Positions 1-64,000 of a DNA stretch of 64,000 bases are shown here, in pieces (within the stretch, counting starts at the first letter, position 1; the number at the start of each line of letters is the position of its first letter). Both the position numbers and the translations under genes were made by a program. Below the pieces are notes generated by a model, which saw only the letters and a list, made by a program, of their open reading frames with translations, made no database searches and was not told the DNA's origin. This stretch comes from Bacillota bacterium (GTDB lineage Bacteria > Bacillota > Sulfobacillia > Sulfobacillales > Sulfobacillaceae): positions 40,787 to 104,786 of the forward strand of contig JAKBWA010000062.1 in assembly GCA_021841025.1 (NCBI GenBank), written 5' to 3'.

Positions 1-286
1 GATCCATCACGAGAATCCAGTCAAATTCAGAAATGTCTTCCGGGTGAAGTTGCCGAGCTCTGATCCCATCAAAGGCAATACCGCGGGCCCGCAAAACCTG
101 TTGTGTTCCCTGGTGAGGTTCTTCACCAATATGCCAGCCTCCGGTTCCGGCCGAGTCCACTACAATTCGGCCGCTTAAACCCTCTTTGGCGACCTTGTTC
201 CGGAATAATGCCTCAGCCATGGGAGAGCGGCAAATGTTACCGGTACAGACAAATAATACGCGAAGAGGCTGTTGGGAATTTGGCAC
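1..286 (-). CDS. Low molecular weight protein tyrosine phosphatase (partial)
   Basis: The reading frame runs leftwards off the window edge, so the C-terminus is missing. The N-terminal part carries the LMW-PTP signature VLFVCTGNICRSPMAEALFR: the P-loop with the nucleophilic Cys and the following Arg-Ser, then VVDSAGTGGW, which is typical of the family. Members dephosphorylate phosphotyrosine or phosphoarginine on cytoplasmic proteins. The start is taken as GTG at 286, preceded by AAAAGG about ten bases upstream. The in-phase ATG ten bases earlier is in another frame. It lies in the same direction as the cyclophilin gene, separated by an 18-bp inverted repeat, so it is probably transcribed separately. 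The family is certain; the substrate is unknown. Confidence 0.85.
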   Translation of the reverse strand, partial: MPNSQQPLRVLFVCTGNICRSPMAEALFRNKVAKEGLSGRIVVDSAGTGGWHIGEEPHQGTQQVLRARGIAFDGIRARQLHPEDISEFDWILVMD

Positions 287-320
287 GTTAGAGTCATCCT
301 TTTATCAAGAAGTATCAAGA

Positions 321-360
321 GATCATCACAGATCATATTCTAATATGATCTGTGATGATC
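321..360. terminator. 18-bp perfect inverted repeat between two minus-strand genes
   Basis: The arms at 321-338 and 343-360 are perfectly complementary around a 4-base loop (tcta). The repeat sits immediately downstream of the cyclophilin stop codon (minus strand) and upstream of the phosphatase gene. The stem is AT-rich and no clear T-run follows it on the minus strand, so it may be a transcript-end hairpin or a protein binding site. Confidence 0.55.
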
Positions 361-365
361 CAAAC

Positions 366-1031
366 TTAGTTTCCACTCTCGGAAATTGTCACGGACGTGA
401 TGTAATAGGGATGAATAGGCAGAGAATGCTCCTGGGTTTTGGGATTGGTTTTCACTGGTCCGTCGGCTATCTTCTGCACAACACGCCATCCATTGGTTAC
501 ACGGCCTAATTCGGTATAAATTGGATTCTGATTCAAATTAATGCTGTCGGGGCCCGTGCACACAAAAAACTGGCTGCCATTGGTATTGGGGTTGCCGGAA
601 TTGGCCATTGCGACGATCCCGGGCTGATAAGGAAATGTCGGGGTTTCCCCTTTCCACTCGTAGCCAGGACCTCCGTACCCATCATTCAACGGATCTCCCG
701 TTTGAAACATAAAAGGCTTGATGACACGAAAAATTTCATCGCCATTAAAAAATTTGTGATCTGCCAGAAACACAAAATTGTTAACGGCGATGGGATCTTG
801 TTTCGCAAACAGGGCAATATCAAAAATTCCCGCTGTTGTTTTCACTGTCGCGGTGTAAGTCTTAGTGGGATTGATAAGCATCTTAGGGGCATGGGACCAT
901 CTCAAATTGCGGCCATTTTGCACAATAGGGGCACCTTTGGTTTTTTGCTGTCCACAACCGGCCGTAATCACAGACAGCGCCAAAACCATTACCGGCATTA
1001 GATTTCTCAATTTTGTTGTCAACCTGTCCAC
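366..1031 (-). CDS. Cyclophilin-type peptidyl-prolyl isomerase, lipoprotein
   Basis: A 221-residue protein with an N-terminal hydrophobic signal ending in ITAGCGQ, a lipobox-like cleavage site, so it is likely a lipoprotein anchored outside the membrane. The rest is a cyclophilin domain: KTTAGIFDIALF, AVNNFVFLADHKFFNG, FMFQTGDP, GIVAMANSGNPNTNGSQFFV and the GRVTNGWRVVQKI end. These enzymes speed cis-trans isomerisation at prolines and assist folding of exported proteins. The start used is GTG at 1031 with AAGGG just upstream; an internal ATG at about residue 12 is also possible. Thr at lipobox position -3 is unusual. Confidence 0.85.
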   Translation of the reverse strand: MDRLTTKLRNLMPVMVLALSVITAGCGQQKTKGAPIVQNGRNLRWSHAPKMLINPTKTYTATVKTTAGIFDIALFAKQDPIAVNNFVFLADHKFFNGDEIFRVIKPFMFQTGDPLNDGYGGPGYEWKGETPTFPYQPGIVAMANSGNPNTNGSQFFVCTGPDSINLNQNPIYTELGRVTNGWRVVQKIADGPVKTNPKTQEHSLPIHPYYITSVTISESGN

Positions 1032-1081
1032 CTCAACCCTTGGGGTTTTCGCCCGTCATTGTACCATGACAGGAGCAGTCT

Positions 1082-2254
1082 TTACAGAGATTTTATCAGA
1101 GGATGCTGTTTAAGACTTAAGGTATGCACAATATAGGCCAGACTTAAAAAGGCCAGAGCACTCAAGGAGACTCCGGTCCATCGGAATTGCGCCCAGGCTT
1201 CACTGGCGATTCCTGACCCAATTGAGCCCCCGATAAAATAGGTGACCATATACACGGTATTAATGCGAGCTCTGGCATCTGGGCGCAGAGCATAAATGCG
1301 AGACTGATTCGAAATCTGTCCCGCCTGAACGCCCAGGTCCAGCAAAATGATTCCGATAATCATCGCCCAAAGATGGCCAGATAAGGGCCACATCCATAAC
1401 CAGGACAAAGTCACCAGCACAATGGCTGCGCTCAAAGTTATTCTAGGGTCTCTTTTATCGGCCAGGCGCCCGACAATTGGGGCGATACTGGCACCGGCAA
1501 TGCCCAGGAGTCCAAAAAATCCGATGACTGACGCCGTGTAATGGTAGGGGGCTGCGCTGAGCCTGAATGTCAATGTCGTCCAAAATGCGCTGAAGGTGGC
1601 AAATAGTGCGCCTCCCGTCAGTGATGCCTTAACGAGTTCGGGCTCGGACCGAATGATAGGGATCAATGAACGAATGAGTTGTGGATAGTTGTGGGACGAG
1701 TCCCGAGGCTTGGATTGTGAAAACCAGGCGAATATCATCAGCGCAAAGAGAATCATAAGAATGCCGGCTAAGCGAAAGACGTTGCGCCATCCCAGTAAGT
1801 CTCCCGTCAGGCCGCTAATGGCGCGAGCGGCCAAAACCCCTATTAGCAAACCGCTCATGACCACCCCAACGACCCGTCCTCTTTGTGCGTCCGGGGCCAA
1901 ATCAGCCGCCAGAGGAACAATGACTTGGGGCACGGAGGTGAAGGCGCCCAATATAAAGTTCGCACACAGAAATACCAAAAAATCCGTAGACGCGGCGACA
2001 AATTCTAAAGCCACGGCTGTTGACAAAAATAAACCAATGACCAGTTTTTTGCGTTCCATCAGATCGGCCAGGGGAACAAACAGCAGAAGTCCCGTGGCGT
2101 AACCAATTTGAGTAAGCATCGTAACCATTCCCACGGAGCCGGGACTTACGTGAAAACTTTTGGCCATGAGTGTCAACAGTGGTTGATTATAATAAAGGTT
2201 GGCAACACTGGCACCGGTCGCCGCCGCCATAAACAACACGCGGGCAGATCGCAT
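1082..2254 (-). CDS. MFS transporter
   Basis: A 390-residue major facilitator protein with about 12 hydrophobic segments. The loop after helix 2 contains PLADLMERKK, the MFS motif A region. The N-terminal NLYYNQPLL and the overall order resemble drug or metabolite exporters of the YnfM/arabinose-efflux type. The start ATG at 2254 has AGGAGG five bases upstream. It follows the same strand as the cyclophilin gene downstream, with a gap of about 50 bases, so co-transcription is possible. The substrate cannot be read from sequence. Confidence 0.8.
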   Translation of the reverse strand: MRSARVLFMAAATGASVANLYYNQPLLTLMAKSFHVSPGSVGMVTMLTQIGYATGLLLFVPLADLMERKKLVIGLFLSTAVALEFVAASTDFLVFLCANFILGAFTSVPQVIVPLAADLAPDAQRGRVVGVVMSGLLIGVLAARAISGLTGDLLGWRNVFRLAGILMILFALMIFAWFSQSKPRDSSHNYPQLIRSLIPIIRSEPELVKASLTGGALFATFSAFWTTLTFRLSAAPYHYTASVIGFFGLLGIAGASIAPIVGRLADKRDPRITLSAAIVLVTLSWLWMWPLSGHLWAMIIGIILLDLGVQAGQISNQSRIYALRPDARARINTVYMVTYFIGGSIGSGIASEAWAQFRWTGVSLSALAFLSLAYIVHTLSLKQHPLIKSL

Positions 2255-2527
2255 AGCGTCCTCCTGAATAAGTTTTTCAATTTGTGTCGGATATCCTGGT
2301 GTTCAAGGGTGTATTTAGCTTGCCCGAACGTGCTGCTGCTCTTCCCGTGAACCGTTAGAGCATTAAAGATTCGGGCAATGATAAAAAGTTGCGTGTTCGC
2401 ACAGGAAGTATAACAATGGGCTGTGAAAACTGAAAGTCCTGGTCCATGGGGCTTGCGCTTGAACGGAATTGTTGTCCGGACCAACCGCAAGGACGGTTAA
2501 AGGAATGGGGGAGTTATTATAAAAGCC

Positions 2528-3511
2528 GTGGTTTTGAGAGAATTTGGAGAACCGGATGTCTTACGGGTAGAGAACATTCCTAATCCCGACTGGGGGAGAG
2601 AAGATATCTTAATTCGCGTCGTCGCTGCCGGGGTTAACCGGGCCGATTTGTTAGAACGCATGGGGCTTTATCCCCCTCCTGGTCCCGCCCCTCTCTATCA
2701 CATTCCTGGGTTGGAGTGTGCGGGAGTGGTGGATCAAGTGGGTAAAAACGTCACTCGCTTTCGTCCTGGCGATCGAGTCATGGCACTCTTAAACGGGGAG
2801 GCATATGCGCAGTATGTGGCGTGTCCGCAAGACAATGCCTGGCTAATTCCGCCAGGGCTCGACGAGACACAAGCCGCAGGCATTCCCGAAGCCTTTATTA
2901 CGGCATACGATGCATTGGTAGACAAGGCGGGATTGAAAATGGGTCAGAGAGTCTTGATCCATGCCGGAGCCGGGGGCGTAGGATCCGCGGCAATTCAGCT
3001 GGCCCGCCAAATGGGACTCCGAGTTGCCACGACCGTAGGGTCTGTGGACAAAGCTCGCTACGTAAAAACAATTGGTGCGGAATTGGCTGTCAATTATCAT
3101 GAACAGGACTTTGTCCAGGAAGTTCGAGCCTGGTCAGGCTCTCAAGGCGTCGACGCTGTATTGGATTTTGTGGGGAAAAGCTATTTGGCCCGCAATCTAG
3201 CCGTGTTACGGACCGGAGGGATTGCTGTGATTATCGGCACCCTCGGGGGAGCCCAAGGCGAAATCGATTTGGGCGAATTGTTAAAGAGACGTTTGACTAT
3301 TCGTGGCACAGCTCTTCGATCGCGCCCCAGCTATGACAAAATGCACCTAATTCAGGAATTTCAGCAGGCCACGGCCTCATTTTTTGAGACGGGGCAGTTG
3401 CGGGCCGTCATAGACCGGGTGTTTCCCCTCAGTGAAGCTCCCGAAGCCCACCGATATATGGCCAGCAACCAAAATATTGGAAAGATTATTCTCCAGGTAT
3501 CGCAGGATTAG
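2528..3511 (+). CDS. NAD(P)H:quinone oxidoreductase, MDR family (PIG3-like)
   Basis: A zinc-free medium-chain dehydrogenase/reductase of 327 or more residues. Visible are ERMGLYPPPGPAP (typical of PIG3-type quinone oxidoreductases), GLECAGVVDQVG, the nucleotide-binding HAGAGGVGSAAIQLAR and DFVGKSYLARNL. It probably reduces quinones or enones with NADPH in the cytoplasm. The GTG at 2528 lies 13 bases after the GGGGGAG ribosome binding site. The family usually begins with MKAVVLREFGEP, and the codons just upstream would read I-I-K-A, so initiation at ATA 2519 or ATT 2516 is possible. The end overlaps the convergent DHH gene by 26 bases. Confidence 0.85.
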   Translation: MVLREFGEPDVLRVENIPNPDWGREDILIRVVAAGVNRADLLERMGLYPPPGPAPLYHIPGLECAGVVDQVGKNVTRFRPGDRVMALLNGEAYAQYVACPQDNAWLIPPGLDETQAAGIPEAFITAYDALVDKAGLKMGQRVLIHAGAGGVGSAAIQLARQMGLRVATTVGSVDKARYVKTIGAELAVNYHEQDFVQEVRAWSGSQGVDAVLDFVGKSYLARNLAVLRTGGIAVIIGTLGGAQGEIDLGELLKRRLTIRGTALRSRPSYDKMHLIQEFQQATASFFETGQLRAVIDRVFPLSEAPEAHRYMASNQNIGKIILQVSQD

Positions 3512-4373
3512 TCCGTAAGTACTCACTCACGTTCTCTAGAAGTGTTTGTGTGTGCGAAGAGTCATAGGGTCCGGGATAATCCATGCGCCCTCCGGCAGCG
3601 CGGGCGTGGCCGCCTCCATGAAACAAATGTTCCATCAAATGGGCAGCGTTAATGCGCTCGTCGCTGCGTGCGGACAGCCGGCCGTCTGGTTTGAGTAAAA
3701 TGACCAGCGCATTGCCTTGATTTAGCAAATGGTGAGCGAGTTCATTAGTGGCTCCTTCATGGGTTAGGGGAATTGCGGTAACGGGTAAAGGTGTTGAGAT
3801 TTTTATCGCGTGTGCCAATTGCTTCCGGATATAATGCTGTTCCTCGAAAATCAGATCGGCGAGTCTCTTCTGTTCGTCGGGTGTGTAAGGGGTCCATCCT
3901 TGCGCGAAACGTTCTTTATACCAGGAATATCCTAAAACTTGGAGTAAGCGGTTGAGATTTTGTCCCGCTTCCCGGCAAGATTTCCACAAGTCATAACGCT
4001 CTACGGTGTGAATTAAGCGATCCCACGCGGGCGTTGGGCTTATCCAGTTGTGGCGGCAAGCAAAGTCGTAGAACAAGTGGGAGCCGGACTGGCTCATGTC
4101 GACCAAGACATTGTCATAGTGACTGATGGCTAGTGCCGACTGGTGATGGTCCAGTACTTTTGTGATACGGGATCCCACAAGGGCGTATTGTTCCGCGGTA
4201 ATCGAAACATCGGCTAAATACAGGTTGCCTTCTGGGGGGATTTGTTCGATTGCTTCGTAAACCCGATCGGGTTCAACGAAAATCGGTGTGAATCCTGATT
4301 GGTCTGTAATCAAGGCGGCTGTGGACCCGTCAAGACAATTCTTGTGTGTAATGAGCCATCCCCGGTTTGTCAT
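3486..4373 (-). CDS. DHH-family phosphoesterase
   Basis: A protein of about 295 residues with the N-terminal WLITHKNCLDGSTAAL motif (metal-binding Asp), a central KVLDHHQSA (the DHH motif) and a C-terminal DHHA1-like segment HLFHGGGHARAAGGRMDYPG. DHH proteins hydrolyse phosphodiester bonds, for example in nano-RNA, cyclic dinucleotides or single-stranded DNA. The length and missing accessory domains do not allow a choice. The start is ATG 4373 because GAGGAGG lies six bases upstream; the more upstream ATG at 4388 has no binding site. Confidence 0.8.
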   Translation of the reverse strand: MTNRGWLITHKNCLDGSTAALITDQSGFTPIFVEPDRVYEAIEQIPPEGNLYLADVSITAEQYALVGSRITKVLDHHQSALAISHYDNVLVDMSQSGSHLFYDFACRHNWISPTPAWDRLIHTVERYDLWKSCREAGQNLNRLLQVLGYSWYKERFAQGWTPYTPDEQKRLADLIFEEQHYIRKQLAHAIKISTPLPVTAIPLTHEGATNELAHHLLNQGNALVILLKPDGRLSARSDERINAAHLMEHLFHGGGHARAAGGRMDYPGPYDSSHTQTLLENVSEYLRTNPAIPGE

Positions 4374-4409
4374 GGCAAGCCTCCTCATAGGATAGTGGTG
4401 AAATTTCGG

Positions 4410-4709
4410 TTAAGGTCGTTTGGCTTCTACCACGTCGATTCTGTGAGCGTTTATGGTATGGCCTTTTATTGTGCCAGCTAATCGGACCATAGTCCCGGCT
4501 TGTAAGAGATCTAGCCGGGAAATCGTCGTTTTGTGGGTCAGTTCAATCGTATAAACAACGGGACGGTCATGATGAATTTGAGAATAGGCCAAGAGCCTTT
4601 GTGAGATTCTGCGGGTTTCGGATGGGGCAGTATGGTGAATCGAGGTGAGAAGGGTAGCGGTCATTAACATCGTGACCAGTTGTACGGATGATCCCTTCCG
4701 CACTACCAT
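4410..4709 (-). CDS. Small secreted protein, function unknown
   Basis: A 99-residue protein. The first 25 or so residues (basic start, then LVTMLMTATLLTS) look like a signal peptide or membrane anchor. The rest is rich in beta-strand-forming residues (VVYTIELTHKTTISRLDLLQAGTMVRLAG), which suggests a small OB-like barrel, but I do not recognise a family. AAGGAGG lies ten bases before the ATG. It is on the same strand as, and downstream of, the MFS gene at 4836-6077. Confidence 0.55.
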   Translation of the reverse strand: MVVRKGSSVQLVTMLMTATLLTSIHHTAPSETRRISQRLLAYSQIHHDRPVVYTIELTHKTTISRLDLLQAGTMVRLAGTIKGHTINAHRIDVVEAKRP

Positions 4710-4835
4710 CGCATATCGTCCTCCTTATAATCTTGGTGGATCGCCGATTGGGTTTTTGATGCTGATGTATTGATTAAGTTCGGGGGGGATGGCCGGAATT
4801 CCTGCTGCCAAGCTCAGTTATTTGTTTGCCCATGC

Positions 4836-6077
4836 CTAAGTGCTTTGACGCACCCGGTATATCAGGACAGAGCCTGCGGCAAAATAGAGAAACGTAACCA
4901 AAAAGAGAATGCGGTAGGCTTCCCCCAAAGAAACCACATGCGACAAAGGGGCAATGACAAGACCTGCAATGAAGCCTGCCCCCACCTGCCCCAGATTGAA
5001 CGATGCCTGCCATAACCCCATACTTCGCCCCTGAGTCGGCCCAGGAGGGAGAACATCGACAGCCAAAGCCCAATCAGTCGAAAGGTAGATGCCGTAGCCT
5101 ACCCCAAAAACCAGTCCCATGCTGAGAATAAGCAGCATGTTATGCGCAAATACAAATGTCAGGGCAGTCGCCCCCATAAGCAAGCCTCCCGTGAATACCA
5201 GAATTTTACGTTTGTGTACGCGATCAGAAATCCAGCCCGCAGTCAGTACCGAGATAAGAGATCCAAGAGTCAAAAGAACCAAAATACGAAACACGGTCGA
5301 TTCGGGGCTCTTTAAGCCCACGGTGAATTTCAAATAATAAAACAGGTAGTTTTCCAGTGTTGCAAATCCCAGCATAACCATTAATCGAGTGGCAAAGACC
5401 CACCAAAAGTCCGGATACCTCCGGGGAGATATCCACAATTGGCGAAGACCCTGGGTCAAGGTGACAGGTTCAACCGAGAGATTGCGCGAATCTTGTTCGT
5501 GGACTCCCCATTGGGTAATGGCCCATCCCAGCAACAATATTATGGCCAGAATCCAAGATACACTCTTATCCCCAAAGTAATTCGGCACAAGAGCCCCGAA
5601 AATGATCGCAAACTGGGTCATAAATCCCATCCACCCCGATGCTAAACCCCGTTGCTCCTCGGAAACTAAATCAGGAATAAGCGCTTGATAGGCTGCTTGA
5701 GCCAAATTCGAAAAAAACTGCACCATGAGATAACCTAAGGCAAAAAAATACAGCGAGTGTCCCGAATATCCCATGATCAACAGCCCCAGTACATTGCCAA
5801 ACGTTCCCCACATGATATAGGGCCGCCTTCGTCCCCAGGCATGACGGACGCGGTCGCTTACCCATCCCGCCCAAGGCTGAACAAATGTGGCGATTAAGGA
5901 TCCGCTGAAAACCAAGGCGGACAGTATGCCCGTTGAGGAATTGCGACCAACAATAAATAAGACAGCGCGCGGAACGACGATAATGATAAGAGCCGTCCAC
6001 TGAATATTGGAAGCAAGCCAATAAAAACTCAGTGCTAAATTTTGCATCAATGATAAACGCGGTTTTCCATTTTCCAT
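4836..6077 (-). CDS. MFS transporter, sugar/SLC45-like
   Basis: A 413-residue, 12-helix transporter. The N-terminal half contains GWVSDRVRHAWGRRRPYIMWG, a motif A variant with the GRRRPY loop seen in GPH/SLC45-type sugar:proton symporters, and the second half repeats GWISDRVHKRKIL. It is possibly a sugar or glycoside importer; the GH31 alpha-glucosidase lies 11 kb away and is not linked. Start ATG 6077 has GAGAAAGG directly upstream, while the upstream ATG at 6131 has none. Confidence 0.8.
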   Translation of the reverse strand: MENGKPRLSLMQNLALSFYWLASNIQWTALIIIVVPRAVLFIVGRNSSTGILSALVFSGSLIATFVQPWAGWVSDRVRHAWGRRRPYIMWGTFGNVLGLLIMGYSGHSLYFFALGYLMVQFFSNLAQAAYQALIPDLVSEEQRGLASGWMGFMTQFAIIFGALVPNYFGDKSVSWILAIILLLGWAITQWGVHEQDSRNLSVEPVTLTQGLRQLWISPRRYPDFWWVFATRLMVMLGFATLENYLFYYLKFTVGLKSPESTVFRILVLLTLGSLISVLTAGWISDRVHKRKILVFTGGLLMGATALTFVFAHNMLLILSMGLVFGVGYGIYLSTDWALAVDVLPPGPTQGRSMGLWQASFNLGQVGAGFIAGLVIAPLSHVVSLGEAYRILFLVTFLYFAAGSVLIYRVRQST

Positions 6078-6297
6078 GACCTTTCTCGGCCCCTTCTCAA
6101 GCGTATACCACAGCTTTATTTGACATCGCACGCGAAAAGTCCTGCATTACATAAAAATGGCAATCACACTTCCTTCTATGGCCCCAACACCTTTACTGTA
6201 CTGCCTGGGTTGAAGTTTGTGTGAGGGTCTACAGACAGGCAGGAAAAACAAGGCGATCTGGCACCATGTTGGAGGCTCTTCCGGTTCGGGCTTTAGG

Positions 6298-6303
6298 TAT
6301 AAT
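6298..6303 (+). promoter_or_regulatory. Candidate -10 box (TATAAT)
   Basis: A perfect TATAAT lies 33 bases before the start of the cysteine synthase-like gene. No good -35 box is visible at the expected spacing, so this may be an activator-dependent promoter or chance. Confidence 0.4.
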
Positions 6304-6336
6304 AGGACAGAATGCGGTAAGGAGGAACACAAAACC

Positions 6337-7266
6337 ATGTTAGATAGGGATGGAATCTTACCAGATGTTCTGGCAGCAGTGGGCCATACACCTTTGATCG
6401 CTTTGCAGCGTATCAAGCCGAGTAATGGCGTTGAGATTGCTGTGAAACTGGAGGGCGTGAATCCTGGCGGAAGTATCAAAGACCGAATTGCGGCGAGTCT
6501 TATTGCCGTGGCGGAGAAGGAAGGCCGTCTTCGGCCGGGTGGCGTGATAATTGAGGCCACGGCAGGCAATACCGGTATTGCTCTGGCTATGGCGGCAGCC
6601 GTTAAAGGGTACCGGGCGGTATTTGTGGTGCCAGACAAGATGAGTGCGGACAAAATCGCTATTCTTCAGGCTTATGGGGCGGAGGTTAAAGTCGTGGCGG
6701 ATGTGCCGCGCGATGATATCAATAATTACCAGCACATTGCGAAACGCTTGGCCCAGGAAATTCCGGGCGGGTGTTATATAGGACAGTTCGAACAACAAGC
6801 CAATCCCGAAGCGCATTACCTTTTTACTGGACCAGAAATTTGGAATGGATCTCAAGGACGTGTCGCGGCTTTGGTGGCAGGGGCGGGAACCGGGGGCACA
6901 ATCACGGGCATTGGAAGATATTTGAAAGAGAAAAATCCCGAGATATTAATCATCGGTGCGGACCCTGTCGGTTCAATCTTTACCGGGCCGGTAGCCCCTT
7001 TTAAAATCGAGGGGATGGGTGAAGATTACTATCCTGAAACATTAGATGCCAAAGTGGTGGACCGGTGGGTGGCCGTGTCCGATGAGGAAGCATTTAGCAT
7101 GAGCCGACGCTTGGCGCGGGAAGAAGGCATTTTGGCTGGAGGATCCACCGGAGCCATTGTGCACGTGGGACTGAAAATAGCTTATGACCTCGAGCCCGGA
7201 TCCTTAATTGTGGCCGTAGCCCCTGATACCGGGCGCAATTATTTGAGTAATATATTCGCTAAATAA
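6337..7266 (+). CDS. Cysteine synthase / cystathionine beta-synthase-like PLP enzyme
   Basis: A 309-residue fold-type II PLP enzyme. Visible are the PLP lysine in NPGGSIKDR, the substrate loop ATAGNTGIALA, the phosphate-binding GAGTGGTITGIGRY and the C-terminal GGSTGA. Members join serine or O-acetylserine with sulfide or homocysteine. The loops here resemble the CBS/OASS group without regulatory CBS domains. TAAGGAGG is 11 bases before the ATG. The next gene is a rhodanese, which fits a sulfur-metabolism neighbourhood. Confidence 0.85.
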   Translation: MLDRDGILPDVLAAVGHTPLIALQRIKPSNGVEIAVKLEGVNPGGSIKDRIAASLIAVAEKEGRLRPGGVIIEATAGNTGIALAMAAAVKGYRAVFVVPDKMSADKIAILQAYGAEVKVVADVPRDDINNYQHIAKRLAQEIPGGCYIGQFEQQANPEAHYLFTGPEIWNGSQGRVAALVAGAGTGGTITGIGRYLKEKNPEILIIGADPVGSIFTGPVAPFKIEGMGEDYYPETLDAKVVDRWVAVSDEEAFSMSRRLAREEGILAGGSTGAIVHVGLKIAYDLEPGSLIVAVAPDTGRNYLSNIFAK

Positions 7267-7421
7267 TCTCTTCGGTCAAGGGACTATTTTAATGAAGCCA
7301 AAGGTTGCGTGTCTGAGATTGGGGATCGGCAAGCTCTTCTGGGAACGACGCCTGGGATGCTACAATAATGGTCAGAGTCTCAACAAGGACAGGTCAGATA
7401 GTGAAAGGATGGGATACGAGA

Positions 7422-7772
7422 ATGTTGGAATGGCTCATCGGGAAAAAGCGTGAAAACATCGTGCCAAAAGTTTCTACGACCATAGAGCCGGACGAAGTCC
7501 AGGAATTGTTGGCAAAGAACGAGAAAATTGTCATTCTGGATGTACGTCAGCAACACGAGTACCGCAGTGGCCATATCAAGGGGGCACAACATATTCCTTT
7601 GATGGAATTGAACAAACGGATCCATGAATTAAGGAAAGACAGCACGATTGTCACCGTATGTCATTCAGGCCGCCGCAGTGCACAAGCAGCAAAACTGCTT
7701 CAGCGAGAAGGGTTCACGGTCCGCAATATGGTGGGAGGAATGATGAGGTGGCGCGGAAAGGTTGTGAGATAA
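7422..7772 (+). CDS. Rhodanese-like sulfurtransferase
   Basis: A protein of about 116 residues with one rhodanese domain: VILDVRQQHEYRSGHIKGA, IPLMEL and the active-site loop VCHSGRRSAQAA with the sulfur-carrying Cys, ending in GGMMRWRG. It moves sulfane sulfur to acceptors such as thiols. The N-terminal hydrophobic LEWLIG segment is short. Starts at 7401 (GTG) or 7368 are also possible; none has an excellent ribosome binding site. Confidence 0.85.
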   Translation: MLEWLIGKKRENIVPKVSTTIEPDEVQELLAKNEKIVILDVRQQHEYRSGHIKGAQHIPLMELNKRIHELRKDSTIVTVCHSGRRSAQAAKLLQREGFTVRNMVGGMMRWRGKVVR

Positions 7773-7803
7773 GTCCTTGGAGATTAGGAAGGGGGTTTAG
7801 AGT

Positions 7804-8103
7804 ATGTGGGCATTGGTAGACCGCACGCTTGTTCGGGCCACAGGGATTGTCTCTCTTGTTGGAGGCTTGATTTTTCTGGCTATTGGAGTTCCGTCTATCT
7901 CCTATTATTTAATACCAGCTGGCATCATTTTTTTAGCTTTTACCGTGAATTGGAAGGCACGTTACGAAAATGTTTTGGACGAACCCCCCAAGGGCTATGA
8001 ACCCACTGGAGAAGTCTACCCGAATCCCGGTGGTCAGCCGGTAGAGGTTTGGCATCTTGGTATTCGCCGGGTATATGTCCGTCATAAGAATGTGGCTGAG
8101 TGA
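7804..8103 (+). CDS. Small membrane protein, function unknown
   Basis: A 99-residue protein with two hydrophobic helices at about residues 12-30 and 33-48 (GIVSLVGGLIFLAIGV and YYLIPAGIIFLAFTV) and a soluble, proline-rich tail. GGAAGGGGG precedes the ATG. Its stop codon abuts the ATG of the following DMT transporter, so the two are translationally coupled. I do not recognise the family. Confidence 0.65.
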   Translation: MWALVDRTLVRATGIVSLVGGLIFLAIGVPSISYYLIPAGIIFLAFTVNWKARYENVLDEPPKGYEPTGEVYPNPGGQPVEVWHLGIRRVYVRHKNVAE

Positions 8104-9009
8104 ATGCGCGCAAAATTCATCTTGTATTTGGTTGGAGCCAACGTGCTCTGGGCGGGAAACTACCTGGCTGGTAGGGTTTTGCGTCTCAGCATGGGGCCTT
8201 TTACCCTCAATGGCATACGTTGGATTATCTCAGCCATGATTTTATGGATCATTGTGTCAAAACGCGGGGAATACGTACCATTAAGGCGGGAATGGAAAGC
8301 CTTTCTTCTCCTCGGAACTTTTGGAATGGTGTTATTCTCGAGCTTTACGTATTGGGGACTGAGTATGGTCCCAGCAGGAGAAGCGGGTCTGTTGTCAGGA
8401 TTTACACCATTGGCGGTTCTGGTGGCCGGCTTCGTGATAGCGCGTGACACGGTGCGGATATGGCAATGGCTGATGGTTGCCGTGTCTATAACAGGGGAAA
8501 TTTTGCTGCTGGGTGGAGCGGGTCATGCTTCTGGAGGAAGTGTTTTTGGTGCTTTAATCTTGATTGGTGCTGCGTTGTCGTGGGGCATTTATACAGCATT
8601 GGGGCGGCGTTACCGGCACCGGTTGTCAGCCTTGGTGCTAACCACGGGGGCCGCCATATGGGGAGCCGTGCCGTCCGCCGTGCTGGGAATTGTGAATCTT
8701 GCCACACATCCCATAAGCCTTGATTCGCAAAGTATCCTGGCCTTGTTATATATCAGTACGATGGCTTCGGTCGTGGCCTTCATGATGTGGAGTGCTGGGG
8801 TTAATGAACTGGGAAGTGGTACCGCGGCTCCATATTTAAACTTGTTGCCGGTGTTTACGGCGTTGTTAGCTGTGATGTTGCTCCACGAATCGTTAAGTGT
8901 GTCCCAGCTTGAAGGCGGATTGATCGTTGTGGCGGGTGCTGTGGGGGCAGCATGGTCCAAAGAGGCACCCCATTCTCTTAAGAAGACGCCGACATCGATG
9001 CCTGAATAA
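8104..9009 (+). CDS. EamA/DMT-family transporter
   Basis: A 301-residue protein with ten predicted helices in two EamA repeats; the start LVGANVLWAGNYLAGR and the mid-protein ISAMILW pattern are typical. Such proteins export or import small metabolites. It starts directly after the TGA of the preceding small membrane protein. Its end overlaps the convergent thioredoxin-fold gene by 32 bases. Confidence 0.85.
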   Translation: MRAKFILYLVGANVLWAGNYLAGRVLRLSMGPFTLNGIRWIISAMILWIIVSKRGEYVPLRREWKAFLLLGTFGMVLFSSFTYWGLSMVPAGEAGLLSGFTPLAVLVAGFVIARDTVRIWQWLMVAVSITGEILLLGGAGHASGGSVFGALILIGAALSWGIYTALGRRYRHRLSALVLTTGAAIWGAVPSAVLGIVNLATHPISLDSQSILALLYISTMASVVAFMMWSAGVNELGSGTAAPYLNLLPVFTALLAVMLLHESLSVSQLEGGLIVVAGAVGAAWSKEAPHSLKKTPTSMPE

Positions 9010-9613
9010 GATAGGCCGCAAAATGTTGAGGGGATACCGTGCCGGTAAAGACATAAGGTCCCGGCTCGCACCATGTTGTGGGAACTCCCATAACATGGTG
9101 TTTTTTTGCCTTGTTGGAAAACTCATCCGTTTGAATGACGTGGGCTGTGATTAAAGGCTGCAAGACGCAAAAGTTGATGGCCATGTTCACGACATGGGGA
9201 CACCGGGTTCATGTAGGGGACACAAAAATGTTTGCGCTGACGGGATGATGAATTTCCTTCAATAATTGGCTCCAAGGGGTGGGAGAAGAATCTTGGGGAC
9301 GCACGGAGGCTACCACAGCTTCAATAAAGGAGCGATATTCCAAACCCGTGGGCGTGCCCACAAAATGAACGCCAAAGACCTTTCCGTCCCGGTTACGAAT
9401 TGTCACAGCGGGGTCTAGATCTGCGCCAATTCTTCCTACTACCTCCCGAGAAATTTTTTGGGGCATCAAGCTGACCGTATAATGGACCAGATCCCGGATA
9501 GCTTGTGTGGCCGGGCTGTCCCATTGATTAGTATGAATACTCAGCACAACCGGTTCAGCTAATAAAGACAACACTGCGGTGACGTCTTGTTCGTGTTCCG
9601 AATCTAAAATCAT
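8978..9613 (-). CDS. AhpF N-terminal/PDO-like thioredoxin-fold protein with in-frame TGA (candidate selenoprotein)
   Basis: Two same-frame segments, 9613-9212 and 9208-8978, are split only by TGA at 9211-9209. Read through, they give 211 residues with the tandem thioredoxin-fold layout of the AhpF N-terminal domain or protein disulfide oxidoreductases. The second fold has NIFVSPT-X-TRCPHVVNM and later HVMGVPT, with the cis-Pro. The AhpF motif at this place is T-C-x-x-C-P, so the TGA (residue 135) falls exactly on the first redox Cys, giving U-T-R-C. Sequence on both sides is fully conserved with no other damage. The gene starts at ATG 9613 after AAGGAG. The alternative is a Cys-to-stop mutation of a recent pseudogene. 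The candidate selenocysteine insertion element is listed separately. Confidence 0.7.
9181..9208 (-). promoter_or_regulatory. Candidate bacterial SECIS hairpin just after the TGA
   Basis: On the minus strand, the bases 12 to 28 after the TGA form CCAUGU-CGUGA-ACAUGG: a perfect 6-bp stem with a 5-base loop. The loop has G as its second base and lies about 18 bases after the TGA, within the range accepted for bacterial SECIS elements (apical loop roughly 16-37 bases after the codon, G among the first two loop bases). Only a fold search and SelB data could confirm it. Confidence 0.55.
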
Positions 9614-9736
9614 CTTTACTAATCTCCTTAGCGATTGACTTGGTCTAAAGGGAATTTTTAACTGACTGTATCTCCAGCACAATGTGGAATCGATGGCCAT
9701 ACTAAAGATTGCACCGATCTTTACGGTCTATCCGTC

Positions 9737-9763
9737 ATGCGTCACCAATTGACGGTGACGCAT
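9737..9763. repeat. 10-bp perfect inverted repeat
   Basis: ATGCGTCACC and GGTGACGCAT flank a 7-base spacer. It sits about 125 bases upstream of the candidate selenoprotein gene, so it could be an operator or a hairpin; no T-run follows on either strand. Confidence 0.5.
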
Positions 9764-10223
9764 TGTAATACGCGCTCAATCCTCGTGGGCTTTCGCGTCT
9801 TCATCCCGCACCAGCTCGGAAACTCGCGAGAGTTATTCTATGGTTACGATACCATTCTTGGCTGCAGTGTAAAATGATTGGCCAAGGCGTGTTCTGGGAT
9901 GGGGCTAAAAGTGACGGCGAGAAAACATCACAGGGAAACACTGCCAAAACGAAAAGACGGTGCTGACCCTCAATGAGAAAGGGGAGAGCAATGGGCATTT
10001 CGGAGGTGACAAAAAGGGCAATGAGTCTGGCTGCGTCGTTGCGAATCGATCATGTATTCGTGTGATATTTTGGCGTTTTCGGGGCGTCTAATCCATTTCT
10101 CCTCCAAAGGAGAGCGCAAGTTTGCTGCCAAAGCCTTTTCTTCAAATGCCAGGTTTCTTTTGCATAATACCAATGTCCTTAGACAAGCTACCAAGGTAAA
10201 TACTTTTGAGGAGGTCTTTGGCC
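9764..10223. other. Intergenic stretch without a supported gene
   Basis: The open frames here are short and show no protein-like pattern. TTTTGCATAAT at about 10158-10168 could be an extended -10 box for the small gene at 10224. Nothing else was recognised. Confidence 0.4.
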
Positions 10224-10451
10224 GTGAAAATCAAAGAATTTCGTTTCACCGGACAATATCCGAATTTTGAAGTGCATAGCGTGCTGACTGATGGGAACAA
10301 TGACGACCATGATATAGAACTCGGGGATTTGGAATATGTGGGAACCCTCAATGAAAAACAATTGAAAGAACTCATCAAACAAACTTTAAAAGGTCATAAA
10401 CAACCCAAGTTGACGGAAGCCATGAAACAGCTCAAGGGCGAATCCTTATAG
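10224..10451 (+). CDS. Small charged protein, function unknown
   Basis: A 75-residue protein that begins VKIKEFRFTGQYPNFEVHSV and ends with a lysine-rich amphipathic helix. GAGGAGG nine bases before the GTG at 10224 supports this start over the TTG at 10206. It has no signal, membrane segment or recognised motif. The next gene begins 80 bases later on the same strand. Confidence 0.6.
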   Translation: MKIKEFRFTGQYPNFEVHSVLTDGNNDDHDIELGDLEYVGTLNEKQLKELIKQTLKGHKQPKLTEAMKQLKGESL

Positions 10452-10531
10452 CCGATGTTGTGCCAAAAACCAAGGGAAAAGGTGCTACAATCTTACGTAT
10501 TATGAAACCAGCAGATGAGGAGATTTCTCAT

Positions 10532-11617
10532 ATGAACAGCACGAAACACCACCGGCCCTTGGTCATATCTTTTGCTGTGCAAGCGACAATTAAACAAATG
10601 GCTAGCAATTTTCCGGATCTCGATGTGCGGTTTGTTGATGACATCGCACCGTCTCAAAGACTGGCGGTTTATGATCAAGCCGACGCCATGATAGCAGCGG
10701 GCAACCGTGTGAATGCTGGAACGATTGGACCGTGGGATCATCTCAAATTCGTTCAGACCCTGGGTTCAGGCTACAACAACCTGGAACTTGAGGAATTAAG
10801 GCAACAAGGGATTGTAGTGGCCCATAATCCGGGGCATAATGCTCAAGCTGTCGCCGAACATGTAATAATGTCTGCAATGTACTTGCTTCGGGAAATGAGT
10901 CAAGCGCATTCAATGGTTCACGGACATTTCGCAAATCGGCGCTATTTGGCTGGTCAAATTCGTGAATTAAGTGGGTTGACTTTCGGTTTATATGGATACG
11001 GACATATCGGTCAAACTCTGACCCGGCTTCTTCAGCCTTTTGATGTCACCATTCTCTATCACCAACGGCATCAAGTTGCGTCACACGAAGAACGATTTGG
11101 AGTGAGATATGTTTCGGCCAATGAAATTTGGACGGCATCAGATGTGGTGGTCTTGAGTGTTCCTTTGACTCCCCACACGTACCACTTAGCCTCGGCGTCC
11201 GAGTTTGAGAGGATGAAACCCACGGCAATTGTCATTAACGTTGGCAGAGGTCCTGTGGTTGACGAGGAAGCTTTGGCCGCGGCCCTGGTGAAGCGTCGGA
11301 TTGGCGGTGCGGCCTTAGATGTGTTTGAAAAGGAACCTTTGGATCCCAAAAGCCCCCTGTTGCATCTACCCGAAGAGATTCGTCCTCGTGTCCTCTATTC
11401 ACCTCACGTTTCCGGTGTCACGCAGCAATCTCTCCAAAGAATGACAGTTGCTGCGTTTGATAATGTCCGGCGTTTCTTTAATCGTGAGAAGCCCCTTCAT
11501 CTGCTGGTGCCGGAAGATGAGGTTTCGCTTTGGACTTGGCAACATAACGTGCGCCGACAACAACCTGCCAGGCATCGGAATGAGGAATCAGAGGACATCC
11601 ATTCACCAAAACGCTAG
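10532..11617 (+). CDS. D-isomer-specific 2-hydroxyacid dehydrogenase
   Basis: A 361-residue NAD-dependent dehydrogenase. The nucleotide fold shows GLYGYGHIGQTL, followed by NVGRGPVVDEEAL (catalytic Arg region), FEKEPL (Glu) and SPHVSGVT (catalytic His). Members interconvert 2-oxoacids and D-2-hydroxyacids. The exact substrate is open; it is neither clearly SerA nor FDH. Start ATG 10532 has GAGGAG nine bases upstream. The C-terminal 45 residues overlap the convergent protease gene by 140 bases and look unconserved. Confidence 0.85.
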   Translation: MNSTKHHRPLVISFAVQATIKQMASNFPDLDVRFVDDIAPSQRLAVYDQADAMIAAGNRVNAGTIGPWDHLKFVQTLGSGYNNLELEELRQQGIVVAHNPGHNAQAVAEHVIMSAMYLLREMSQAHSMVHGHFANRRYLAGQIRELSGLTFGLYGYGHIGQTLTRLLQPFDVTILYHQRHQVASHEERFGVRYVSANEIWTASDVVVLSVPLTPHTYHLASASEFERMKPTAIVINVGRGPVVDEEALAAALVKRRIGGAALDVFEKEPLDPKSPLLHLPEEIRPRVLYSPHVSGVTQQSLQRMTVAAFDNVRRFFNREKPLHLLVPEDEVSLWTWQHNVRRQQPARHRNEESEDIHSPKR

Positions 11618-11906
11618 CAGTCGTCCACAACAACGCTCCCTTAGCCCAGGGTTCACCAAAATGAAGCCACAAAAGACAAGACACACTAGCTAGAGTCAGG
11701 TCGACGAAAACACCCGCGGCGGCTATTTGACGATGAGCCCTGACATCTAAGCCGGTGATATCTACTGCTGTAGATATCCGGCCGTTGCGAAAACGGATAC
11801 CAAGCCAATGACCTCCTAACTCGCGCGCAACAAGGCCGTGAGCAGATTCATGAGCCACAACGTTAACAACGGCTGCTACAGCCACCGACCAAAGGAGAAT
11901 GGGCAT
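11478..11906 (-). CDS. Membrane metalloprotease-like protein (M50-type)
   Basis: A 142-residue protein with a hydrophobic N-terminus and the zinc motif VVAHESAHGLVAREL (HExxH). Further membrane segments follow, then LVNGCPLIPHSDAW, which resembles the second M50 metal motif (normally NxxPxPxxDG). Such proteins cleave within membranes, but this one is short and may act differently. AGGGAGGG lies six bases before ATG 11906. The 140-base tail-to-tail overlap with the dehydrogenase gene is unusual. Confidence 0.65.
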   Translation of the reverse strand: MPILLWSVAVAAVVNVVAHESAHGLVARELGGHWLGIRFRNGRISTAVDITGLDVRAHRQIAAAGVFVDLTLASVSCLLWLHFGEPWAKGALLWTTASVLVNGCPLIPHSDAWQVVVGARYVAKSKAKPHLPAPADEGASHD

Positions 11907-12112
11907 CACTATCCCTCCCTTTGCCATAATTCAAGAAAATTACCTGTTATTGGTAATAAGAGTCTACGTCATTTTTCGTCAAAAACCAAGAACCAAAATA
12001 GACAAAAATTATGTTAACTAGCTGTCCCAATATCAGGGTTCGTCAAGTAAGGCTCAGTTAGGATATAGTTAATACCGTGTTGCTAAATTTTGTGATAGGG
12101 GACCGATGAGTG

Positions 12113-13753
12113 ATGACGATGCACAAGCTTCAGCCCATTACGCAGATAGGCAAGCAACTAGGCCTCTCGGCAGATGATATTATTCAATATGGCATGTACA
12201 AGGGCAAAATTCCATTAGATATTGTCTATCAAAGACCGCGCCGGGCAAAATTGGTGCTCATGACGTCCATCAATCCTACACCGGCAGGTGAAGGAAAAAC
12301 GACTGTGTCTGTGGGCTTGTCACAGGCTCTTTCCAAAATCGGCGTAAGGGCTACAGCGGTTCTGCGCGAACCGTCGATGGGTCCCACTTTCGGCATGAAG
12401 GGCGGGGCAACGGGAGGAGGGGCTTCCCGTGTGGAGCCATCAACCGAAATAAACCTGCACTTTACCGGTGACTTTCATGCAATTACGGCTGCGCACAATT
12501 TACTGGCGGCGATTGTCGACAATGAATTGTATCACGGCCGCCGCCTTAACATGAATCCGAAACATGTTCTCTGGAAACGGGTGCTTGACGTAAACGACAG
12601 AGCTCTGCGGCGGGTCATAATTGGTCTTGGCGGATCGGGTCAAGGGGTCATGCGTGAGAGCGGGTTTGATATTACTGCCGCTTCTGAGGTTATGGCCGTG
12701 CTAACATTGGCACACGATTTGCCTGATCTTAAAAGGAAGTTGGGACGTATGGTCGTGGCTGCAACGGGCAGTGAAATGGTCACTGTTTCGGATATCGGCG
12801 CCGAAGAGGCGTTGACAGCTATTTTGAGGGAAGCCATGCTGCCTAATCTCGTCCAAACCCGAGAACATACACCTGTGATAATGCACGGGGGGCCATTTGC
12901 CAATATCGCGCATGGTTGCAATAGCATTGTCGCTACAGAGGCTGGCTTGAGAATGTCTGATGTCGTGATTACGGAAGCGGGTTTTGGTGCGGATCTGGGA
13001 GCGGAAAAGTTCTTGGATATCAAATCCCCGGAAGCTCAGCTCAGTCCAGACCTCGCTGTCGTGGTGGTGACGCTCAAAGCCCTGCGCTATCATGGCGGGC
13101 AATCCTTAAAAGAGATTGACCGACCCGATTCGATGGCACTGAGAGCCGGTATGGCTAACTTGAATAAGCATCTGGAAAATCTTCAGCAATTTGGCTTGCC
13201 TGTGGTAGTAGCGATTAACAAATTTCCTGCCGATACTAAAGAAGAGACAGACTGGCTATTGCGAGAACTGACGAAACAAGGAACCCCGGCAGCACTTGCT
13301 GATGTTTTTGTTCAAGGGGGTCAAGGAGGACAAATGTTGGGGCACTTGGTTATGCAGCAATTGGATGAGACCCAAAGTCATTATGCTCCTCTTTACCAGG
13401 CCCAAGAATCTCTGGAAGACAAAATTCACAAGATAGCGAGTCGAATCTATGGAGCAGACGGTGTGGATTATTCACCCCAAGCCTTGACCACACTCAGACG
13501 TCTTCACTCATGGGGTGAGGACGCCATGCAAATTTGCATGGCGAAGACTCAATATTCTCTTAGCGACAACCCCAAATTGCTGGGACGCCCTGAAGGTTTC
13601 CGCCTGAGTATCCGCGATATCGAAATTGCCCGTGGCGCGGGATATATCGTGCCTTTGGCAGGCGATATGATTCGCATGCCTGGGTTGCCCAAAGAACCGG
13701 CAGCGTTTCGCGTGCAAGTAGCCGACGATGGCAGTATTTCAGGAATTGACTGA
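12113..13753 (+). CDS. fhs: Formate-tetrahydrofolate ligase
   Basis: A 546-residue enzyme that makes 10-formyl-tetrahydrofolate from formate, ATP and THF for one-carbon metabolism. Seen are the ATP-binding INPTPAGEGKTTVSVGLSQA, REPSMGPTFGMKGGATGGG and the C-terminal IRMPGLPKEPAA. The length is normal for the family. GTG 12110, ATG 12113 and ATG 12119 are all in frame; AGGGG at 12097 fits the first two. The HAD gene follows after four bases, so they are probably co-transcribed. Confidence 0.93.
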   Translation: MTMHKLQPITQIGKQLGLSADDIIQYGMYKGKIPLDIVYQRPRRAKLVLMTSINPTPAGEGKTTVSVGLSQALSKIGVRATAVLREPSMGPTFGMKGGATGGGASRVEPSTEINLHFTGDFHAITAAHNLLAAIVDNELYHGRRLNMNPKHVLWKRVLDVNDRALRRVIIGLGGSGQGVMRESGFDITAASEVMAVLTLAHDLPDLKRKLGRMVVAATGSEMVTVSDIGAEEALTAILREAMLPNLVQTREHTPVIMHGGPFANIAHGCNSIVATEAGLRMSDVVITEAGFGADLGAEKFLDIKSPEAQLSPDLAVVVVTLKALRYHGGQSLKEIDRPDSMALRAGMANLNKHLENLQQFGLPVVVAINKFPADTKEETDWLLRELTKQGTPAALADVFVQGGQGGQMLGHLVMQQLDETQSHYAPLYQAQESLEDKIHKIASRIYGADGVDYSPQALTTLRRLHSWGEDAMQICMAKTQYSLSDNPKLLGRPEGFRLSIRDIEIARGAGYIVPLAGDMIRMPGLPKEPAAFRVQVADDGSISGID

Positions 13754-13757
13754 AGTC

Positions 13758-14507
13758 ATGTCCTTAAAAAGTGTGATCTTTGACGTGGACGGGACTTTGG
13801 CAGATACCGAAACACAGGGACATTTATGGGCGTTTAACCGCGTTTTCCAATTATGGAATCTTCCTTTTCGTTGGACACCCGGCGTGTACCGGGAACTGCT
13901 GAAAATATCGGGGGGAAAGGAACGGTTGGCATATTATTTGACCCAGCATCCCAAATATCGCCAATTGACGCCCGATGAGATCCGGGAGATTTATGAGCTC
14001 AAAACGCACTTGTTCAAGGATCGGGTGTGGAGTGGAGCGGTACCCCTTCGAATTGGCGTGCACTCTTTGGTTGTTCAATGTTATGAAGAAGGGATCAGTT
14101 TGGGCATCTCTACCACCACCCATTACGACAATGTGGAAGCTTTACTTTCGAGACACTTTGGCAGTCAGTGGACAAGGATGTTTAGGGCGATTGTGGCGGG
14201 GGACGAGGTGCCGAAGAAGAAACCGGATCCGGCGGTATATTTTCGTTGTTTAGACCAACTCGGCATCAAATCCCATGAGGCCCTGGCGATCGAAGACTCC
14301 CAGGTGGGTTTAAAAGCCGCCTTACAAGCCGGAATTCCTACCATTGTGACGATGAACACCTGGACGTATCATCAAAGATTCACGGGTGCGCGGGCCATTT
14401 TGACGGATTTGGGTACCTCGCACACGCCGTCTTATGGCAGAGGGCCCAGGGGATGGGGACGATATCAGATCACGGTGGACCAATTAAGGTCCTGGCAAAG
14501 TCTATGA
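13758..14507 (+). CDS. HAD-superfamily phosphatase, CbbY-like
   Basis: A 249-residue HAD hydrolase: motif I IFDVDGTLADTE, motif II ISTTTHYDNVEALL, motif III Lys in KKKPDPAVYF and motif IV AIEDSQVGLKAAL. The cap domain after motif I contains ISGGKERLAYYL, as in CbbY-type sugar-phosphate phosphatases. The substrate is probably a sugar phosphate but not certain. It sits four bases after fhs, with a strong hairpin after it. Confidence 0.82.
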   Translation: MSLKSVIFDVDGTLADTETQGHLWAFNRVFQLWNLPFRWTPGVYRELLKISGGKERLAYYLTQHPKYRQLTPDEIREIYELKTHLFKDRVWSGAVPLRIGVHSLVVQCYEEGISLGISTTTHYDNVEALLSRHFGSQWTRMFRAIVAGDEVPKKKPDPAVYFRCLDQLGIKSHEALAIEDSQVGLKAALQAGIPTIVTMNTWTYHQRFTGARAILTDLGTSHTPSYGRGPRGWGRYQITVDQLRSWQSL

Positions 14508-14532
14508 GACATGCTTAATAGAGATGTTCGAA

Positions 14533-14561
14533 AATAGCCCCGCGGTTACCCGCGGGGCTAT
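14533..14561. terminator. Strong GC-rich hairpin after the fhs-HAD pair
   Basis: The 13-bp arms AATAGCCCCGCGG and CCGCGGGGCTATT are separated by 3 bases. On the plus strand the following bases are not T-rich, while on the minus strand TATTTT follows, so it may work best for leftward transcripts or with an extended A-U stem. Confidence 0.75.
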
Positions 14562-14980
14562 TAAATCCTGCCAGCCAAAGATCTTTCACACTTCTATCCG
14601 TCTGCTAAACAGCCTAATAATAGGATAATGGCAACACGGGAACAAGACGACAAATTTCCTGACATGACGTGAGGGGCCCAGCTCATAATGTTGGTGGGAT
14701 GTAAAGTGAATTGAGATTGGTCTAAAACTGGAAAGATGAAAGGAATGGCCCTCTAGACATCTCCGTGACAAAAGAAGAGGGATAAGAAATGACGGAAGGA
14801 AAAAATGAAATCGGTTGAATCTATCTATGATTGGTGTGCAGAATCTAATACACTGGTATTGTACAGAATGTTTGAACTGAAGAAAACACTTGTCCTGTTT
14901 TGACAATGTTTGTGCCGCATTCCGACCAAAAACTTGCTTCCTGATACGTGTACGTGCCTTTTGTAGCTTTTGTTGAGGAT
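14562..14980. other. Intergenic stretch without a supported gene
   Basis: AT-rich DNA with only short unconvincing frames. I see no RNA gene or repeat here. Confidence 0.4.
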
Positions 14981-15430
14981 ATGTCCCCCCTATACTGGCG
15001 TGAGGTCCCGGAATCTTGGATAGACACGGCGGGAGATGGATGGACTATGGAAAAGAATGCAAAGCAACGGCGGTGGCACAGATACGGTAGAGCCCGCCAG
15101 GGATGCGGCGATTTGCCACAGATATCATGGACGTCCACTAACCCCGGCCGCTGGCGGTTACCGTTGGACGCTGTAGGATGGGGCTTGGCACATAGCCGTT
15201 GGCATCGCTGGGGGATGTTATCACATCTGGACTGGTTTCCCGTCACATGGGCTGATCAGGCCCGGTGGCTGAAATGGTGCCGTGTCGATGGGGTCCTGTT
15301 GTTTGCGGATCGTGAAGTAGGGCTATCCTTATCTCGCTTAAGCATGATTCATGCCATTGCCGGGCCTGGTGGCCCTGTGGTTTTACGAGAGGCCCTCATA
15401 ATAGAAGATAATCTAGGATGCGTGTCCTGA
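14981..15430 (+). CDS. Tryptophan-rich hypothetical protein (weak)
   Basis: An open frame of about 149 residues, notably rich in Trp, Arg and His (for example LAHSRWHRWGMLSHLDWFPV). The ribosome binding site is poor (GAGG two bases before the ATG), and an earlier ATG at 14948 is possible. I do not recognise the family; it could be a decayed or spurious frame. Confidence 0.35.
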   Translation: MSPLYWREVPESWIDTAGDGWTMEKNAKQRRWHRYGRARQGCGDLPQISWTSTNPGRWRLPLDAVGWGLAHSRWHRWGMLSHLDWFPVTWADQARWLKWCRVDGVLLFADREVGLSLSRLSMIHAIAGPGGPVVLREALIIEDNLGCVS

Positions 15431-15878
15431 ATCTAACCAATGCGCATATCCATTCTCTGACGGTAATTCTGACGCCCGTGCCGCGAAATCGGCACGCCCA
15501 CACAGAGGAAAAATTGAGGGCAGTTGATACGTCGGGGGTTGCTCGCTCTGTTTTCAAGGGAGTTATCTTTTGATTCCAGATGGGAAAGTATCTGCGGTCG
15601 AAGGCTCGGCCCTTGTTGTTTGTTAAAAATGACAGCACGACAAGCTTGGGAATTACACTGGCGAGCGGTAAAGTGCCGAATGTTCTTAGAAACCGGTTTC
15701 AGCCTCGAGGAGACGCCGGACGCCATTTTTTGAATAGGTGGCGGCACGGGGCATAGATGCCGTGAGTAAGATCCAATGCCTTCTGGGTAGTGCTGGAGAA
15801 GCTTCTAGCAAAACCCATTCACCATGGAGAATAAAAGGGGGACAAAAGATTTTTGATTCCCTACGCAGATTCCTATGC
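15431..15878. other. Intergenic stretch with a hairpin
   Basis: Contains CGTGCCG-cgaaat-CGGCACG (15477-15496), a 7-bp stem that may end the transcript of the upstream frame. Short frames around 15524-15733 on both strands look spurious. Nothing else was recognised. Confidence 0.4.
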
Positions 15879-16223
15879 CTACCGTGCGGCCTTTCTTGCG
15901 ATTAAGTAGGATCCCGGTAATCCGACTATCGCAATCAATCCGCAACCCCATCCTATCGACATCCAGTCGATAGGATAGTGCCATTGTTGCCACAACCGCC
16001 AGTCCAAAATTCCTTCATAGACAATTAGCGCTACAGCCCACAAGATGACGCCGCTCCAGGTTGCAGTTCGGACATTGCGAGTTGTGCGGCCGCTACCATA
16101 AACCAGTACGGTCAAAACGAGTGCCCAAACTCCATACGTGGTGATTTTAGACCAATCAATGGAACTGGCGCCTAAAATCATTCCCAAAATTATGGCACTC
16201 GTAATCCATGACCACTTTGACAT
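15879..16223 (-). CDS. Small integral membrane protein, function unknown
   Basis: A 114-residue protein with about four hydrophobic helices (WITSAIILGMILG, YGVWALVLTVLVYG, SGVILWAVALIVYEG, GCGLIAIVGLPGSYLIA) and a basic C-terminus. GAAGGAG lies before ATG 16223; the longer upstream frame lacks a binding site. No family was recognised. Confidence 0.6.
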   Translation of the reverse strand: MSKWSWITSAIILGMILGASSIDWSKITTYGVWALVLTVLVYGSGRTTRNVRTATWSGVILWAVALIVYEGILDWRLWQQWHYPIDWMSIGWGCGLIAIVGLPGSYLIARKAAR

Positions 16224-16897
16224 AGCGTCTCCTTCAGCACCCACTGAGATCCGAAAAAGAGTTATCCGGCCCGCAAAATTCGATATTTTAAAAATACCAC
16301 GAGGGCAAATTGCGGGCAATTATGATTGCACTGATTGCGCCCAGGTTATGGTTGTGGCGGAGTCTCGCATTACGTTCCTCAGGTGATCGGGAGCTATTTG
16401 CGATGTCTTTTCATTAAGATAGGGGATAAAATGTCTGTTCATGTCTGGTGTTTGTCTGGTCCCGCTTTTCCGTCCCATTTGGCCTATATGCTGATGAATG
16501 CGAAGAAATCGCTCGTGGATCGACAAAGCTTTTATGCCACACAGGCTGAATATACAGAATACATCCTTGAAAACAGTTGGGCGTGTAGCTACAATGGACC
16601 GTGTTGTGAGCTGCTTAATGAACTAAGGAATATTCGTACAGAAAAAAGTCGAATCTTGAGGCTGACTTTTTCCTTAAGTATACAATGGTATCACCCAAAA
16701 TTTTGGGAATAGAGTGTCACTATCCCGGAATACGAATAGACTAAGATGATGACCCGAAAGTGCAGAATTCAGCGTCATGTTTGGTGCGGATTTGCCGAGC
16801 CCATAATGTGATCGGCGCGCCCCCTTCCTAAGACTGAAACAGTACGACGTAATGAGGAAAATGCGGTATTCATTCAATCTGACAACTGAGGTGAGAT
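16224..16897. other. Intergenic stretch before the GH31 gene
   Basis: A small frame at 16432-16712 (93 codons, ATG after GGGGATAAA) is possible but unconvincing. The 3' part is presumably the promoter region of the alpha-glucosidase gene. I see no other structure. Confidence 0.35.
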
Positions 16898-19303
16898 ATG
16901 CGTCCTTTGAAAACGCTATATGATCGATCCACCGATGTGTGGACGGGCTTTAACACAAACGTGGAACAGGTCGAGGACTCCGTAGTGCGGTGGAGAAATG
17001 CTCAGAACATCAATCAGTGTGTATATTTTCGGGTGAGTATGTCCGGAGTGGTACAAGTACAGATGGGAGAAGGCTCGAACCTCTTTGCAGAGGTTCAAGA
17101 ACAACTTGGGTGGGAGAGAGAAGCGTGGGCGCCAGTCACTGTGACAAGTCAGGGGAAGGATTGGAAAATTAGCGGTCCTGACGCATCGGTACGGTTATCT
17201 AGTGATACGGCTGTGGTGACGACCGGATCTCGTGTATTCACCTTGACGCAATTGGGAAATAAGGCCTTGGGTATTCAATGCCGAGTGTCTTTGGACTCAT
17301 CGGAACAGCTATTCGGGTTTGGCGAGAAAGTGGGAGGGTTGAATAAGCGGGGTAGGATGTGGACCCAGTGGGCCACGGATGTAACTCCTCACACACCCGA
17401 TACGGATCCCTTGTATCAAGCCATTCCTTTTTCGTTGATTGGTTCTGAGAGCGGGTGGCGTGGCATCTTTGCCGCCACTAGTACGCGCACATATTTTGAT
17501 GCGACTCAAGAAGACGGTTTATGGATCGCTGCAGATGTGGGACCTTTGGTGTTAGAGTTGATGGGAGGAAACAGTCCTGCCGAGGTGATAACCCAATATA
17601 CCGCTATCACCGGCCGGATGCCGTTGCCTCCTCTTTTGGCTTTGGGATTTCATCAGAGTCGGTATAGCTATATGCGCGCAGACGATGTGTTAGATGTAGC
17701 CCAGAAGTTTCGGGCCTATGACATTCCCTTAGATGCCATACACCTCGATATTGACTATATGGATGGCTACCGTGTTTTTACGTTTAATCCTGAAACGTTT
17801 GAAAATCCGGATCTATTGTCCCAAGCGACTAAGGAGAGGGGAGTGTCCTTAATATCCATTGTCGATCCCGGAGTGAAAGTCGATGACGTGTACCGCGTCT
17901 ACCGGGAAGGACATGCTCGCGAATACTTTATTCGCTATGCCAATGGCAACGAGTTTCACAGCCACGTGTGGCCAGGATTGTGCGCTTTTCCTGACTTTTT
18001 GCGCAAAGATGTGCGAGCTTGGTGGGGAGAGTGGAATCAGAGATGGTTGCAGCAAGGCATTACCGGAATTTGGAATGATATGAATGAACCCGCGTTGTGG
18101 GGGATAGACCCCGAAAAGAGACAGGGCGACGCCGCTGAAGAAAACGGGATTCTCCACTACGCAGACGACGGAAAGTGGTGGCCACATCAGGCAGTTCACA
18201 ACCTCTATGCCTTATTGGAAGCAGAGGCGACTTTTCAAGGGATGTCGACCGTCCAGCCTCGTCCCTTTATTTTGACGCGATCGGGATTCAGTGGCATCCA
18301 GCGCTATGCGGCGGTCTGGACCGGAGACAATTCGAGCACATGGGAGCATTTGGCGATGGCGATTCCCATGTGTCTGAACTTGGGCCTCTCGGGAGTTCCG
18401 TGGGTAGGTACTGACATTGGGGGATTTTTGGGGATTTGTTCTCCCGAGCTATACACCCGGTGGTTGCAACTAGGCAGTTTTTTGCCATTTTCCCGTGCAC
18501 ATACCGATCGTAATACGCCTCCCAACGAACCTTGGGCATACGGACTCACTGCACTAAATGTGGCCCGTGATTATATCCGCTATCGTTATCGCCTCTTGGC
18601 ATATTGGTATGCACTGGCACGCGAGGCCCGGGATACCGGCGTCCCCTTGATGCGTCCTATATGGTGGCAGGACAAACGATCTTTGGCAGTGGAATGCGAA
18701 GATGAGTTTTTGCTGGGGGATAGTCTATTGGTGGCGCCCGTGGTTAAAGAAGGTGTTACGGAGCGTGAAGTCTACTTCCCCAATGGGTTGTGGTGGAATG
18801 TATGGGAACACACGTGGCATTCTGGACATGGACGAGCCGTGATTAAGGCTCCTTTGGACAGGCTTCCCCTGTTTCTGCGCTCAGGGGCTATTATTCCTCT
18901 CACTCCGGTGGTTTCGTCGACTGCCGAATGGAGCACGAGCCCTTGGCCGGAAACCATGCTGGTGATCCGCGGCATGGGTGCATTCACATTATATGCAGAT
19001 GACGGACATTCTACGTTGTACAAAGATGGAGAATATTGGGACATTGGCGTCAACGTGGAGGATCTAGACAGTCGTCTGCAAGTGGGTTGGACTCTGCGCC
19101 ATCGACCTAGTCAACAATCATTACTATCATTGCCTCCCGTGACATTTCGAGTGGGCCCGTTATCGGATGAACCCTATGGCGTCATTTTGGAACAGCGTCG
19201 GGGACAGCAAGAATTAGAATGGCGCATGTCTGAGCAATTTTGCGAGTTTACGGTGGATCTGTTGGAAGGTTCTGGAATGGTAGAAATTCGAATGACACCA
19301 TAG
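16898..19303 (+). CDS. Glycoside hydrolase family 31 alpha-glucosidase
   Basis: An 801-residue cytoplasmic enzyme with no signal peptide. The N-terminal beta-sandwich includes FGFGEKVGGLNKRG. The catalytic barrel has HLDIDYMDGYRVFTF, the nucleophile Asp in GIWNDMNEPALWG and the acid/base Asp in AVWTGDNSSTWEHL, followed by GVPWVGTDIGGF. GH31 enzymes of this layout release glucose (or xylose) from non-reducing ends of alpha-linked oligosaccharides. GAGGTGAG lies before the ATG. It stands alone in its neighbourhood. Confidence 0.92.
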   Translation: MRPLKTLYDRSTDVWTGFNTNVEQVEDSVVRWRNAQNINQCVYFRVSMSGVVQVQMGEGSNLFAEVQEQLGWEREAWAPVTVTSQGKDWKISGPDASVRLSSDTAVVTTGSRVFTLTQLGNKALGIQCRVSLDSSEQLFGFGEKVGGLNKRGRMWTQWATDVTPHTPDTDPLYQAIPFSLIGSESGWRGIFAATSTRTYFDATQEDGLWIAADVGPLVLELMGGNSPAEVITQYTAITGRMPLPPLLALGFHQSRYSYMRADDVLDVAQKFRAYDIPLDAIHLDIDYMDGYRVFTFNPETFENPDLLSQATKERGVSLISIVDPGVKVDDVYRVYREGHAREYFIRYANGNEFHSHVWPGLCAFPDFLRKDVRAWWGEWNQRWLQQGITGIWNDMNEPALWGIDPEKRQGDAAEENGILHYADDGKWWPHQAVHNLYALLEAEATFQGMSTVQPRPFILTRSGFSGIQRYAAVWTGDNSSTWEHLAMAIPMCLNLGLSGVPWVGTDIGGFLGICSPELYTRWLQLGSFLPFSRAHTDRNTPPNEPWAYGLTALNVARDYIRYRYRLLAYWYALAREARDTGVPLMRPIWWQDKRSLAVECEDEFLLGDSLLVAPVVKEGVTEREVYFPNGLWWNVWEHTWHSGHGRAVIKAPLDRLPLFLRSGAIIPLTPVVSSTAEWSTSPWPETMLVIRGMGAFTLYADDGHSTLYKDGEYWDIGVNVEDLDSRLQVGWTLRHRPSQQSLLSLPPVTFRVGPLSDEPYGVILEQRRGQQELEWRMSEQFCEFTVDLLEGSGMVEIRMTP

Positions 19304-19457
19304 ATTACAAAGGCTAAAGCAAGATCTTTGGTGTTTCTTGAAGTATTGCGTAGTGTTCGGTAACCGCATCCGCCACGCGAGCTGAGGTTTTGGTTTGGTG
19401 GCGGTGTGGGTTGAGAAATTTTGGGTGGTAGAAAGTGGTCGAAAGAGGAGGAAACCA

Positions 19458-19874
19458 GTGGTTTTTCAGGGATATGATACGGTGATGTTTGGCGATGTGG
19501 ACGCCTCAGGAATCGGGCATTTTGCTCATCAGGTCCGATTTGTTGAACGGGCAGAATTTCTATTTATGAAACAGATAAATTTGGATCCGCGTGAGTGGTT
19601 TTTGAAGAACTACCTTTTTCCCAGGGTCAAATTGGAAGTGGAATATTTGTCGCCTTTGCATTTTGCAGACGAGATGCGCATGGATGTGCAAGTGGGGCAT
19701 TTAGGCAATACCTCGTATTCTTTGACTGTGAAGATCATAAACCTCACGACTCAGATGACAGCCATGTCGTGCCGCGTTGTCATTGTCGTGGTTGATCCCG
19801 ATACCCAAAGACCGGTTCCTCTTCCTTCTCCGTTGCGCGCTGCTCTGACACCCTATCTGCAATCAGCAGAGTAA
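19458..19874 (+). CDS. Hotdog-fold acyl-CoA thioesterase (4-HBT/YbgC type)
   Basis: A 138-residue single hotdog domain. DVDASGIGHFAHQVRFVERAEF matches the 4-hydroxybenzoyl-CoA thioesterase/YbgC active-site segment with its catalytic Asp. The middle has VKLEVEYLSPLHFADEM. It hydrolyses acyl-CoA esters. Given the aromatic-CoA genes downstream, it may relieve aryl-CoA overload, but it lies outside those operons. GTG 19458 has GAGGAGG six bases upstream and is preferred to 19395. Confidence 0.78.
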   Translation: MVFQGYDTVMFGDVDASGIGHFAHQVRFVERAEFLFMKQINLDPREWFLKNYLFPRVKLEVEYLSPLHFADEMRMDVQVGHLGNTSYSLTVKIINLTTQMTAMSCRVVIVVVDPDTQRPVPLPSPLRAALTPYLQSAE

Positions 19875-20052
19875 CGGGGGATTTTTTGGCGGAAGGACGG
19901 TGTATAGGCAAAAAACTTGTTGCATCCATAAGACTTGGAAGAGGCGTAGAGACGTGAATATCTGCCAACTCGGGAGTATCGGTGCCGCACTACGCGATAT
20001 ACCATGTGGCTGTTGTGTACAGATCAAGGGCTACTCTTTTTTACCTGGTTGC

Positions 20053-20188
20053 CTAAGTCGTAACCCGCGGAGAAAATGGATCCGTTACATATCGTTGTTC
20101 CAGTGCGTGGACTTCCGCTAGTCCGATAAAGTCGAGAAATTCCCCAAATGATATCAGCCGGTCCGGTTGTGAGTCCGCCTGTGGATTT
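20053..20188 (-). pseudogene. Short coding remnant, family unknown
   Basis: On the minus strand, a frame between two stops reads like real protein (LISFGEFLDFIGLAEVHALE, then a run ending VTDPFSPRVTT). It has no start or ribosome binding site, so it is probably the C-terminal remnant of a lost gene. I cannot name it. Confidence 0.35.
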
Positions 20189-20299
20189 CTATGCTACTGT
20201 TTTCCCTACGCCCGGACAATGTGTTATAGGGAGTGGCTGTGGCGAGTGGAGTAACTGTTTGTACAATGGTATGTCCGTTCGTCTCACGGCACAACTTCG

Positions 20300-20650
20300 A
20301 TCGCGAATAATCGCGCTTGGGCGCATTCCATAGCCTGGTATCGTGACCCCCTGAATACCCTATTCCCAACCACTTGGTTATTGATGGCAATTGGATGCCC
20401 TCCGCTAAACACGACCATCCGGGGGATGAAGGGGATTCCGGTTAGCAAAGGGGGGCGATTTTTATAAAATCATGCCATTGATCCGTGGACATGCCAAAGC
20501 CTGCAGCAGTCCAATCCTTGTTCTGTGCAATATCGATACTTAAGAGTTTCGTCTGATCCATTCGAAGAATGGCTTTTAGAAATCCTCAGTCATCAACCAC
20601 GGCAATCCCTGTGGGGATTGCGATTTCCTTTGCCTTGGACCCTGCCCGAT
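20300..20650 (-). pseudogene. Decayed GlcG/HbpS-family gene
   Basis: Minus-strand fragments keep the family pattern: KAKEIAIPTGIAVVDD, then an in-frame TGA; GFLKAILRMDQTKLLSIDIA and TAAGFGMSTDQWHDF; then a frameshift within a C-run (about 20450) to PPLLTGIPFIPRMVVFSGG and GHPIAINNQVVG; then more frame changes to YQAMECAQA. GlcG/HbpS proteins are small, bind heme or cobalamin-like cofactors and often accompany catabolic operons. At least one stop and two frameshifts show that it is dead. Confidence 0.75.
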
Positions 20651-21044
20651 TCACCATGAGTTGGACCAGTTACACGCCATACAAGAGCTTCTTCAGCCAT
20701 TTTCGCACACGAAACATAAATCTCTGTGCTAGCATCAACAAATATCTATTCAATTATCGGTATATTCTAATTATGGTAAATCTATCATCCTAAATTACCA
20801 TTATTAGCACATCCGTGGAACCCTCGTACCATCGATTTGCATTGTGCACGAAGTCATTGTAAAAATGCGTTCCCGTGGCCAGCTTGGGGAATAACAAACC
20901 GATCATGAGCGGTCATGTTGATGACTTTTGGAGTTATCAATTGTCCGTAGTGTGAGGGATGGCTGTGTCCTGGGGGAACGACTGTGATCTTTACTTACAG
21001 CGTATTCCTCAATAGCCAGTCCTGCTGGGGGAATACTCCCATAG
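20651..21044. other. AT-rich intergenic stretch before the IS630 element
   Basis: No supported gene. It includes AT-rich DNA around 20720-20810 and may contain the lost 5' part and promoter of the decayed GlcG/HbpS gene. Confidence 0.35.
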
Positions 21045-21138
21045 CTATATAAATCTCCGGAAACTTTTCCATTTTTTGGGGTCGTAAAGGAGATCCTTGA
21101 GGCGACGGCGAATAGATCTGCCCAGGAGGATGAGCCTC

Positions 21139-22300
21139 ATGGTCAAGATCACGAACACCCACGGCGATACGTTGAAGACCTTACGCCAAAGGGAAAAACG
21201 GATCCATTTGTCTCGCGTGCGCTTGCGGATTATGGCGGTCCGGTTGGTTTGGGAAGGCTATTGGGCCACAGCTGTGGCCGATATTTTAGGCATGACGGCG
21301 GAAACCGTGAGTCGCTATATTGCGAGTGGGAATCGGGGCGGGTCCGATGCGCTCATTCCTGGCAAGAGCTCGGGACAACCGTCGAAAATTCCTCCTGAGT
21401 TAACCGCCGACATCCGAGCCGCATTGCAACAAACTCCCTGGGCTGTCGGGTATGGGGAGTCCACTCACTGGGACACTCGCATCTTTCAGAACTTCTTGCG
21501 AGATCGGTATCCGATTGTGCTCAGCCGATCGGGGTGCACGCGATGGCTCTATCGCCACGGCTTTAGCTGGACCCGTCCGACGTATGTCTTGGCGAAAGCG
21601 GATCGGCCCCAACAAAAAACGTGGATAGAGGCCTTGCAGAATTAAAAAAACTGACTCCCGAGGACCTTCTGTTATTTGACGAGGAAGCCCACATTCGTGA
21701 TGACCCAGCTATCGGAGCGACCTGGTTTCTCCGGGGACACCAAAAGAAAGTCCGGACGACGGGGGCTGTCTCAAAAGGTATGTCGGCCGTGATGCCGTCC
21801 CTAAAATGTGCCCCTTTTACCCCATGTAGTGGAGAAAGTCGGTCACTTTCCTCCTCATTTTTAGGGGTCAAGTGGGAGAAAATTTTAGGACTAAAGCCTT
21901 TTGAGACAGCCCCATTCTGATGGGCACGGTCGCCCCGGCGACCGGTGACGTCATCGTGGAAGAATATGAGGAATCGACAGCGGACACTTTTCATCAATTT
22001 CTCCAGGTGATTCTCCATCGTTATCCCGGTAAACAAATCTATCTGATCCTCGACCATGCCAAAATTCATCATGCCCAGGTGCTCGCCCCGTTTCTCGCAG
22101 ACCATCCGGCACGGCATCTCCTGTTCTTACCGCCTTATTCCCCGCATTGGAATAACGTCGAGCGGCTGTGGAAGTGGCTGCGTGAAAAAGTCATTCTCAA
22201 TACGTATTTCCCCGACCTCGTGGCGATCAAAACGGCCATCCAGCGCTTTCTTCGCTTCTTGAAGGGAGCCCCAAGCGAAATCCGCTCACGCCTTTGTTGA
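21139..22300 (+). pseudogene. IS630 transposase, frameshifted and disrupted by a MITE
   Basis: The first frame (21139-21645) has the helix-turn-helix domain (RIMAVRLVWEGYWATAVADI, then MTAETVSRYIASGN). The second frame, -1 relative to it, continues with ELKKLTPEDLLLFDEEAHI (first catalytic Asp). After the MITE, DVIVEEYEESTADTFHQFL, YLILDHAKIHHA (second Asp) and LPPYSPHWNNVERLWKWLRE (final Glu) complete the DDE triad. A-runs at 21614-21619 and 21644-21650 could support programmed -1 frameshifting, as known in this family. The MITE, with its stop codons, inactivates the gene. Confidence 0.8.
21762..21913. mobile_element. 152-bp MITE nested in the IS630 transposase
   Basis: 17-bp perfect terminal inverted repeats, GGGGCTGTCTCAAAAGG and its complement CCTTTTGAGACAGCCCC, bound a 152-bp sequence with no gene. 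The termini resemble those of IS1182-like elements. It must have been moved by a transposase from elsewhere. No target duplication is obvious. Confidence 0.8.
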
Positions 22301-22342
22301 CTACCGGGCGATACCAAGAAAAATTAAGTGCGATTTATATAG

Positions 22343-22904
22343 TAAGTGACAGGTTGGCATTCCGTCTGAGTGACGAAGTGTGACGGGATCACGACGTGAT
22401 TTGAATCCGTCACCAAGAGATCACCGCTCTGGTGGGGATCGATTCTTCTCTTGAGAACATTCTAACTTCATCCCGGTGGAGACTTCACATCAGAAGCGCG
22501 CAAGGATCTATCCTGTGATGTGGCAAATGCTGCCATAGCGATTCGTTGACAGGATAATCTGGCCGCCGATATCAATAATCTCCGAGGGAGCGATCTGGCC
22601 GGTTTTTTGCTTTTCTGCGGCTTCTCAATTTCAAGAGGCAAAACTTTTAATAATGGCTGCTCTTGTCAAGGCAGAAATCCTTGAGATGTTGGACATGACA
22701 AGGGCAGAAGGTGGGGATCAGTGAAAGAAGCTAATTGTCTTTGAATCCGGTGCAAATGCCCTACACAAATGGAGTAATCGCGTCATGTTGCAGGAGGATG
22801 GGCACTTTACAATGAAAGCGCAGATCAATCAATCATCCGATTAATTGGTGATGTAGGTACTTGTCATATGTGACGTCAGTTCAAGGGTCGGAAAAGGAGA
22901 GAAC
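22343..22904 (+). promoter_or_regulatory. Intergenic region upstream of the benzoyl-CoA cluster, with possible operator
   Basis: No gene is supported. Near its 3' end, at 22863-22878, GTCATATGTGAC overlaps TGACGTCA; these two palindromes lie about 27 bases before the TetR start and could be the operator for autoregulation. The rest shows no recognised element. Confidence 0.4.
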
Positions 22905-23516
22905 ATGACAGGGTATGAAGCGCGGCGGCAACAGGTGTTGGACGGGTGTGCTCATGTTTTTGCCGAAAAAGGGTACGATTCGGCGTCAATTCGCGATATC
23001 GCGAAAGCAGTGAGCATGAGTTCGGGAGGATTATACCACTACTGTACTAATAAGCAGGATTTGCTCTATCAAGTTTGTGAACGAGCATTTCGCTCCCTCA
23101 CAGCACGTCTGGATATCGCGTTGTCCCATGCTGCAGAACCCCAAGAGCGCTTGTATACAGTCTTCGCGACCCATCTCGCATATTTTCTGGAGCGTCCCCA
23201 CGAACTGATTACCTTAACGGAAAATCTGTCGTCTCTAGAACCTTTGGAATCGGGGAAGATTCGAACATTGCAGCGCCGATACTATGAGCTGGTTTCCGGG
23301 GTTCTCGAATCCTTTCCAGGGATTACTAAACACTCCTTGCGTGTGGCGACAATGACGTTATTTGGATCGATCAACTGGGTGCACACCTGGTATCGACGCG
23401 ACGTCGACGGAGACGCGGAGGATCTGGCCCGGGTTATGACCGACTTGTTTTTGCATGGGCTGGTACCAACCTATCAATATGCTCCCTGGCAAAGACGTGC
23501 AAAAGATTCGGACTAG
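22905..23516 (+). CDS. TetR/AcrR-family regulator of the benzoyl-CoA genes
   Basis: A 203-residue regulator: a TetR-type helix-turn-helix near the N-terminus (VFAEKGYDSASIRDIAKAV, SSGGLYHYCTNKQDLLYQV), then an all-helical ligand-binding domain similar to FadR/PaaR-like acyl-CoA-responsive members. AAAAGGAGAG precedes the ATG. Being first in the series before dch, it is likely the local repressor, perhaps released by benzoyl-CoA or a ring-cleavage CoA ester. That is an inference from position. Confidence 0.82.
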   Translation: MTGYEARRQQVLDGCAHVFAEKGYDSASIRDIAKAVSMSSGGLYHYCTNKQDLLYQVCERAFRSLTARLDIALSHAAEPQERLYTVFATHLAYFLERPHELITLTENLSSLEPLESGKIRTLQRRYYELVSGVLESFPGITKHSLRVATMTLFGSINWVHTWYRRDVDGDAEDLARVMTDLFLHGLVPTYQYAPWQRRAKDSD

Positions 23517-23549
23517 AGTGGGGAAAGTGAGAGGGAGGAGGAAGTGTTC

Positions 23550-24314
23550 GTGCTCACCGGAATCGATGTGGAACATCAAGATCGCTATATCACTATTACG
23601 CTGAATCATCCACCCTTAAATATTCTGGAAAAGGCTCATCTTGAATCGTTAGAACAGGTTCTGCACGAGGTGCATGAAGCGGAGCGAGTGGACTTGGTAT
23701 GGATCCGTGGCGGCGAAACCAAGGCATTTTGCGCCGGAGTGTCGATAAAGGACCATTTGCGAGAGCGGGCCTATCCTATGCTGGAAACGTTTCGCAATGT
23801 GGCTGAAACCATGACGTTGCTTCCCCAGGTGATCTTGACCGAGGTTTTCGGTCCAGTCTTGGGAGGTGGCATGGAATTGGTCTTGTTGAGCGATCTGGTG
23901 ATTTCGGCGGACGACGCCAAATTCGGGCAACCCGAAATATTGCTGGCCCAAATGCCTCCGGTGGCTACAGCCCTTTTGCCGCATCGTGTGGGATGGCAAG
24001 AAGCCAGTCGGATTTGCCTTTTAGGCGAAAATATGGATGCGGTCTGGGCTAAGGAGAGGGGCCTGTTAACCCGGGTGGTGCCTCGCGTTCAACTTAGAGA
24101 TCAGGCTCATGAGATGGCCACCCAAATCTTGAAACTAAGTGGTCCCGCCTTGAGAGCCGCCAAACGTGCTATGCAAGGTTCTCAAGAAAATCGGCTGGCT
24201 GCATTGAGATACAGCTTTGAACTCTACTTGGCGGATTTGCTGCCAACACAAGACAGCCAGGAAGGGCTTGAGGCATTTTTGGCCAAGAGAAAGCCGATTT
24301 GGACTCATCATTAA
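23550..24314 (+). CDS. dch: Cyclohexa-1,5-diene-1-carbonyl-CoA hydratase
   Basis: A crotonase-fold protein of about 254 residues with TLNHPPLNILEKAHL, AFCAGVSIKDH (oxyanion loop), FGPVLGGGMELVLLSDLVI and FGQPEILLAQMPPVATALLP. Dch adds water to the dienoyl-CoA made by benzoyl-CoA reductase, giving 6-hydroxycyclohex-1-ene-1-carbonyl-CoA. HPPLNIL and the PPVA replacement of the usual PGAGGTQ match Dch-type enzymes. GGGAGGAGG precedes; GTG 23544 or 23550 are both possible, the latter better spaced. Position next to oah and had supports the call. Confidence 0.82.
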   Translation: MLTGIDVEHQDRYITITLNHPPLNILEKAHLESLEQVLHEVHEAERVDLVWIRGGETKAFCAGVSIKDHLRERAYPMLETFRNVAETMTLLPQVILTEVFGPVLGGGMELVLLSDLVISADDAKFGQPEILLAQMPPVATALLPHRVGWQEASRICLLGENMDAVWAKERGLLTRVVPRVQLRDQAHEMATQILKLSGPALRAAKRAMQGSQENRLAALRYSFELYLADLLPTQDSQEGLEAFLAKRKPIWTHH

Positions 24315-24359
24315 ATCCAAATTGTTGCCGCAGATTACGGCCTTAGGAGGTTTAAATAC

Positions 24360-25304
24360 ATGAGTGCAAAATTCGAAGATATTTTATACGAGGTTTCACC
24401 GAAGGGTGTGGCATGGCTCACCATAAACCGGGAGCATGCCTATAACGCATATACCACCAAGAGCTTGCAGGAAATTCACGAAGCCGTGCGCATGGCCGCC
24501 TTTGATGACAGCGTGTATATGCTCGTTTTGACCGGAGCTGGAAGAAAAGCTTTTTGCACGGGAGGCGATGTTAAAGAATATGCCGAACACTACGTCAAAC
24601 ACCCCCACGACTTCTGGCAGTACATGGTGTACTTTCAAGATTGTCTCGATGCAATTCGTCATTTGGGCAAACCGACCATTGCCCGTTTGAATGGGATGAC
24701 TGTAGGGGGCGGCAACGAATTTAATATGGCTTGCGACCTAGCAGTGATGGCGGAGCATGCGGTGATTCGGCAAGTTGGCACGCGAGTGGGAAGTGTCGCT
24801 GCTGGAGGAGGCACCCAATGGCTGCCCATTATTGTCGGGGACAGGCGGGCGAGGGAGTTGCTATATTTTTCGGAGCCGATATCTTCCGCTACAGCACTAG
24901 ATTGGGGGTTGGTTAACCGTGTCGTGCCTTACGAGAACTTGGATGAGGTTATTGACGAATGGACGGAAAAACTAACGGACAAGTTCGGAGAATGTCTACG
25001 CTATACCCAAGAAGCCACCAACTATTGGAAAGACAGTTCCTGGTACGGCACGATTGGCCATTCCAGAGAGTGGTTGTCATTGCATTTTGCGCATCCGGAA
25101 CCTCAAGAGGGCATGCAAGCATTTGTTGAAAAACGAAGTCCGGATTATCGCGGGATTCGAGAACGGCAAAAGGAGGGCCGTGGAGATTTTTGGTATGGAG
25201 CACCCACTCAAGTTTGTCCGTCCTGTGGCGCACACGCCATTCCCCAGAATTTCCGCTTTTGTGGGGTATGCGGGTACGAAATGCCGAAAGCAGGTGAAAA
25301 ATGA
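24360..25304 (+). CDS. oah: 6-oxocyclohex-1-ene-1-carbonyl-CoA hydrolase with C-terminal zinc ribbon
   Basis: A 314-residue crotonase-fold protein. NREHAYNAYTTKSLQEI, LTGAGRKAFCTGGDVKEYAE and LNGMTVGGGNEFNMACDLAV follow the Oah/BamA pattern closely. Oah adds water and opens the ring hydrolytically to 3-hydroxypimelyl-CoA. The C-terminus adds a four-Cys zinc ribbon (CPSCGAH, then FCGVCGYEMP), which is not part of the classical enzyme; the overall length is shorter than the usual 375 or so. TTAGGAGG precedes the ATG. The stop overlaps the had start by four bases, so they are coupled. Confidence 0.82.
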   Translation: MSAKFEDILYEVSPKGVAWLTINREHAYNAYTTKSLQEIHEAVRMAAFDDSVYMLVLTGAGRKAFCTGGDVKEYAEHYVKHPHDFWQYMVYFQDCLDAIRHLGKPTIARLNGMTVGGGNEFNMACDLAVMAEHAVIRQVGTRVGSVAAGGGTQWLPIIVGDRRARELLYFSEPISSATALDWGLVNRVVPYENLDEVIDEWTEKLTDKFGECLRYTQEATNYWKDSSWYGTIGHSREWLSLHFAHPEPQEGMQAFVEKRSPDYRGIRERQKEGRGDFWYGAPTQVCPSCGAHAIPQNFRFCGVCGYEMPKAGEK

Positions 25305-26326
25305 AGGCCGCTGTATTTTATGGTCCGCACCAGCCTTTGGAAGTCAAAACGGTGCCCGATCCGGAGATGGGCGCTAATGAAGTGTTAGTCAAAGTGGCAG
25401 CGTGCGGCTTATGCCATACGGATTTGCATTACATTGACCACGACGTGCCGACTGCCAAGAAGCCTCCTTTGATACTGGGACACGAGGTGTCCGGGATCAT
25501 TCAAGACATGGGCGAAGGGGTGAAAGGATTTTCTTTAGGGGAAAGGGTTCTGGTGCCTGCCGTCTTCAGTTGCGGGCATTGCCGCTATTGTCGTCAAGGA
25601 CGGGAAAATATCTGTGAGAACATGACGATGCCAGGCAATCACGTCGATGGCGGGTATGCAGAGTTGATGGCCGCTCCCGCGAAAGATGTCCTGCGTTTGC
25701 CAGACATCCTGCCTTTGGTTGACAGTTGCATCATTGCCGATGCTTTGTCCACGCCCTATAACGCCGTCAAAAATCGCGGCAGGGTGCGTCCTGGCGATCG
25801 AGTGGCTGTCTTTGGCTGCGGGGGCGTGGGGCTCAACGTGGTGCAAATTGCTGCCGCTTCGGGAGCATATGTTATTGCTGTCGATATCGCCCCGGACAAA
25901 TTGGAAGCGGCCAAAAAAATGGGCGCATCAGCCATTGTTCTGGGCCGTGAAGGGAAAGAAACCGCCAGAGAAATCCGGCGTATGACAGACGGCGGGGTGG
26001 ATATTGCTTTTGAGGCCATTGGCAGACCGCCTGCAATCCAACAAGCGTTTGACTCTCTGGCTAAGGGTGGACGTTTAGTCGTGGTGGGATATTGTCAACA
26101 ACCTGTAGAGATCAACGTTTCTAAACTCATGTTTTATGAGATGGAAATTGTGGGTTCACTTGGGTGCCATCCTCTCGACTACGTGCCTTTAATTGATATG
26201 GTGGCCCAAGGGACCTTACAACTGTCTCCCTTGATAAGTCATCGGGTTTCGCTGGAACACATCGATGAGGGGTTGGACTATCTTCGCCACGGTCAAGGAC
26301 TACGCAACATTGTGGTAATGGACTAA
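25301..26326 (+). CDS. had: 6-hydroxycyclohex-1-ene-1-carbonyl-CoA dehydrogenase
   Basis: A 341-residue zinc-dependent medium-chain alcohol dehydrogenase: catalytic zinc ligands in ACGLCHTDLHY and GHEVSG, structural zinc cysteines in SCGHCRYCRQGRENIC and the NAD fold VFGCGGVGLNVVQIA. In the benzoyl-CoA pathway Had oxidises the 6-hydroxy group made by Dch to the ketone used by Oah. The assignment rests on the family plus its place between oah and bcrC; by sequence alone it could be another alcohol dehydrogenase. Confidence 0.8.
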   Translation: MKAAVFYGPHQPLEVKTVPDPEMGANEVLVKVAACGLCHTDLHYIDHDVPTAKKPPLILGHEVSGIIQDMGEGVKGFSLGERVLVPAVFSCGHCRYCRQGRENICENMTMPGNHVDGGYAELMAAPAKDVLRLPDILPLVDSCIIADALSTPYNAVKNRGRVRPGDRVAVFGCGGVGLNVVQIAAASGAYVIAVDIAPDKLEAAKKMGASAIVLGREGKETAREIRRMTDGGVDIAFEAIGRPPAIQQAFDSLAKGGRLVVVGYCQQPVEINVSKLMFYEMEIVGSLGCHPLDYVPLIDMVAQGTLQLSPLISHRVSLEHIDEGLDYLRHGQGLRNIVVMD

Positions 26327-26361
26327 GGCAAAACGAAACAAATTGAAAGGCAGGTGGGATT

Positions 26362-27546
26362 ATGGCCACGACAACTTCCGGCATCCAAGAGGCGGAAAAT
26401 CTGTCCGAGGTCGTGAATGGACTGCGTAATTTATTTGAAGATCCGGATTTTCAGGCTGTGGCGGAAATTAAGAAATTGTCGGGTAAACCAGTAGTGGGAC
26501 ACTTTCCCGTGTATAGCCCCACCGAGTTGATTTACGCGGCAGGGATCCATCCCATAGGAGTAGTGGGAGCCGGCAACCAAATCGAAATTGCCCATGCGGA
26601 TTCAAGATTTCAGTCCTTTGTTTGTTCCGTCATTAAGAGTACGCTCGAACTTGGATTTACGGATCGACTCCAAAATTTTGAAGGCATGCTTTTCCATTCT
26701 ATCTGCGATCCGGCCCGCAATCTGGCCAGCGTGTTTAAAAGGAATTTTCCCGATCAGTGGATTGAATACATTCATTTTCCTCAAAACATGCTCACAGAAG
26801 GCAGTCTCGACTATCTCGAAAGTGAGTACCGACGCATTCTCATGAGACTGGAAGAACTATCCGGAAAAAAAGTCCCCAACGAGGATGTCAATGAAGCAAT
26901 CGGCAAGTATAACCGGGCCCGGCGACTAATGCGGGATCTCTACCAATTTCGCCGTGAACACCCTGACATCTTGACGACTAAAGAGCTTTACACGCTGGTG
27001 CGCGCCGGTCATATTCTCAGTATCGACGATCATATTGAGCTTTTGGAAAAAGCCAAGATTCTCGTGAATAAAAAGACGCCGCATTCGCGTGATCATATCA
27101 AAGTGATTCTCGTGGGGTCATTTTGTGAGCAGCCACCGCTAGATTTGATATTTTCCATGGAAGAAGCCGGCATGGACGTGTTGGATGATGATTTTCTCTT
27201 AGGGCGTCGATGGTTCACGGAGGATGTTCCAGAGAACGGGGACGGAATCCGGAATTTGGCTGAGTCATACCGGGACAGATCAGTAATGGCCGCCGTCAAG
27301 CATGATTCCCGCCGCCAAAAAGGCGAGGAATTGGTGGAACGGGTACGAAAGTTTGAAGCCGATGCCGTCATTGTTTCCGTGGCTAAATTCTGCGAACCCG
27401 GACTTTTCGACTACGCACTCTACCGTAAAGCCTTGATAGAAGCGGGGATCCCTCACCTCTTTGTGGAATTTGAGGAGAAAATGTGGCTATTTGACAAAAT
27501 TCAGACGGAAATCGAAACATTCGTGGAGTCTTTGCTCTTGGACTAA
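26362..27546 (+). CDS. bcrC: Benzoyl-CoA reductase subunit C (class I)
   Basis: A 394-residue protein of the HgdB/2-hydroxyacyl-CoA dehydratase D-component family. Cluster-binding or active-site cysteines are visible in SICDPARN, VGSFCEQPPLDLIF and VAKFCEPGLFDYALYRKAL. With BcrB it forms the substrate-reducing half of ATP-dependent benzoyl-CoA reductase, which dearomatises benzoyl-CoA to cyclohexadiene carbonyl-CoA at a [4Fe-4S] cluster. The length matches known BcrC (about 385). The paralogous BcrB and two activase subunits follow. Confidence 0.87.
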   Translation: MATTTSGIQEAENLSEVVNGLRNLFEDPDFQAVAEIKKLSGKPVVGHFPVYSPTELIYAAGIHPIGVVGAGNQIEIAHADSRFQSFVCSVIKSTLELGFTDRLQNFEGMLFHSICDPARNLASVFKRNFPDQWIEYIHFPQNMLTEGSLDYLESEYRRILMRLEELSGKKVPNEDVNEAIGKYNRARRLMRDLYQFRREHPDILTTKELYTLVRAGHILSIDDHIELLEKAKILVNKKTPHSRDHIKVILVGSFCEQPPLDLIFSMEEAGMDVLDDDFLLGRRWFTEDVPENGDGIRNLAESYRDRSVMAAVKHDSRRQKGEELVERVRKFEADAVIVSVAKFCEPGLFDYALYRKALIEAGIPHLFVEFEEKMWLFDKIQTEIETFVESLLLD

Positions 27547-27599
27547 GTGAAAAGGTGAAGTAGTGCCGACAAATGTGAAGCGAGAAGGAGGACAGAAGG

Positions 27600-28892
27600 A
27601 TGGCAAATTCAGTCAAAGAATCCCAGGAACCCAAAAGCTACTATCAGGGGGGCTTGCATCTGTTGCAAAAGGAATTGATGACGGAGTATTTTGACCAAAT
27701 GACCCGCGCGGCTGAAGGGGCGGGACCACCTGCTGTGTATCTGCTGATTAGCGGAAATCCCGTTGAATTGATCCGCGCATTCGATTTGCTCCCGGTGTTT
27801 CCGGAAATCAATGCCCTGCAAATTGCCGTCAAACACCAGTCATTACCCTTTATTCAGAAAGCCGAAGAAGTGGGGTATTCGACGGACAACTGTGCCTATG
27901 TCAAGGCTGACGTCGGGTTATGGTACCAAGGCGGGCAGGCTCCCATGGCAAAAGTGCCCAAACCAGATTTGCTCTTGACCAATTATGTCGGCTGCAATGT
28001 CTACCTCCATTGGTGGGAACATTTAAGGGACTTGTCCCACGCCCCCATTTTTGATATTGACATTCCGTTCATTCGCACAGCGGACGGAGAACCCCGCGAG
28101 GAGGATATTACCTATGTGGTACGGCAACTCGAGGAACTAATTCCGGTGTTCGAGAACATCTCGGGGAAGAAATTTGACCCGGACAAACTTGCCCAAGTGA
28201 TGGAATACTCGAAAGAAACCGGTGAGTTGTGGGCTCAGATTAAGCGTATGACAGTCAACCGTCCAAGCCCCTTTGATGCCTATTTTGATGCCGTTACCAT
28301 GATGGGGCCGCTTTATACCTTACGCGGAACGATAGAGGGCCGGGATTTCTTTCGCGAAGTGCTGAAAATGGTGGAAGAGACTAGACGTCAAGGACAGGGG
28401 CCGCTGCCGGAAGAAAAATTTCGTTTAGTGGTGGAGGGGCCGCCGCCTTGGCCGAATCTGAGAATCTTTCGGGACATGTTTGCCAGATGGGGTGCCGTGT
28501 TTGTCGCGTCCAGCTATTCTACTGTCGGCGGTCTGTGGGAATTTGGATTTAGCCACGACCCCTCGGACCCCTTGCGAAGCGTAGCTATGCACATGCTGAA
28601 GTGGAATTTAACCAACCGCAATTTTCTTCAACGCTATCAGCAACTAAAGAGTTATGTCGATGAATGGGGAGCAGACGGACTAGTGATTCATTCTGTGAAG
28701 AGTTGCCGGTTGTTTTCCGCAGGCCAGGGAGATATGCGCGAATATTTTGCCCGTCAGGTGGGCGTACCGACTCTGCTCGTGGAGTCGGACTTGGAAGATC
28801 CGCGTTATTTTTCCAAGGCCCAGATGCGCACCCGCATCGACGCCTTCATGGAATCTCTGGAACACCATAAGTTGGTGGGATCCGGCAGATGA
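27600..28892 (+). CDS. bcrB: Benzoyl-CoA reductase subunit B (class I)
   Basis: A 430-residue HgdB-family protein, the partner of BcrC. Features include TNYVGCNVYLHWWEHLRDL, DIDIPF, the insert GRDFFREVLKMVEETRRQ and the C-terminal VIHSVKSCRLFSAGQGDMRE with GVPTLLVESDLEDPRYFS, which contributes to the benzoyl-CoA pocket and cluster. The length matches known BcrB (about 435). AGAAGGAGG precedes the ATG. It supports a complete Thauera/Azoarcus-type enzyme, not a simple 2-hydroxyacyl-CoA dehydratase, because of the dch-oah-had context. Confidence 0.87.
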   Translation: MANSVKESQEPKSYYQGGLHLLQKELMTEYFDQMTRAAEGAGPPAVYLLISGNPVELIRAFDLLPVFPEINALQIAVKHQSLPFIQKAEEVGYSTDNCAYVKADVGLWYQGGQAPMAKVPKPDLLLTNYVGCNVYLHWWEHLRDLSHAPIFDIDIPFIRTADGEPREEDITYVVRQLEELIPVFENISGKKFDPDKLAQVMEYSKETGELWAQIKRMTVNRPSPFDAYFDAVTMMGPLYTLRGTIEGRDFFREVLKMVEETRRQGQGPLPEEKFRLVVEGPPPWPNLRIFRDMFARWGAVFVASSYSTVGGLWEFGFSHDPSDPLRSVAMHMLKWNLTNRNFLQRYQQLKSYVDEWGADGLVIHSVKSCRLFSAGQGDMREYFARQVGVPTLLVESDLEDPRYFSKAQMRTRIDAFMESLEHHKLVGSGR

Positions 28893-28939
28893 CACGAAGA
28901 GGCCAAGGAAAAGAAAGGGAAGGGAAGGAGGAAAATTTG

Positions 28940-29728
28940 ATGCGCTTCATGGCAGGAGTCGATGTCGGGTCAACGCAAACGAAGGCTGTTTTGGTGGATG
29001 AAGAGGCAAACATCATTTCCTCAACACTAGTGGATACCGGCAGCAACGTTGTCAGAGCGGCCGAGCAGGCGTTTGCTGAGGCGATGGTGCGGGCAGGTTT
29101 AGAGCGAAACGACATTGACTACATCATTGGGACGGGTTATGGGCGTTTTAATGTCACGTTCGGCAATGACCAAATCACAGAGATCAGTTGCCATGCCAAA
29201 GGAATTACTCACATGAATCCCAACGTGAGAACTGTCATCGATATTGGCGGTCAGGATGCCAAGGCGATTCACGTTGACGCAACGGGAGATGTTAAGGACT
29301 TTGTGATGAATGACAAATGTGCAGCAGGAACCGGAAGATTTCTCGGGAATTCTGCCGAAGTGTTGAACCTGGAACTTGATGAAATCGGGCCCAAATCATT
29401 AGAGGCCACAAATCCGGTGCGTTTGAGCACGGTGTGTACGGTCTTTGTGGAGTCCGATATCATGTCTCATCTGGCGTTGGGACGCAGTGTCGAGAATATC
29501 TTAGGTGGCGTGCACCGTGCCGTGGCAGCCCGGGTCGTGGCCTTGGCACGCCGCGTCGGGATCGAAGAAATTGTGGCGCTAACAGGAGGCGTGGCCCGTA
29601 ATGTTGGGATGGTCCATGCTTTGGAAGAACATCTTGGGGTCAAAATTTTTGTCGCACCTAACGCACATTTTATTGGTGCTTTGGGTGCCGCGTTGTTTGC
29701 CCGGGAGAGAGCTCTGGCGCTAAAGTGA
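28940..29728 (+). CDS. bcrD: Benzoyl-CoA reductase ATPase subunit D
   Basis: A 262-residue ASKHA-fold activase. Visible are GVDVGSTQTKAVLVDEEANI, GTGYGR, the ATP-binding VIDIGGQDAKAI, the cluster Cys in MNDKCAAGTGRFL and the second in STVCTVFVESDI, ending in LTGGVARNVGMV. It hydrolyses ATP to lower the potential of a bridging [4Fe-4S] cluster and pushes electrons to BcrBC. GGAAGGAGG precedes ATG 28940; an overlapping ATG at 28889 is a less likely start. Confidence 0.85.
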   Translation: MRFMAGVDVGSTQTKAVLVDEEANIISSTLVDTGSNVVRAAEQAFAEAMVRAGLERNDIDYIIGTGYGRFNVTFGNDQITEISCHAKGITHMNPNVRTVIDIGGQDAKAIHVDATGDVKDFVMNDKCAAGTGRFLGNSAEVLNLELDEIGPKSLEATNPVRLSTVCTVFVESDIMSHLALGRSVENILGGVHRAVAARVVALARRVGIEEIVALTGGVARNVGMVHALEEHLGVKIFVAPNAHFIGALGAALFARERALALK

Positions 29729-29789
29729 AGACCTTGCGGCAATGACATCCGAAGCGGAAGAGGTATTTGGGAAAAGGGGGAGAGGCACG

Positions 29790-30581
29790 ATGCTGTGTTT
29801 GGGTCTTGACATGGGGTCAAGGTATACCAAGGCGGTGATTATGGATCAAACCGGAGAGATTCTGGGTTCCACAGTTTTGCGAACCCGGCCGCCATTTGAA
29901 GGAATTGCCAAAGAGGCTATGGGAATGGCTTTGGAAATGGCCTCCTTGAAAGAAGGTGATTTAGATTACGTGGCGACGACCGGATTTGCCAGGTTTTCCG
30001 TTCCTTTTCGCCAAATTCAAATTACTGATTTAACCTGTGCGGCTCGGGGAGTCATTATGCTGTTTCCTCAGACCCGGACGGTACTCGATATTGGTTTTCA
30101 AAGCACACGAACGATTAGGATTTTGCCAAATGGGCATGTCAAAGAATTCAAAACGAACGATAAATGCGCCGCAGGCGCCGGCGGATTCGTGGAACGCAGT
30201 GCTCGTTACCTTGAGGTGAATTTGGAAGAAGTCGGTTCTTTGTCCATGCAAGCCTCCAATCCCGTGTCGATTAGCAGCGTGTGTGCGGTATTGGCGGAAT
30301 CCGAGATTATCAACCATGTGAGCGACAACCGTCAGGTGCCAGATATCTTAAGAGGTGTGCACAATTCGTTGGCGACGAGAGCCTTAGGACTTATGCGCCG
30401 GATTGGCGTGGAATCGGAGCTAACCATGGTGGGGGGCATTGCCTTGCAGGCGGGAATGGTCGAAGAAGTCGAGAAGGTATTCAAAATGAAGGTCAACGTG
30501 CCTCCCGCACCACAGCTTGTGGCGGCTATAGGGGCGGCACGACTGGGTCTTAACCGTTTAATGGCCAAGCAAGCCGGGTGA
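29790..30581 (+). CDS. bcrA: Benzoyl-CoA reductase ATPase subunit A
   Basis: A 263-residue second ASKHA subunit: LGLDMGSRYTKAVIMD, NDKCAAGAGGFVERSA and SSVCAVLAESEIINHV (the two cluster Cys), and MVGGIALQAGMVEEV. The usual DIGGQDxK motif is altered to DIGFQSTRTI, as expected for the non-identical BcrA-type partner. Class I reductases need one of each kind. It is much shorter than Thauera BcrA (about 438), so more like the Azoarcus BzdP/Q layout. AAGGGGGAGAGG precedes ATG 29790. Confidence 0.82.
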   Translation: MLCLGLDMGSRYTKAVIMDQTGEILGSTVLRTRPPFEGIAKEAMGMALEMASLKEGDLDYVATTGFARFSVPFRQIQITDLTCAARGVIMLFPQTRTVLDIGFQSTRTIRILPNGHVKEFKTNDKCAAGAGGFVERSARYLEVNLEEVGSLSMQASNPVSISSVCAVLAESEIINHVSDNRQVPDILRGVHNSLATRALGLMRRIGVESELTMVGGIALQAGMVEEVEKVFKMKVNVPPAPQLVAAIGAARLGLNRLMAKQAG

Positions 30582-30623
30582 ACCGAGGGGAAAAACCTGG
30601 GAGAGGAGAAAGGAGGGAGTCCT

Positions 30624-30866
30624 ATGGCCTATGTCATTGCTGAGCCTTGTATTGATGTGAAAGATGCGTCTTGTATGGAAGTTTGCCCGGTGGATTGTAT
30701 TGCCACGACTGACGAAGCTAGCCAATATTATATTGATCCCGACACCTGTATAGACTGTGGAGCCTGTGTTCCTGAATGCCCGGTTCAGGCCATTTTCGAG
30801 TTGTCAGAACTCCCTAGGGAGTGGGAAGCCTTCATCCAAATAAATGCGGATTTTTTTAGAAGATAG
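30624..30866 (+). CDS. Ferredoxin, 7Fe/8Fe type
   Basis: An 80-residue ferredoxin. The first cluster motif has the spaced pattern C-x7-C-x3-CP (CIDVKDASCMEVCP), like seven-iron ferredoxins; the second is CIDCGACVPECP. It ends the bcr series, 42 bases after bcrA with AAAGGAGGG, and is the obvious electron donor to the reductase. Reduced ferredoxin could come from the 2-oxoacid oxidoreductases at 47.6-52.8 kb. Confidence 0.9.
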   Translation: MAYVIAEPCIDVKDASCMEVCPVDCIATTDEASQYYIDPDTCIDCGACVPECPVQAIFELSELPREWEAFIQINADFFRR

Positions 30867-31091
30867 GGCATTGGTGAAAACTCAAGATATCCTTGCTTAA
30901 ATTGGTGGTCTGGGCTGGGGTTCTCATCACGCCCTGGCCACAAAACATACAGTGGCATGATCTGGAAAAGTGTACTCGACCGTTATTCCATGGATAAGCC
31001 GATCATTCCCGTGTCTTGATCATATGGCGAAAGGTCGCTTTATTATCCGCCACTCGATCTAAGGCGTCGGCAAAAGTCGCGTCGTTGGCAA

Positions 31092-31933
31092 CTAATAGCG
31101 CGTGGCACAGTCCCAGGCTCGCTTTTTTGTCAAAGTTTTGGCTAACTTAGGATGGTACGGGTTCAGAAAAATAGTATGATCGAGAGCTCGACGAGCGGCC
31201 AACGGCAGAGAGAATCCGGTGAGGAATTCACACCCAAGCGCTGACATCTGACCTTCGCGATATCGATGAGCCACACAATTTAAAGCGTCGGCCCCAATGG
31301 CTGCACCGTCATGCTGTACCGGAGTTTCCGCGTCCGGATAGACTTGGCGCAACACTCCTATCGCCCGGTCAACGAGATCACGTGGAGAGGGCTGATTCAT
31401 TTGCCGGGGTTGTGTCCATGAGCGATAATATCCTTGCTTATACTCAATATCGGGTGCCTCCCATGCCCACCGAAGGTGCTCGACGGTTATGCGGATGCAA
31501 GGAAATCCCCATGGATCATGGAGGACAATGTGGTCGACATCCACCGCGTGCGCCAGCACATAATGATCGGCTCCCTTTTCACCGCGGGTGTACGGATTAT
31601 ACGGCAAGAGTCCCAACGAAAGGGGACCCAGTATGACAGGGCCATCGCGCATTGCTGCGAGCAACCCCGGTATTGGGTCGTGGTTACGGGTCAATTGGGC
31701 GGTTTCTTGTACGGCGTATCCCCAACGCCCAGAACGCCCGAGTGATACCCACATCGGGGGTCGATAAGCTAAAGAAAAGCGCATCCCTCGCCTCAACCCA
31801 CCAAGCCCCGACGCCCATCGGTTAACACCTCGATGGTGCCGGGAGATATTGCGTGGCCTGTGGAGGCCAACAACATGGGGGCCGAGTGCTCGTAGCAATA
31901 TGCGGATTTCCCTATATAGACCGGAAGATTCAT
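31092..31933 (-). pseudogene. BtrH N-terminal-like (C39-type fold) protein, frameshifted
   Basis: The start ATG 31933 frame encodes YCYEHSAPMLLASTGHAISP and then PGTIEVLTDGRRGLVG before a TGA near 31795. The neighbouring frame carries on smoothly with LRRGMRFSLAYRPP, AMRDGPVILGPLSLGLLPYN and HYVLAHAVDVDHIVLHDPWG. Together they match the BtrH_N family, a papain/C39-like fold with Cys and His residues known from butirosin biosynthesis. One base has been gained or lost around 31793-31808. This is either a real mutation or a sequencing error. The function here is unknown. Confidence 0.6.
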
Positions 31934-32213
31934 TCAAACTTCGCCTTTCATGAAGCGCGGTGTGGAGATTCCAAACGCATACCGACATCGTGCCCTTTTT
32001 AGATAGCCGAATCCGGAGACTCGTATTTTCGTTGTGAAGGTTAGGCACGCATTTATCGTGATCGTCGTTCTGACAACCCAAAGACCTGTGCCTCTTCCGT
32101 CTGGCCTTACACGCTTCCACAAGAGCCCGGTCTACTGTCGCCTGGAATACCCACAGGCGCCTGAAAGTGTTTGCCGATTAGGAGTGCCAGAACAGAAGAA
32201 TATGGTTAAAGCG
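31934..32213. other. Intergenic stretch
   Basis: Frames here are shadows of the frameshifted gene or unconvincing. No signal was recognised. Confidence 0.3.
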
Positions 32214-32636
32214 TCACTCACCCGTGTGGTTGCTCAACCTGGTGCGCTTATTTTGAATTTGATCATGAAGCTGTTGCCTGGGCAGGCAAAATCGACTGTG
32301 TTCGGCTTCTCCTACTAAGTCCAGATTATCGTAGGCTTTGATCTGAAAAGTGATTTTTTGTCGATCTATACCCACCACTACAGCCTCTGCCCAGACCACA
32401 AAACCCTCAGGGGTCATCTTCAGGTGTCTCAGATTCGCGGAAATTCCCACAGATATCCAGTCTTCCGGCATGATGGGCCGGATAGCATTGTCAGCGGCAA
32501 TTTCCATGAGATCCAGCAACATGGGAGTAGCCAAAACAGGTACGCCGTCATTGCCCAAAGATGCGGCGAGGTGTTTGGAACTCACAGTCCACTGAACCAT
32601 CCCTTTAAGACCGAGGACGGGTGAGAACAATGACAA
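32214..32636 (-). CDS. FlK-like hotdog thioesterase
   Basis: A 140-residue thioesterase of the fluoroacetyl-CoA thioesterase (FlK) family. SLGNDGVPVLATPMLLDLME holds the Thr and Glu of the catalytic triad, and VGISANLRHLKMTPEG the His. The start is TTG 32636, nine bases after AAGGAG. Family members usually act on general acyl-CoAs, and here it may clear dead-end aryl- or alicyclic-CoA esters. That is an inference from the neighbourhood. Confidence 0.78.
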   Translation of the reverse strand: MSLFSPVLGLKGMVQWTVSSKHLAASLGNDGVPVLATPMLLDLMEIAADNAIRPIMPEDWISVGISANLRHLKMTPEGFVVWAEAVVVGIDRQKITFQIKAYDNLDLVGEAEHSRFCLPRQQLHDQIQNKRTRLSNHTGE

Positions 32637-33005
32637 TGATAAAGACTCCTTCCGTTATCCGAAATGACATAACCTAACGTGCGAAATGGTCTTGAGTTGC
32701 GATGAGAACCAAAGTCCCATTTTATGGTAAGGCAAATCAGCCTAATAGACAACTGGCTAAGTTCGTTTAGCTCGGTGGTTCAATGGATGCTGATTGGCCT
32801 TTTGGCTCGAAAAACCCGATCGGTCGCTTCAAAGCAAAGAAGATATGGCGAGAAAAACTCAATACTGAGGGCGGGAGCGCGAAGTATCAAAAAGATGGGT
32901 ACTTAACAAAAAGGGATTGTCTGAAGAGCGAAGCTGACGAGCAACCATAAAAGTGCTTAGGTTTTTTAGCACCCTCGAGCTCAAACATGTTGAACCAACT
33001 TTAAT
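32637..33005. other. Intergenic stretch without a supported gene
   Basis: The stretch lies upstream of the FlK-like gene and downstream of the PaaX-like gene (both minus strand). No convincing frame or repeat was seen. Confidence 0.35.
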
Positions 33006-33830
33006 TCAAGAGAGCAGCAAGGCTTCTGCGAGATGATGTTCGATATACGCATTTGCTGAGTCATACCAGTGTTCATATAGATAGTGAAACAATGCTCTTG
33101 CCTTTGTGCGAGAGAAATTAGGAGGAACCAGAGCATGGGGCAAGCCGGGGTCAATGAACAAAAATTTTCGCCAGGCATGGACCAGAAGAATGCGATGGCG
33201 GAACGATTCAGCCTCAGAAAGATGAACAGAAGAGGGGGACCACTCGCGGATGAAATCACGATAACGCTGGTTCAAGAATTCAATCGGATATAAATGAGCT
33301 GCCCAACTCGCAGGATCCGGGGTCGCCAGGGCTCCATTCATGATCCATGCCATGCCTTCAAGATCAAACCGTCTTAGAATGTCTAGGGTTTCCTCATGAC
33401 GAACCAATGGTGTTGCCCATTGGTAAGGGCCTAAAGCAGCCCAGCCGACGAACGTCAGTTCTCGCATGAGTCGTCTGCGGATACTGGGAGCCAACGCTGG
33501 CACATTCAAGCCCAGTATCGTAAAGCCTCCGTCCCACGGTTCATCATCTTTTCGATAGATGCGTATCCGGGCCTGCATAAGGCGTTCGTAGCCCCGGGCT
33601 GTTAATCGGTAGAAGCTCTGGCGTCCCCGCCGTTCAGACATAAACCAGCCTTCGCGCGCTGTGCGCGACAAAGCGGCCCGTGCTGCCTCGGGGCCGATGT
33701 CCAGCGTTTGCAGCAAGGCCGTGGTACAAGCCAGAGGAATCGGGTCGGGGCGCTGCATAAAGGCATCCCCAAATAGCGTGAATAAGATCGAACGTGCACT
33801 CACGGGCAACCCTCCATCAAATTGCGCCAT
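33006..33830 (-). CDS. paaX: PaaX-family transcriptional regulator
   Basis: A 274-residue protein with the PaaX layout: a winged helix-turn-helix at the N-terminus (SARSILFTLFGDAF, AARAALSRTAREGWFMSERR, RLTARGYERLM) and the PaaX central and C-terminal domains. Known PaaX proteins repress phenylacetate genes and respond to phenylacetyl-CoA. A TATAAT on the minus strand (33851-33846) lies only 16 bases before the ATG and no ribosome binding site is visible, so the mRNA may be nearly leaderless. The target may be the divergent CoA ligase or the paaK operon. Confidence 0.82.
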   Translation of the reverse strand: MAQFDGGLPVSARSILFTLFGDAFMQRPDPIPLACTTALLQTLDIGPEAARAALSRTAREGWFMSERRGRQSFYRLTARGYERLMQARIRIYRKDDEPWDGGFTILGLNVPALAPSIRRRLMRELTFVGWAALGPYQWATPLVRHEETLDILRRFDLEGMAWIMNGALATPDPASWAAHLYPIEFLNQRYRDFIREWSPSSVHLSEAESFRHRILLVHAWRKFLFIDPGLPHALVPPNFSRTKARALFHYLYEHWYDSANAYIEHHLAEALLLS

Positions 33831-34087
33831 GGAAATTTTATGCTTATTATAACGCCAGTTGTCGCGGCAAGGAGCTGAGAAATTCGGGATGCAATCTAAA
33901 TCCAGAGGAAGTTTGGAAAATTACGGTAAGTTTTTGAGACAAAATCGAATAACAAGGTAGAGGGATTGTAACAACAGAATAGACAGTCGTTTGCACTAAT
34001 AAAGACAATTCAAATGGTTCTGTCGGTTATGTCGTAAGTGGATGAAACTAGGGTCAGTAAAACAAGGAATCCTTCGGGGCAACGACC

Positions 34088-34115
34088 GTTCTTAAGAACT
34101 GGATTTCTTAAGAAC
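34088..34115. promoter_or_regulatory. Tandem TTCTTAAGAA palindromes, candidate operator
   Basis: GTTCTTAAGAAC (34088-34099) and TTTCTTAAGAAC (34104-34115) are two 10-bp perfect palindromes whose centres are 16 bases apart. They lie between the paaX start and the divergent CoA-ligase gene, just upstream of its likely TTG start. Two adjacent copies point to a cooperative regulator site; which protein binds is unknown. Confidence 0.5.
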
Positions 34116-34148
34116 CGGAATAGGAAATCCCCAAGGGGAGGGAAAGAC

Positions 34149-35693
34149 TTGGTTACTAGCCGCGACTATGACAGAAGGCTTATGGAGAATAGAGAAGAGG
34201 GTTATCAGGGTCCGGGCACATTGTGGGAGATTGTGCACCTAGAAGATTTAGGGGGGATTGCCGCTTTCATTCCTGAAAGACAAGAAACCAAAAGCTTTGC
34301 GGATTTGCTGCATGATGCCGAATCATGGTTCCGGACATGGTGGGCAGAAGGGGTACGCCCTGGCGATGTTATCGGAGTGCAACTGCCCAACACCTGGGAT
34401 TTTATTTGTGCTCACGTGGCTTTGGCGCGTATGGGAGCAGTGATCGCCCCCATTCACGCTCCTTACTCCGACGAAGAGAGACACGATTTGTTAACCTTTG
34501 TGGGTGCCAAGGGATGGGTGGAGCAAGGAAGACAAGGTGCAAGACTTCGGTTCATAACTCGAGGCGATTGGAGATTTTCTGAAGTTCCTCAAAACCTGAA
34601 TATTGTGCCAAGAGATCCTTTGGCCATTTTCTTCACTTCGGGAACTCATTCCTTAGAGCCAAAAGCCTGTTTGCATTCTCATGGGGGACTTCTGGGAAAT
34701 GCCCGAGTGCTCGCCAGCTATGCTGGAATCGGAAAAAATGACCATATTATTTCCGCGAGTCCCTTTACCCATTTGTTTGGAATTCTTGCGCTGCATCTAA
34801 GTTTGACTACTGGCTCCCCTCAGGTCTTATTAACCCGTTTTTATCCCCGCGAATTTCTCGCGGCGTGCCGCGAGGCTAAAGCCACCGTTGCATTTATGGT
34901 TCCGACTCACATCCAGGACACCCTTCGTTTTCTCGGCGACAACCCTAACGAGAGCAAGGGCCTGGTTTTGCGGGAGGTTCGCGTAGCGGGGGCCAGACTT
35001 TCTCCCGATTTGGTCTACAGGATTGAAGATTCTTTTCATGCTCATGTAGTCAATCATTGGGGAATGTCAGAATTAGGAGCCGGGCTTACTACTCATTGGA
35101 CAGAGAAGGGTGACATTCCCCGCCGTAGTGTAGGCCGTCCTTTGCCAGGAAACCAGGTAATCATTGTGAGAGAAGACGGAAAGCTGGCGCAACCGGGGGA
35201 AATTGGGGAGTTGTGGTTTCGTGGTCCTTCCTTGTTCTATGGATATTACGAGAATCCGGAGGCAACGAATGAAAGTCTTACAATCGATGAACAAGGGCGA
35301 TATTGGTTTAGAACCGGCGACTTAGCAAAATGGGAAGACGGCGGCCTGGTGGACTATGCGGGCCGCATGAAAGATCTGGTAGTTCGAGGAGGCATGAAAA
35401 TCAGTGCAATCGAAGTTGAGACTGCCATCTTAGAGATGCCTGGTGTACGCCAAGCGGCCCTCATAGCCGAAGCGGATGAAAGGCTCGGTGAATTGGGTTG
35501 TCTGGTGATGGCGACAGAGACGGGGACACACTATAGGCTGACGGATGTTCTCAAATATCTGGAGTCTCGCCATATGTCCAAATTTAAGTGGCCCGAGCGT
35601 CTGGTTGTGTGGGAGTCGTTGCCGACAACCGCTACAGGAAAAATTGCCAAGGCCAAAGTAAAAAGCCGGTTATTTGAAGAATTGCACAAATAG
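34149..35693 (+). CDS. Acyl-CoA synthetase, cyclohexanecarboxylate/benzoate-CoA ligase-like
   Basis: A protein of about 514 residues of the adenylate-forming family. The P-loop FFTSGTHSLEPKACLHSHGG has the TSGTxSxPK form seen in alicyclic and aryl acid ligases. Also present are NHWGMSELGAG, WFRTGDLAKWEDGG, GRMKDLVVRGGMKI and the C-terminal catalytic Lys in TATGKIAKAKVK. It makes an acyl-CoA from a ring acid, ATP and CoA. TTG 34149, six bases after GGGGAGGG, fits the family N-terminus better than ATG 34038, which lies beyond the palindromes. The importer gene follows, so they probably form one uptake-and-activation unit. Confidence 0.75.
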   Translation: MVTSRDYDRRLMENREEGYQGPGTLWEIVHLEDLGGIAAFIPERQETKSFADLLHDAESWFRTWWAEGVRPGDVIGVQLPNTWDFICAHVALARMGAVIAPIHAPYSDEERHDLLTFVGAKGWVEQGRQGARLRFITRGDWRFSEVPQNLNIVPRDPLAIFFTSGTHSLEPKACLHSHGGLLGNARVLASYAGIGKNDHIISASPFTHLFGILALHLSLTTGSPQVLLTRFYPREFLAACREAKATVAFMVPTHIQDTLRFLGDNPNESKGLVLREVRVAGARLSPDLVYRIEDSFHAHVVNHWGMSELGAGLTTHWTEKGDIPRRSVGRPLPGNQVIIVREDGKLAQPGEIGELWFRGPSLFYGYYENPEATNESLTIDEQGRYWFRTGDLAKWEDGGLVDYAGRMKDLVVRGGMKISAIEVETAILEMPGVRQAALIAEADERLGELGCLVMATETGTHYRLTDVLKYLESRHMSKFKWPERLVVWESLPTTATGKIAKAKVKSRLFEELHK

Positions 35694-35746
35694 GGGTTCC
35701 AATCCGCTTGAGGATCAAAAGTGAGACGAAGGAGGGAAATGGTAGA

Positions 35747-37177
35747 ATGGAAAGAAATATCGAACCCTTGAATCCCGGGAGAATTTTGGCTCGGATGGAC
35801 CGGATTTCAGTGTGGTCATTGCCCTATTTATTTATCGGCATCATCGGTGTCGGATTTCTATTTACGTTTTATGACATCTTTAATATCAACGTTTCCTTTA
35901 TTGAAACGTGCGGCGCTATTATTCCGGGGTGTACTCCCCTTAGTGCCGCCCATTTTATAGGACTGCCAGTCTTGATGAATTTGGTCGGTTATGTGGTGGG
36001 AACTTTAATCTTGAGTCCCTTGGCCGACCGTTTCGGTCGCCGGGATATGTTGCTGGTGACCATGATGATTACAGGACTCGGATCTTTGTGGACGGGATTT
36101 ACCCATGATTACAGTACGTTCATTTGGGCAAGAGCTCTGACCGGGGTGGGCGTGGGTGCTGATTTAGCCATTGTTAATACGTATATTAACGAGGTCGCGC
36201 CGAAGGAGGGACGAGCACGCTATACGGCCCTGATTTTTATTATGTCGGGTCTCGGAGCATTTTTGGGAATATGGGTGGGACTATGGTTAACCACGCCCTC
36301 CACGCCATTTCCCTTGGGTCTGCCCATTGCCATGGCTGGACCGCATTTTCTCAATGGGTGGCGTATTATGTATTTCATCGGTGCAGTTTTAGCCCTGGTT
36401 GGCGTGTTATTGCGCGTGCGCATGCCGGAATCTCCTCGGTGGCTCATTGCCCGAAACCGGATTGAACAAGCGGACTTTATCATTTCTCACATGGAAGTAA
36501 TGGCACAGAAAAAAGCGCCTTTGGCCAGGCCAGGAGCTGATGTTGAGGTGATCCCCGCGACAAAACCGATTCCCTATGCGGAGATTTTTCAAAACCCTAA
36601 ATACCGTAAAAGGACCTTTCTTTTGTTAGCGATGTGGAGCATCGGTTATGTGACCGTTTATTCGTTTGCCGCGGGTTTTACCAGTCTTTTGGTTTCTTTA
36701 CACTACCCGGTACCTGAGGCCGGCCTGATTGCGGCTTTCGGCACGGTGGGAATGATCCTGAGCGGCGTCGTCGCCTACGGCTGGGGAGAGCGACTGGAGC
36801 GCAAGAGTTGGATGATCTGGTCGGCGTTGTTGACGCTTTTGGGAGGTCTCATTATTGCCGAAGCCGGTACTATTTTGTGGCTCAGCATGTTCGGGGCCAT
36901 CATGGTCTTTTTTGGATTCGATCTGTGGGTTCCCATTGCCTATGCGTGGTCTACAGAACACTATCCCACCAGAGCCAGAGCTTCCGGATTCGCCTTAGTA
37001 GACGGCCTGGGACACTTGGGCGGCGGTGTTGGTGTGCTCTTGGTGGTGCCGTTTGTGAGTGGATTGCCAGTACTGGGAGCCTTTACGGTTATCGGGGGAT
37101 TTTTGGCCGTCAGTGCTATAGTGGCTCAGGGAGGGATGACAACCCGAGGAATTGCTTTAGATGAACTATCTCCGTGA
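35747..37177 (+). CDS. MFS importer, aromatic acid:proton symporter-like
   Basis: A 476-residue, 12-helix MFS protein. It contains SPLADRFGRRDMLLVTMM (motif A), WARALTGVGVGADLAIVNTY, PESPRWLIARNRIEQA (sugar porter/AAHS signature) and YPTRARASGFALVDGLGHLG. This arrangement is common in importers of benzoate-like acids and metabolites. Start ATG 35747 has GAAGGAGGG about ten bases upstream. It is next to the CoA ligase and ahead of a good terminator, so a two-gene unit is likely. Confidence 0.75.
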   Translation: MERNIEPLNPGRILARMDRISVWSLPYLFIGIIGVGFLFTFYDIFNINVSFIETCGAIIPGCTPLSAAHFIGLPVLMNLVGYVVGTLILSPLADRFGRRDMLLVTMMITGLGSLWTGFTHDYSTFIWARALTGVGVGADLAIVNTYINEVAPKEGRARYTALIFIMSGLGAFLGIWVGLWLTTPSTPFPLGLPIAMAGPHFLNGWRIMYFIGAVLALVGVLLRVRMPESPRWLIARNRIEQADFIISHMEVMAQKKAPLARPGADVEVIPATKPIPYAEIFQNPKYRKRTFLLLAMWSIGYVTVYSFAAGFTSLLVSLHYPVPEAGLIAAFGTVGMILSGVVAYGWGERLERKSWMIWSALLTLLGGLIIAEAGTILWLSMFGAIMVFFGFDLWVPIAYAWSTEHYPTRARASGFALVDGLGHLGGGVGVLLVVPFVSGLPVLGAFTVIGGFLAVSAIVAQGGMTTRGIALDELSP

Positions 37178-37192
37178 TTGATTCGAGCACAC

Positions 37193-37226
37193 AGGGGACC
37201 CATCAACTGAAAACGATGGCTCCCCT
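37193..37226 (+). terminator. Rho-independent terminator after the ligase-importer unit
   Basis: AGGGGACCCAT and ATGGCTCCCCT pair in ten of eleven positions around a 12-base loop and are followed by CTTTGTGGTT. Confidence 0.6.
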
Positions 37227-37398
37227 CTTTGTGGTTAGAAGGCTTTGAATAACGAGGTGTATTCCGTTAGTCACACGACAATGCTCTGTCTAGTTCTATT
37301 GATGAGTATTCCTGGAAAGTATCGTTCGATCGAAGCCCTGGAGCGGCCTTTTGCGCCGAGAACATGGGTTACGCTTGTAATCAACAACAGTATCCATT

Positions 37399-38088
37399 TT
37401 AGCGATGGGTCAGGGGAGTTTTATTTGTACGATCTGCCTTGTCTGAACATGGTTCTCTTTTGACTAATCCTTCTTGCAGCGCCACCACTACAGCCTCGAC
37501 TCGGCTATGCACTCCCAGCTTGTCAAGGATGTTTTGGACATGATTCCTGACCGTGGCATAACTGATATGAAGACGATTGGCGATATCATGAGAATCATGG
37601 CATTCTGCCATGAGACTTAAAACCTCGAGTTCACGAGCTGTCAAATTTACAGAGGGAACCTCTTGCGGGACTATATCTGGAGGAGATTGTGCCGTGTCGG
37701 TTATCCAGCGGACATCATGGAAAAAGTGCACACACAAAGGGCAGCTGTCGGTGTGCACAGCTAGAGTGCAGACATTGAGAATCAGTTTGTCGCCATGTGT
37801 ATTATGACTGTGGAGAATGTAGTCGTTGGGGGTCTGGTTGAGACGAAGCATGCGCAGCACGCTGCAATTGGCATAGCACAACAAATTTCCCCGTGCGTCT
37901 TGCCCTTGGGTTAGCTCGTAACAGTACCGACCCAGAGCCTGGTCAAGGTTCACGCCAAATAAGTTTGTAGCGGCCGAGTTCCACAACACAATCCGCCCTG
38001 TCGGATTGACACCCATGACCGCCACCGTGGTCTTTTCAAACATGAATTCAAAGATGTCGAAAGGAATACTTGGCTCGGGTTCTTGCAT
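37399..38088 (-). CDS. PAS-LuxR transcriptional regulator with cysteine-rich sensor
   Basis: A 229-residue protein. The N-terminal PAS domain (FDIFEFMFEKTTVAVMGVNP, GRIVLWNSAATNLFG) carries several cysteines: RYCYEL, LLCYANCSVLRM and SCPLCVHFF. The C-terminus is a LuxR/NarL-type DNA-binding domain (LTARELEVLSLMAE, SYATVRNHVQNILDKLGVHS). The cysteine set suggests a redox, metal or Fe-S sensor. GGGAGGG lies ten bases before ATG 38088. It lies between two aromatic acid units and may tie them to oxygen or redox state. That last point is inferred. Confidence 0.8.
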   Translation of the reverse strand: MQEPEPSIPFDIFEFMFEKTTVAVMGVNPTGRIVLWNSAATNLFGVNLDQALGRYCYELTQGQDARGNLLCYANCSVLRMLRLNQTPNDYILHSHNTHGDKLILNVCTLAVHTDSCPLCVHFFHDVRWITDTAQSPPDIVPQEVPSVNLTARELEVLSLMAECHDSHDIANRLHISYATVRNHVQNILDKLGVHSRVEAVVVALQEGLVKREPCSDKADRTNKTPLTHR

Positions 38089-38421
38089 CGGCAGAGTACC
38101 CTCCCTTCTCTTCTGCAAAGTACCCTGTAAAGCCGCGAACAGGGAGCAGAAACACTCACAAACGATCTGGACTGGCGTCAATATGTGACAAAACAATCGA
38201 TCTCTGTAATAATTTTAGCACATGATAGAATTTACTCGCAATACAGTTAATTCTTGCGATGTTTGTGCCGATGGACCAAGGACTGGTTGCACGTCGGCAA
38301 ATTTTCGATCAGATACGGTGTTTGCGGCTGCTTAAAGAACGGCAATGACTTAAGTTGTGGTGGAGCTCCATTAGGTTTTACGCTGGCGGTTTATGGATGC
38401 TGCCGCCCGCGGATCGGCGTG
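38089..38421 (-). promoter_or_regulatory. Upstream region of the PAS-LuxR gene
   Basis: No gene is supported. TCGCAA (38236-38241) and TTGCGA (38254-38259) form an inverted repeat with a 12-base spacer in AT-rich DNA, a possible regulator site. Confidence 0.35.
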
Positions 38422-38835
38422 TCAGTCTGATTCCAATTCCAACAATTCTCTTTTCATCTCATTTGTGGCGGCCGGGAAGAGCATGTGTTCTTCTCTATCC
38501 ATGTGTTCTTGCAACATCTCCTCCAAAGCGAGAGCCAAAGAGTGTCTCTCGGAAGTGTCGGCAGAATAAAGCCTATCCCTCATACTTTGAATTTCCCGGT
38601 GGTCGTCGATAAAAACTTCAACCATCTCTGCGCCGATAGACTGGGCAAACCGGGGAAATACCACGGTATCCTCCAATCCAATGTGATGATCCAAGTCGAC
38701 ACTGAGAGTTCTTTGAGCTGCATCTAAAGCTTGGTTCAGTGCCCCTGTGTTTTTCTCGCTGCAAGCTTCAGCTATGCTGTGTAAGAACGGTCTCAATTTT
38801 TCGTGTTCCTGCGTTAACAAGGCGATGGCGTTCAT
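38422..38835 (-). CDS. Hemerythrin-like HHE-domain protein
   Basis: A 137-residue four-helix protein with the spaced His and Glu ligands of a di-iron hemerythrin: TQEHEKLRPFLHSI, LDHHIGLEDTVVFP, IDDHREIQSM and LQEHMDREEHMLFP. Such proteins bind or sense oxygen, NO or iron. GAAAGGAGAGG precedes ATG 38835. An oxygen-handling role would suit oxygen-sensitive reductases encoded nearby, but this is an inference. Confidence 0.82.
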   Translation of the reverse strand: MNAIALLTQEHEKLRPFLHSIAEACSEKNTGALNQALDAAQRTLSVDLDHHIGLEDTVVFPRFAQSIGAEMVEVFIDDHREIQSMRDRLYSADTSERHSLALALEEMLQEHMDREEHMLFPAATNEMKRELLELESD

Positions 38836-39152
38836 GGATCCTCTCCTTTCGAGAAGAACATAACTTACTGTGCTAAACGGACGTTCGATTAAACTCTCAT
38901 TAATCATTTTTACCGTATTGCCATTTTGGCTCTGTTGTCATGGGCCACATGGTCCTAGAAGAGACGGCCATCGGGCCCGCGAATTACTAGACCATTAGCC
39001 CTTGACCATACTTTTCCTTGCGGGGGTGAGTCAAATAGCCTACACCGGCTAGCGCTGATGATTCTGTGAAAATCTTTTTAATGTGACAAAAATATTGAAT
39101 AGATTACTAATTATGTTGTACATGGCTTGCGTAGTATCGAGGGGGAGCATTT
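38836..39152 (+). promoter_or_regulatory. Divergent promoter region upstream of hcrC
   Basis: No gene. AT-rich DNA from about 39070 to 39120 probably holds the promoter of the long hcr-led operon, and the left part that of the divergent hemerythrin gene. No confident -35/-10 pair was picked. Confidence 0.4.
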
Positions 39153-39653
39153 ATGTCCCAAAACTTGGTGGAGTTGAGCGTGAATGGATCTATACAGGTG
39201 ATGTGGGCGTGGGAGTCAGATACTTTGCTCCATGTGTTGCGTGAGGTTTTGGGGCTCACGGGGACCAAGAATGGCTGCGAAGCGGGCCATTGCGGCGCCT
39301 GTACCGTGTGGATTGATGGAATTCCCCGCCTAGCCTGTTTGACACCGGTAGGTTCTGTGGTTAATAGCGAAATCACCACGGTGGAAGGTCTTGGTTCCTG
39401 GTGGCAAGAACGCCACCCGTCCTCTCATTACCATCCTATACAAAGGGCCTTCGTGGAATCCGGCGCCGTCCAATGCGGATTCTGCACCCCTGGCATGCTG
39501 ATGGCCGCTGCTGCTCTTCTTCGAGACGTGAAATTTCTCACAGACCAGGACATTCTAGAGAGATTGGCAGGGCATCTTTGCCGTTGTACTGGTTATGAGC
39601 AAATCGTCCAGGCCATAAGGCAGGCTGCCCTGACGGAGGTGACGGAACAATGA
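39153..39653 (+). CDS. hcrC: 4-hydroxybenzoyl-CoA reductase, [2Fe-2S] subunit
   Basis: A 166-residue subunit of the xanthine oxidase family with two [2Fe-2S] clusters: the plant-type NGCEAGHCGACTVWIDG with a later LACLTP, and the helical QCGFCTPGMLMAAAALL with HLCRCTGYEQI. It carries electrons between the molybdenum and flavin subunits. GAGGGGGAG precedes the ATG. Its stop overlaps the next start by four bases. The specific assignment comes from hcrB, which has the family-diagnostic insert. Confidence 0.87.
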   Translation: MSQNLVELSVNGSIQVMWAWESDTLLHVLREVLGLTGTKNGCEAGHCGACTVWIDGIPRLACLTPVGSVVNSEITTVEGLGSWWQERHPSSHYHPIQRAFVESGAVQCGFCTPGMLMAAAALLRDVKFLTDQDILERLAGHLCRCTGYEQIVQAIRQAALTEVTEQ

Positions 39654-41962
39654 CGGTAAAAGCCCCGGACCTCATCCCCATGTCTTTAGGCACAAACGTG
39701 AAGCACCGCATTGATGCCTGGGCCAAAGTTACGGGTCAAGCCCTCTACGCCGATGACATTCGGTGGCCGAACATGGCTTATGGGGTGCTTGTGGCAAGCC
39801 CTTATCCCCATGCCCGAATCGTTAAAATCGATCTCGAACCCGCTAGGACTAGGCCCGGGGTCTTAGCCGCCATCGCGGGACCAGGCAGTGTCGCTCCTTA
39901 TGGCATTATGCCCTCGACCCAAGACGAACAGGCGATGGCCACAGAAAAGGTCATTTATCTCGGAGAGCCAGTGGCTGCTATTGCGGCCACAACCCTGGAC
40001 GCTGCGCGAGAGGCCGCTCATCACATCCTGTGTGAATACGAAATGCTAAAACCTGTACTCCGGCCTGGAGTGGAACAAGCGAGGCCGTTGATAGATCCAG
40101 TGCATCCCGAGCGGCCTCAAAAAGACCTTTTCAAAGAGGTCGATCTCGAGTTTGGTGACACGGCGGAGGGATTCGTTCATGCCTTCAAGACCGCGGAAGA
40201 TACTTTTTTCTATCAAGGCAGCGCCCACGTGGCCATGGAGCCTCATTCGGCTCTAGGGTACTGGACGCCAGAAGGACGGGTGGAGTTGGTTACGGCAACA
40301 CAAACGCCGCACTATGTGCAGCGGGAATTGGCGGTCGCGCTGGGCATTGACACGTATCGCATTCGTGTCCGCACCAGTGTTGTTGGCGGCGGATTTGGAG
40401 GCAAAAGCGAACTGTTTCCCCATGAAATTGCGACCGTTTTGTTGTCACGGGCTTGTGGGCGACCCGTGAAAATCACCTTGAGCCGGGAAGAGGTCTTTTA
40501 CGCTCACCGGGGGCGTCATCCGGTATCCATGAAGGTGAAAACGGCATGGGATAATAATGGGAAGATTCAGGCCATGGATTTCCAATCCGTTCTTGACGGG
40601 GGAGCCTACGCTTCATACGGACTGGCCACGACCTATTACACGGGCGCTTTGCAAACTGTGAGTTACGCCATTCCCCGCTACCACTTTCATGCCGAACGAT
40701 GGTACACGAACAAACCGCCTTGTGGTCCCAAAAGAGGGCATGGCACCACTCAGCCCCGAGCCTTATTGGAAGTTCATTTCGACCGGGTAGCCCGAGAACT
40801 TGGCATTGACCCCATTGAGTTGCGCAGAAGAAATCTGACGCCTCCGTACTCTGTCACCGTCAATCAGCTTGAAGTCGGCTCATCCGGCTTACAGACCTGT
40901 TTGGACAAGGTGGAGTCCTTAAGCAATTGGCATGCCAGACACGTCCGCCACGAACCTGACAGGGGATTGGGGTTTGCTTGCTCCACATATCTTAGTGGTG
41001 CTGGACTGCCCATTTACTGGAATTCCTTGCCTCATTCGGGGGTAAGAATGGCGGTAAATCGAGATGGCAGTGTTCAAGTTTTTTGCGGGTTGACAGATAT
41101 CGGACAGGGAGCCGAAACCATGTTGGTGGTTTTGGTTGCCAAAGCGCTCGGCATTAACGCGGATCGTATCCGGGTGCATACGGCCGATACGGCAACGACT
41201 CCAGTGGACTTGGGATCTTATTCCAGTCGCGTGAGCATGATGGCCGGGAATGCGGTTCTCGAAGCCGCGCAACGTATGCACCAAATCTTGAAAGACAGTG
41301 TATGTGCCCATAAGGGCGTGGAACCAAGCCAGGTCACGCAAGACGGCGAAGTCTTTCATGTGCAAGGGGACGAAGCGGTTCCCTTTACCCAAGCGGTGTT
41401 GTGGGCTGAAGAAGATATCGGACCCTTGACCACTTTTGGAAGCTATACCCCTCCCAAAGTCCTAGGTCATTATAAAGGGGCAGGTGTGGGCCCTTCACCC
41501 GCTTATTCCTTTACCGCTTGTGTTGCCGACGTGAAGGTAGACCGGGGGGATGGCCGAATTAGGGTACATCACCTATGGGTTGCCCACGATCTGGGCACCC
41601 CGTTGCATCGGCCTTCGGTAGAAGGGCAGATCCGAGGCGGGGTTGTGATGGGACTCGGAGAAGTGCTCATGGAACGTCAAGTCTTCAACCCCGATGGACG
41701 GCACCGCGGACCTCATCTTTTGGGATATCTCATCCCGAGTATTCAAGACATTCCTCCCATAACCGTTGCCGTGGTGGGGGAGCCGGATCCCAAAGGGCCG
41801 ATGGGAGCCAAGGAGGTAGGCCAAGGGCCTCTCAATCCGGTGATTCCTGCGGTCATCAATGCCATTTCGGATGCAGTGGGCATTGATCTCAACGAGACTC
41901 CAGTGACTCCCGACAACGTGTTGAGAGCTCTGGACCAGCAATCGAGGAGACAAAGGTTATGA
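39650..41962 (+). CDS. hcrA: 4-hydroxybenzoyl-CoA reductase, molybdenum subunit
   Basis: A 770-residue molybdopterin-binding subunit. Visible are AWAKVTGQALYADDI at the N-terminus, TSVVGGGFGGKSELFPHEIA, PPCGPKRGHGTTQPRALLEV, LTDIGQGAETMLVV and the C-terminal MGAKEVGQGPLNPVIPAVIN, which holds the catalytic-Glu region. With HcrBC it removes the phenolic hydroxyl of 4-hydroxybenzoyl-CoA, forming benzoyl-CoA. It overlaps both neighbours by four bases. Confidence 0.87.
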   Translation: MTVKAPDLIPMSLGTNVKHRIDAWAKVTGQALYADDIRWPNMAYGVLVASPYPHARIVKIDLEPARTRPGVLAAIAGPGSVAPYGIMPSTQDEQAMATEKVIYLGEPVAAIAATTLDAAREAAHHILCEYEMLKPVLRPGVEQARPLIDPVHPERPQKDLFKEVDLEFGDTAEGFVHAFKTAEDTFFYQGSAHVAMEPHSALGYWTPEGRVELVTATQTPHYVQRELAVALGIDTYRIRVRTSVVGGGFGGKSELFPHEIATVLLSRACGRPVKITLSREEVFYAHRGRHPVSMKVKTAWDNNGKIQAMDFQSVLDGGAYASYGLATTYYTGALQTVSYAIPRYHFHAERWYTNKPPCGPKRGHGTTQPRALLEVHFDRVARELGIDPIELRRRNLTPPYSVTVNQLEVGSSGLQTCLDKVESLSNWHARHVRHEPDRGLGFACSTYLSGAGLPIYWNSLPHSGVRMAVNRDGSVQVFCGLTDIGQGAETMLVVLVAKALGINADRIRVHTADTATTPVDLGSYSSRVSMMAGNAVLEAAQRMHQILKDSVCAHKGVEPSQVTQDGEVFHVQGDEAVPFTQAVLWAEEDIGPLTTFGSYTPPKVLGHYKGAGVGPSPAYSFTACVADVKVDRGDGRIRVHHLWVAHDLGTPLHRPSVEGQIRGGVVMGLGEVLMERQVFNPDGRHRGPHLLGYLIPSIQDIPPITVAVVGEPDPKGPMGAKEVGQGPLNPVIPAVINAISDAVGIDLNETPVTPDNVLRALDQQSRRQRL

Positions 41963-42948
41963 CGCGACACCCGAGACTGATTAAACCCTCCACTACACAA
42001 GATGTCACGCGCCTTGTAAAGGAAGCAGAGTCCAAAATATTTGGAGGCGGCACAGATTTGGTGCCGAACCGAACATGGGGGCTTGACACGTCGGGAACGT
42101 GGGTCCAACTCGGCACAGTGCCTGAAACGACCATGATTTCCATAGACGAAGAGGGACGCTGGTTAATCGGAGCAGCAGTGACTTTAGGGGTGATTTTGGA
42201 ACATCCTAAGATCTCGACACTTTATCCGTTGCTTGCCGACGCCATCCGGGCTGTGGCCACGCCTGAAATCCGCAATCAAGCGACTATCGGTGGCAATCTC
42301 TGTTTGGACACTCGCTGTCGGTTTCGCAACCAACCGCCGATTTGGCGCTCGGGTCTAAAACCGTGTTTTAAATCGGGAGGCGATCATTGTTATGCGGCAC
42401 CTGCGAGTTCCAGATGTGTGGCAATTGTGTCGTCGGATACGGCTCCTGCTCTCATTGCCCTGGGAGCACGGTTAAAAGTGCAGAGCACTAGCGGTTTTCG
42501 GTGGATTAAAACTTTGGATCTGTATAGCGGAGATGGTGATCGCCATTTGACCCTGGAACCAGGCGAGTGGATCGAGGCGATTCGTTTGCCAAATTTTCCG
42601 CCCTTGGGAGTGTTTGATAAATGGCGGATGCGAGGGAGCATTGATTTTCCCGAGGTCAACGTGGCCGTCAGCGTGACCCAGGCAAAGAATTCGCGAACGA
42701 TGCGTATCGTTTTGGGAGCCATGGGGCCTGAACCAGTTCGTCTTCGGGAGGCTGAAAAACTATTGGGTGAAGGACCGTGGGACCCAGAAAGACTCATGCA
42801 CGCAGTTCATACGGCGAGGGATGCTGTCCATCCTTATGACAATGGCCAAATAGGTGTAGTGGGGCGTAAAGGCGCAGCCGAGCACATCCTTTACCGTGCT
42901 CTTAAGAAGTTACGCATCATGATGGAGGAGAAGGGAGAAAACGCATGA
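41959..42948 (+). CDS. hcrB: 4-hydroxybenzoyl-CoA reductase, FAD/[4Fe-4S] subunit
   Basis: A 329-residue FAD-binding subunit (FGGGTDLVPN, TIGGNLCLDTRC). Unlike other xanthine oxidase relatives it has the extra loop with cysteines in CLDTRC, KPCFKSGGDHC and SSRCVAIVSSDTAPAL. In Thauera HcrB this loop binds an additional [4Fe-4S] cluster that allows electrons to flow from ferredoxin. This makes the 4-hydroxybenzoyl-CoA reductase call strong. The stop overlaps the start of the aconitase-family large subunit, linking the two systems in one operon. Confidence 0.9.
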   Translation: MTRHPRLIKPSTTQDVTRLVKEAESKIFGGGTDLVPNRTWGLDTSGTWVQLGTVPETTMISIDEEGRWLIGAAVTLGVILEHPKISTLYPLLADAIRAVATPEIRNQATIGGNLCLDTRCRFRNQPPIWRSGLKPCFKSGGDHCYAAPASSRCVAIVSSDTAPALIALGARLKVQSTSGFRWIKTLDLYSGDGDRHLTLEPGEWIEAIRLPNFPPLGVFDKWRMRGSIDFPEVNVAVSVTQAKNSRTMRIVLGAMGPEPVRLREAEKLLGEGPWDPERLMHAVHTARDAVHPYDNGQIGVVGRKGAAEHILYRALKKLRIMMEEKGENA

Positions 42949-44171
42949 CCTGGGCAGAAATGATATTGGCGCACAAAGCCAACCGAAACCAAGTTAGCGC
43001 GGGAGAGTATGTGGTTGCCCGACCCGATGCTTTGATGATGCATGATATTTTTGCTGCCGACGTTCTTGATCTTCTAGAAAAAAATGGAATAGAGCGGATT
43101 AACGATCCGGATCGTGTCAGCGTCGTATTTGATCACATGGTGCCGGCCCCGTCGGAATATGCCGCGGCGCATCAAAAAAAAGCCAGAGCATTGATTCGCA
43201 AATACGGTATTAAGCATTTTTTTGAAATAGGCCGGGGAATTTGTCACCAAGTCATGGTAGAAGAAAATTTGGTCAAACCGGGGGATTTAATTGTCGCCAC
43301 CGATTCCCATACGACGACCTATGGAGCCTTAGGGGCTGCCAGTGCCGGGATCGGGTCTACGGAGATGGCTTATGCACTGGCAACCGGAACTTTGTGGTTT
43401 AAGGTTCCCGAGACAGTATTAGTGTGGCTGGAGAGTCAATGGCAAGACAGTGTATGCGGCAAAGATCTGATTCTGTCGCTCATGCAGACGATTGGATCCG
43501 ACAAGGCCCAAAATCGCTCGTTGGAATTTCGTGGCCCAGGTGCGGCGGCAATGCCTGTAGCTGACAAATTGACTGTGGCCAACATGGGCGTGGAAATGGG
43601 GGCAAAATTCGCTCTCTTTCCTCCTAACGCGATGTCTCGGGGCAACGGTCCTTATTCTTTCGAGTTTTCCGTGGATCTTTCCCGGTTAGAACCTATGGTG
43701 GCGTTGCCCCATCATGTGGAAAATGTCGCCCGAATAGCTGATTACCAAGGACTTGAAATAGACCAAGTCTTTATTGGGTCATGCACCAATGGAAGAATTG
43801 AGGATTTGCGCGATGCTCAAAAAATTCTCCACGGACGGCATATTGCCCCTCATACACGGCTCATCGTGGCACCCGCGTCTCGTGAAATTTATCGGCAGGC
43901 TTTGCAAGAAGGAATCTTGGAGGATTTGATTCAGGCCGGTGCCATTATCGAAGGGCCGGGCTGCGGTCCTTGCTTTGGCGGACATATGGGGCTGCTCGCG
44001 GCAAACGAGCGCTGCCTTGGAACCCATAACCGGAACTTTCAAGGCCGTATGGGCAGTCTCGATGCCGAAATCTACCTCGCATCGCCTTTGAGTGCCGCTG
44101 CTACGGCGTTAACGGGGGTCGTGACTGATCCCCGAGATATTCTGGACTCTGGCGAGGAGGTGAATCAATGA
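42945..44171 (+). CDS. Aconitase-family hydro-lyase, large subunit (IPMD/dimethylmaleate hydratase-like)
   Basis: A 408-residue LeuC/homoaconitase-type subunit. [4Fe-4S] ligands are in FIGSCTNGRIEDL and GPGCGPCFGGH. Also seen are VFDHMVPAPSEYA, VATDSHTTTYGALG and GIGSTEMAYALATGTLWFKV. The family dehydrates and rehydrates 2- or 3-alkylmalates and related acids. It is coupled by four-base overlaps to hcrB before and the small subunit after, and no leuB is nearby, so leucine synthesis is unlikely. I propose 2-benzylmalate dehydration to benzylmaleate, by analogy with dimethylmaleate hydratase. The substrate is inferred. Confidence 0.8.
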   Translation: MTWAEMILAHKANRNQVSAGEYVVARPDALMMHDIFAADVLDLLEKNGIERINDPDRVSVVFDHMVPAPSEYAAAHQKKARALIRKYGIKHFFEIGRGICHQVMVEENLVKPGDLIVATDSHTTTYGALGAASAGIGSTEMAYALATGTLWFKVPETVLVWLESQWQDSVCGKDLILSLMQTIGSDKAQNRSLEFRGPGAAAMPVADKLTVANMGVEMGAKFALFPPNAMSRGNGPYSFEFSVDLSRLEPMVALPHHVENVARIADYQGLEIDQVFIGSCTNGRIEDLRDAQKILHGRHIAPHTRLIVAPASREIYRQALQEGILEDLIQAGAIIEGPGCGPCFGGHMGLLAANERCLGTHNRNFQGRMGSLDAEIYLASPLSAAATALTGVVTDPRDILDSGEEVNQ

Positions 44172-44740
44172 CACGCCTACCTTCTTTGCGCTATCAGGGC
44201 CGAGCATGGCTTCTAGGCGACAACATTTCTACTGATCTGCTCTCGCCGGGCCATTATGTTCACGATCCCCACGACGTTCGCCTCAAGCACGTATTGGAAG
44301 CCGTTCGTCCGGGTTTTGCCCAAGGAGTTAGAACGGGCGATATCGTGGTCGCCGGCAGGAACTTTGGCTGTGGATCCAGCCGGGAATCAGCTGCCATGCA
44401 TTTGAAGGATTTGGGTGTCGCTGCGGTTATTGCAGAATCTTTTGCCCGCATCTTTTCACGCAATGCGCTTGCCATCGGTCTTGCAGTCCTGAGTTGTCCA
44501 TCGATAAGCACAAGGGTGCAAGATGGCGAGCATATCATTGTCGATGTTGTGGCTGGCGAGGTTTTTCTGGCAGATGGCTCGCGTTTGGAATTGGAAAGAT
44601 TGCCCGATCAAATGTTGGAGGTGCTGGCTAAAGGCGGTATTGTGCCCATTCTCAAAGAGATCGGACGAACTCTGAGGGAAGGGAGAGATTTCGGTGTCAC
44701 GACGAACGATGAGACCGCTTCACGGAACGATATGAGATGA
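44168..44740 (+). CDS. Aconitase-family hydro-lyase, small subunit
   Basis: A 190-residue LeuD-like swivel domain. GRAWLLGDNISTDLLSPGHY and AGRNFGCGSSRESAAMHL are the hallmark segments. The loop that selects the substrate (usually YLRL in leucine enzymes) reads GHYVHDPHDV here, so a different substrate is likely. It forms the active enzyme with the preceding large subunit, whose stop it overlaps by four bases. Confidence 0.82.
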   Translation: MTRLPSLRYQGRAWLLGDNISTDLLSPGHYVHDPHDVRLKHVLEAVRPGFAQGVRTGDIVVAGRNFGCGSSRESAAMHLKDLGVAAVIAESFARIFSRNALAIGLAVLSCPSISTRVQDGEHIIVDVVAGEVFLADGSRLELERLPDQMLEVLAKGGIVPILKEIGRTLREGRDFGVTTNDETASRNDMR

Positions 44741-44756
44741 AATGGAGGGAATGAAA

Positions 44757-46046
44757 TTGGCAATGACTCAAGTAGACGAAGAACACTTTAGCCGTGATTT
44801 TTTGGCTGGCCAGGCTATAGGGGATTTTCAAGGTTTTATCAACCGCGTAAAGCAAGCCGTGCCATTTTATCAAGACAAGCTCTCGGGGATAGATCCCGAG
44901 TCCATTCGGGACGTGGATGACATTTCCCGTTTACCCTTCACTTACAAGGAGGATTTGCGTAAAGCCTATCCCTTTCAAATGCTGGGCGTGGATCTCTCTG
45001 ATGTTCAGGAAATTCATGCCACTTCGGGAACTAGCGGATCGGCCGTGGTCACAGCCTACACGGCAGGTGATTTGAAACTATGGAGCCAGGCCATGGCCCG
45101 GGTTTTTAGACGGGCTGGGGTCGGATCAGGAGATGTGGTGCATAACGCCTACGGTTACGGACTCTTTACCGGCGGTCTGGGAATGCATTATGCTGCCTTG
45201 GAGGTTGGTGCTGCCGTGGTGCCGATGTCAGGGGGCTATACGCAAAGACAGGTAAAGATGCTCAAGGATTTGGGTGCCACGGTCATTTGTTCGACTCCGT
45301 CTTATGCTCAACATATTGCCGAAGTCATGGCCGGTATGGGTATTTCCTCAGCTGATCTGAATCTGAAAGTCGGCATTTTCGGGGCCGAGTCATGGTCCCA
45401 GGAAATGTGCCGTGAACTCGAAACTCAACTAGGAATAAGTGCACTAGATGTATACGGGTTAGCCGAAATTATTGGCCCTGGTGTGGCCAGTGAATGTGTT
45501 CTTGGCCATGAAGGACTGCATGTCGCTGAAGATCTCTTTTATTTTGAGGTGATTAATCCAAACACTGGCCGTCCAGTTTCTGAAGGTGAAAGCGGAGAAC
45601 TGGTCTTGAGCTCACTCAAGCGCGAAGCCACGCCCATTATGCGCTACCGGACGGGAGATATCACACGCATTCTTCCAGACTCCTGCCCTTGCGGGCGCAC
45701 TACGCGCCGCATTGATCACATTAAAGGACGTGCCGACGATATGTTCACCTTACGCGGCATTAACTTGTTTCCCAGAGAAATCGAGTCGGAGCTTTTGCGT
45801 ATTGAAGAATTAGCCCCAGTGTTTCAGTTGGTTTTGGACCGGAATTCCGCGCTCGACATTTTAGAGGTGCATGTTGAGCCGAAAGACGGTGGCGTCAAGC
45901 ATGAACACTTGGTCCATAAGATCAAAACTCATTTGAACCGGACCTTGGGAATCAATGTGACGGTGGCTGTACAAGAACCGCACTCGATTCCCCGCAGCGA
46001 AGGCAAGGCTGTGCGTTTGGTGGATCGCAGGAAATTGATTCGGTAG
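44757..46046 (+). CDS. paaK: Phenylacetate-CoA ligase
   Basis: A protein of about 429 residues of the PaaK family: AVPFYQDKL, RLPFTYKEDLRKAYPFQMLG, the P-loop IHATSGTSGSAVVTAYT, VYGLAEIIGPGVASEC and the C-terminal RADDMFTLRGINLFPREIE. It makes phenylacetyl-CoA (or a hydroxylated form) from the acid, ATP and CoA. The conserved LPFT.K.DLR and the short C-terminus are typical. GGAGGGA suits TTG 44757; ATG 44763 or 44742 are alternatives. It follows the small subunit gene directly. Confidence 0.85.
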   Translation: MAMTQVDEEHFSRDFLAGQAIGDFQGFINRVKQAVPFYQDKLSGIDPESIRDVDDISRLPFTYKEDLRKAYPFQMLGVDLSDVQEIHATSGTSGSAVVTAYTAGDLKLWSQAMARVFRRAGVGSGDVVHNAYGYGLFTGGLGMHYAALEVGAAVVPMSGGYTQRQVKMLKDLGATVICSTPSYAQHIAEVMAGMGISSADLNLKVGIFGAESWSQEMCRELETQLGISALDVYGLAEIIGPGVASECVLGHEGLHVAEDLFYFEVINPNTGRPVSEGESGELVLSSLKREATPIMRYRTGDITRILPDSCPCGRTTRRIDHIKGRADDMFTLRGINLFPREIESELLRIEELAPVFQLVLDRNSALDILEVHVEPKDGGVKHEHLVHKIKTHLNRTLGINVTVAVQEPHSIPRSEGKAVRLVDRRKLIR

Positions 46047-46273
46047 GGACAATAGTAGGGAGAGGAAGGGGGAGTGGCAAAAGAGCTCAATGAGCGAAAT
46101 ATGGGATCTAGGGAACATACCCTTTGTTCTCTTTTCCCTAAGAGATGATGCAAAGGACTCAGGCAAACAAAGCAGATGTATTCTTGTGCGCTTCATGCGT
46201 GACAGATACGATCAACGTGATGCAGAAAGTGTCACGCAACGAACCTGACTAATTGTGAAAGGGGGAGTGTGTC
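46047..46273 (+). promoter_or_regulatory. Intergenic region with inverted repeat
   Basis: GCGTGACA (46197-46204) and TGTCACGC (46230-46237) form an 8-bp inverted repeat with a 25-base spacer, ending 36 bases before the synthase start. This is the first real gap inside the plus-strand series, so a second promoter with an operator may be here. Confidence 0.4.
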
Positions 46274-47518
46274 GTGAGCGAATCACTGTTGTACGACTGG
46301 AATCAAGTGGAGCCTTTAACAGTTGATTTTTCCGCCCCTAACGAATTGGAGCTAAACGATGAAACGTTGCGTGACGGACTGCAAAGTCCTTCGGTACGCC
46401 AACCTTCCTCAGACGAAAGAGCTGAATTTCTCCGTCTTTTGCCCCAACTGGGTATTCACGCTGCCAATATCGGTTATCCCGGTGCCAGTGAGAAGGCCTA
46501 TGAAGATGTAGTGCGATTGGCCCAAGTCATTTTGCATGAACATCTGAACATCGAGCCTAATTGTGCAGGCAGAACCCACTTAGCGGATTTGAATCCGATT
46601 CTCAAGGCATCCCAGGAAGCCGGTATCCGGATTGAAGCCGCTCTGTTTCTCGGTTCAAGCGCGATTCGTCAGTGGGTGGAGGGATGGGATCGATCGCAAC
46701 TGGTGCGTACGATCCGAGATAGCGTATCCACAGCCCATAAAGAAGGACTTCGTGTCATGTTTGTGACCGAGGATACCACTAGAGCCAGACCGGAAGATTT
46801 GGAAGCCATGTACTTAGCCGCTGCCGACGCCGGAGCCACACGCTTTTGTGTGGCGGATACCGTAGGGCATGCCACTCCCATTGGTACACAGCGGGTGGTA
46901 GGATTTGTGAAAAGCTGTCTCGATCAACGGGGATTCGATCCTATCATCGACTGGCATGGGCACCGTGATAGGGGACTTGACGTGATCAATGCTTTGGCAG
47001 CTCTTTCTGCGGGCGCCAGGCGGGTGCATGGATGTGCTCTGGGGATTGGGGAAAGAGTCGGCAATGCTCCCATGGATACGATTTTAGTCAACCTGGTTTT
47101 GTTGGGCTGGATGCAGCAGGACTTAACGAAACTACCCGTCTACTGCCAATTAACCTCGGCGATGACCCAAGTTGAGATTCCGAGAAATTATCCCGTAATG
47201 GGAGAAGATGCCTTTTGCACGAGTACGGGAGTCCATGCCGCGGCAATCGCCAAAGCCTATGCCAAAGGGGAGACGTGGCTTGCAGATCAGGTTTATAGCT
47301 CAGTTCCTGCCTCTTTGGTCGGCCGCCACCAGGAAATTTCGGTGGGACCCATGAGTGGGCGATCGAATGCCGAATTCTGGCTGAAGGATCATGGATTCGA
47401 CGCTACACCCGCTCGGATTGATGCGGTGATGAAGGCGGCAAAGACGACGCGCCAGATTCTCAGCACCGAGCAAATTCAGCACATATTGGGGCAATTGGAA
47501 ACACCCAAAGGAGCGTGA
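46274..47518 (+). CDS. DRE-TIM metallolyase, 2-isopropylmalate synthase-like (proposed 2-benzylmalate synthase)
   Basis: A 414-residue protein. NDETLRDGLQSPSVRQPS holds the catalytic Arg and metal Asp; DWHGHRDRGLDVINAL provides the HxH metal ligands; CALGIGERVGNAPMDTILVN is the acyl-CoA/oxoacid motif of isopropylmalate and homocitrate synthases. It lacks the C-terminal leucine-regulatory domain of LeuA. The family condenses acetyl-CoA with a 2-oxoacid. In this context the acceptor is proposed to be phenylpyruvate or 4-hydroxyphenylpyruvate. HMG-CoA lyase-type cleavage is less likely given the HxH and GER motifs. The GTG start follows GGGGGAG. Confidence 0.72.
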   Translation: MSESLLYDWNQVEPLTVDFSAPNELELNDETLRDGLQSPSVRQPSSDERAEFLRLLPQLGIHAANIGYPGASEKAYEDVVRLAQVILHEHLNIEPNCAGRTHLADLNPILKASQEAGIRIEAALFLGSSAIRQWVEGWDRSQLVRTIRDSVSTAHKEGLRVMFVTEDTTRARPEDLEAMYLAAADAGATRFCVADTVGHATPIGTQRVVGFVKSCLDQRGFDPIIDWHGHRDRGLDVINALAALSAGARRVHGCALGIGERVGNAPMDTILVNLVLLGWMQQDLTKLPVYCQLTSAMTQVEIPRNYPVMGEDAFCTSTGVHAAAIAKAYAKGETWLADQVYSSVPASLVGRHQEISVGPMSGRSNAEFWLKDHGFDATPARIDAVMKAAKTTRQILSTEQIQHILGQLETPKGA

Positions 47519-47589
47519 GCACCCCCCCTTAAGGTGGTATGAGATCCCAAAGTCAGAGACTAGCCATATCCAAGTGAGGAGGGATAGAG

Positions 47590-49374
47590 GTGGCGAGCGT
47601 GACCAAACCACGCCAATTGTTATTAGGCAATGAAGCAATGGCATGGGGCGCCGTAGATGCAGGCGTGCGTGTAGTAACAGGATATCCGGGAACTCCGAGC
47701 ACGGAAGCCTTGGAATATTTAGCGAAGATTGCTCCGGAAGATGTGGCGGTTCAGTGGGCGACCAATGAAAAAGTCGCTCTTGACGAGGCGATCGGGGCCG
47801 CATTGTCCGGAGCCAGAAGTCTGGTGACAATGAAGCATGTGGGATTAAATGTGGCGATGGATGCCTGGATGACCAGCCCCTTGGTAGGAGTCAATGCGGG
47901 ATTGGTGGTTTTGGTGGCCGATGATCCCGGGATGCACAGTTCGCAAAATGAACAAGACAGTCGATATTTGGGCAGATTTGCCGGCGTGCTGGTTTTTGAG
48001 CCATCTGACAGCCAAGAATGCTATCAGTTTGTGCACTCTGCTTTTGAAGCCAGCGAAAAGTGGGATTCCCCAGTCATGATCCGCACCACCACGCGTATAT
48101 CCCACTCAAGTTCCCCCGTGTCGCTAGGCGAAGCGGAGATCGGAACCGCTAAGGGGTTTCAGCGCAATCCCGGCAAATATGTGATGCTCCCAGTTTATGC
48201 CCGTGCCGGGCGGTTGCGTCATCTGGAAAGACTGCCCAAGATGGTCGAGTGGGTTGAATCTCATCCTTTCAATCAAGAAGAGATGAGATCGACGGAAATC
48301 GGGGTGATTGCCACGGGCACGGCCTACCAATACGTACGTGACGTGATACCCGAGGCCAGTGTACTGAAGCTGGGCATTACCAACCCTCTACCCGAAAATA
48401 TGATTCGAAACTTTGCTAGTAAAGTCAATCGGCTCATCGTGGTCGAAGAGTCGGAACCTTATCTCGAAGACACTATCAAAAGCCTGGGGATTATTGTAGA
48501 GGGCAAAACCTTCTTTCCTCGCGCGGGAGAGTTGTCCTCCCAGTCGGTTCGCATTGGGCTGCAAAAGGCAGGAGTTCTTCGCAACCCCTTGGAAGAGGCG
48601 AAGTACACTTGGCCAGGGCCCGTTCTAAGGCCCCCTTTGTTGTGTCCTGGCTGTCCTCACGTTACACCGTTTTTAGTATTGCGCGAGATTGGAGCCTATG
48701 TGAATGGTGATATTGGTTGCTACACCTTAGGGGCCTCAGAACCTCTTATGGCGATGGATACATGTTTGGCTATGGGTTCCAGCATTGGCATGGCGGTGGG
48801 CATGGCCAAAGCGGGGGTGAGGGACAAAGCGATTGTGGCGACAATTGGGGACTCCACCTTCTTGCATGGAGGGATCCCGGGCCTCATTGACGCAGTGTGG
48901 AACAATGCCGACATTTCAGTCATTATTCTGGACAATGGCACTACGGCTATGACTGGTGGGCAGCCTCATCCCGGGACAGCTCACAATGTTCGTGCGGCAA
49001 GTGTGCCGCGTATCGATATTGCCGAAGTGTGCCGTGCTGTGGGCGTAGAGCCCGTGGTTGTCGATCCTTATGATGTGGGAGCCACTCACCGCACTATTTT
49101 GGCGGCCACAAAAAAGCGCGGGGTGTCAGTGGTTATTACCAATCGTCCTTGTGTTCAGGCCCCGGAAAAGATATTCGGGAGAACTTATGAGGTGGAGTTG
49201 CAACGCTGTGACGGGTGTCAATTGTGCATGAATATCGGATGTCCAGCTCTGGGGTGGGATTTATCCTTCAACGATTTGCGGCGGGCCAGAATTGATTCCG
49301 ACCAATGTAGTGGCTGCACGGTTTGCGCACAATTATGTCCGCAATCAGCGATTGTGCCCATTATTCAAGACTAG
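47590..49374 (+). CDS. iorA: Indolepyruvate:ferredoxin oxidoreductase, alpha subunit
   Basis: A 594-residue subunit: an N-terminal pyrimidine domain (GNEAMAWGAVDAGVRVVTGY, PGTPSTEALE), a TPP-binding CPGCPHVTPF with IGDSTFLHGGIPGLIDAVWN, and a C-terminal ferredoxin segment with CDGCQLCMNIGCPALGW and CSGCTVCAQLCP. IorAB interconverts arylpyruvates and arylacetyl-CoA with ferredoxin. GAGGAGGG precedes the GTG. The beta subunit follows after 28 bases. Confidence 0.88.
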   Translation: MASVTKPRQLLLGNEAMAWGAVDAGVRVVTGYPGTPSTEALEYLAKIAPEDVAVQWATNEKVALDEAIGAALSGARSLVTMKHVGLNVAMDAWMTSPLVGVNAGLVVLVADDPGMHSSQNEQDSRYLGRFAGVLVFEPSDSQECYQFVHSAFEASEKWDSPVMIRTTTRISHSSSPVSLGEAEIGTAKGFQRNPGKYVMLPVYARAGRLRHLERLPKMVEWVESHPFNQEEMRSTEIGVIATGTAYQYVRDVIPEASVLKLGITNPLPENMIRNFASKVNRLIVVEESEPYLEDTIKSLGIIVEGKTFFPRAGELSSQSVRIGLQKAGVLRNPLEEAKYTWPGPVLRPPLLCPGCPHVTPFLVLREIGAYVNGDIGCYTLGASEPLMAMDTCLAMGSSIGMAVGMAKAGVRDKAIVATIGDSTFLHGGIPGLIDAVWNNADISVIILDNGTTAMTGGQPHPGTAHNVRAASVPRIDIAEVCRAVGVEPVVVDPYDVGATHRTILAATKKRGVSVVITNRPCVQAPEKIFGRTYEVELQRCDGCQLCMNIGCPALGWDLSFNDLRRARIDSDQCSGCTVCAQLCPQSAIVPIIQD

Positions 49375-49402
49375 GGGGCAGGGAGAGGAGGATGGCTGGA
49401 AT

Positions 49403-50278
49403 ATGATAGACCCGACACAAATGCAGGCTAATATCGTCATCGCCGGGGTCGGCGGGCAGGGAGTGATTTTGGCAGGGAACATCCTTTCGGACGTTTGCCT
49501 TGCCTATGGTCTGGATGTTAAAAAGGCGGAGGTGCACGGAATGGCTCAACGCGGGGGATCTGTATCCGCTCAAATCCGTTTCGGTTCTGAAGTCCACGGC
49601 GCCCTCATTGAAAAAGGCCGGCTGGACTTTGCCGTAGCGTTCGAGTGGGCAGAGGCGTTAAGATGGATGCCCCTCTTATCCCCCGAGGGAACGGCTTTTG
49701 TCAGCACCCAGGAAGTGATTCCCCCGATTGCCTTAAGAGACCGGGTGGCGGGGAGAGTGGATTATCCCCTTGAGCTGGTGCATCATCCTCGCATCCGGGC
49801 GATTGACGCGCCCTCATTGGCCAAAGAGGCTGGCAACGTGAAAACGGCGGGAGTTGTCCTATTGGGTGCGTTATCGATGGAATTGTCGTTTTCTTATGAA
49901 GCTTGGATTGAAGCCATAACCCGCCGAGTGCCGGGCAAAGTCGTCGACGTTAACCTTCGCGCCTTCGGTTACGGACGACGCGGGAAAAAGAGCGTGGCAC
50001 CCTACTCGGCACGAATGCCAGAACCTCTTGTGCGCAAGGCTTGGCTGCATTTGGAAGAATCCTGGTGTAAAGGGTGCGGGATTTGCGTCAATGTCTGTCC
50101 GGAAAGAATTTGGGTGCTCAATGAAAGAGACGTGGTCGAAACCGTGTCTGCTGAACGATGCACAGGCTGTGGACTGTGTGAGAAGCTTTGCCCGGATCTC
50201 GCCATTGATGTCCTCACCGATCTCGGATCCCAGGCTTTGGGTCATGAAGGGGGAAATGTGTTATGGCAATCGAATTAG
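49403..50278 (+). CDS. iorB: IorB fused to a KorD-type ferredoxin domain
   Basis: A 291-residue protein. Residues 1-200 are the usual IorB/gamma domain (IAGVGGQGVILAGNIL, KAEVHGMAQRGGSVSAQIRF). Residues from about 215 form a two-cluster ferredoxin: ESWCKGCGICVNVCPERI and AERCTGCGLCEKLCPDLAID. Such a domain is normally the separate delta subunit (KorD) of 2-oxoglutarate oxidoreductase, whose alpha gene starts here inside the last 16 bases. So the two oxidoreductases appear physically joined. There is no frameshift at the junction. Confidence 0.82.
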   Translation: MIDPTQMQANIVIAGVGGQGVILAGNILSDVCLAYGLDVKKAEVHGMAQRGGSVSAQIRFGSEVHGALIEKGRLDFAVAFEWAEALRWMPLLSPEGTAFVSTQEVIPPIALRDRVAGRVDYPLELVHHPRIRAIDAPSLAKEAGNVKTAGVVLLGALSMELSFSYEAWIEAITRRVPGKVVDVNLRAFGYGRRGKKSVAPYSARMPEPLVRKAWLHLEESWCKGCGICVNVCPERIWVLNERDVVETVSAERCTGCGLCEKLCPDLAIDVLTDLGSQALGHEGGNVLWQSN

Positions 50279-51411
50279 TCTCAGGCAATGAGGCTTGTGC
50301 CCGAGGGGCCATTGCCGCTGGCTGCAATTTCTTTGGGGGATATCCCATTTCGCCTTCCTCGGAAATAGCCGAGACACTGGCAAAATTGCTACCTGAACGC
50401 CAGGGAATATTTATACAAATGGAAGATGAAATGGCATCTGTCGGTTCAGTGCTCGGAGCATCTTTGGGAGGGGCCAAGGCCATGACGGCTACATCTGGCC
50501 CAGGCTTTACCCTCATGCAGGAACATCTCGGGTATGCCACCTTAGCGGAAATTCCTTGCGTCGTCGTGGACGTTATGCGCGTGGGACCGAGTACAGGGGT
50601 TCCTACTGCTCCCTCGCAAGGTGACGTGATGCAGGCACGTTGGGGCTCTCATGGCGATAGGGAGGTGGCGGTCTTAGCTCCTGCGTCCGTTAAGGAAATC
50701 TATGACATGACGGTGAATGCTTTTAATATTGCCGAACGCCTTAGAACGCCCGTGGTGCTGATGTTTGATGAAGTGCTGGCCCATATGCGAGAAGGCGTCG
50801 AACTTTTTCAGCCGTCAGTCGAAGAACTGTGGAGCCGCCCTCGTCCTGTGGACCATCCCAGTTCTACTTTCCAGCCCTATTCCCCCAATTCGGAAGGTGT
50901 AGCCCTGATGCCGAACTTTGGTGACGGGTATCATTTTCACGTCACCGGTCTCATGCATAACGAAAAAGGTTTCCCCACGACCCATCCTGAAACCATACGC
51001 CAGTTAATGGCCAGACTTAAGCGCAAGATGGAGCCGTTGCCTTTATGGTTACCGGCTGAACATTACCGGCTGAAAGATGCGGAAGTGGCTGTGGTAGCTT
51101 ACGGAATCACCGCACGGGTGGCGAAAGAAGCTGTCGACAGACTTCGGGATCAGGGGATTTTAGCGGGTGTTTACCGTCCTCGCATCTTGTGGCCTGTCGG
51201 ACGATCTGACTTGATAGAGACGTTGGGGAAATTCCAAAGCATCGTTGTGGCTGAAATGAATCAGGGGCAATGGGTTGAAGTTGTGGAACGTTATTTGCCG
51301 AATTCCGTGCGAGTGCTACTGCAAAGCAAACTGGGCGGCGAACCCATGACCACCGAAGAAATTTTGGACGGATGCCGGGAGTTTGTGAAAAAAGGGGTGA
51401 GGGCACTGTGA
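50263..51411 (+). CDS. korA: 2-oxoacid:ferredoxin oxidoreductase, alpha subunit (2-oxoglutarate type)
   Basis: A 382-residue alpha subunit. It has the KorA hallmark FGGYPISPSSEIAETLAKLL, MATSGPGF-like TATSGPGFTLMQEHLGYA, and DVMRVGPSTGVPTAPSQGDV. The family oxidises a 2-oxoacid with CoA to acyl-CoA, CO2 and reduced ferredoxin. In Thauera a 2-oxoglutarate enzyme regenerates the ferredoxin used by benzoyl-CoA reductase. Phenylglyoxylate oxidation is another option. It overlaps both neighbours. Confidence 0.83.
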   Translation: MAIELVSGNEACARGAIAAGCNFFGGYPISPSSEIAETLAKLLPERQGIFIQMEDEMASVGSVLGASLGGAKAMTATSGPGFTLMQEHLGYATLAEIPCVVVDVMRVGPSTGVPTAPSQGDVMQARWGSHGDREVAVLAPASVKEIYDMTVNAFNIAERLRTPVVLMFDEVLAHMREGVELFQPSVEELWSRPRPVDHPSSTFQPYSPNSEGVALMPNFGDGYHFHVTGLMHNEKGFPTTHPETIRQLMARLKRKMEPLPLWLPAEHYRLKDAEVAVVAYGITARVAKEAVDRLRDQGILAGVYRPRILWPVGRSDLIETLGKFQSIVVAEMNQGQWVEVVERYLPNSVRVLLQSKLGGEPMTTEEILDGCREFVKKGVRAL

Positions 51412-52241
51412 ATCCTGGCAAAGAACTTTTGCGTCAAGAAATGATGCCCCACATTCTCTGCCCGGGATGTGGACATGGGATTGTTCTGAATACTCTCGTG
51501 AGAGTGTTGGCCACCAGGTTTTCCTCGATGGATCAAGTGGCACTGGTTGCGGGTATTGGGTGCTCCAGCCGGATCGTGGGATACATAGACGCCTATACCT
51601 TGCATACCACGCATGGACGGGCGTTGTCATTTGCCACCGGTCTGAAGCTGTCTAGACCCGAATTAACCGTCATCGTGATTACCGGGGACGGAGACGGTTT
51701 GGGCATTGGAGGCAACCACTTGATTCATGCGGCCAGAAGAAATCTGGATTTGACTTGTATTTTGTTCAACAACGAAACGTACGGCATGACAGGCGGTCAA
51801 TTGGCTCCCACCACCGTGCCTCATGCGTTTACGACGACAACTCCTTATGGGAACAAAGAGCCGAGTTTTGATGCAGCGGCACTGCTCAAAGCTTGTGGGG
51901 CAACATTTGTTGCGCGAGGGCAGGCGTACCGGCCTGATTTGCTCGAGGAATTACTGAACCGGGCAATAGCCCACCGGGGTTTTTCCTTCGTGGACGTGAT
52001 GACGGATTGTACTGAGTATTTTGGCCGAAAAAATGCTTTGGGTGGGGGCTCTGATTTGTTATTCAGTCAGACCCGCGCCGATGAAGAAATCGCTCGGGAT
52101 CTGGACGAATGGCCGAGATTAAGACATCCGGATGGATTTCCCCTACGTGAAATACTGCCCATGGGAGTTTTGCATGAAGTGAGTCGTCCGACCTTGGAAG
52201 AAATGATGGGGTTGGCTGGTTATGAGGCAAGGGAGGAATAG
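51408..52241 (+). CDS. korB: 2-oxoacid:ferredoxin oxidoreductase, beta subunit
   Basis: A 277-residue TPP-binding subunit: MMPHILCPGCGHGIVLNTLV, GIGCSSRIVGY, and the TPP motif ITGDGDGLGIGGNHLIHAAR, followed by LFNNETYGMTGGQLAPTT. No extra ferredoxin domain is present; that role is likely filled by the domain fused to IorB. GTG 51408 overlaps the alpha stop and follows GGGGTGAGGG. Confidence 0.85.
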   Translation: MNPGKELLRQEMMPHILCPGCGHGIVLNTLVRVLATRFSSMDQVALVAGIGCSSRIVGYIDAYTLHTTHGRALSFATGLKLSRPELTVIVITGDGDGLGIGGNHLIHAARRNLDLTCILFNNETYGMTGGQLAPTTVPHAFTTTTPYGNKEPSFDAAALLKACGATFVARGQAYRPDLLEELLNRAIAHRGFSFVDVMTDCTEYFGRKNALGGGSDLLFSQTRADEEIARDLDEWPRLRHPDGFPLREILPMGVLHEVSRPTLEEMMGLAGYEAREE

Positions 52242-52243
52242 CT

Positions 52244-52810
52244 GTGTGGAAGAAGGAGATTCGTTTGGCAGGTTCCGGAGGCCAGGGGCTAGGGTTTGCT
52301 GCCATGGTCTTGGCCGATGCCGCGATCAAAGCAGGACTCCATGTCAGCACCTTGCAGTCGTACGGACCGGAGGCCCGGGGCGGTGCGAGTCGCTCCGACG
52401 TTACCTTAAGCGATGAAGACATTGCTAATCCTTGGTTTTCCAAACCCAGCGTTTTGCTCGCATTAAATGAGAAGGCATGGATAAAATATGGCCCCCAGTT
52501 GGGAGAAGAAGACTGGGTTTTGGTGGACAGCGACTGGGTAAATATCCCAGCGGGAAGGACAATCTTCCGGCTCCCCTTGGAACGAATCGCCAAAACCGAA
52601 CTGAGGGAAAAACTGACCACTAATATGGTGGCCGTGGGTGCTCTCGGAGCATTGGTAGGGCATATTCCCTTGTCCGCTTTGATGGAAGCGGCTCGGTTCC
52701 GAGCTCCCAAAGGATTTGGTGGTATCAACCAAGATGCTGTCAAGCGGGGTTGGGAGCTAATGGAGGATTTGCGGGGAGGTGTCAAAGATGCAAACGCCAG
52801 GGGTGCTTGA
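52244..52810 (+). CDS. korC: 2-oxoacid:ferredoxin oxidoreductase, gamma subunit
   Basis: A 188-residue gamma subunit: IRLAGSGGQGLGFAAMVLAD and LQSYGPEARGGASRSDVTLS, as in KorC/PorG. It completes the KorABC set. GGGAGGAAT precedes the GTG, and the end overlaps the CoA-transferase gene by 23 bases. Confidence 0.85.
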   Translation: MWKKEIRLAGSGGQGLGFAAMVLADAAIKAGLHVSTLQSYGPEARGGASRSDVTLSDEDIANPWFSKPSVLLALNEKAWIKYGPQLGEEDWVLVDSDWVNIPAGRTIFRLPLERIAKTELREKLTTNMVAVGALGALVGHIPLSALMEAARFRAPKGFGGINQDAVKRGWELMEDLRGGVKDANARGA

Positions 52811-54017
52811 TGGGATTAGAATTTTGGATGTGTCCCAGGGTGCCGCCGGGCCGACTGCCGGAATGGTGCTGGGAGAGTACGGAGCCAACGTAATTAAAGT
52901 GGACCCCCCGCAAGGCGAGTGGGGCAGACGGCTGGGTCCTCCCTTTCTCGGTGAAGATGCAGCGGCGTACATTGGTATGAACCGGAACAAACGTTCTATC
53001 GTCATTAATTTGAAAACGGAAAGGGGTTTGGACGTATTCAAAACTCTTGCGGCAAGAAGCGACGTGGTGCTAGAGAGCTTTCGCCCTGGAGTCATGGATC
53101 GACTGGGTATTGGTTATGCTGGTCTTTCGCATCATCATCCGGATTTGATTTATTGTGCGATTTCAGCCTTTGGGACCACAGGTCCCTGGCGCGACAAGCC
53201 TGGAGTTGACGGCATTATTCAAGCAATGAGCGGACTGATGAGTGTGACTGGGGAGCCAGACGGGCAGCCAGTGAAAGTGGGGGTTCCTGCCGCCGATATG
53301 ACGGCGGCTTTAATCGCTGTTCAAGGTATTTTGCTGGCCCTATTGGCACGTATGACAACCGGAAAAGGGCAGCGAATCGACGTTTCTCTTTTGCAAAGTT
53401 TGTTCTTTTTTCAAACGGTGCCTTGGTCCATGTTCATGGTAAGCGGGCGATCCCCAGGTCGACAGGGAAGCGCCGCTCCTTATTCGGCACCCAACGAAGT
53501 CTATCCCACCAAAGACGGCTTTCTGATGGTCGCGGCCTATTGGCCGCAGAGGTGGACCAAACTGACTCAGTTGCTGGAATGTGAGGAACTTGCCGCCGAC
53601 CCGAGGTTTTGTGGGATAAGCGAGCGGGTGATTCACCGTGCAGAACTTTTTGACTTGCTTGCGGAAAAGTTTCGGAGGCGGAACACCGAGGAATGGCTCG
53701 ACATTTTAGGCAAAGAGGATATTTTGTGTGCACCCGTCATGGACTACGACCAATTGGCCAAATTAGCGCATGTCATGACGCCTGAGAACTTTCCTCGTCT
53801 GGAGCATCCGGATTTGGGAATGACACCTGGGGTAGGAATGCCGACACAACTACAGGACATGCCGTCCGAGCCCCGACGCCCAGCGCCGTTAACGGGAGAG
53901 CATACCCGGGAGATCTTGGAAGAGGGGGGATATTCTGCGGGTGCCATCGATGAATTGATTGAACAAGGTGCTGTGGGGGAAAGGTCTCGGATTTTAGCTA
54001 AAGATCTTGAAGAGTAG
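52788..54017 (+). CDS. Class III CoA-transferase (CaiB/BaiF family, BbsE/F-like)
   Basis: A 409-residue family III CoA-transferase. LDGIRILDVSQGAAGPTAGM, IKVDPPQGEWGRRLGPPFLG, YIGMNRNKRSIVINLKTERG and MSVTGEPDGQPVKVGVPAAD show the fold; the Asp of the last segment is the usual CoA-thioester-forming residue. BbsEF of the toluene pathway uses succinyl-CoA to activate benzylsuccinate. Here a single gene is followed by hydratase, SDR, DUF35 and thiolase in Bbs order. I infer that phenylitaconate is the acid activated. ATG 52788 follows GGGGAG. Confidence 0.82.
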   Translation: MQTPGVLDGIRILDVSQGAAGPTAGMVLGEYGANVIKVDPPQGEWGRRLGPPFLGEDAAAYIGMNRNKRSIVINLKTERGLDVFKTLAARSDVVLESFRPGVMDRLGIGYAGLSHHHPDLIYCAISAFGTTGPWRDKPGVDGIIQAMSGLMSVTGEPDGQPVKVGVPAADMTAALIAVQGILLALLARMTTGKGQRIDVSLLQSLFFFQTVPWSMFMVSGRSPGRQGSAAPYSAPNEVYPTKDGFLMVAAYWPQRWTKLTQLLECEELAADPRFCGISERVIHRAELFDLLAEKFRRRNTEEWLDILGKEDILCAPVMDYDQLAKLAHVMTPENFPRLEHPDLGMTPGVGMPTQLQDMPSEPRRPAPLTGEHTREILEEGGYSAGAIDELIEQGAVGERSRILAKDLEE

Positions 54018-54037
54018 GATTTTAGGAGGGGAGAAAT

Positions 54038-54820
54038 GTGGAGCAGTTCCTGCAACGAGAGAATCTGGACGGTGTAGTCCGAATTCGGATCAACCGGGAA
54101 TCAGCCTTAAACGCCATGACCCCAGAAATGTTGAAGGATTTGCGGGCGATGCTGGGAGAGCTTGAGGACGATCCGAATGTCCGGGTCATTATTCTAGCGG
54201 GTCAGAAAAGAGCCTTTTCAGTGGGCGCCGATATCAAAGGAAGGGTAGCCGAATATGATACTGGGACCATCAAGGACCCATTGGGGGAAATTATTCGTGA
54301 CTTGTTCGCCTTCATTGAGGATCTCACCAAACCGGTTATCGCCGCTTTATCTGGATATGTTCTCGGGGGTGGTCTGGAATTGGCTTTGGCCGCAGATGTT
54401 CGTATGGCGGATACGACGGCTAAATTGGGATTTCCTGAAGCCAATGTGGGGAGTTTGCCAGGCGCGGGCGGCACGCAAAGGTTGCCTCGGATTGTCGGAC
54501 CCAGCCGAGCTATGGCTTTAATGTTTACCGCAGAGCGCATTGATGCCCGCCAGGCATTGGCATGGGGACTCGTGGACCGGGTTGTGGAAGAAGGGACACT
54601 CGACGAAGAGAGTCTCAACTGGGCTCAGCTTATGGCTAAAAAGGCTCCATTGTCTCTGGCTTACATCAAGAAGCTGGTGCATCTGGCATCCAATACCGAT
54701 ATTGAGACCGGTATGGCTTTTGAAGCGTCATGCCATGCCATTTTGCGAAATTCCAAAGATCGAGAAGAAGGGATGAGAGCCTTTGTAGAAAAACGTCCAC
54801 CTCACTTTATCGGACAATGA
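54038..54820 (+). CDS. Enoyl-CoA hydratase (BbsH-like)
   Basis: A 260-residue crotonase: INRESALNAMTPEMLKDLRA, KRAFSVGADIKGR (oxyanion loop), GYVLGGGLELALAADVRMAD and KLGFPEANVGSLPGAGGTQR. The first catalytic Glu (FPEAN) is present. The second Glu position of classical hydratases appears to be Ala or Met-Ala, as in some specialised members. In the proposed route it hydrates phenylitaconyl-CoA to the alpha-hydroxybenzyl-succinyl-CoA. GGAGGGGAG precedes the GTG. Confidence 0.82.
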   Translation: MEQFLQRENLDGVVRIRINRESALNAMTPEMLKDLRAMLGELEDDPNVRVIILAGQKRAFSVGADIKGRVAEYDTGTIKDPLGEIIRDLFAFIEDLTKPVIAALSGYVLGGGLELALAADVRMADTTAKLGFPEANVGSLPGAGGTQRLPRIVGPSRAMALMFTAERIDARQALAWGLVDRVVEEGTLDEESLNWAQLMAKKAPLSLAYIKKLVHLASNTDIETGMAFEASCHAILRNSKDREEGMRAFVEKRPPHFIGQ

Positions 54821-54849
54821 GGAAAACATGGGTAAGGAGTTGATAAGAG

Positions 54850-55599
54850 ATGAAGGGATTTGAAGGACGGGTCGCCCTTGTCACCGGCAGCGGCCAGGGG
54901 ATTGGAGAGGCTATTGCTATGCGTCTGGCTGCGGGCGGCGCAAATGTGGTGTTGAACGACATTGTCCCCGAACGCGTGGAGGAGGCGGCACAACGGATAT
55001 GTCAAAAGGGCCACGTTGCGGATTATGTCGTAAGTGACATCGCGACGAAGGAAGGCGCGGAGAATTTGGTGGACTACGCGGTCAAGAAATATGGCCGGGT
55101 AGACATCTTGATCAACAATGCGGGCATTGCGAAAGACCGTTATTTGACCAACATGTCGGATGAAGAATGGGAAGAGGTCATTCGGATCAATCTGTCCTCG
55201 CAATTTTTCACTTGCCGGGCGGCGGCTCGCGTCATGATGGAACACAAATTCGGCCGTCTCATCAACATTGCTTCCCGAGCTTGGCTGGGCGGGCCGGGGC
55301 AGGCGAATTATAGCGCGTCCAAGGGAGGCGTGGTGAGTTTAACCCGAACCTTGGCTCTCGAGCTGGGAAAGTTCCAGATCACCAGTAATGTCGTGGCTCC
55401 CGGATTGATAGATACGCCGTTATACCGGCAATTGAAGCCAGAAGTTCAAGAACGGCTTGCGAGAACGGTGCCTGTGCAAAGAGTGGGCACACCAGAAGAG
55501 GTGGCCGATGCTGTGGCGTTTTTTGCCGACGACGATTCGGGGTATTTAAATGGTCAGGTTATTTACGTCTGTGGCGGTCGAAGCGTCGGATCTTATTAA
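54850..55599 (+). CDS. Short-chain dehydrogenase/reductase (FabG-like, BbsCD-like role)
   Basis: A 249-residue SDR: ALVTGSGQGIGEAIAMRLAA (cofactor loop), VDILINNAGIAKDR, INIASRAWLGGPGQANYSAS with the Tyr-x3-Lys of the active site (YSASK), and a typical C-terminus. It probably oxidises the hydroxyacyl-CoA to the benzoyl-type ketone with NAD. By sequence alone it could be a generic 3-oxoacyl reductase; order between hydratase and thiolase supports the catabolic role. Confidence 0.82.
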   Translation: MKGFEGRVALVTGSGQGIGEAIAMRLAAGGANVVLNDIVPERVEEAAQRICQKGHVADYVVSDIATKEGAENLVDYAVKKYGRVDILINNAGIAKDRYLTNMSDEEWEEVIRINLSSQFFTCRAAARVMMEHKFGRLINIASRAWLGGPGQANYSASKGGVVSLTRTLALELGKFQITSNVVAPGLIDTPLYRQLKPEVQERLARTVPVQRVGTPEEVADAVAFFADDDSGYLNGQVIYVCGGRSVGSY

Positions 55600-55644
55600 A
55601 GTCATTCGATAACGAAAGATTCCCTACGGGAAGGAGTGAAGAAT

Positions 55645-56064
55645 ATGGCACAGATTGAACAAAGACCTAAGGGTCCGGATCGTTACGAAGTCGATGGGGA
55701 GAATATCTACTTGCTGGGAAGCCAATGTAGCGCGTGCGGTGCCGTGTTTTATCCTGAACAAACTGTTTGTGGCCGCTGTGCTCACCGAGGTTCTAAGAGC
55801 TTACGACTGGGACCTGAAGGTGTGCTTTATACCTGGACCCGAATCCATCAGTCAACGTCCGAGTTTCAGACGCCTTATATGCTAGGGTATGTGGATTTTC
55901 CGCAAAACGTGCGAGTATTGGTGCCTTTGGTCGAGAATGTCGAACCCACAATGGGTATGGTCCTCAAGCTGGTTTTGGCAACCGGGCCAAAGATGGCCCC
56001 AGGTGGAGAACCCTTTGAATTGGTTCATGGGGCACCAATTGTAGGGGAGGAGAGACAAGCATGA
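55645..56064 (+). CDS. DUF35 zinc-ribbon/OB-fold thiolase partner (BbsA-like)
   Basis: A 139-residue protein with a rubredoxin-like zinc ribbon (GSQCSACGAVFYPEQTVCGR, then CAHRG) and an OB fold (GPEGVLYTWTRIHQS, FPQNVRVLVPLVEN). In the toluene pathway BbsA of this family forms a complex with the thiolase BbsB and is needed for benzoylsuccinyl-CoA cleavage. Steroid aldolases use similar partners. GGAAGGAG precedes ATG 55645, and the stop overlaps the thiolase start by four bases. Confidence 0.85.
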   Translation: MAQIEQRPKGPDRYEVDGENIYLLGSQCSACGAVFYPEQTVCGRCAHRGSKSLRLGPEGVLYTWTRIHQSTSEFQTPYMLGYVDFPQNVRVLVPLVENVEPTMGMVLKLVLATGPKMAPGGEPFELVHGAPIVGEERQA

Positions 56065-57203
56065 ACGATGTTTATGTGATTGGTGTGGGGATGACGGCTT
56101 TTGGAAAGCATCCTGACCGTACGGCAGCCGACCTGGCTGCAGAGGCGATTTTGGGCGCATTGGACGACGCCGGAATAAAAACTGCGGACATTGAAGCAGC
56201 CTGGGTTGGGCACGTTTATCAAGGAATGGCCATGGGTCAAAGAGGTCTTGGGGCGGCCGGCATGTCGGGACTGCCTATAACTAACGTAGAGAATGCTTGC
56301 AGCAGTGGTTCCACAGCAATTTTTCATGCGGCTACGGCACTTAAGGCGGGGATTTACGACGTAGTACTAGCTTGCGGGGTTGAGTTGTTATCGACTCGGT
56401 TTCGCGGAGCACTTGCCCCAGATGAGAGCGACATTGAAGCCCAAATCGGATTGACTATGCCGGCGGTTTATGCCATGCGAGCGCGTCGGCACATGGAACA
56501 ATATGGCACAACACCCAGGATGCTTGCGGCGATTGCATCCAAAAACAAATTCAACGCCAGCCTCAATCCCCTGGCCCAGTTCAAAAAACCGGTTTCGGTC
56601 GACGAAGTGCTGGCCGGGCGCATGATAGCTGACCCGCTGCATTTGCACGAATGCGCCCCTGTTTCTGACGGGGCCGCCGCCGTGGTGTTGATCAGTGCAA
56701 GGAAACTTCATCAATTGGACTCATCCCGGGCTGTGAGACTCGCGGCATCGGAACTGCGCAGCGGCAAACTTGAAGTGGGCTTGCCTGATATGACGATTGA
56801 AGACTTGACTTGGAGGACCGCTGAGGCTGCATATCAGCAGGCAGGCCTAGGACCCGAAGATGTGGACATGGCGGAAGTGCATGACTGTTTCAGCATTGCC
56901 GAGGCCACCCGTGTTGAAGGGTTGAAACTTTATCCGCGTGGAGAGTATCCGGCGCGGGTGGCACGGGGAGAAGCCAATATCGACGGACGTTTACCTGTCA
57001 ATATGAGCGGAGGTCTTTTGGGCAAAGGGCATCCCTTGGGAGCCACGGGGGTGGCGCAGGTGATAGAAATTGTTAAGCAATTGCGTCATGAGGCCAATGA
57101 CAGGCAAGTTGAAGGAGCCAAAGTGGGTCTGGCTCATTGTCGGGGAGGGAAGGCTCGGGGAGTGGAAGGAACGGCTTGCACCGTCAATATACTGACACTG
57201 TAA
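56061..57203 (+). CDS. Thiolase, SCP2/BbsB-like
   Basis: A 380-residue thiolase of the lipid-transfer (SCP2) type. The nucleophile is Cys80 in VENACSSGSTAIFHAATAL; other active-site parts are EVHDCFSIAEA and GLLGKGHPLGATGVAQVIE, then GLAHCRGGKARG. The Cys distinguishes it from Ltp2-type aldolases, which lack it. Paired with the DUF35 protein it matches BbsAB, which cleaves benzoylsuccinyl-CoA to benzoyl-CoA and succinyl-CoA. Acting on 3-oxopimelyl-CoA is an alternative. Confidence 0.83.
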   Translation: MNDVYVIGVGMTAFGKHPDRTAADLAAEAILGALDDAGIKTADIEAAWVGHVYQGMAMGQRGLGAAGMSGLPITNVENACSSGSTAIFHAATALKAGIYDVVLACGVELLSTRFRGALAPDESDIEAQIGLTMPAVYAMRARRHMEQYGTTPRMLAAIASKNKFNASLNPLAQFKKPVSVDEVLAGRMIADPLHLHECAPVSDGAAAVVLISARKLHQLDSSRAVRLAASELRSGKLEVGLPDMTIEDLTWRTAEAAYQQAGLGPEDVDMAEVHDCFSIAEATRVEGLKLYPRGEYPARVARGEANIDGRLPVNMSGGLLGKGHPLGATGVAQVIEIVKQLRHEANDRQVEGAKVGLAHCRGGKARGVEGTACTVNILTL

Positions 57204-57217
57204 GTGAGGCGAGCAGG

Positions 57218-58384
57218 ATGGATAGGCAAACGCAAATGACAGCATCCTTGGGCAGTGATGAACTCATCCCCGTGCGCTGTACACTGATGCGAGGAGGTAC
57301 CAGCAAGGCGGTTTTTTTGCCAGCCGAAGTGGTACCTGCATTGGAATCTGACCGCGAACGGTTCCTGTTGGCGCTCATGGGCAGTCCCGATCCGCGTCAG
57401 ATTGATGGATTGGGCGGTGCCGATCTCTTGACGACGAAGGTGGCGATTATCGGAACACCTACTCGGGAAGACGCAGATTTGGATTACACTTTTGCCCAAG
57501 TGTCTGTGAGTCGTCCTGAGGTATACTTCGACATGAATTGTGGGAATATTTCTTCGGCAGTAGGAGTTTATGCTTTGGAGCAAGGTCTTATCCGAGCCCA
57601 AGAACCCCTCACCCGTATCCGCATTCATAATCGCAATACACATACCATCCTCTTAAGCGATGTGCCCGTCAAAGAAAATCATGCCGTGGTAGAGGGAGAC
57701 TTTCAGATCGACGGTGTGCCGGGAACCGGAGCAGCGGTGAAAATGGACTATCATCTCACTCAAGGGGGAGCTACGGGATCGCTCTTGCCCACCGGCCGCG
57801 CCCAGGACATCATCACGGTCGAAGGATGGGGCGAAGTCAGAATCTCGGTAGTTGACATTGCCAACCTAGGCTTTATGGTCGCAGCCGAAGATGTCGGTTT
57901 GGATCCCTCTAAGGTTCCAACGGGGCCAGATCAGGAATTGTTGCATAAAATGGACACTATTCAAAGGACTGTGGCCCGCAATCTGGGAATGGCTGAGGGG
58001 CAGTTGACACCCATTCCCGTTATTGTATCTCCCCCGCATGATTTTGCCACTGTGGTGGGAGATGTTGTCGTAGGTGCTCAGGACGTGGACATTGTCTCGG
58101 AGGTGATAGGGGGACAGCCGCTTACGCTTCATAAGGCATTTCCCGGAACCACCAGCGTGACACTGGCAGTGGCGGCTAAAATTCCGGGAACCATCGCTTA
58201 CGAAGTGGCACGAAAAGAGGATACGCACAGAGTTCGGATAGGACATCCTAGCGGTCGGATGGAGGTTGGCGTGCATGTCGCGCCCCTTTCTGACGGCACT
58301 GTAGTTGTGAAGGAGGCCTCGTATTATCGGACGGCCCGTTTGCTTATGGACGGCGTCACGTATGTAAGGCGTGCCAGGCTTTAA
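57218..58384 (+). CDS. PrpF/methylitaconate delta-isomerase-family isomerase
   Basis: A 388-residue protein of the PrpF family (diaminopimelate epimerase-like fold). It shows VRCTLMRGGTSKAVFLPAE, GLGGADLLTTKVAIIG with Lys74, VYFDMNCGNISSAVGVYALE with Cys108, and IGHPSGRMEVGV; Lys and Cys are the expected proton-transfer pair. Relatives move double bonds in 2-methylaconitate, oxalomesaconate, or methylitaconate/dimethylmaleate (Mii). Here it is proposed to turn benzylmaleate into phenylitaconate. The start is ATG 57218, because upstream codons overlap the thiolase. Confidence 0.83.
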   Translation: MDRQTQMTASLGSDELIPVRCTLMRGGTSKAVFLPAEVVPALESDRERFLLALMGSPDPRQIDGLGGADLLTTKVAIIGTPTREDADLDYTFAQVSVSRPEVYFDMNCGNISSAVGVYALEQGLIRAQEPLTRIRIHNRNTHTILLSDVPVKENHAVVEGDFQIDGVPGTGAAVKMDYHLTQGGATGSLLPTGRAQDIITVEGWGEVRISVVDIANLGFMVAAEDVGLDPSKVPTGPDQELLHKMDTIQRTVARNLGMAEGQLTPIPVIVSPPHDFATVVGDVVVGAQDVDIVSEVIGGQPLTLHKAFPGTTSVTLAVAAKIPGTIAYEVARKEDTHRVRIGHPSGRMEVGVHVAPLSDGTVVVKEASYYRTARLLMDGVTYVRRARL

Positions 58385-58493
58385 AGTCTCAACAAGAAGA
58401 GCTTGACCCGGACGAAGGCGATAAATTTCCGCTCAGGCTGCGCGTCTTTGCTCCAAAACCCAGGTCAAAAAGGAGAGAAAGAAGGGATTGCAA

Positions 58494-59795
58494 GTGGTGA
58501 GAAGAACCCAAACACCTCTTACAGGTGTCCGTTATCCCTCTTACCGTTGGGTCGTCGTGCTCGTGATTTTTTTGCTAGCACTGTTTCAAAATATGTCCCT
58601 CCTAACAACGAGCATTATTAATCCGGTCTTACTGAAAACGTTTCATTTCTCTACAGCGCAAGTCGGCCTGTTAAGTTCGGTAGCAGGATGGATTGCTATT
58701 CCGATGGCTTTGATTGGCGGATATGCCGCCGACCGGTGGGGACCCAAAGTGGTCGGCGGAGTTTTTTTGGCGGTGGCATCCATCGGCAACTTCTTGTGGG
58801 CTGGTGCGGGCCAGATGAGTTCAATGGTCTTGTCGCGTATTGTCTATGGCTTTGGGGGAACTGGCGGATCGACACCGGTGGGAAACCGCGTCATAGGATA
58901 TTGGACACCCAAAGCTGAACGGGGGAGAGCGGCTGCTATCTTTAATTTTAGTTTTCCGTTGGGGGTTCTGATTCTAACTGGCATCGGAGCTCCTTTGGAA
59001 TTCTTGTGGGGTTGGCAAGCTCCTCTTATTGGATTGGGAATTCTAGGACTAATCGTTCTCGTTCTGTGGATGTTGCTGGTATCTAACCGTCCCGATCAGA
59101 GCCGTTTTGTGCCACCGGCTCAAAGCCATTATCTGAATGAACTGAAAGAGTCCGAGAAAATTCCCTTGAGGACCATCATTGCTTCGCCGACCCTGACCGG
59201 CACGGGCATAGCCTGGGCGCTTTCCGGATGGTCTTTCGTCTTCTTGGTGGCGTGGCTTCCCACGTATTTCGTAATGGTCAAGCATCTGAACCTCATGCAG
59301 GCTGGATTTGCGGCCGTAGGGCCCTGGGTGGGGGGAGCCGTGATGGGCCTCTTGGCTGGATTTATTACCGACTACGTCTTTGCGCGCACCAAAAGCCTGC
59401 GAGTGGCAAGAACCTATCTTGCGGCGTTGGGCCAATTTGTCTTTGGGCTTGCGATTTTATCCACACTCTTTGCCCAGTCGGTGATTACGGTAGCCATTTT
59501 GCTGTTTATCGCCGAAAGCCTTAATGAATTGTCCGCTTCCATTTTCCAAGTCATTCCTGTTGACACGTTGGCGCGCCGGGCGGGTTCGGCCACCGGATGG
59601 ATTTTTTTGCTGGCCCAGCTCATGGTGACGTTGTCTCCGCTTATTACCGGAGCGTTCTTGATTCATGGGACTCAGTTTTTGCCGGCATTTTTAGTAGCGG
59701 GTATTTTGCCATTGATCGGGGGCGTGGTTCTTCTCACCATGGTTTATCCCGGTCAATTGGGACGAAAAACAAAAGTCCTCTCGACAGAGGCATAG
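58494..59795 (+). CDS. MFS transporter
   Basis: A 433-residue, 12-helix transporter. GYAADRWGPKVVGGVFLAV and LAGFITDYVFARTKSLRVAR are the two motif A regions; GFGGTGGSTPVGNRVIGYWT lies in the N half. It is similar to nitrate/oxalate/aromatic-acid class MFS members. AAGAAGGGA suits GTG 58494. It is placed between the isomerase and the benzoate-CoA ligase, so it may import aromatic acids, but direction and substrate are not readable. Confidence 0.75.
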   Translation: MVRRTQTPLTGVRYPSYRWVVVLVIFLLALFQNMSLLTTSIINPVLLKTFHFSTAQVGLLSSVAGWIAIPMALIGGYAADRWGPKVVGGVFLAVASIGNFLWAGAGQMSSMVLSRIVYGFGGTGGSTPVGNRVIGYWTPKAERGRAAAIFNFSFPLGVLILTGIGAPLEFLWGWQAPLIGLGILGLIVLVLWMLLVSNRPDQSRFVPPAQSHYLNELKESEKIPLRTIIASPTLTGTGIAWALSGWSFVFLVAWLPTYFVMVKHLNLMQAGFAAVGPWVGGAVMGLLAGFITDYVFARTKSLRVARTYLAALGQFVFGLAILSTLFAQSVITVAILLFIAESLNELSASIFQVIPVDTLARRAGSATGWIFLLAQLMVTLSPLITGAFLIHGTQFLPAFLVAGILPLIGGVVLLTMVYPGQLGRKTKVLSTEA

Positions 59796-60042
59796 AGAGC
59801 CAGGGACAGAGAACGGACAGGCACAACGATTGAGCGCCAAGAAAAACCGGGGACACGGGAGGATGTGGCCATGACGAACCGCGTGGATGTCGTGATGGTA
59901 GAAGTAGGGCCGGTGGGTCTCCCGTGCTCAGAACTCGAGGGAGACCAGTGGGTGCGGCCACTGGCTAATGATATGGAGTCGGCGAAACCCTCCGTGCCGG
60001 GGTGAGAGAATAAAAACGAATAGAGAAAAAGAGGGGGTTTTG

Positions 60043-61641
60043 ATGGTGGAGCACTCCGAACAAGATCGGTTACTGAATGTCACAGACGCTATTTTCAGAC
60101 CGTGGGACAATCCGGATGCTATCCAAAGGACTGCCGTGATTTACCGCAACCAAATTTGGTCTTACCGTCAGTTGATTGATGAAATAAACCGAGTGGGAAA
60201 CGGACTTCTCCATATGGGTGTAGAGCCCGAAGATCGCATTTTACTAATCGGCTATGATTCTCCTTTTTTTGTGGCTATGCTGTTTGGCGCCATGAAAATC
60301 GGGGCGATTCCAGTTCCTGTGAATACCTATCTTTCTTCTCAAGACTATCGGTATTTTCTTGAGGACTCACGGGCTAAAGGTTTAGTCATTGAACCAGAAA
60401 TTTGGGCCGAGGCGGCCCCGGAGCTCGGCCATGCTGTATCGGCTCTCAAATGGGTCATGCTGTTGCCGGGACTGAAAGATGGGTTTGTGCGTCCTCAAGG
60501 ATATCCTGGTCCCTTTCTTTTTTATCAAGACTGGATTGGCCAGTGGGATAGGAGTCTAGAGGCTATTAAGACCTGCCGTGATGACATGGCGTTTTGGCTG
60601 TACAGTTCCGGCAGCACAGGGAAACCCAAAGCCGTGGTGCATTGTCATAAAGACATGGTGTTTTCCAATCAGGTGTATGCTCGCAATATCTTGAATGTAA
60701 CGGAGCAAGACCGTCTTTACAGTGCATCGAAGCTATATTTTGCCTATGGGCTCGGCAATGGTTCTTATTTCGCTTTTGCTAACGGCGCATCAGTCGTGCT
60801 GGTTCCGGGCAAGGTGGACCCCCAAAACGTTTTCACCACCATTGAGACGACCCATCCCTCTCTATTTTTTGGGGTGCCTACGCTTTTTAATGCCATGTTA
60901 AGAATTGCCGAGCCTCATTCGCTGCCAGGAATGAGAGCTTGCGTGTCTGCCGGAGAGCCTCTCTCTCAGGAAATTTACTTGCGCTGGAAGAAACAGTTTG
61001 GGGTGGAAATTCTGGACGGCATCGGTTCAACCGAGGTTCTTCATATTTACATTTCCAATCGTCTGGGCCAATCCCAACCCGGAACCACAGGGACCGTGGT
61101 CCCGGGCTATGAAGTGCAGATTTTTGATGAGAATATGCAAGTGGTCAAACCAGGGGAGATGGGGGATTTGTATGTCAAAGGGGACAGCGTCGCTCCTTAT
61201 TATTGGAGACAATATCAGAAAACACGGGAGAGCATGGTAGGCGAGTGGTTTAAGACCGGAGACAAATACTTTCAGGATGCTGATGGGCATTTTGTCTATT
61301 GCGGCCGGTCCGATGACATGATTAAGGTGGGTGGAATCTGGGTGTCGCCGATTGAAGTGGAAAATGTATTGGGACAACATCCTCTAGTCATGGAAGCCGC
61401 TGTTATTGGACAGCGTGATGAGCATGGTTTGGAACAACCTACGGCGTTTGTCGTGCTGCACTCCGAGGTAGCTGCCAGTGATCAATTAGCTACTGAATTG
61501 CAGAATTTTGTCAAGGAGCATTTGGCTCATTATAAATTTCCGCGCAAGATTCATTTCGTCACGGAACTTCCCAAGACTGCAACCGGGAAGATTCAGCGTT
61601 ACCGGCTTCGGCAGGAGAGCATGTTATCGGCCTTCGATTGA
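60043..61641 (+). CDS. bclA: Benzoate-CoA ligase
   Basis: A 532-residue ligase with strong benzoate-CoA ligase character: RILLIGYDSPFFVAMLFGAM, GAIPVPVNTYLSSQDYRYFL, the P-loop FWLYSSGSTGKPKAVVHCHK, YFAYGLGNGSYFAFANGAS, DGIGSTEVLHIYISNR, RSDDMIKVGGIWVSPIEVEN and Lys in KTATGKIQRYRL. It forms benzoyl-CoA (or 4-hydroxybenzoyl-CoA) from the free acid. GAGGGGG precedes ATG 60043. It ends the plus-strand series and feeds the bcr and hcr enzymes. Confidence 0.88.
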   Translation: MVEHSEQDRLLNVTDAIFRPWDNPDAIQRTAVIYRNQIWSYRQLIDEINRVGNGLLHMGVEPEDRILLIGYDSPFFVAMLFGAMKIGAIPVPVNTYLSSQDYRYFLEDSRAKGLVIEPEIWAEAAPELGHAVSALKWVMLLPGLKDGFVRPQGYPGPFLFYQDWIGQWDRSLEAIKTCRDDMAFWLYSSGSTGKPKAVVHCHKDMVFSNQVYARNILNVTEQDRLYSASKLYFAYGLGNGSYFAFANGASVVLVPGKVDPQNVFTTIETTHPSLFFGVPTLFNAMLRIAEPHSLPGMRACVSAGEPLSQEIYLRWKKQFGVEILDGIGSTEVLHIYISNRLGQSQPGTTGTVVPGYEVQIFDENMQVVKPGEMGDLYVKGDSVAPYYWRQYQKTRESMVGEWFKTGDKYFQDADGHFVYCGRSDDMIKVGGIWVSPIEVENVLGQHPLVMEAAVIGQRDEHGLEQPTAFVVLHSEVAASDQLATELQNFVKEHLAHYKFPRKIHFVTELPKTATGKIQRYRLRQESMLSAFD

Positions 61642-61749
61642 CAAGGTGAAGACGACCGATGAAAAGAGGCGATGGCCCATCCGTTTCGACGCCTTACACT
61701 TAACATTAAACCTGCGGTTAACTGTCAGGACTCTGTGAGGGTGTTAAAA

Positions 61750-62541
61750 TTATTTCGCACGATTAGGACGATGGAAATGCTGCCATTGTGTGGTGTGTTC
61801 TGCTTGTAGCCACGGAGTTCGAAGACGCGGATCTGGACTTATCTGCCCTTTTTCAAGATTATTCAAATATGTCATGTCGGCAGTCATGCGGCGTTGAAAT
61901 TCCTTCCCTCCGTACCCCACATGACCATGACCCGGGATGAGAATGTGAACGTCAGGTTGAACTGTGGATAGTAAACGCAAGGCCGCGCGGTAGTCTTTAA
62001 TGGGATCAGATGCCATCAAGTCTAAGAGTGGAATTTCAACATCTGAGAGCATGTCTCCCGAGATGAGTACGCCGAAATCTGGAAAAAATAACGCGGCGTG
62101 ACCGGGCGCGTGGGCGCCGTGTGTGATGATTCGCGCGGACGGCCCATCCCAGAATAGGCCGTCGTTCATAGGTTCAAGAGTGGTAAGGCGGCCGAACAAA
62201 TCCAGATCGTGGCCGGGTGCAACCGGCATCATTTCCGCAACCATTACGTCACGGTGAGCTGCGACGTATTGAAGGGCCGCTTGAGTAGCATAACGAGGAA
62301 CATCACCCAAGCCCTGGCTCCATAAGACGTGATCCCAATGAGGATGGGTGGAGAAGCCGCCGTTGACGCGAAATCCTGCTAAACGCAGATCCCACGTAAG
62401 CATTGCAATATCTTGCACCGTGACGCCGGGATCAATCACCAGGACGTGGCGGTTCGCCCCTTCGATTACGATTGAGTTGGTGAGATAAAGAGAACTGGTG
62501 GCTACGTAGACATTAGGGATAATTTCCAGGAGCCGAAACAT
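61750..62541 (-). CDS. Metallo-beta-lactamase-fold hydrolase
   Basis: A 263-residue protein with zinc motifs FSTHPHWDHVLW (HxHxDH), AHAPGHAALFF, LISGDMLSD and LIPGHGHVGYGG. Members hydrolyse thioesters, lactones or phosphodiesters. It is convergent with the ligase gene and has no clear partner. An aryl-CoA thioesterase role is possible but not shown. The start ATG at 62541 follows GAGGTG. Confidence 0.82.
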   Translation of the reverse strand: MFRLLEIIPNVYVATSSLYLTNSIVIEGANRHVLVIDPGVTVQDIAMLTWDLRLAGFRVNGGFSTHPHWDHVLWSQGLGDVPRYATQAALQYVAAHRDVMVAEMMPVAPGHDLDLFGRLTTLEPMNDGLFWDGPSARIITHGAHAPGHAALFFPDFGVLISGDMLSDVEIPLLDLMASDPIKDYRAALRLLSTVQPDVHILIPGHGHVGYGGKEFQRRMTADMTYLNNLEKGQISPDPRLRTPWLQAEHTTQWQHFHRPNRAK

Positions 62542-62683
62542 ACTAACACCTCGAAAAAAGTGTACAGCAAATCTTGGGTAGGAGAAGGCCCTTTTAACGG
62601 AAAAGTTGTGTCCGATAATAGAGATTATGTTAACTCAACAACAGGGGAGTCAAACAATGAAGCGTTTCCCTTGTGGACTCTCT

Positions 62684-63250
62684 CTAAAGAGATTTGATAA
62701 TCCGAGCCGGGGCGCCTGCAACCACGACGTTTTCTGGAACATCACGGGTTACCACGGAACCTGACGCGATTACCGCATTATTGCCTATTGTCAGGCCTGG
62801 ATTAATGACGCTGTGACCGCCAATCCAGACGTTGTTCCCGAAAGTGACCGATTTTCCGTACTCCAGCCCAAGGGCTCGGCTTTGCGGATCTAGTGGATGC
62901 GCTGCCGTATAAATATGAACGCCGGGCCCAATGAGGCAGTGATGGCCAATGGTGACAGAACACACATCTAGAACGACACAGTCAAAATTAAGAAATACAT
63001 TGTCGCCCAGGTGTATATTGTAGCCGTAATCACAACGAAACGGGGGTTCGATGATTGTGTTTTCGCCCATGGATCCGAATAGTTCGTGGAGAAGGCGCTG
63101 TCGTTCGTCATACTCTGTTTCCAGCGTTTGATTAAGCAGCCGTGTCAATCGGCGCGCGTTTTCGCGTTCCTTTATCAACTCTTTATCCATGGCTTGATAA
63201 TATTCACCAGCTAGCATACGTTCCCGTTCCGATTTTAGTGGCCTTGCCAT
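62684..63250 (-). CDS. maa: Maltose O-acetyltransferase-like hexapeptide acetyltransferase
   Basis: A 188-residue left-handed beta-helix acetyltransferase. The N-terminal helix region [20 protein letters not shown] is the Maa/NodL/LacA signature. Hexapeptide turns include [15 protein letters not shown] and [20 protein letters not shown], which contains the catalytic His, then [16 protein letters not shown]. It moves acetyl from acetyl-CoA to a sugar hydroxyl. AGGAGGG precedes the ATG. Confidence 0.9.
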
Positions 63251-63324
63251 GCGTTCCCTCCTAAGCCGAAATTACTCGAGTTTATCTAAATGCTGTTATC
63301 TGTTCAATAGTTCCATTTTATCCA

Positions 63325-63550
63325 GTGCGCCGTAAAACCCTGCTGTTTAGGGCGGGGATAGAAGGCGCTCGCCGTCAGGCGAAAGTTTTTTCGCTCTTTG
63401 ATAATAGGATATATTGGCGGTTGTCTCCCGCAATCGTGGGAGGCGTAAAATATATCGCGTCGTCAAGACCAGACGTTAACAGGATTCGGCGAACGATCAT
63501 TCCCAGTAACCGGAGACCTTCGGGCGACCGGATAGGGGGCTTTTGGCTAA
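63325..63550 (+). ncRNA. Structured stretch resembling an IS200/IS605 right end or other RNA
   Basis: This region contains several nested hairpins: CCCTGC..GGGCGGGG near 63340, CGCC-gtca-GGCG near 63372, a long arm GATATATT..AATATATC around 63408-63456 enclosing CTCCCGC..GTGGGAG, and a CCGG..CCGG stem near 63510. The GTTTAGGGCGGGGATAGAAGG motif is like the 3' end of TnpB elements, but no tnpB is present. This is a weak call. Confidence 0.35.
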
Positions 63551-64000
63551 CTTAATAGTACCATGGTTAGCATATACTATCGCGTTTTGACCCAGAATGG
63601 TCTTCTCTAGGAAGAGTTTCCTACTTACAGTAGGACCGGGATTTGGGAGTGTTTCGGAAACTTGCTAGGTTTTAGTATCAGACAGCCAAGGGCAAGACTT
63701 CCCCTGCCCCTCTCTCCCCTCCCCTCTTACCTTCCGTCTCGTCCCCCTCTTTTAGATATGATAATAGTGGGGCCATGGCAGAACGAAAGAGATGTGCTTG
63801 TTTATGTTTCGACGGACCGCCGTGAGTTTTGTCAAGGAGTGGGCTTAACTCCTAATCAGTGGGAATTACATAAGTGGTGACTGGAAGGCCTCGCGCACTG
63901 GGTAGCTTGGCACAGTCAGCACGAAATAGAATGGGTCGCAGCGTCTGATTTTCGCACTGCGGTGTCCCTGTTGGCTTGTGAGTTGACGCGGGTCCGTGCA
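63551..64000 (+). other. Right window edge, possible partial gene
   Basis: From about 63755 a frame reads protein-like (GPWQNERDVLVYVSTDRREF, then TPNQWELHKW), hits TGA at 63878-63880, and stays open with LEGLAHWVAWHSQHEIEWVA to the window end. It may be a decayed or partial gene. The upstream part is pyrimidine-rich with no signal recognised. Confidence 0.25.

What the first reader, a model, noticed from the sequence alone, without database searches (positions are those of the whole stretch)
42945..58384. Predicted new route from arylpyruvates to benzoyl-CoA via benzylmalate and phenylitaconate
Seen in sequence: one plus-strand series encodes an isopropylmalate-synthase-like enzyme, an aconitase-family hydro-lyase with an altered small-subunit loop, a PrpF/Mii-type allylic isomerase, a class III CoA transferase, enoyl-CoA hydratase, SDR, DUF35 and thiolase. 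Established: isopropylmalate synthases add acetyl-CoA to 2-oxoacids; in Eubacterium barkeri nicotinate fermentation an aconitase-family enzyme (dimethylmaleate hydratase) and Mii act back to back on dimethylmaleate and methylitaconate; in toluene breakdown Bbs enzymes convert E-phenylitaconyl-CoA to benzoyl-CoA plus succinyl-CoA. Inference: phenylpyruvate + acetyl-CoA gives benzylmalate, then benzylmaleate, then phenylitaconate, then phenylitaconyl-CoA (CoA from succinyl-CoA), hydroxy- and oxo-intermediates, then benzoyl-CoA + succinyl-CoA. Every step has one gene, in one series, and no gene for a competing use (leuB, bssA, bbsG) is there.
Basis: partly seen in the sequence, partly recalled or inferred. 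Interest (0 to 1): 0.95.

Follow-up and report, generated by a model that had tools for sequence, protein, structure and literature searches.

The report
Chain-lengthening route from arylacetates to benzoyl-CoA
A Sulfobacillus-type genome and 14 other bacterial genomes, some only distantly related, share a gene cluster, mostly in genomes that also carry benzoyl-CoA reductase genes, that is predicted to break down phenylacetate-type aromatic acids without oxygen by first lengthening their side chain with acetyl-CoA and then cutting it off as succinyl-CoA.

Summary
The gene series is real. Just upstream lie 4-hydroxybenzoyl-CoA reductase genes (hcrB overlaps acnL by ATGA), a PaaX-type regulator and a full class I benzoyl-CoA reductase set.

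The core order is kept in 13 further loci. Of 15 cluster genomes, 15 have the PrpF-like gene, 15 an HcrB relative and 13 BcrB. An orphan synthase homologue in Pyrinomonas comes without PrpF or BcrB. The genome has its own LeuA, LeuC and citramalate synthase, so the leucine reading fails. Best solved-structure matches are Mii for the PrpF-like protein, BbsD for the SDR, and BbsB, in a tie, for the thiolase.

No activity was measured. Eight literature searches on the route or its parts did not find it (open-access library only).

The parts
23544..24314 (+). dch-like enoyl-CoA hydratase family gene (benzoyl-CoA central pathway)
   Evidence: Pfam ECH; dienoyl-CoA hydratase model is sixth best, 117 bits vs cut-off 292
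24360..25304 (+). oah/badI-like ring-opening hydrolase gene
   Evidence: best NCBIfam models badI 192 bits and dearomat_oah 179 bits, both below cut-off
25301..26326 (+). had, 6-hydroxycyclohex-1-ene-1-carbonyl-CoA dehydrogenase-like
   Evidence: best model TIGR03201, 264 bits vs cut-off 339
26362..27546 (+). bcrC, benzoyl-CoA reductase subunit C-like
   Evidence: best model TIGR02263, 304 bits vs cut-off 421
27600..28892 (+). bcrB, benzoyl-CoA reductase subunit B-like
   Evidence: best model TIGR02260, 320 bits vs cut-off 487
28889..30581 (+). two BcrA/BcrD-type ATPase subunit genes (28889-29728, 29742-30581)
   Evidence: Pfam BcrAD_BadFG 233 and 192 bits; pass the general activase model TIGR00241
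33006..33830 (-). PaaX-family regulator
   Evidence: Pfam PaaX and PaaX_C; only NCBIfam match TIGR02277 PaaX, 167 bits vs cut-off 265; kept in L027 and L029
39153..42948 (+). hcrC-hcrA-hcrB, 4-hydroxybenzoyl-CoA reductase-like
   Evidence: hcrA and hcrB best models are 4-hydroxybenzoyl-CoA reductase (721 and 218 bits, below cut-offs; hcrC best is XdhC); hcrB best solved match 1rm6, 164 vs 75 bits; four-Cys loop; ATGA overlaps
42945..44740 (+). acnL-acnS, aconitase-family hydro-lyase (predicted benzylmalate dehydratase)
   Evidence: Pfam; large subunit passes three LeuC/homoaconitase subfamily models, small subunit passes LeuD/DmdB TIGR02087; loop Y-V-H-[D/A]-P in 11 of 11 rows
44742..46046 (+). 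PaaK-like arylacetate-CoA ligase
   Evidence: best model TIGR02155 PaaK, 487 bits vs cut-off 646
46274..47518 (+). HMGL-family synthase (predicted benzylmalate synthase)
   Evidence: Pfam HMGL; no curated model passed, best 183 vs 517; pocket residues A98, M162, V164, C192, H252 invariant in 26 rows
47590..50278 (+). iorA-iorB, indolepyruvate:ferredoxin oxidoreductase
   Evidence: IorA passes TIGR03336 (658 vs 650.9); IorB best models are IOR beta, below cut-off
50263..52810 (+). porA-porB-porG, 2-oxoacid:ferredoxin oxidoreductase of KorAB type
   Evidence: porA passes PRK08659 (505 vs 411); porB best model is 2-oxoglutarate type, 256 vs 364
52779..54017 (+). class III CoA transferase (predicted succinyl-CoA:arylitaconate CoA transferase)
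   Evidence: Pfam; best models and solved matches are succinate-linked dicarboxylate CoA transferases
54038..54820 (+). enoyl-CoA hydratase (predicted arylitaconyl-CoA hydratase)
   Evidence: Pfam ECH_1 219 bits
54850..55599 (+). SDR dehydrogenase
   Evidence: best solved match BbsD 7pcs, 237 vs 208 bits for the next
55636..57203 (+). DUF35 protein and SCP2-type thiolase (BbsA/BbsB-like pair)
   Evidence: DUF35: best model BbsA, 57 vs cut-off 250; thiolase: best solved match BbsB 7pxp, 246.1, tied with an SCP2 thiolase, 245.7
57218..58384 (+). PrpF/Mii-family isomerase (predicted benzylmaleate/phenylitaconate isomerase)
   Evidence: best solved match methylitaconate isomerase 3g7k, 280 bits vs PrpF 190
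58488..61641 (+). MFS transporter and benzoate-CoA-ligase-family enzyme
   Evidence: Pfam; ligase passes TIGR02262 (528 vs 375); both kept in G002 and G006

Best explanation
The cluster is predicted to encode an oxygen-independent route that would turn phenylacetate and 4-hydroxyphenylacetate, by way of the arylpyruvate, an arylmethylmalate and an arylitaconate, into benzoyl-CoA for the benzoyl-CoA reductase whose genes lie just upstream. Steps, all inferred from family and context: (1) the PaaK-like ligase makes arylacetyl-CoA; (2) IorAB, running in reverse, carboxylates it to arylpyruvate with reduced ferredoxin, likely supplied by the KorAB-like enzyme, which could also serve the two ring reductases; arylpyruvate from Phe or Tyr would enter here too; (3) the HMGL enzyme adds acetyl-CoA to give 2-benzylmalate (eucomate for the 4-hydroxy form); (4) AcnLS removes water to benzylmaleate; (5) the Mii-like enzyme shifts the double bond to phenylitaconate, so the toluene-type sequence is entered at the unsaturated level and needs no BbsG; (6) the CoA transferase takes CoA from succinyl-CoA; (7) hydratase, SDR and DUF35-thiolase give aryl-CoA + succinyl-CoA; (8) HCR turns 4-hydroxybenzoyl-CoA into benzoyl-CoA and BCR takes over. 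If succinate returns through the citric acid cycle to acetyl-CoA and CO2, the net effect is arylacetate to aryl-CoA + CO2. Shown here: families, order, conservation, co-occurrence. Not shown: any activity, the direction of IorAB, expression.
For: Order kept in 13 further loci. PrpF-like gene in 15 of 15 cluster genomes and not in the Pyrinomonas orphan; HcrB relative in 15 of 15 and in 0 of 5 cluster-less genomes tested; BcrB in 13 of 15 (class table 6/2/1/145, Fisher p 1.2e-8, kinship not corrected). Synthase or PrpF-like gene on the same contig as bcrB in six genomes: G000, G002, G006, G088, G158, G163. hcrB-acnL ATGA overlap. Best solved matches: Mii, BbsD, BbsB in a tie, 4-hydroxybenzoyl-CoA reductase beta. 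Own LeuA, LeuC and CimA elsewhere. PaaK-like ligase, IorA over cut-off, PaaX-family regulator; no PaaA/PaaC match in the window's own genome. Synthase pocket lacks the homocitrate and isopropylmalate synthase letters and shares the small residue A of HphA.
Against: No activity data. Only one of five HphA pocket letters is shared, the mapping is mine, and all five letters also occur in the Pyrinomonas homologue without the cluster. Thiolase is tied with an SCP2 thiolase; DUF35 is slightly closer to an archaeal thiolase partner than to BbsA; the CoA transferase is closer to succinate--HMG CoA transferase than to BbsEF; SDR and CoA transferase are single genes where toluene degraders have pairs. 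G008 (97% complete) has the cluster but no BcrB or BcrA/D match; G014 has bcr without the synthase. The ligase is missing between acnS and the synthase in L040-L043, and no acn pair lies within the 10 kb held upstream in L039 and L045. PaaX was found only in the two closest relatives. Reverse IorAB costs reduced ferredoxin. Four other cluster genomes also carry aerobic phenylacetyl-CoA genes. A PadB-type enzyme in this genome was not excluded.
Confidence: 0.57

Rival explanations
1. Same core route, but free arylpyruvate from Phe/Tyr is the entry; IorAB works oxidatively on part of it to make reduced ferredoxin and the ligase only recycles arylacetate.
For: IorAB is known in the oxidative direction for arylpyruvates (PMC5109826 section 9; PMC13285125 passages); the ligase is not between acnS and the synthase in L040-L043.
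Against: It would send arylpyruvate to an arylacetyl-CoA with no PaaA/PaaC outlet in this genome; no aminotransferase in the series; PaaK-like ligase directly upstream of the synthase in the window and 7 further loci (L038 cut by the contig end); PaaX-type regulator.
Confidence: 0.22
2. The same reaction sequence acts on another 2-oxoacid side chain (aliphatic or heterocyclic), and its neighbourhood to bcr genes only reflects shared regulation of acyl-CoA breakdown.
For: Relatives of the PrpF-like protein and the thiolase appear to be co-located in Armatimonadota and Acidimicrobiia (equal contig lengths); the synthase subfamily occurs without the cluster in Pyrinomonas.
Against: HcrB relative in 15 of 15 and BcrB in 13 of 15 cluster genomes; IorA over its cut-off; hcrB-acnL overlap.
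Confidence: 0.1
3. Arylacetyl-CoA is the acyl donor: condensed with oxaloacetate it gives an arylcitrate, isomerised as in the methylcitrate cycle and cleaved to phenylglyoxylate, which PorABG converts to benzoyl-CoA.
For: Uses ligase, IorAB, synthase, AcnLS, PrpF-like enzyme and PorABG.
Against: No PrpB-type lyase among the genes of the series scanned; it leaves CoA transferase, hydratase, SDR, DUF35 and thiolase without a role; porA scores 505 bits on a general 2-oxoacid model but 83 on the phenylglyoxylate PadG model; the isomerase is Mii-like rather than PrpF-like.
Confidence: 0.04
4. The synthase and hydro-lyase are this genome's leucine, citramalate or lysine enzymes.
For: Family membership of synthase and hydro-lyase.
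Against: Separate LeuA (650 vs 598.7), CimA (627 vs 450) and LeuC (763 vs 560) over their cut-offs in the same genome; the cluster synthase passes none of these models; 146 of 154 class genomes lack it at E <= 1e-80.
Confidence: 0.02

Closest known systems
Bbs pathway of anaerobic toluene degradation (bbsABCDEFGH)
   Same: CoA transfer from succinyl-CoA, hydratase, SDR and DUF35-thiolase giving benzoyl-CoA + succinyl-CoA (sequence of steps: PMC5874301 passages); SDR best matches BbsD, thiolase best matches BbsB in a tie
   Different: No benzylsuccinate synthase and no BbsG; predicted entry at phenylitaconate; single-gene CoA transferase and SDR; three further front-end enzymes
HphA benzylmalate synthase and homophenylalanine/homotyrosine pathway
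   Same: Predicted condensation of an arylpyruvate with acetyl-CoA by an isopropylmalate-synthase relative; Ala at the position the paper singles out (PMC12961565, abstract and section 16)
   Different: Catabolic setting; no leuB-type dehydrogenase; the other four pocket positions differ; HphA sequence itself not compared
Dimethylmaleate hydratase and methylitaconate isomerase (DmdAB, Mii) of nicotinate fermentation
   Different: Predicted substrates carry a benzyl in place of methyl groups; predicted direction is from the hydroxy acid to the itaconate
Pad pathway (phenylacetate to benzoyl-CoA, PadJ, PadBCD, PadEFGHI)
   Same: Arylacetate to benzoyl-CoA without oxygen, starting with a CoA ligase (PMC5109826 section 9)
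   Different: No PadEFGHI-like scores in the series; predicted chain lengthening instead of alpha-oxidation, so the arylacetate carboxyl carbon should appear in succinate first
Aryl acid assimilation by reverse indolepyruvate oxidoreductase (methanogens; recalled)
   Same: Arylacetate to arylacetyl-CoA to arylpyruvate
   Different: There it serves amino acid synthesis; here predicted for breakdown

Membership tests
Bbs pathway | Thiolase of SCP2 type with DUF35 partner gene (BbsAB) | tested here: met
   Adjacent genes; thiolase top match BbsB, tied; DUF35 best NCBIfam model BbsA, below cut-off
Bbs pathway | Two-gene SDR (BbsCD) and two-gene CoA transferase (BbsEF) | tested here: not met
   One SDR and one class III CoA transferase gene in the series
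Bbs pathway | BbsG acyl-CoA dehydrogenase and bssA | tested here: not met
   Not among the series; no ORF of that size unassigned inside the span in 13 loci
Benzylmalate synthase (HphA type) | HMGL-type barrel without LeuA regulatory domain | tested here: met
   414 aa, HMGL 25-283; model matches 6ktq and other synthases
Benzylmalate synthase (HphA type) | Five substrate-pocket letters A, D, A, M, S | tested here: inconclusive
   A, M, V, C, H by motif mapping: one of five shared, none of the isopropylmalate set, one (H) of the homocitrate set
Benzylmalate synthase (HphA type) | Activity with arylpyruvate and acetyl-CoA | not testable with these tools
   Needs enzyme assay
PrpF/Mii isomerases | PrpF-family protein with the Lys and Cys motifs of Mii (roles recalled) | tested here: met
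   Pfam PrpF 311 bits; Mii best match; LTTK/LTSK in all 8 rows; NCGN in 5 and LCGN or LCG in 2 of 7 rows with residues there
Isopropylmalate isomerase / DmdAB | LeuC-type large and LeuD/DmdB-type small subunit | tested here: met
   Pass subfamily models NF001614, TIGR01343, TIGR02086 and TIGR02087
4-Hydroxybenzoyl-CoA reductase | Extra four-Cys cluster loop in the beta subunit | tested here: met
   Aligned with 1rm6; four Cys in the window and in 6 of 6 other rows with residues there
4-Hydroxybenzoyl-CoA reductase | Curated equivalog scores | tested here: not met
   All three subunits below the cut-offs; a divergent member or a close relative
Class I benzoyl-CoA reductase | BcrC, BcrB and two ATPase-type subunits in one array | tested here: met
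   Window 26362-30581; equivalog cut-offs not reached
Indolepyruvate ferredoxin oxidoreductase | IorA equivalog score with an IorB partner | tested here: met
   658 vs 650.9 for IorA; IorB below its cut-offs; direction of reaction not testable
Phenylglyoxylate oxidoreductase (PadEFGHI) | PadG, PadI, PadE equivalog scores | tested here: not met
   83 vs 700, 37 vs 700, 39 vs 300 bits

The most novel reading that the evidence does not exclude
An acetyl-CoA-primed catalytic cycle for arylacetate breakdown: a ligase and a reverse-running indolepyruvate oxidoreductase make arylpyruvate; a dedicated benzylmalate synthase, a hydro-lyase and a Mii-type isomerase turn it into phenylitaconate; a toluene-type module splits off aryl-CoA and succinyl-CoA; and succinate regenerates the acetyl-CoA and CO2. 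It would be a further oxygen-independent way from arylacetate to benzoyl-CoA, shared by Bacillota and Actinomycetes, that lengthens a side chain in order to remove it.
Probability: 0.5. Interest if true: 0.93.

Novelty: new variant of a known kind. Interest (0 to 1): 0.86.

Why it matters
If true, a biosynthetic trick (chain extension of the leucine or homophenylalanine type) serves to degrade an aromatic side chain, and four known modules (Hph-like, Dmd/Mii-like, Bbs-like, HCR/BCR) are joined into one route. It makes a stated gap testable: Desulfococcus multivorans, and by the same account D. toluolica, make benzoyl-CoA from phenylacetate and phenylpyruvate without PadB or PadEFGHI while forming a ligase, a dehydrogenase, a hydratase, a thiolase and IorAB; the authors assign these to phenylglyoxylate formation and call its further conversion unclear (PMC5109826 section 9). 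Whether those bacteria have the synthase and isomerase was not checked. It would also give Sulfobacillus-type bacteria, known mainly from acid and ore settings (recalled), an aromatic breakdown route of anaerobic type.

Tried and rejected
Leucine, citramalate or lysine synthesis: rejected on separate LeuA, LeuC and CimA. Phenylcitrate cycle with arylacetyl-CoA as donor: rejected, no lyase gene in the series and five genes left idle. Arylacetyl-CoA + pyruvate on the dimethylmalate pattern: worked through on paper; the aryl-bearing carbon keeps a carboxyl, so benzoyl-CoA does not come out. PadEFGHI role for PorABG: models score far below. PadB in the genome: inconclusive; of nine molybdopterin-family matches four were scanned, and L079 and L080 stay unassigned. 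Pyrinomonas context: no cluster gene by tblastn, and the ten ORFs scanned there are unrelated. Tree of the synthase: one subfamily of 29 rows apart from LeuA and CimA (100/100), but the 15 cluster-linked rows do not form one clade; 13 P rows and Pyrinomonas fall among them, and the context of the P rows was not examined. Regulators: PaaX found only in L027 and L029 among the 99 loci then held. Literature: ten searches; the first eight bore on the route or its parts and listed no paper on it, judged from listings; two searches sought background. The library is open access only, so absence in print is not shown.

Full report
WHAT IS THERE. The series extends both ways. Upstream are hcrC-hcrA-hcrB (39153-42948); hcrB ends in the ATGA that starts acnL, and the same kind of overlap joins hcrC/hcrA, hcrA/hcrB and acnL/acnS. 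Downstream are an MFS transporter and a benzoate-CoA-ligase-family enzyme, 58488-61641. Further upstream, 22905-30581, lie a TetR regulator and the central benzoyl-CoA genes: dch-like, oah/badI-like, had, bcrC, bcrB and two ATPase-type subunits. Between the blocks are a PaaX-family regulator (33006-33830), a ligase with an aromatic-acid-type transporter (34038-37177), a PAS-LuxR regulator and a hemerythrin (37399-38907). The bcr block ends 8.6 kb before hcrC.

WHERE IT COMES FROM. The window is a stretch of a 3.4-Mb draft genome in 118 contigs.

CONSERVATION. The synthase was sought in 41 genomes (own and relatives) and in 154 genomes of the class: 8 of 154 have it at E <= 1e-80. A scan of species genomes gave 13 loci, two of which are G002 and G006 again. 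Counting each genome once and leaving out the Pyrinomonas orphan there are 15 'cluster genomes': G000, G002, G006, G007, G008, G080, G083, G088 and G157-G163. One of them, G162, is known only from a 3.6-kb contig with synthase and iorA (L044). In 13 loci besides the window the order synthase, iorA, iorB, porA, porB, porG, CoA transferase is the same (L028, L030-L032, L036-L043, L045); L039 has an extra TetR-like ORF before the CoA transferase. After the CoA transferase, 10 of 10 loci that reach further continue with hydratase, SDR, DUF35 and thiolase, and 7 of 7 that go beyond the thiolase have the PrpF-like gene next. The hydro-lyase pair is upstream in 10 loci; it is not within the 10 kb held upstream in L039 and L045, and L038 and L044 are too short to tell. 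The PaaK-like gene is directly upstream of the synthase in 7 further loci (in L038 cut by the contig end), about 6 kb upstream at 48% identity in L040, and not between acnS and synthase in L040-L043. In the 13 loci screened no unassigned ORF above 230 aa lies inside the conserved span.

CO-OCCURRENCE. BcrB at E <= 1e-80 is in 7 of the same 154 genomes, 6 of them synthase genomes (Fisher p = 1.2e-8, kinship not corrected). In the genomes of the public loci BcrB is in 10 of 11, missing only in Pyrinomonas; three of those 11 repeat class genomes. Over the 15 distinct cluster genomes BcrB is in 13. The misses are G007 (61% complete) and G008 (97% complete); G008 has no BcrA/D-family match either, so it is a true exception or an assembly gap. 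G014 has bcr without the synthase. The Actinomycetes-type BcrB proteins are 38-42% identical to the window's; the three tested score best as BcrB, below cut-off, and bcrC-B-A-D arrays surround all seven. HcrB relatives are in 15 of 15 cluster genomes and 0 of 5 cluster-less genomes tested; Pyrinomonas also has three HcrB-family matches that I did not classify. In G158, G159, G160, G161 and G163 the HcrB relative lies about 4 to 11 kb from bcrB. The PrpF-like gene is in 15 of 15 cluster genomes and not in Pyrinomonas (E <= 1e-30). Synthase or PrpF-like gene and bcrB share a contig in six genomes: G000, G002, G006, G088, G158, G163.

THE ENZYMES. Synthase: its best curated model reaches 183 bits against a cut-off of 517. 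Closest solved relatives are homocitrate synthase (128 bits) and isopropylmalate synthases (about 94), and structure search agrees (model pLDDT 80.8). A paper on HphA, the benzylmalate synthase of the homo-amino-acid pathway, lists five pocket positions (PMC12961565, abstract and section 16). Mapped by motif, the cluster synthase reads A98, M162, V164, C192, H252; HphA reads A, D, A, M, S; isopropylmalate synthase L, E, S, N, E; homocitrate synthase H, R, T, S, H. It lacks the Arg and the Leu/Glu/Asn signature of the primary enzymes and shares the small residue that the paper singles out, but only that one. The mapping is mine; the HphA sequence was not fetched, and the automatic alignment leaves gaps at the first position. 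All five are invariant in 26 rows, lie on barrel strands of the model and are also unchanged in Pyrinomonas, which weakens any inference from pocket to substrate.

Hydro-lyase: LeuD/DmdB-family small subunit with a Y-V-H-[D/A]-P loop in 11 of 11 rows, where solved relatives read Y-L-V-Y, Y-N-L-T and Y-L-R-T. Isomerase: Mii 280 bits, PrpF 190, 4-oxalomesaconate isomerase and YbhH 174-180; the NCBIfam ranking differs, with 4-oxalomesaconate tautomerase (288 vs cut-off 440) ahead of PrpF (205 vs 441) and no Mii model listed. SDR: BbsD 237 against 208. Thiolase: BbsB 246.1 and an SCP2 thiolase 245.7; among NCBIfam models BbsB is fourth. DUF35: archaeal thiolase partner 43.9, BbsA 40.0. CoA transferase: succinate--HMG enzyme first, Bbs subunits at 147 and 133 bits. 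HcrB: 4-hydroxybenzoyl-CoA reductase beta 164 against 75 bits, with the four Cys of its extra cluster.

NOT LEUCINE SYNTHESIS. Elsewhere the genome has LeuA, citramalate synthase and LeuC, each over its curated cut-off. The LeuA gene follows an open frame that I read by eye as ketol-acid reductoisomerase.

HOW IT MOST LIKELY WORKS. That explains why no BbsG is needed. The ligase is PaaK-like, the regulator PaaX-like, IorA is over the cut-off of the arylpyruvate/arylacetyl-CoA enzyme, and the genome has no PaaA/PaaC match. Arylacetyl-CoA would then have no known outlet unless IorAB runs towards arylpyruvate, as in aryl acid assimilation of methanogens (recalled); a PadB-type outlet was not excluded. 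The second oxidoreductase is KorAB-like, and in Thauera KorAB supplies electrons to benzoyl-CoA reductase (PMC9973337, passages). Of 11 cluster genomes given, G000, G002 and G008 have no PaaA/PaaC match, G006, G154, G156 and G163 have strong ones, and G157, G158, G160 and G161 only weak ones, so in some hosts the cluster may serve low-oxygen conditions beside an aerobic route.

SHOWN AND INFERRED. Shown: sequences, family scores, order, conservation, co-occurrence, motifs. Inferred: every substrate, product, the direction of IorAB, electron donors, inducer. My odds: core route about 0.75 to 0.8, arylacetate entry about 0.57.

NOVELTY. Eight open-access searches on the route or its parts listed no paper describing it; the benzylmalate papers were seen as listings only, apart from PMC12961565. 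I call it a new variant because each module is known while the joining is not.

Noticed in passing
window 33006-33830: PaaX-family regulator between the bcr and hcr blocks, kept in L027 and L029, although this genome has no PaaA/PaaC match.
   Followed up: partly
window 37399-38907: PAS-LuxR regulator and hemerythrin divergent from hcrC; LuxR relatives also in L027, L029, L036, L040 and L098, hemerythrin relatives in L027, L029, L033 and L036. May link the cluster to oxygen.
   Followed up: partly
proteins P0189-P0238 (PrpF) and P0273-P0358 (thiolase): More distant PrpF-like (48-53%) and thiolase (63-68%) relatives, some named Armatimonadota or Acidimicrobiia, share eight identical 'longest contig' lengths in the two tables, so the pair is probably co-located well beyond the synthase set; a wider module with other side chains is possible.
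   Followed up: no
G008 (L032, L033): Whole cluster with hcr but no BcrB or BcrA/D match in a 97% complete genome.
   Followed up: partly
L046: Pyrinomonas methylaliphatogenes carries a 51% synthase homologue with the same five pocket residues, beside peptidase and phosphotransacylase genes and without PrpF or BcrB in the genome; its function is unknown.
   Followed up: partly
window 12110-13753: Formate--tetrahydrofolate ligase gene.
   Followed up: no
L028:13526-14563: In G006 an extra 346-aa ORF lies between the MFS transporter and the benzoate-CoA-ligase-family gene.
   Followed up: no
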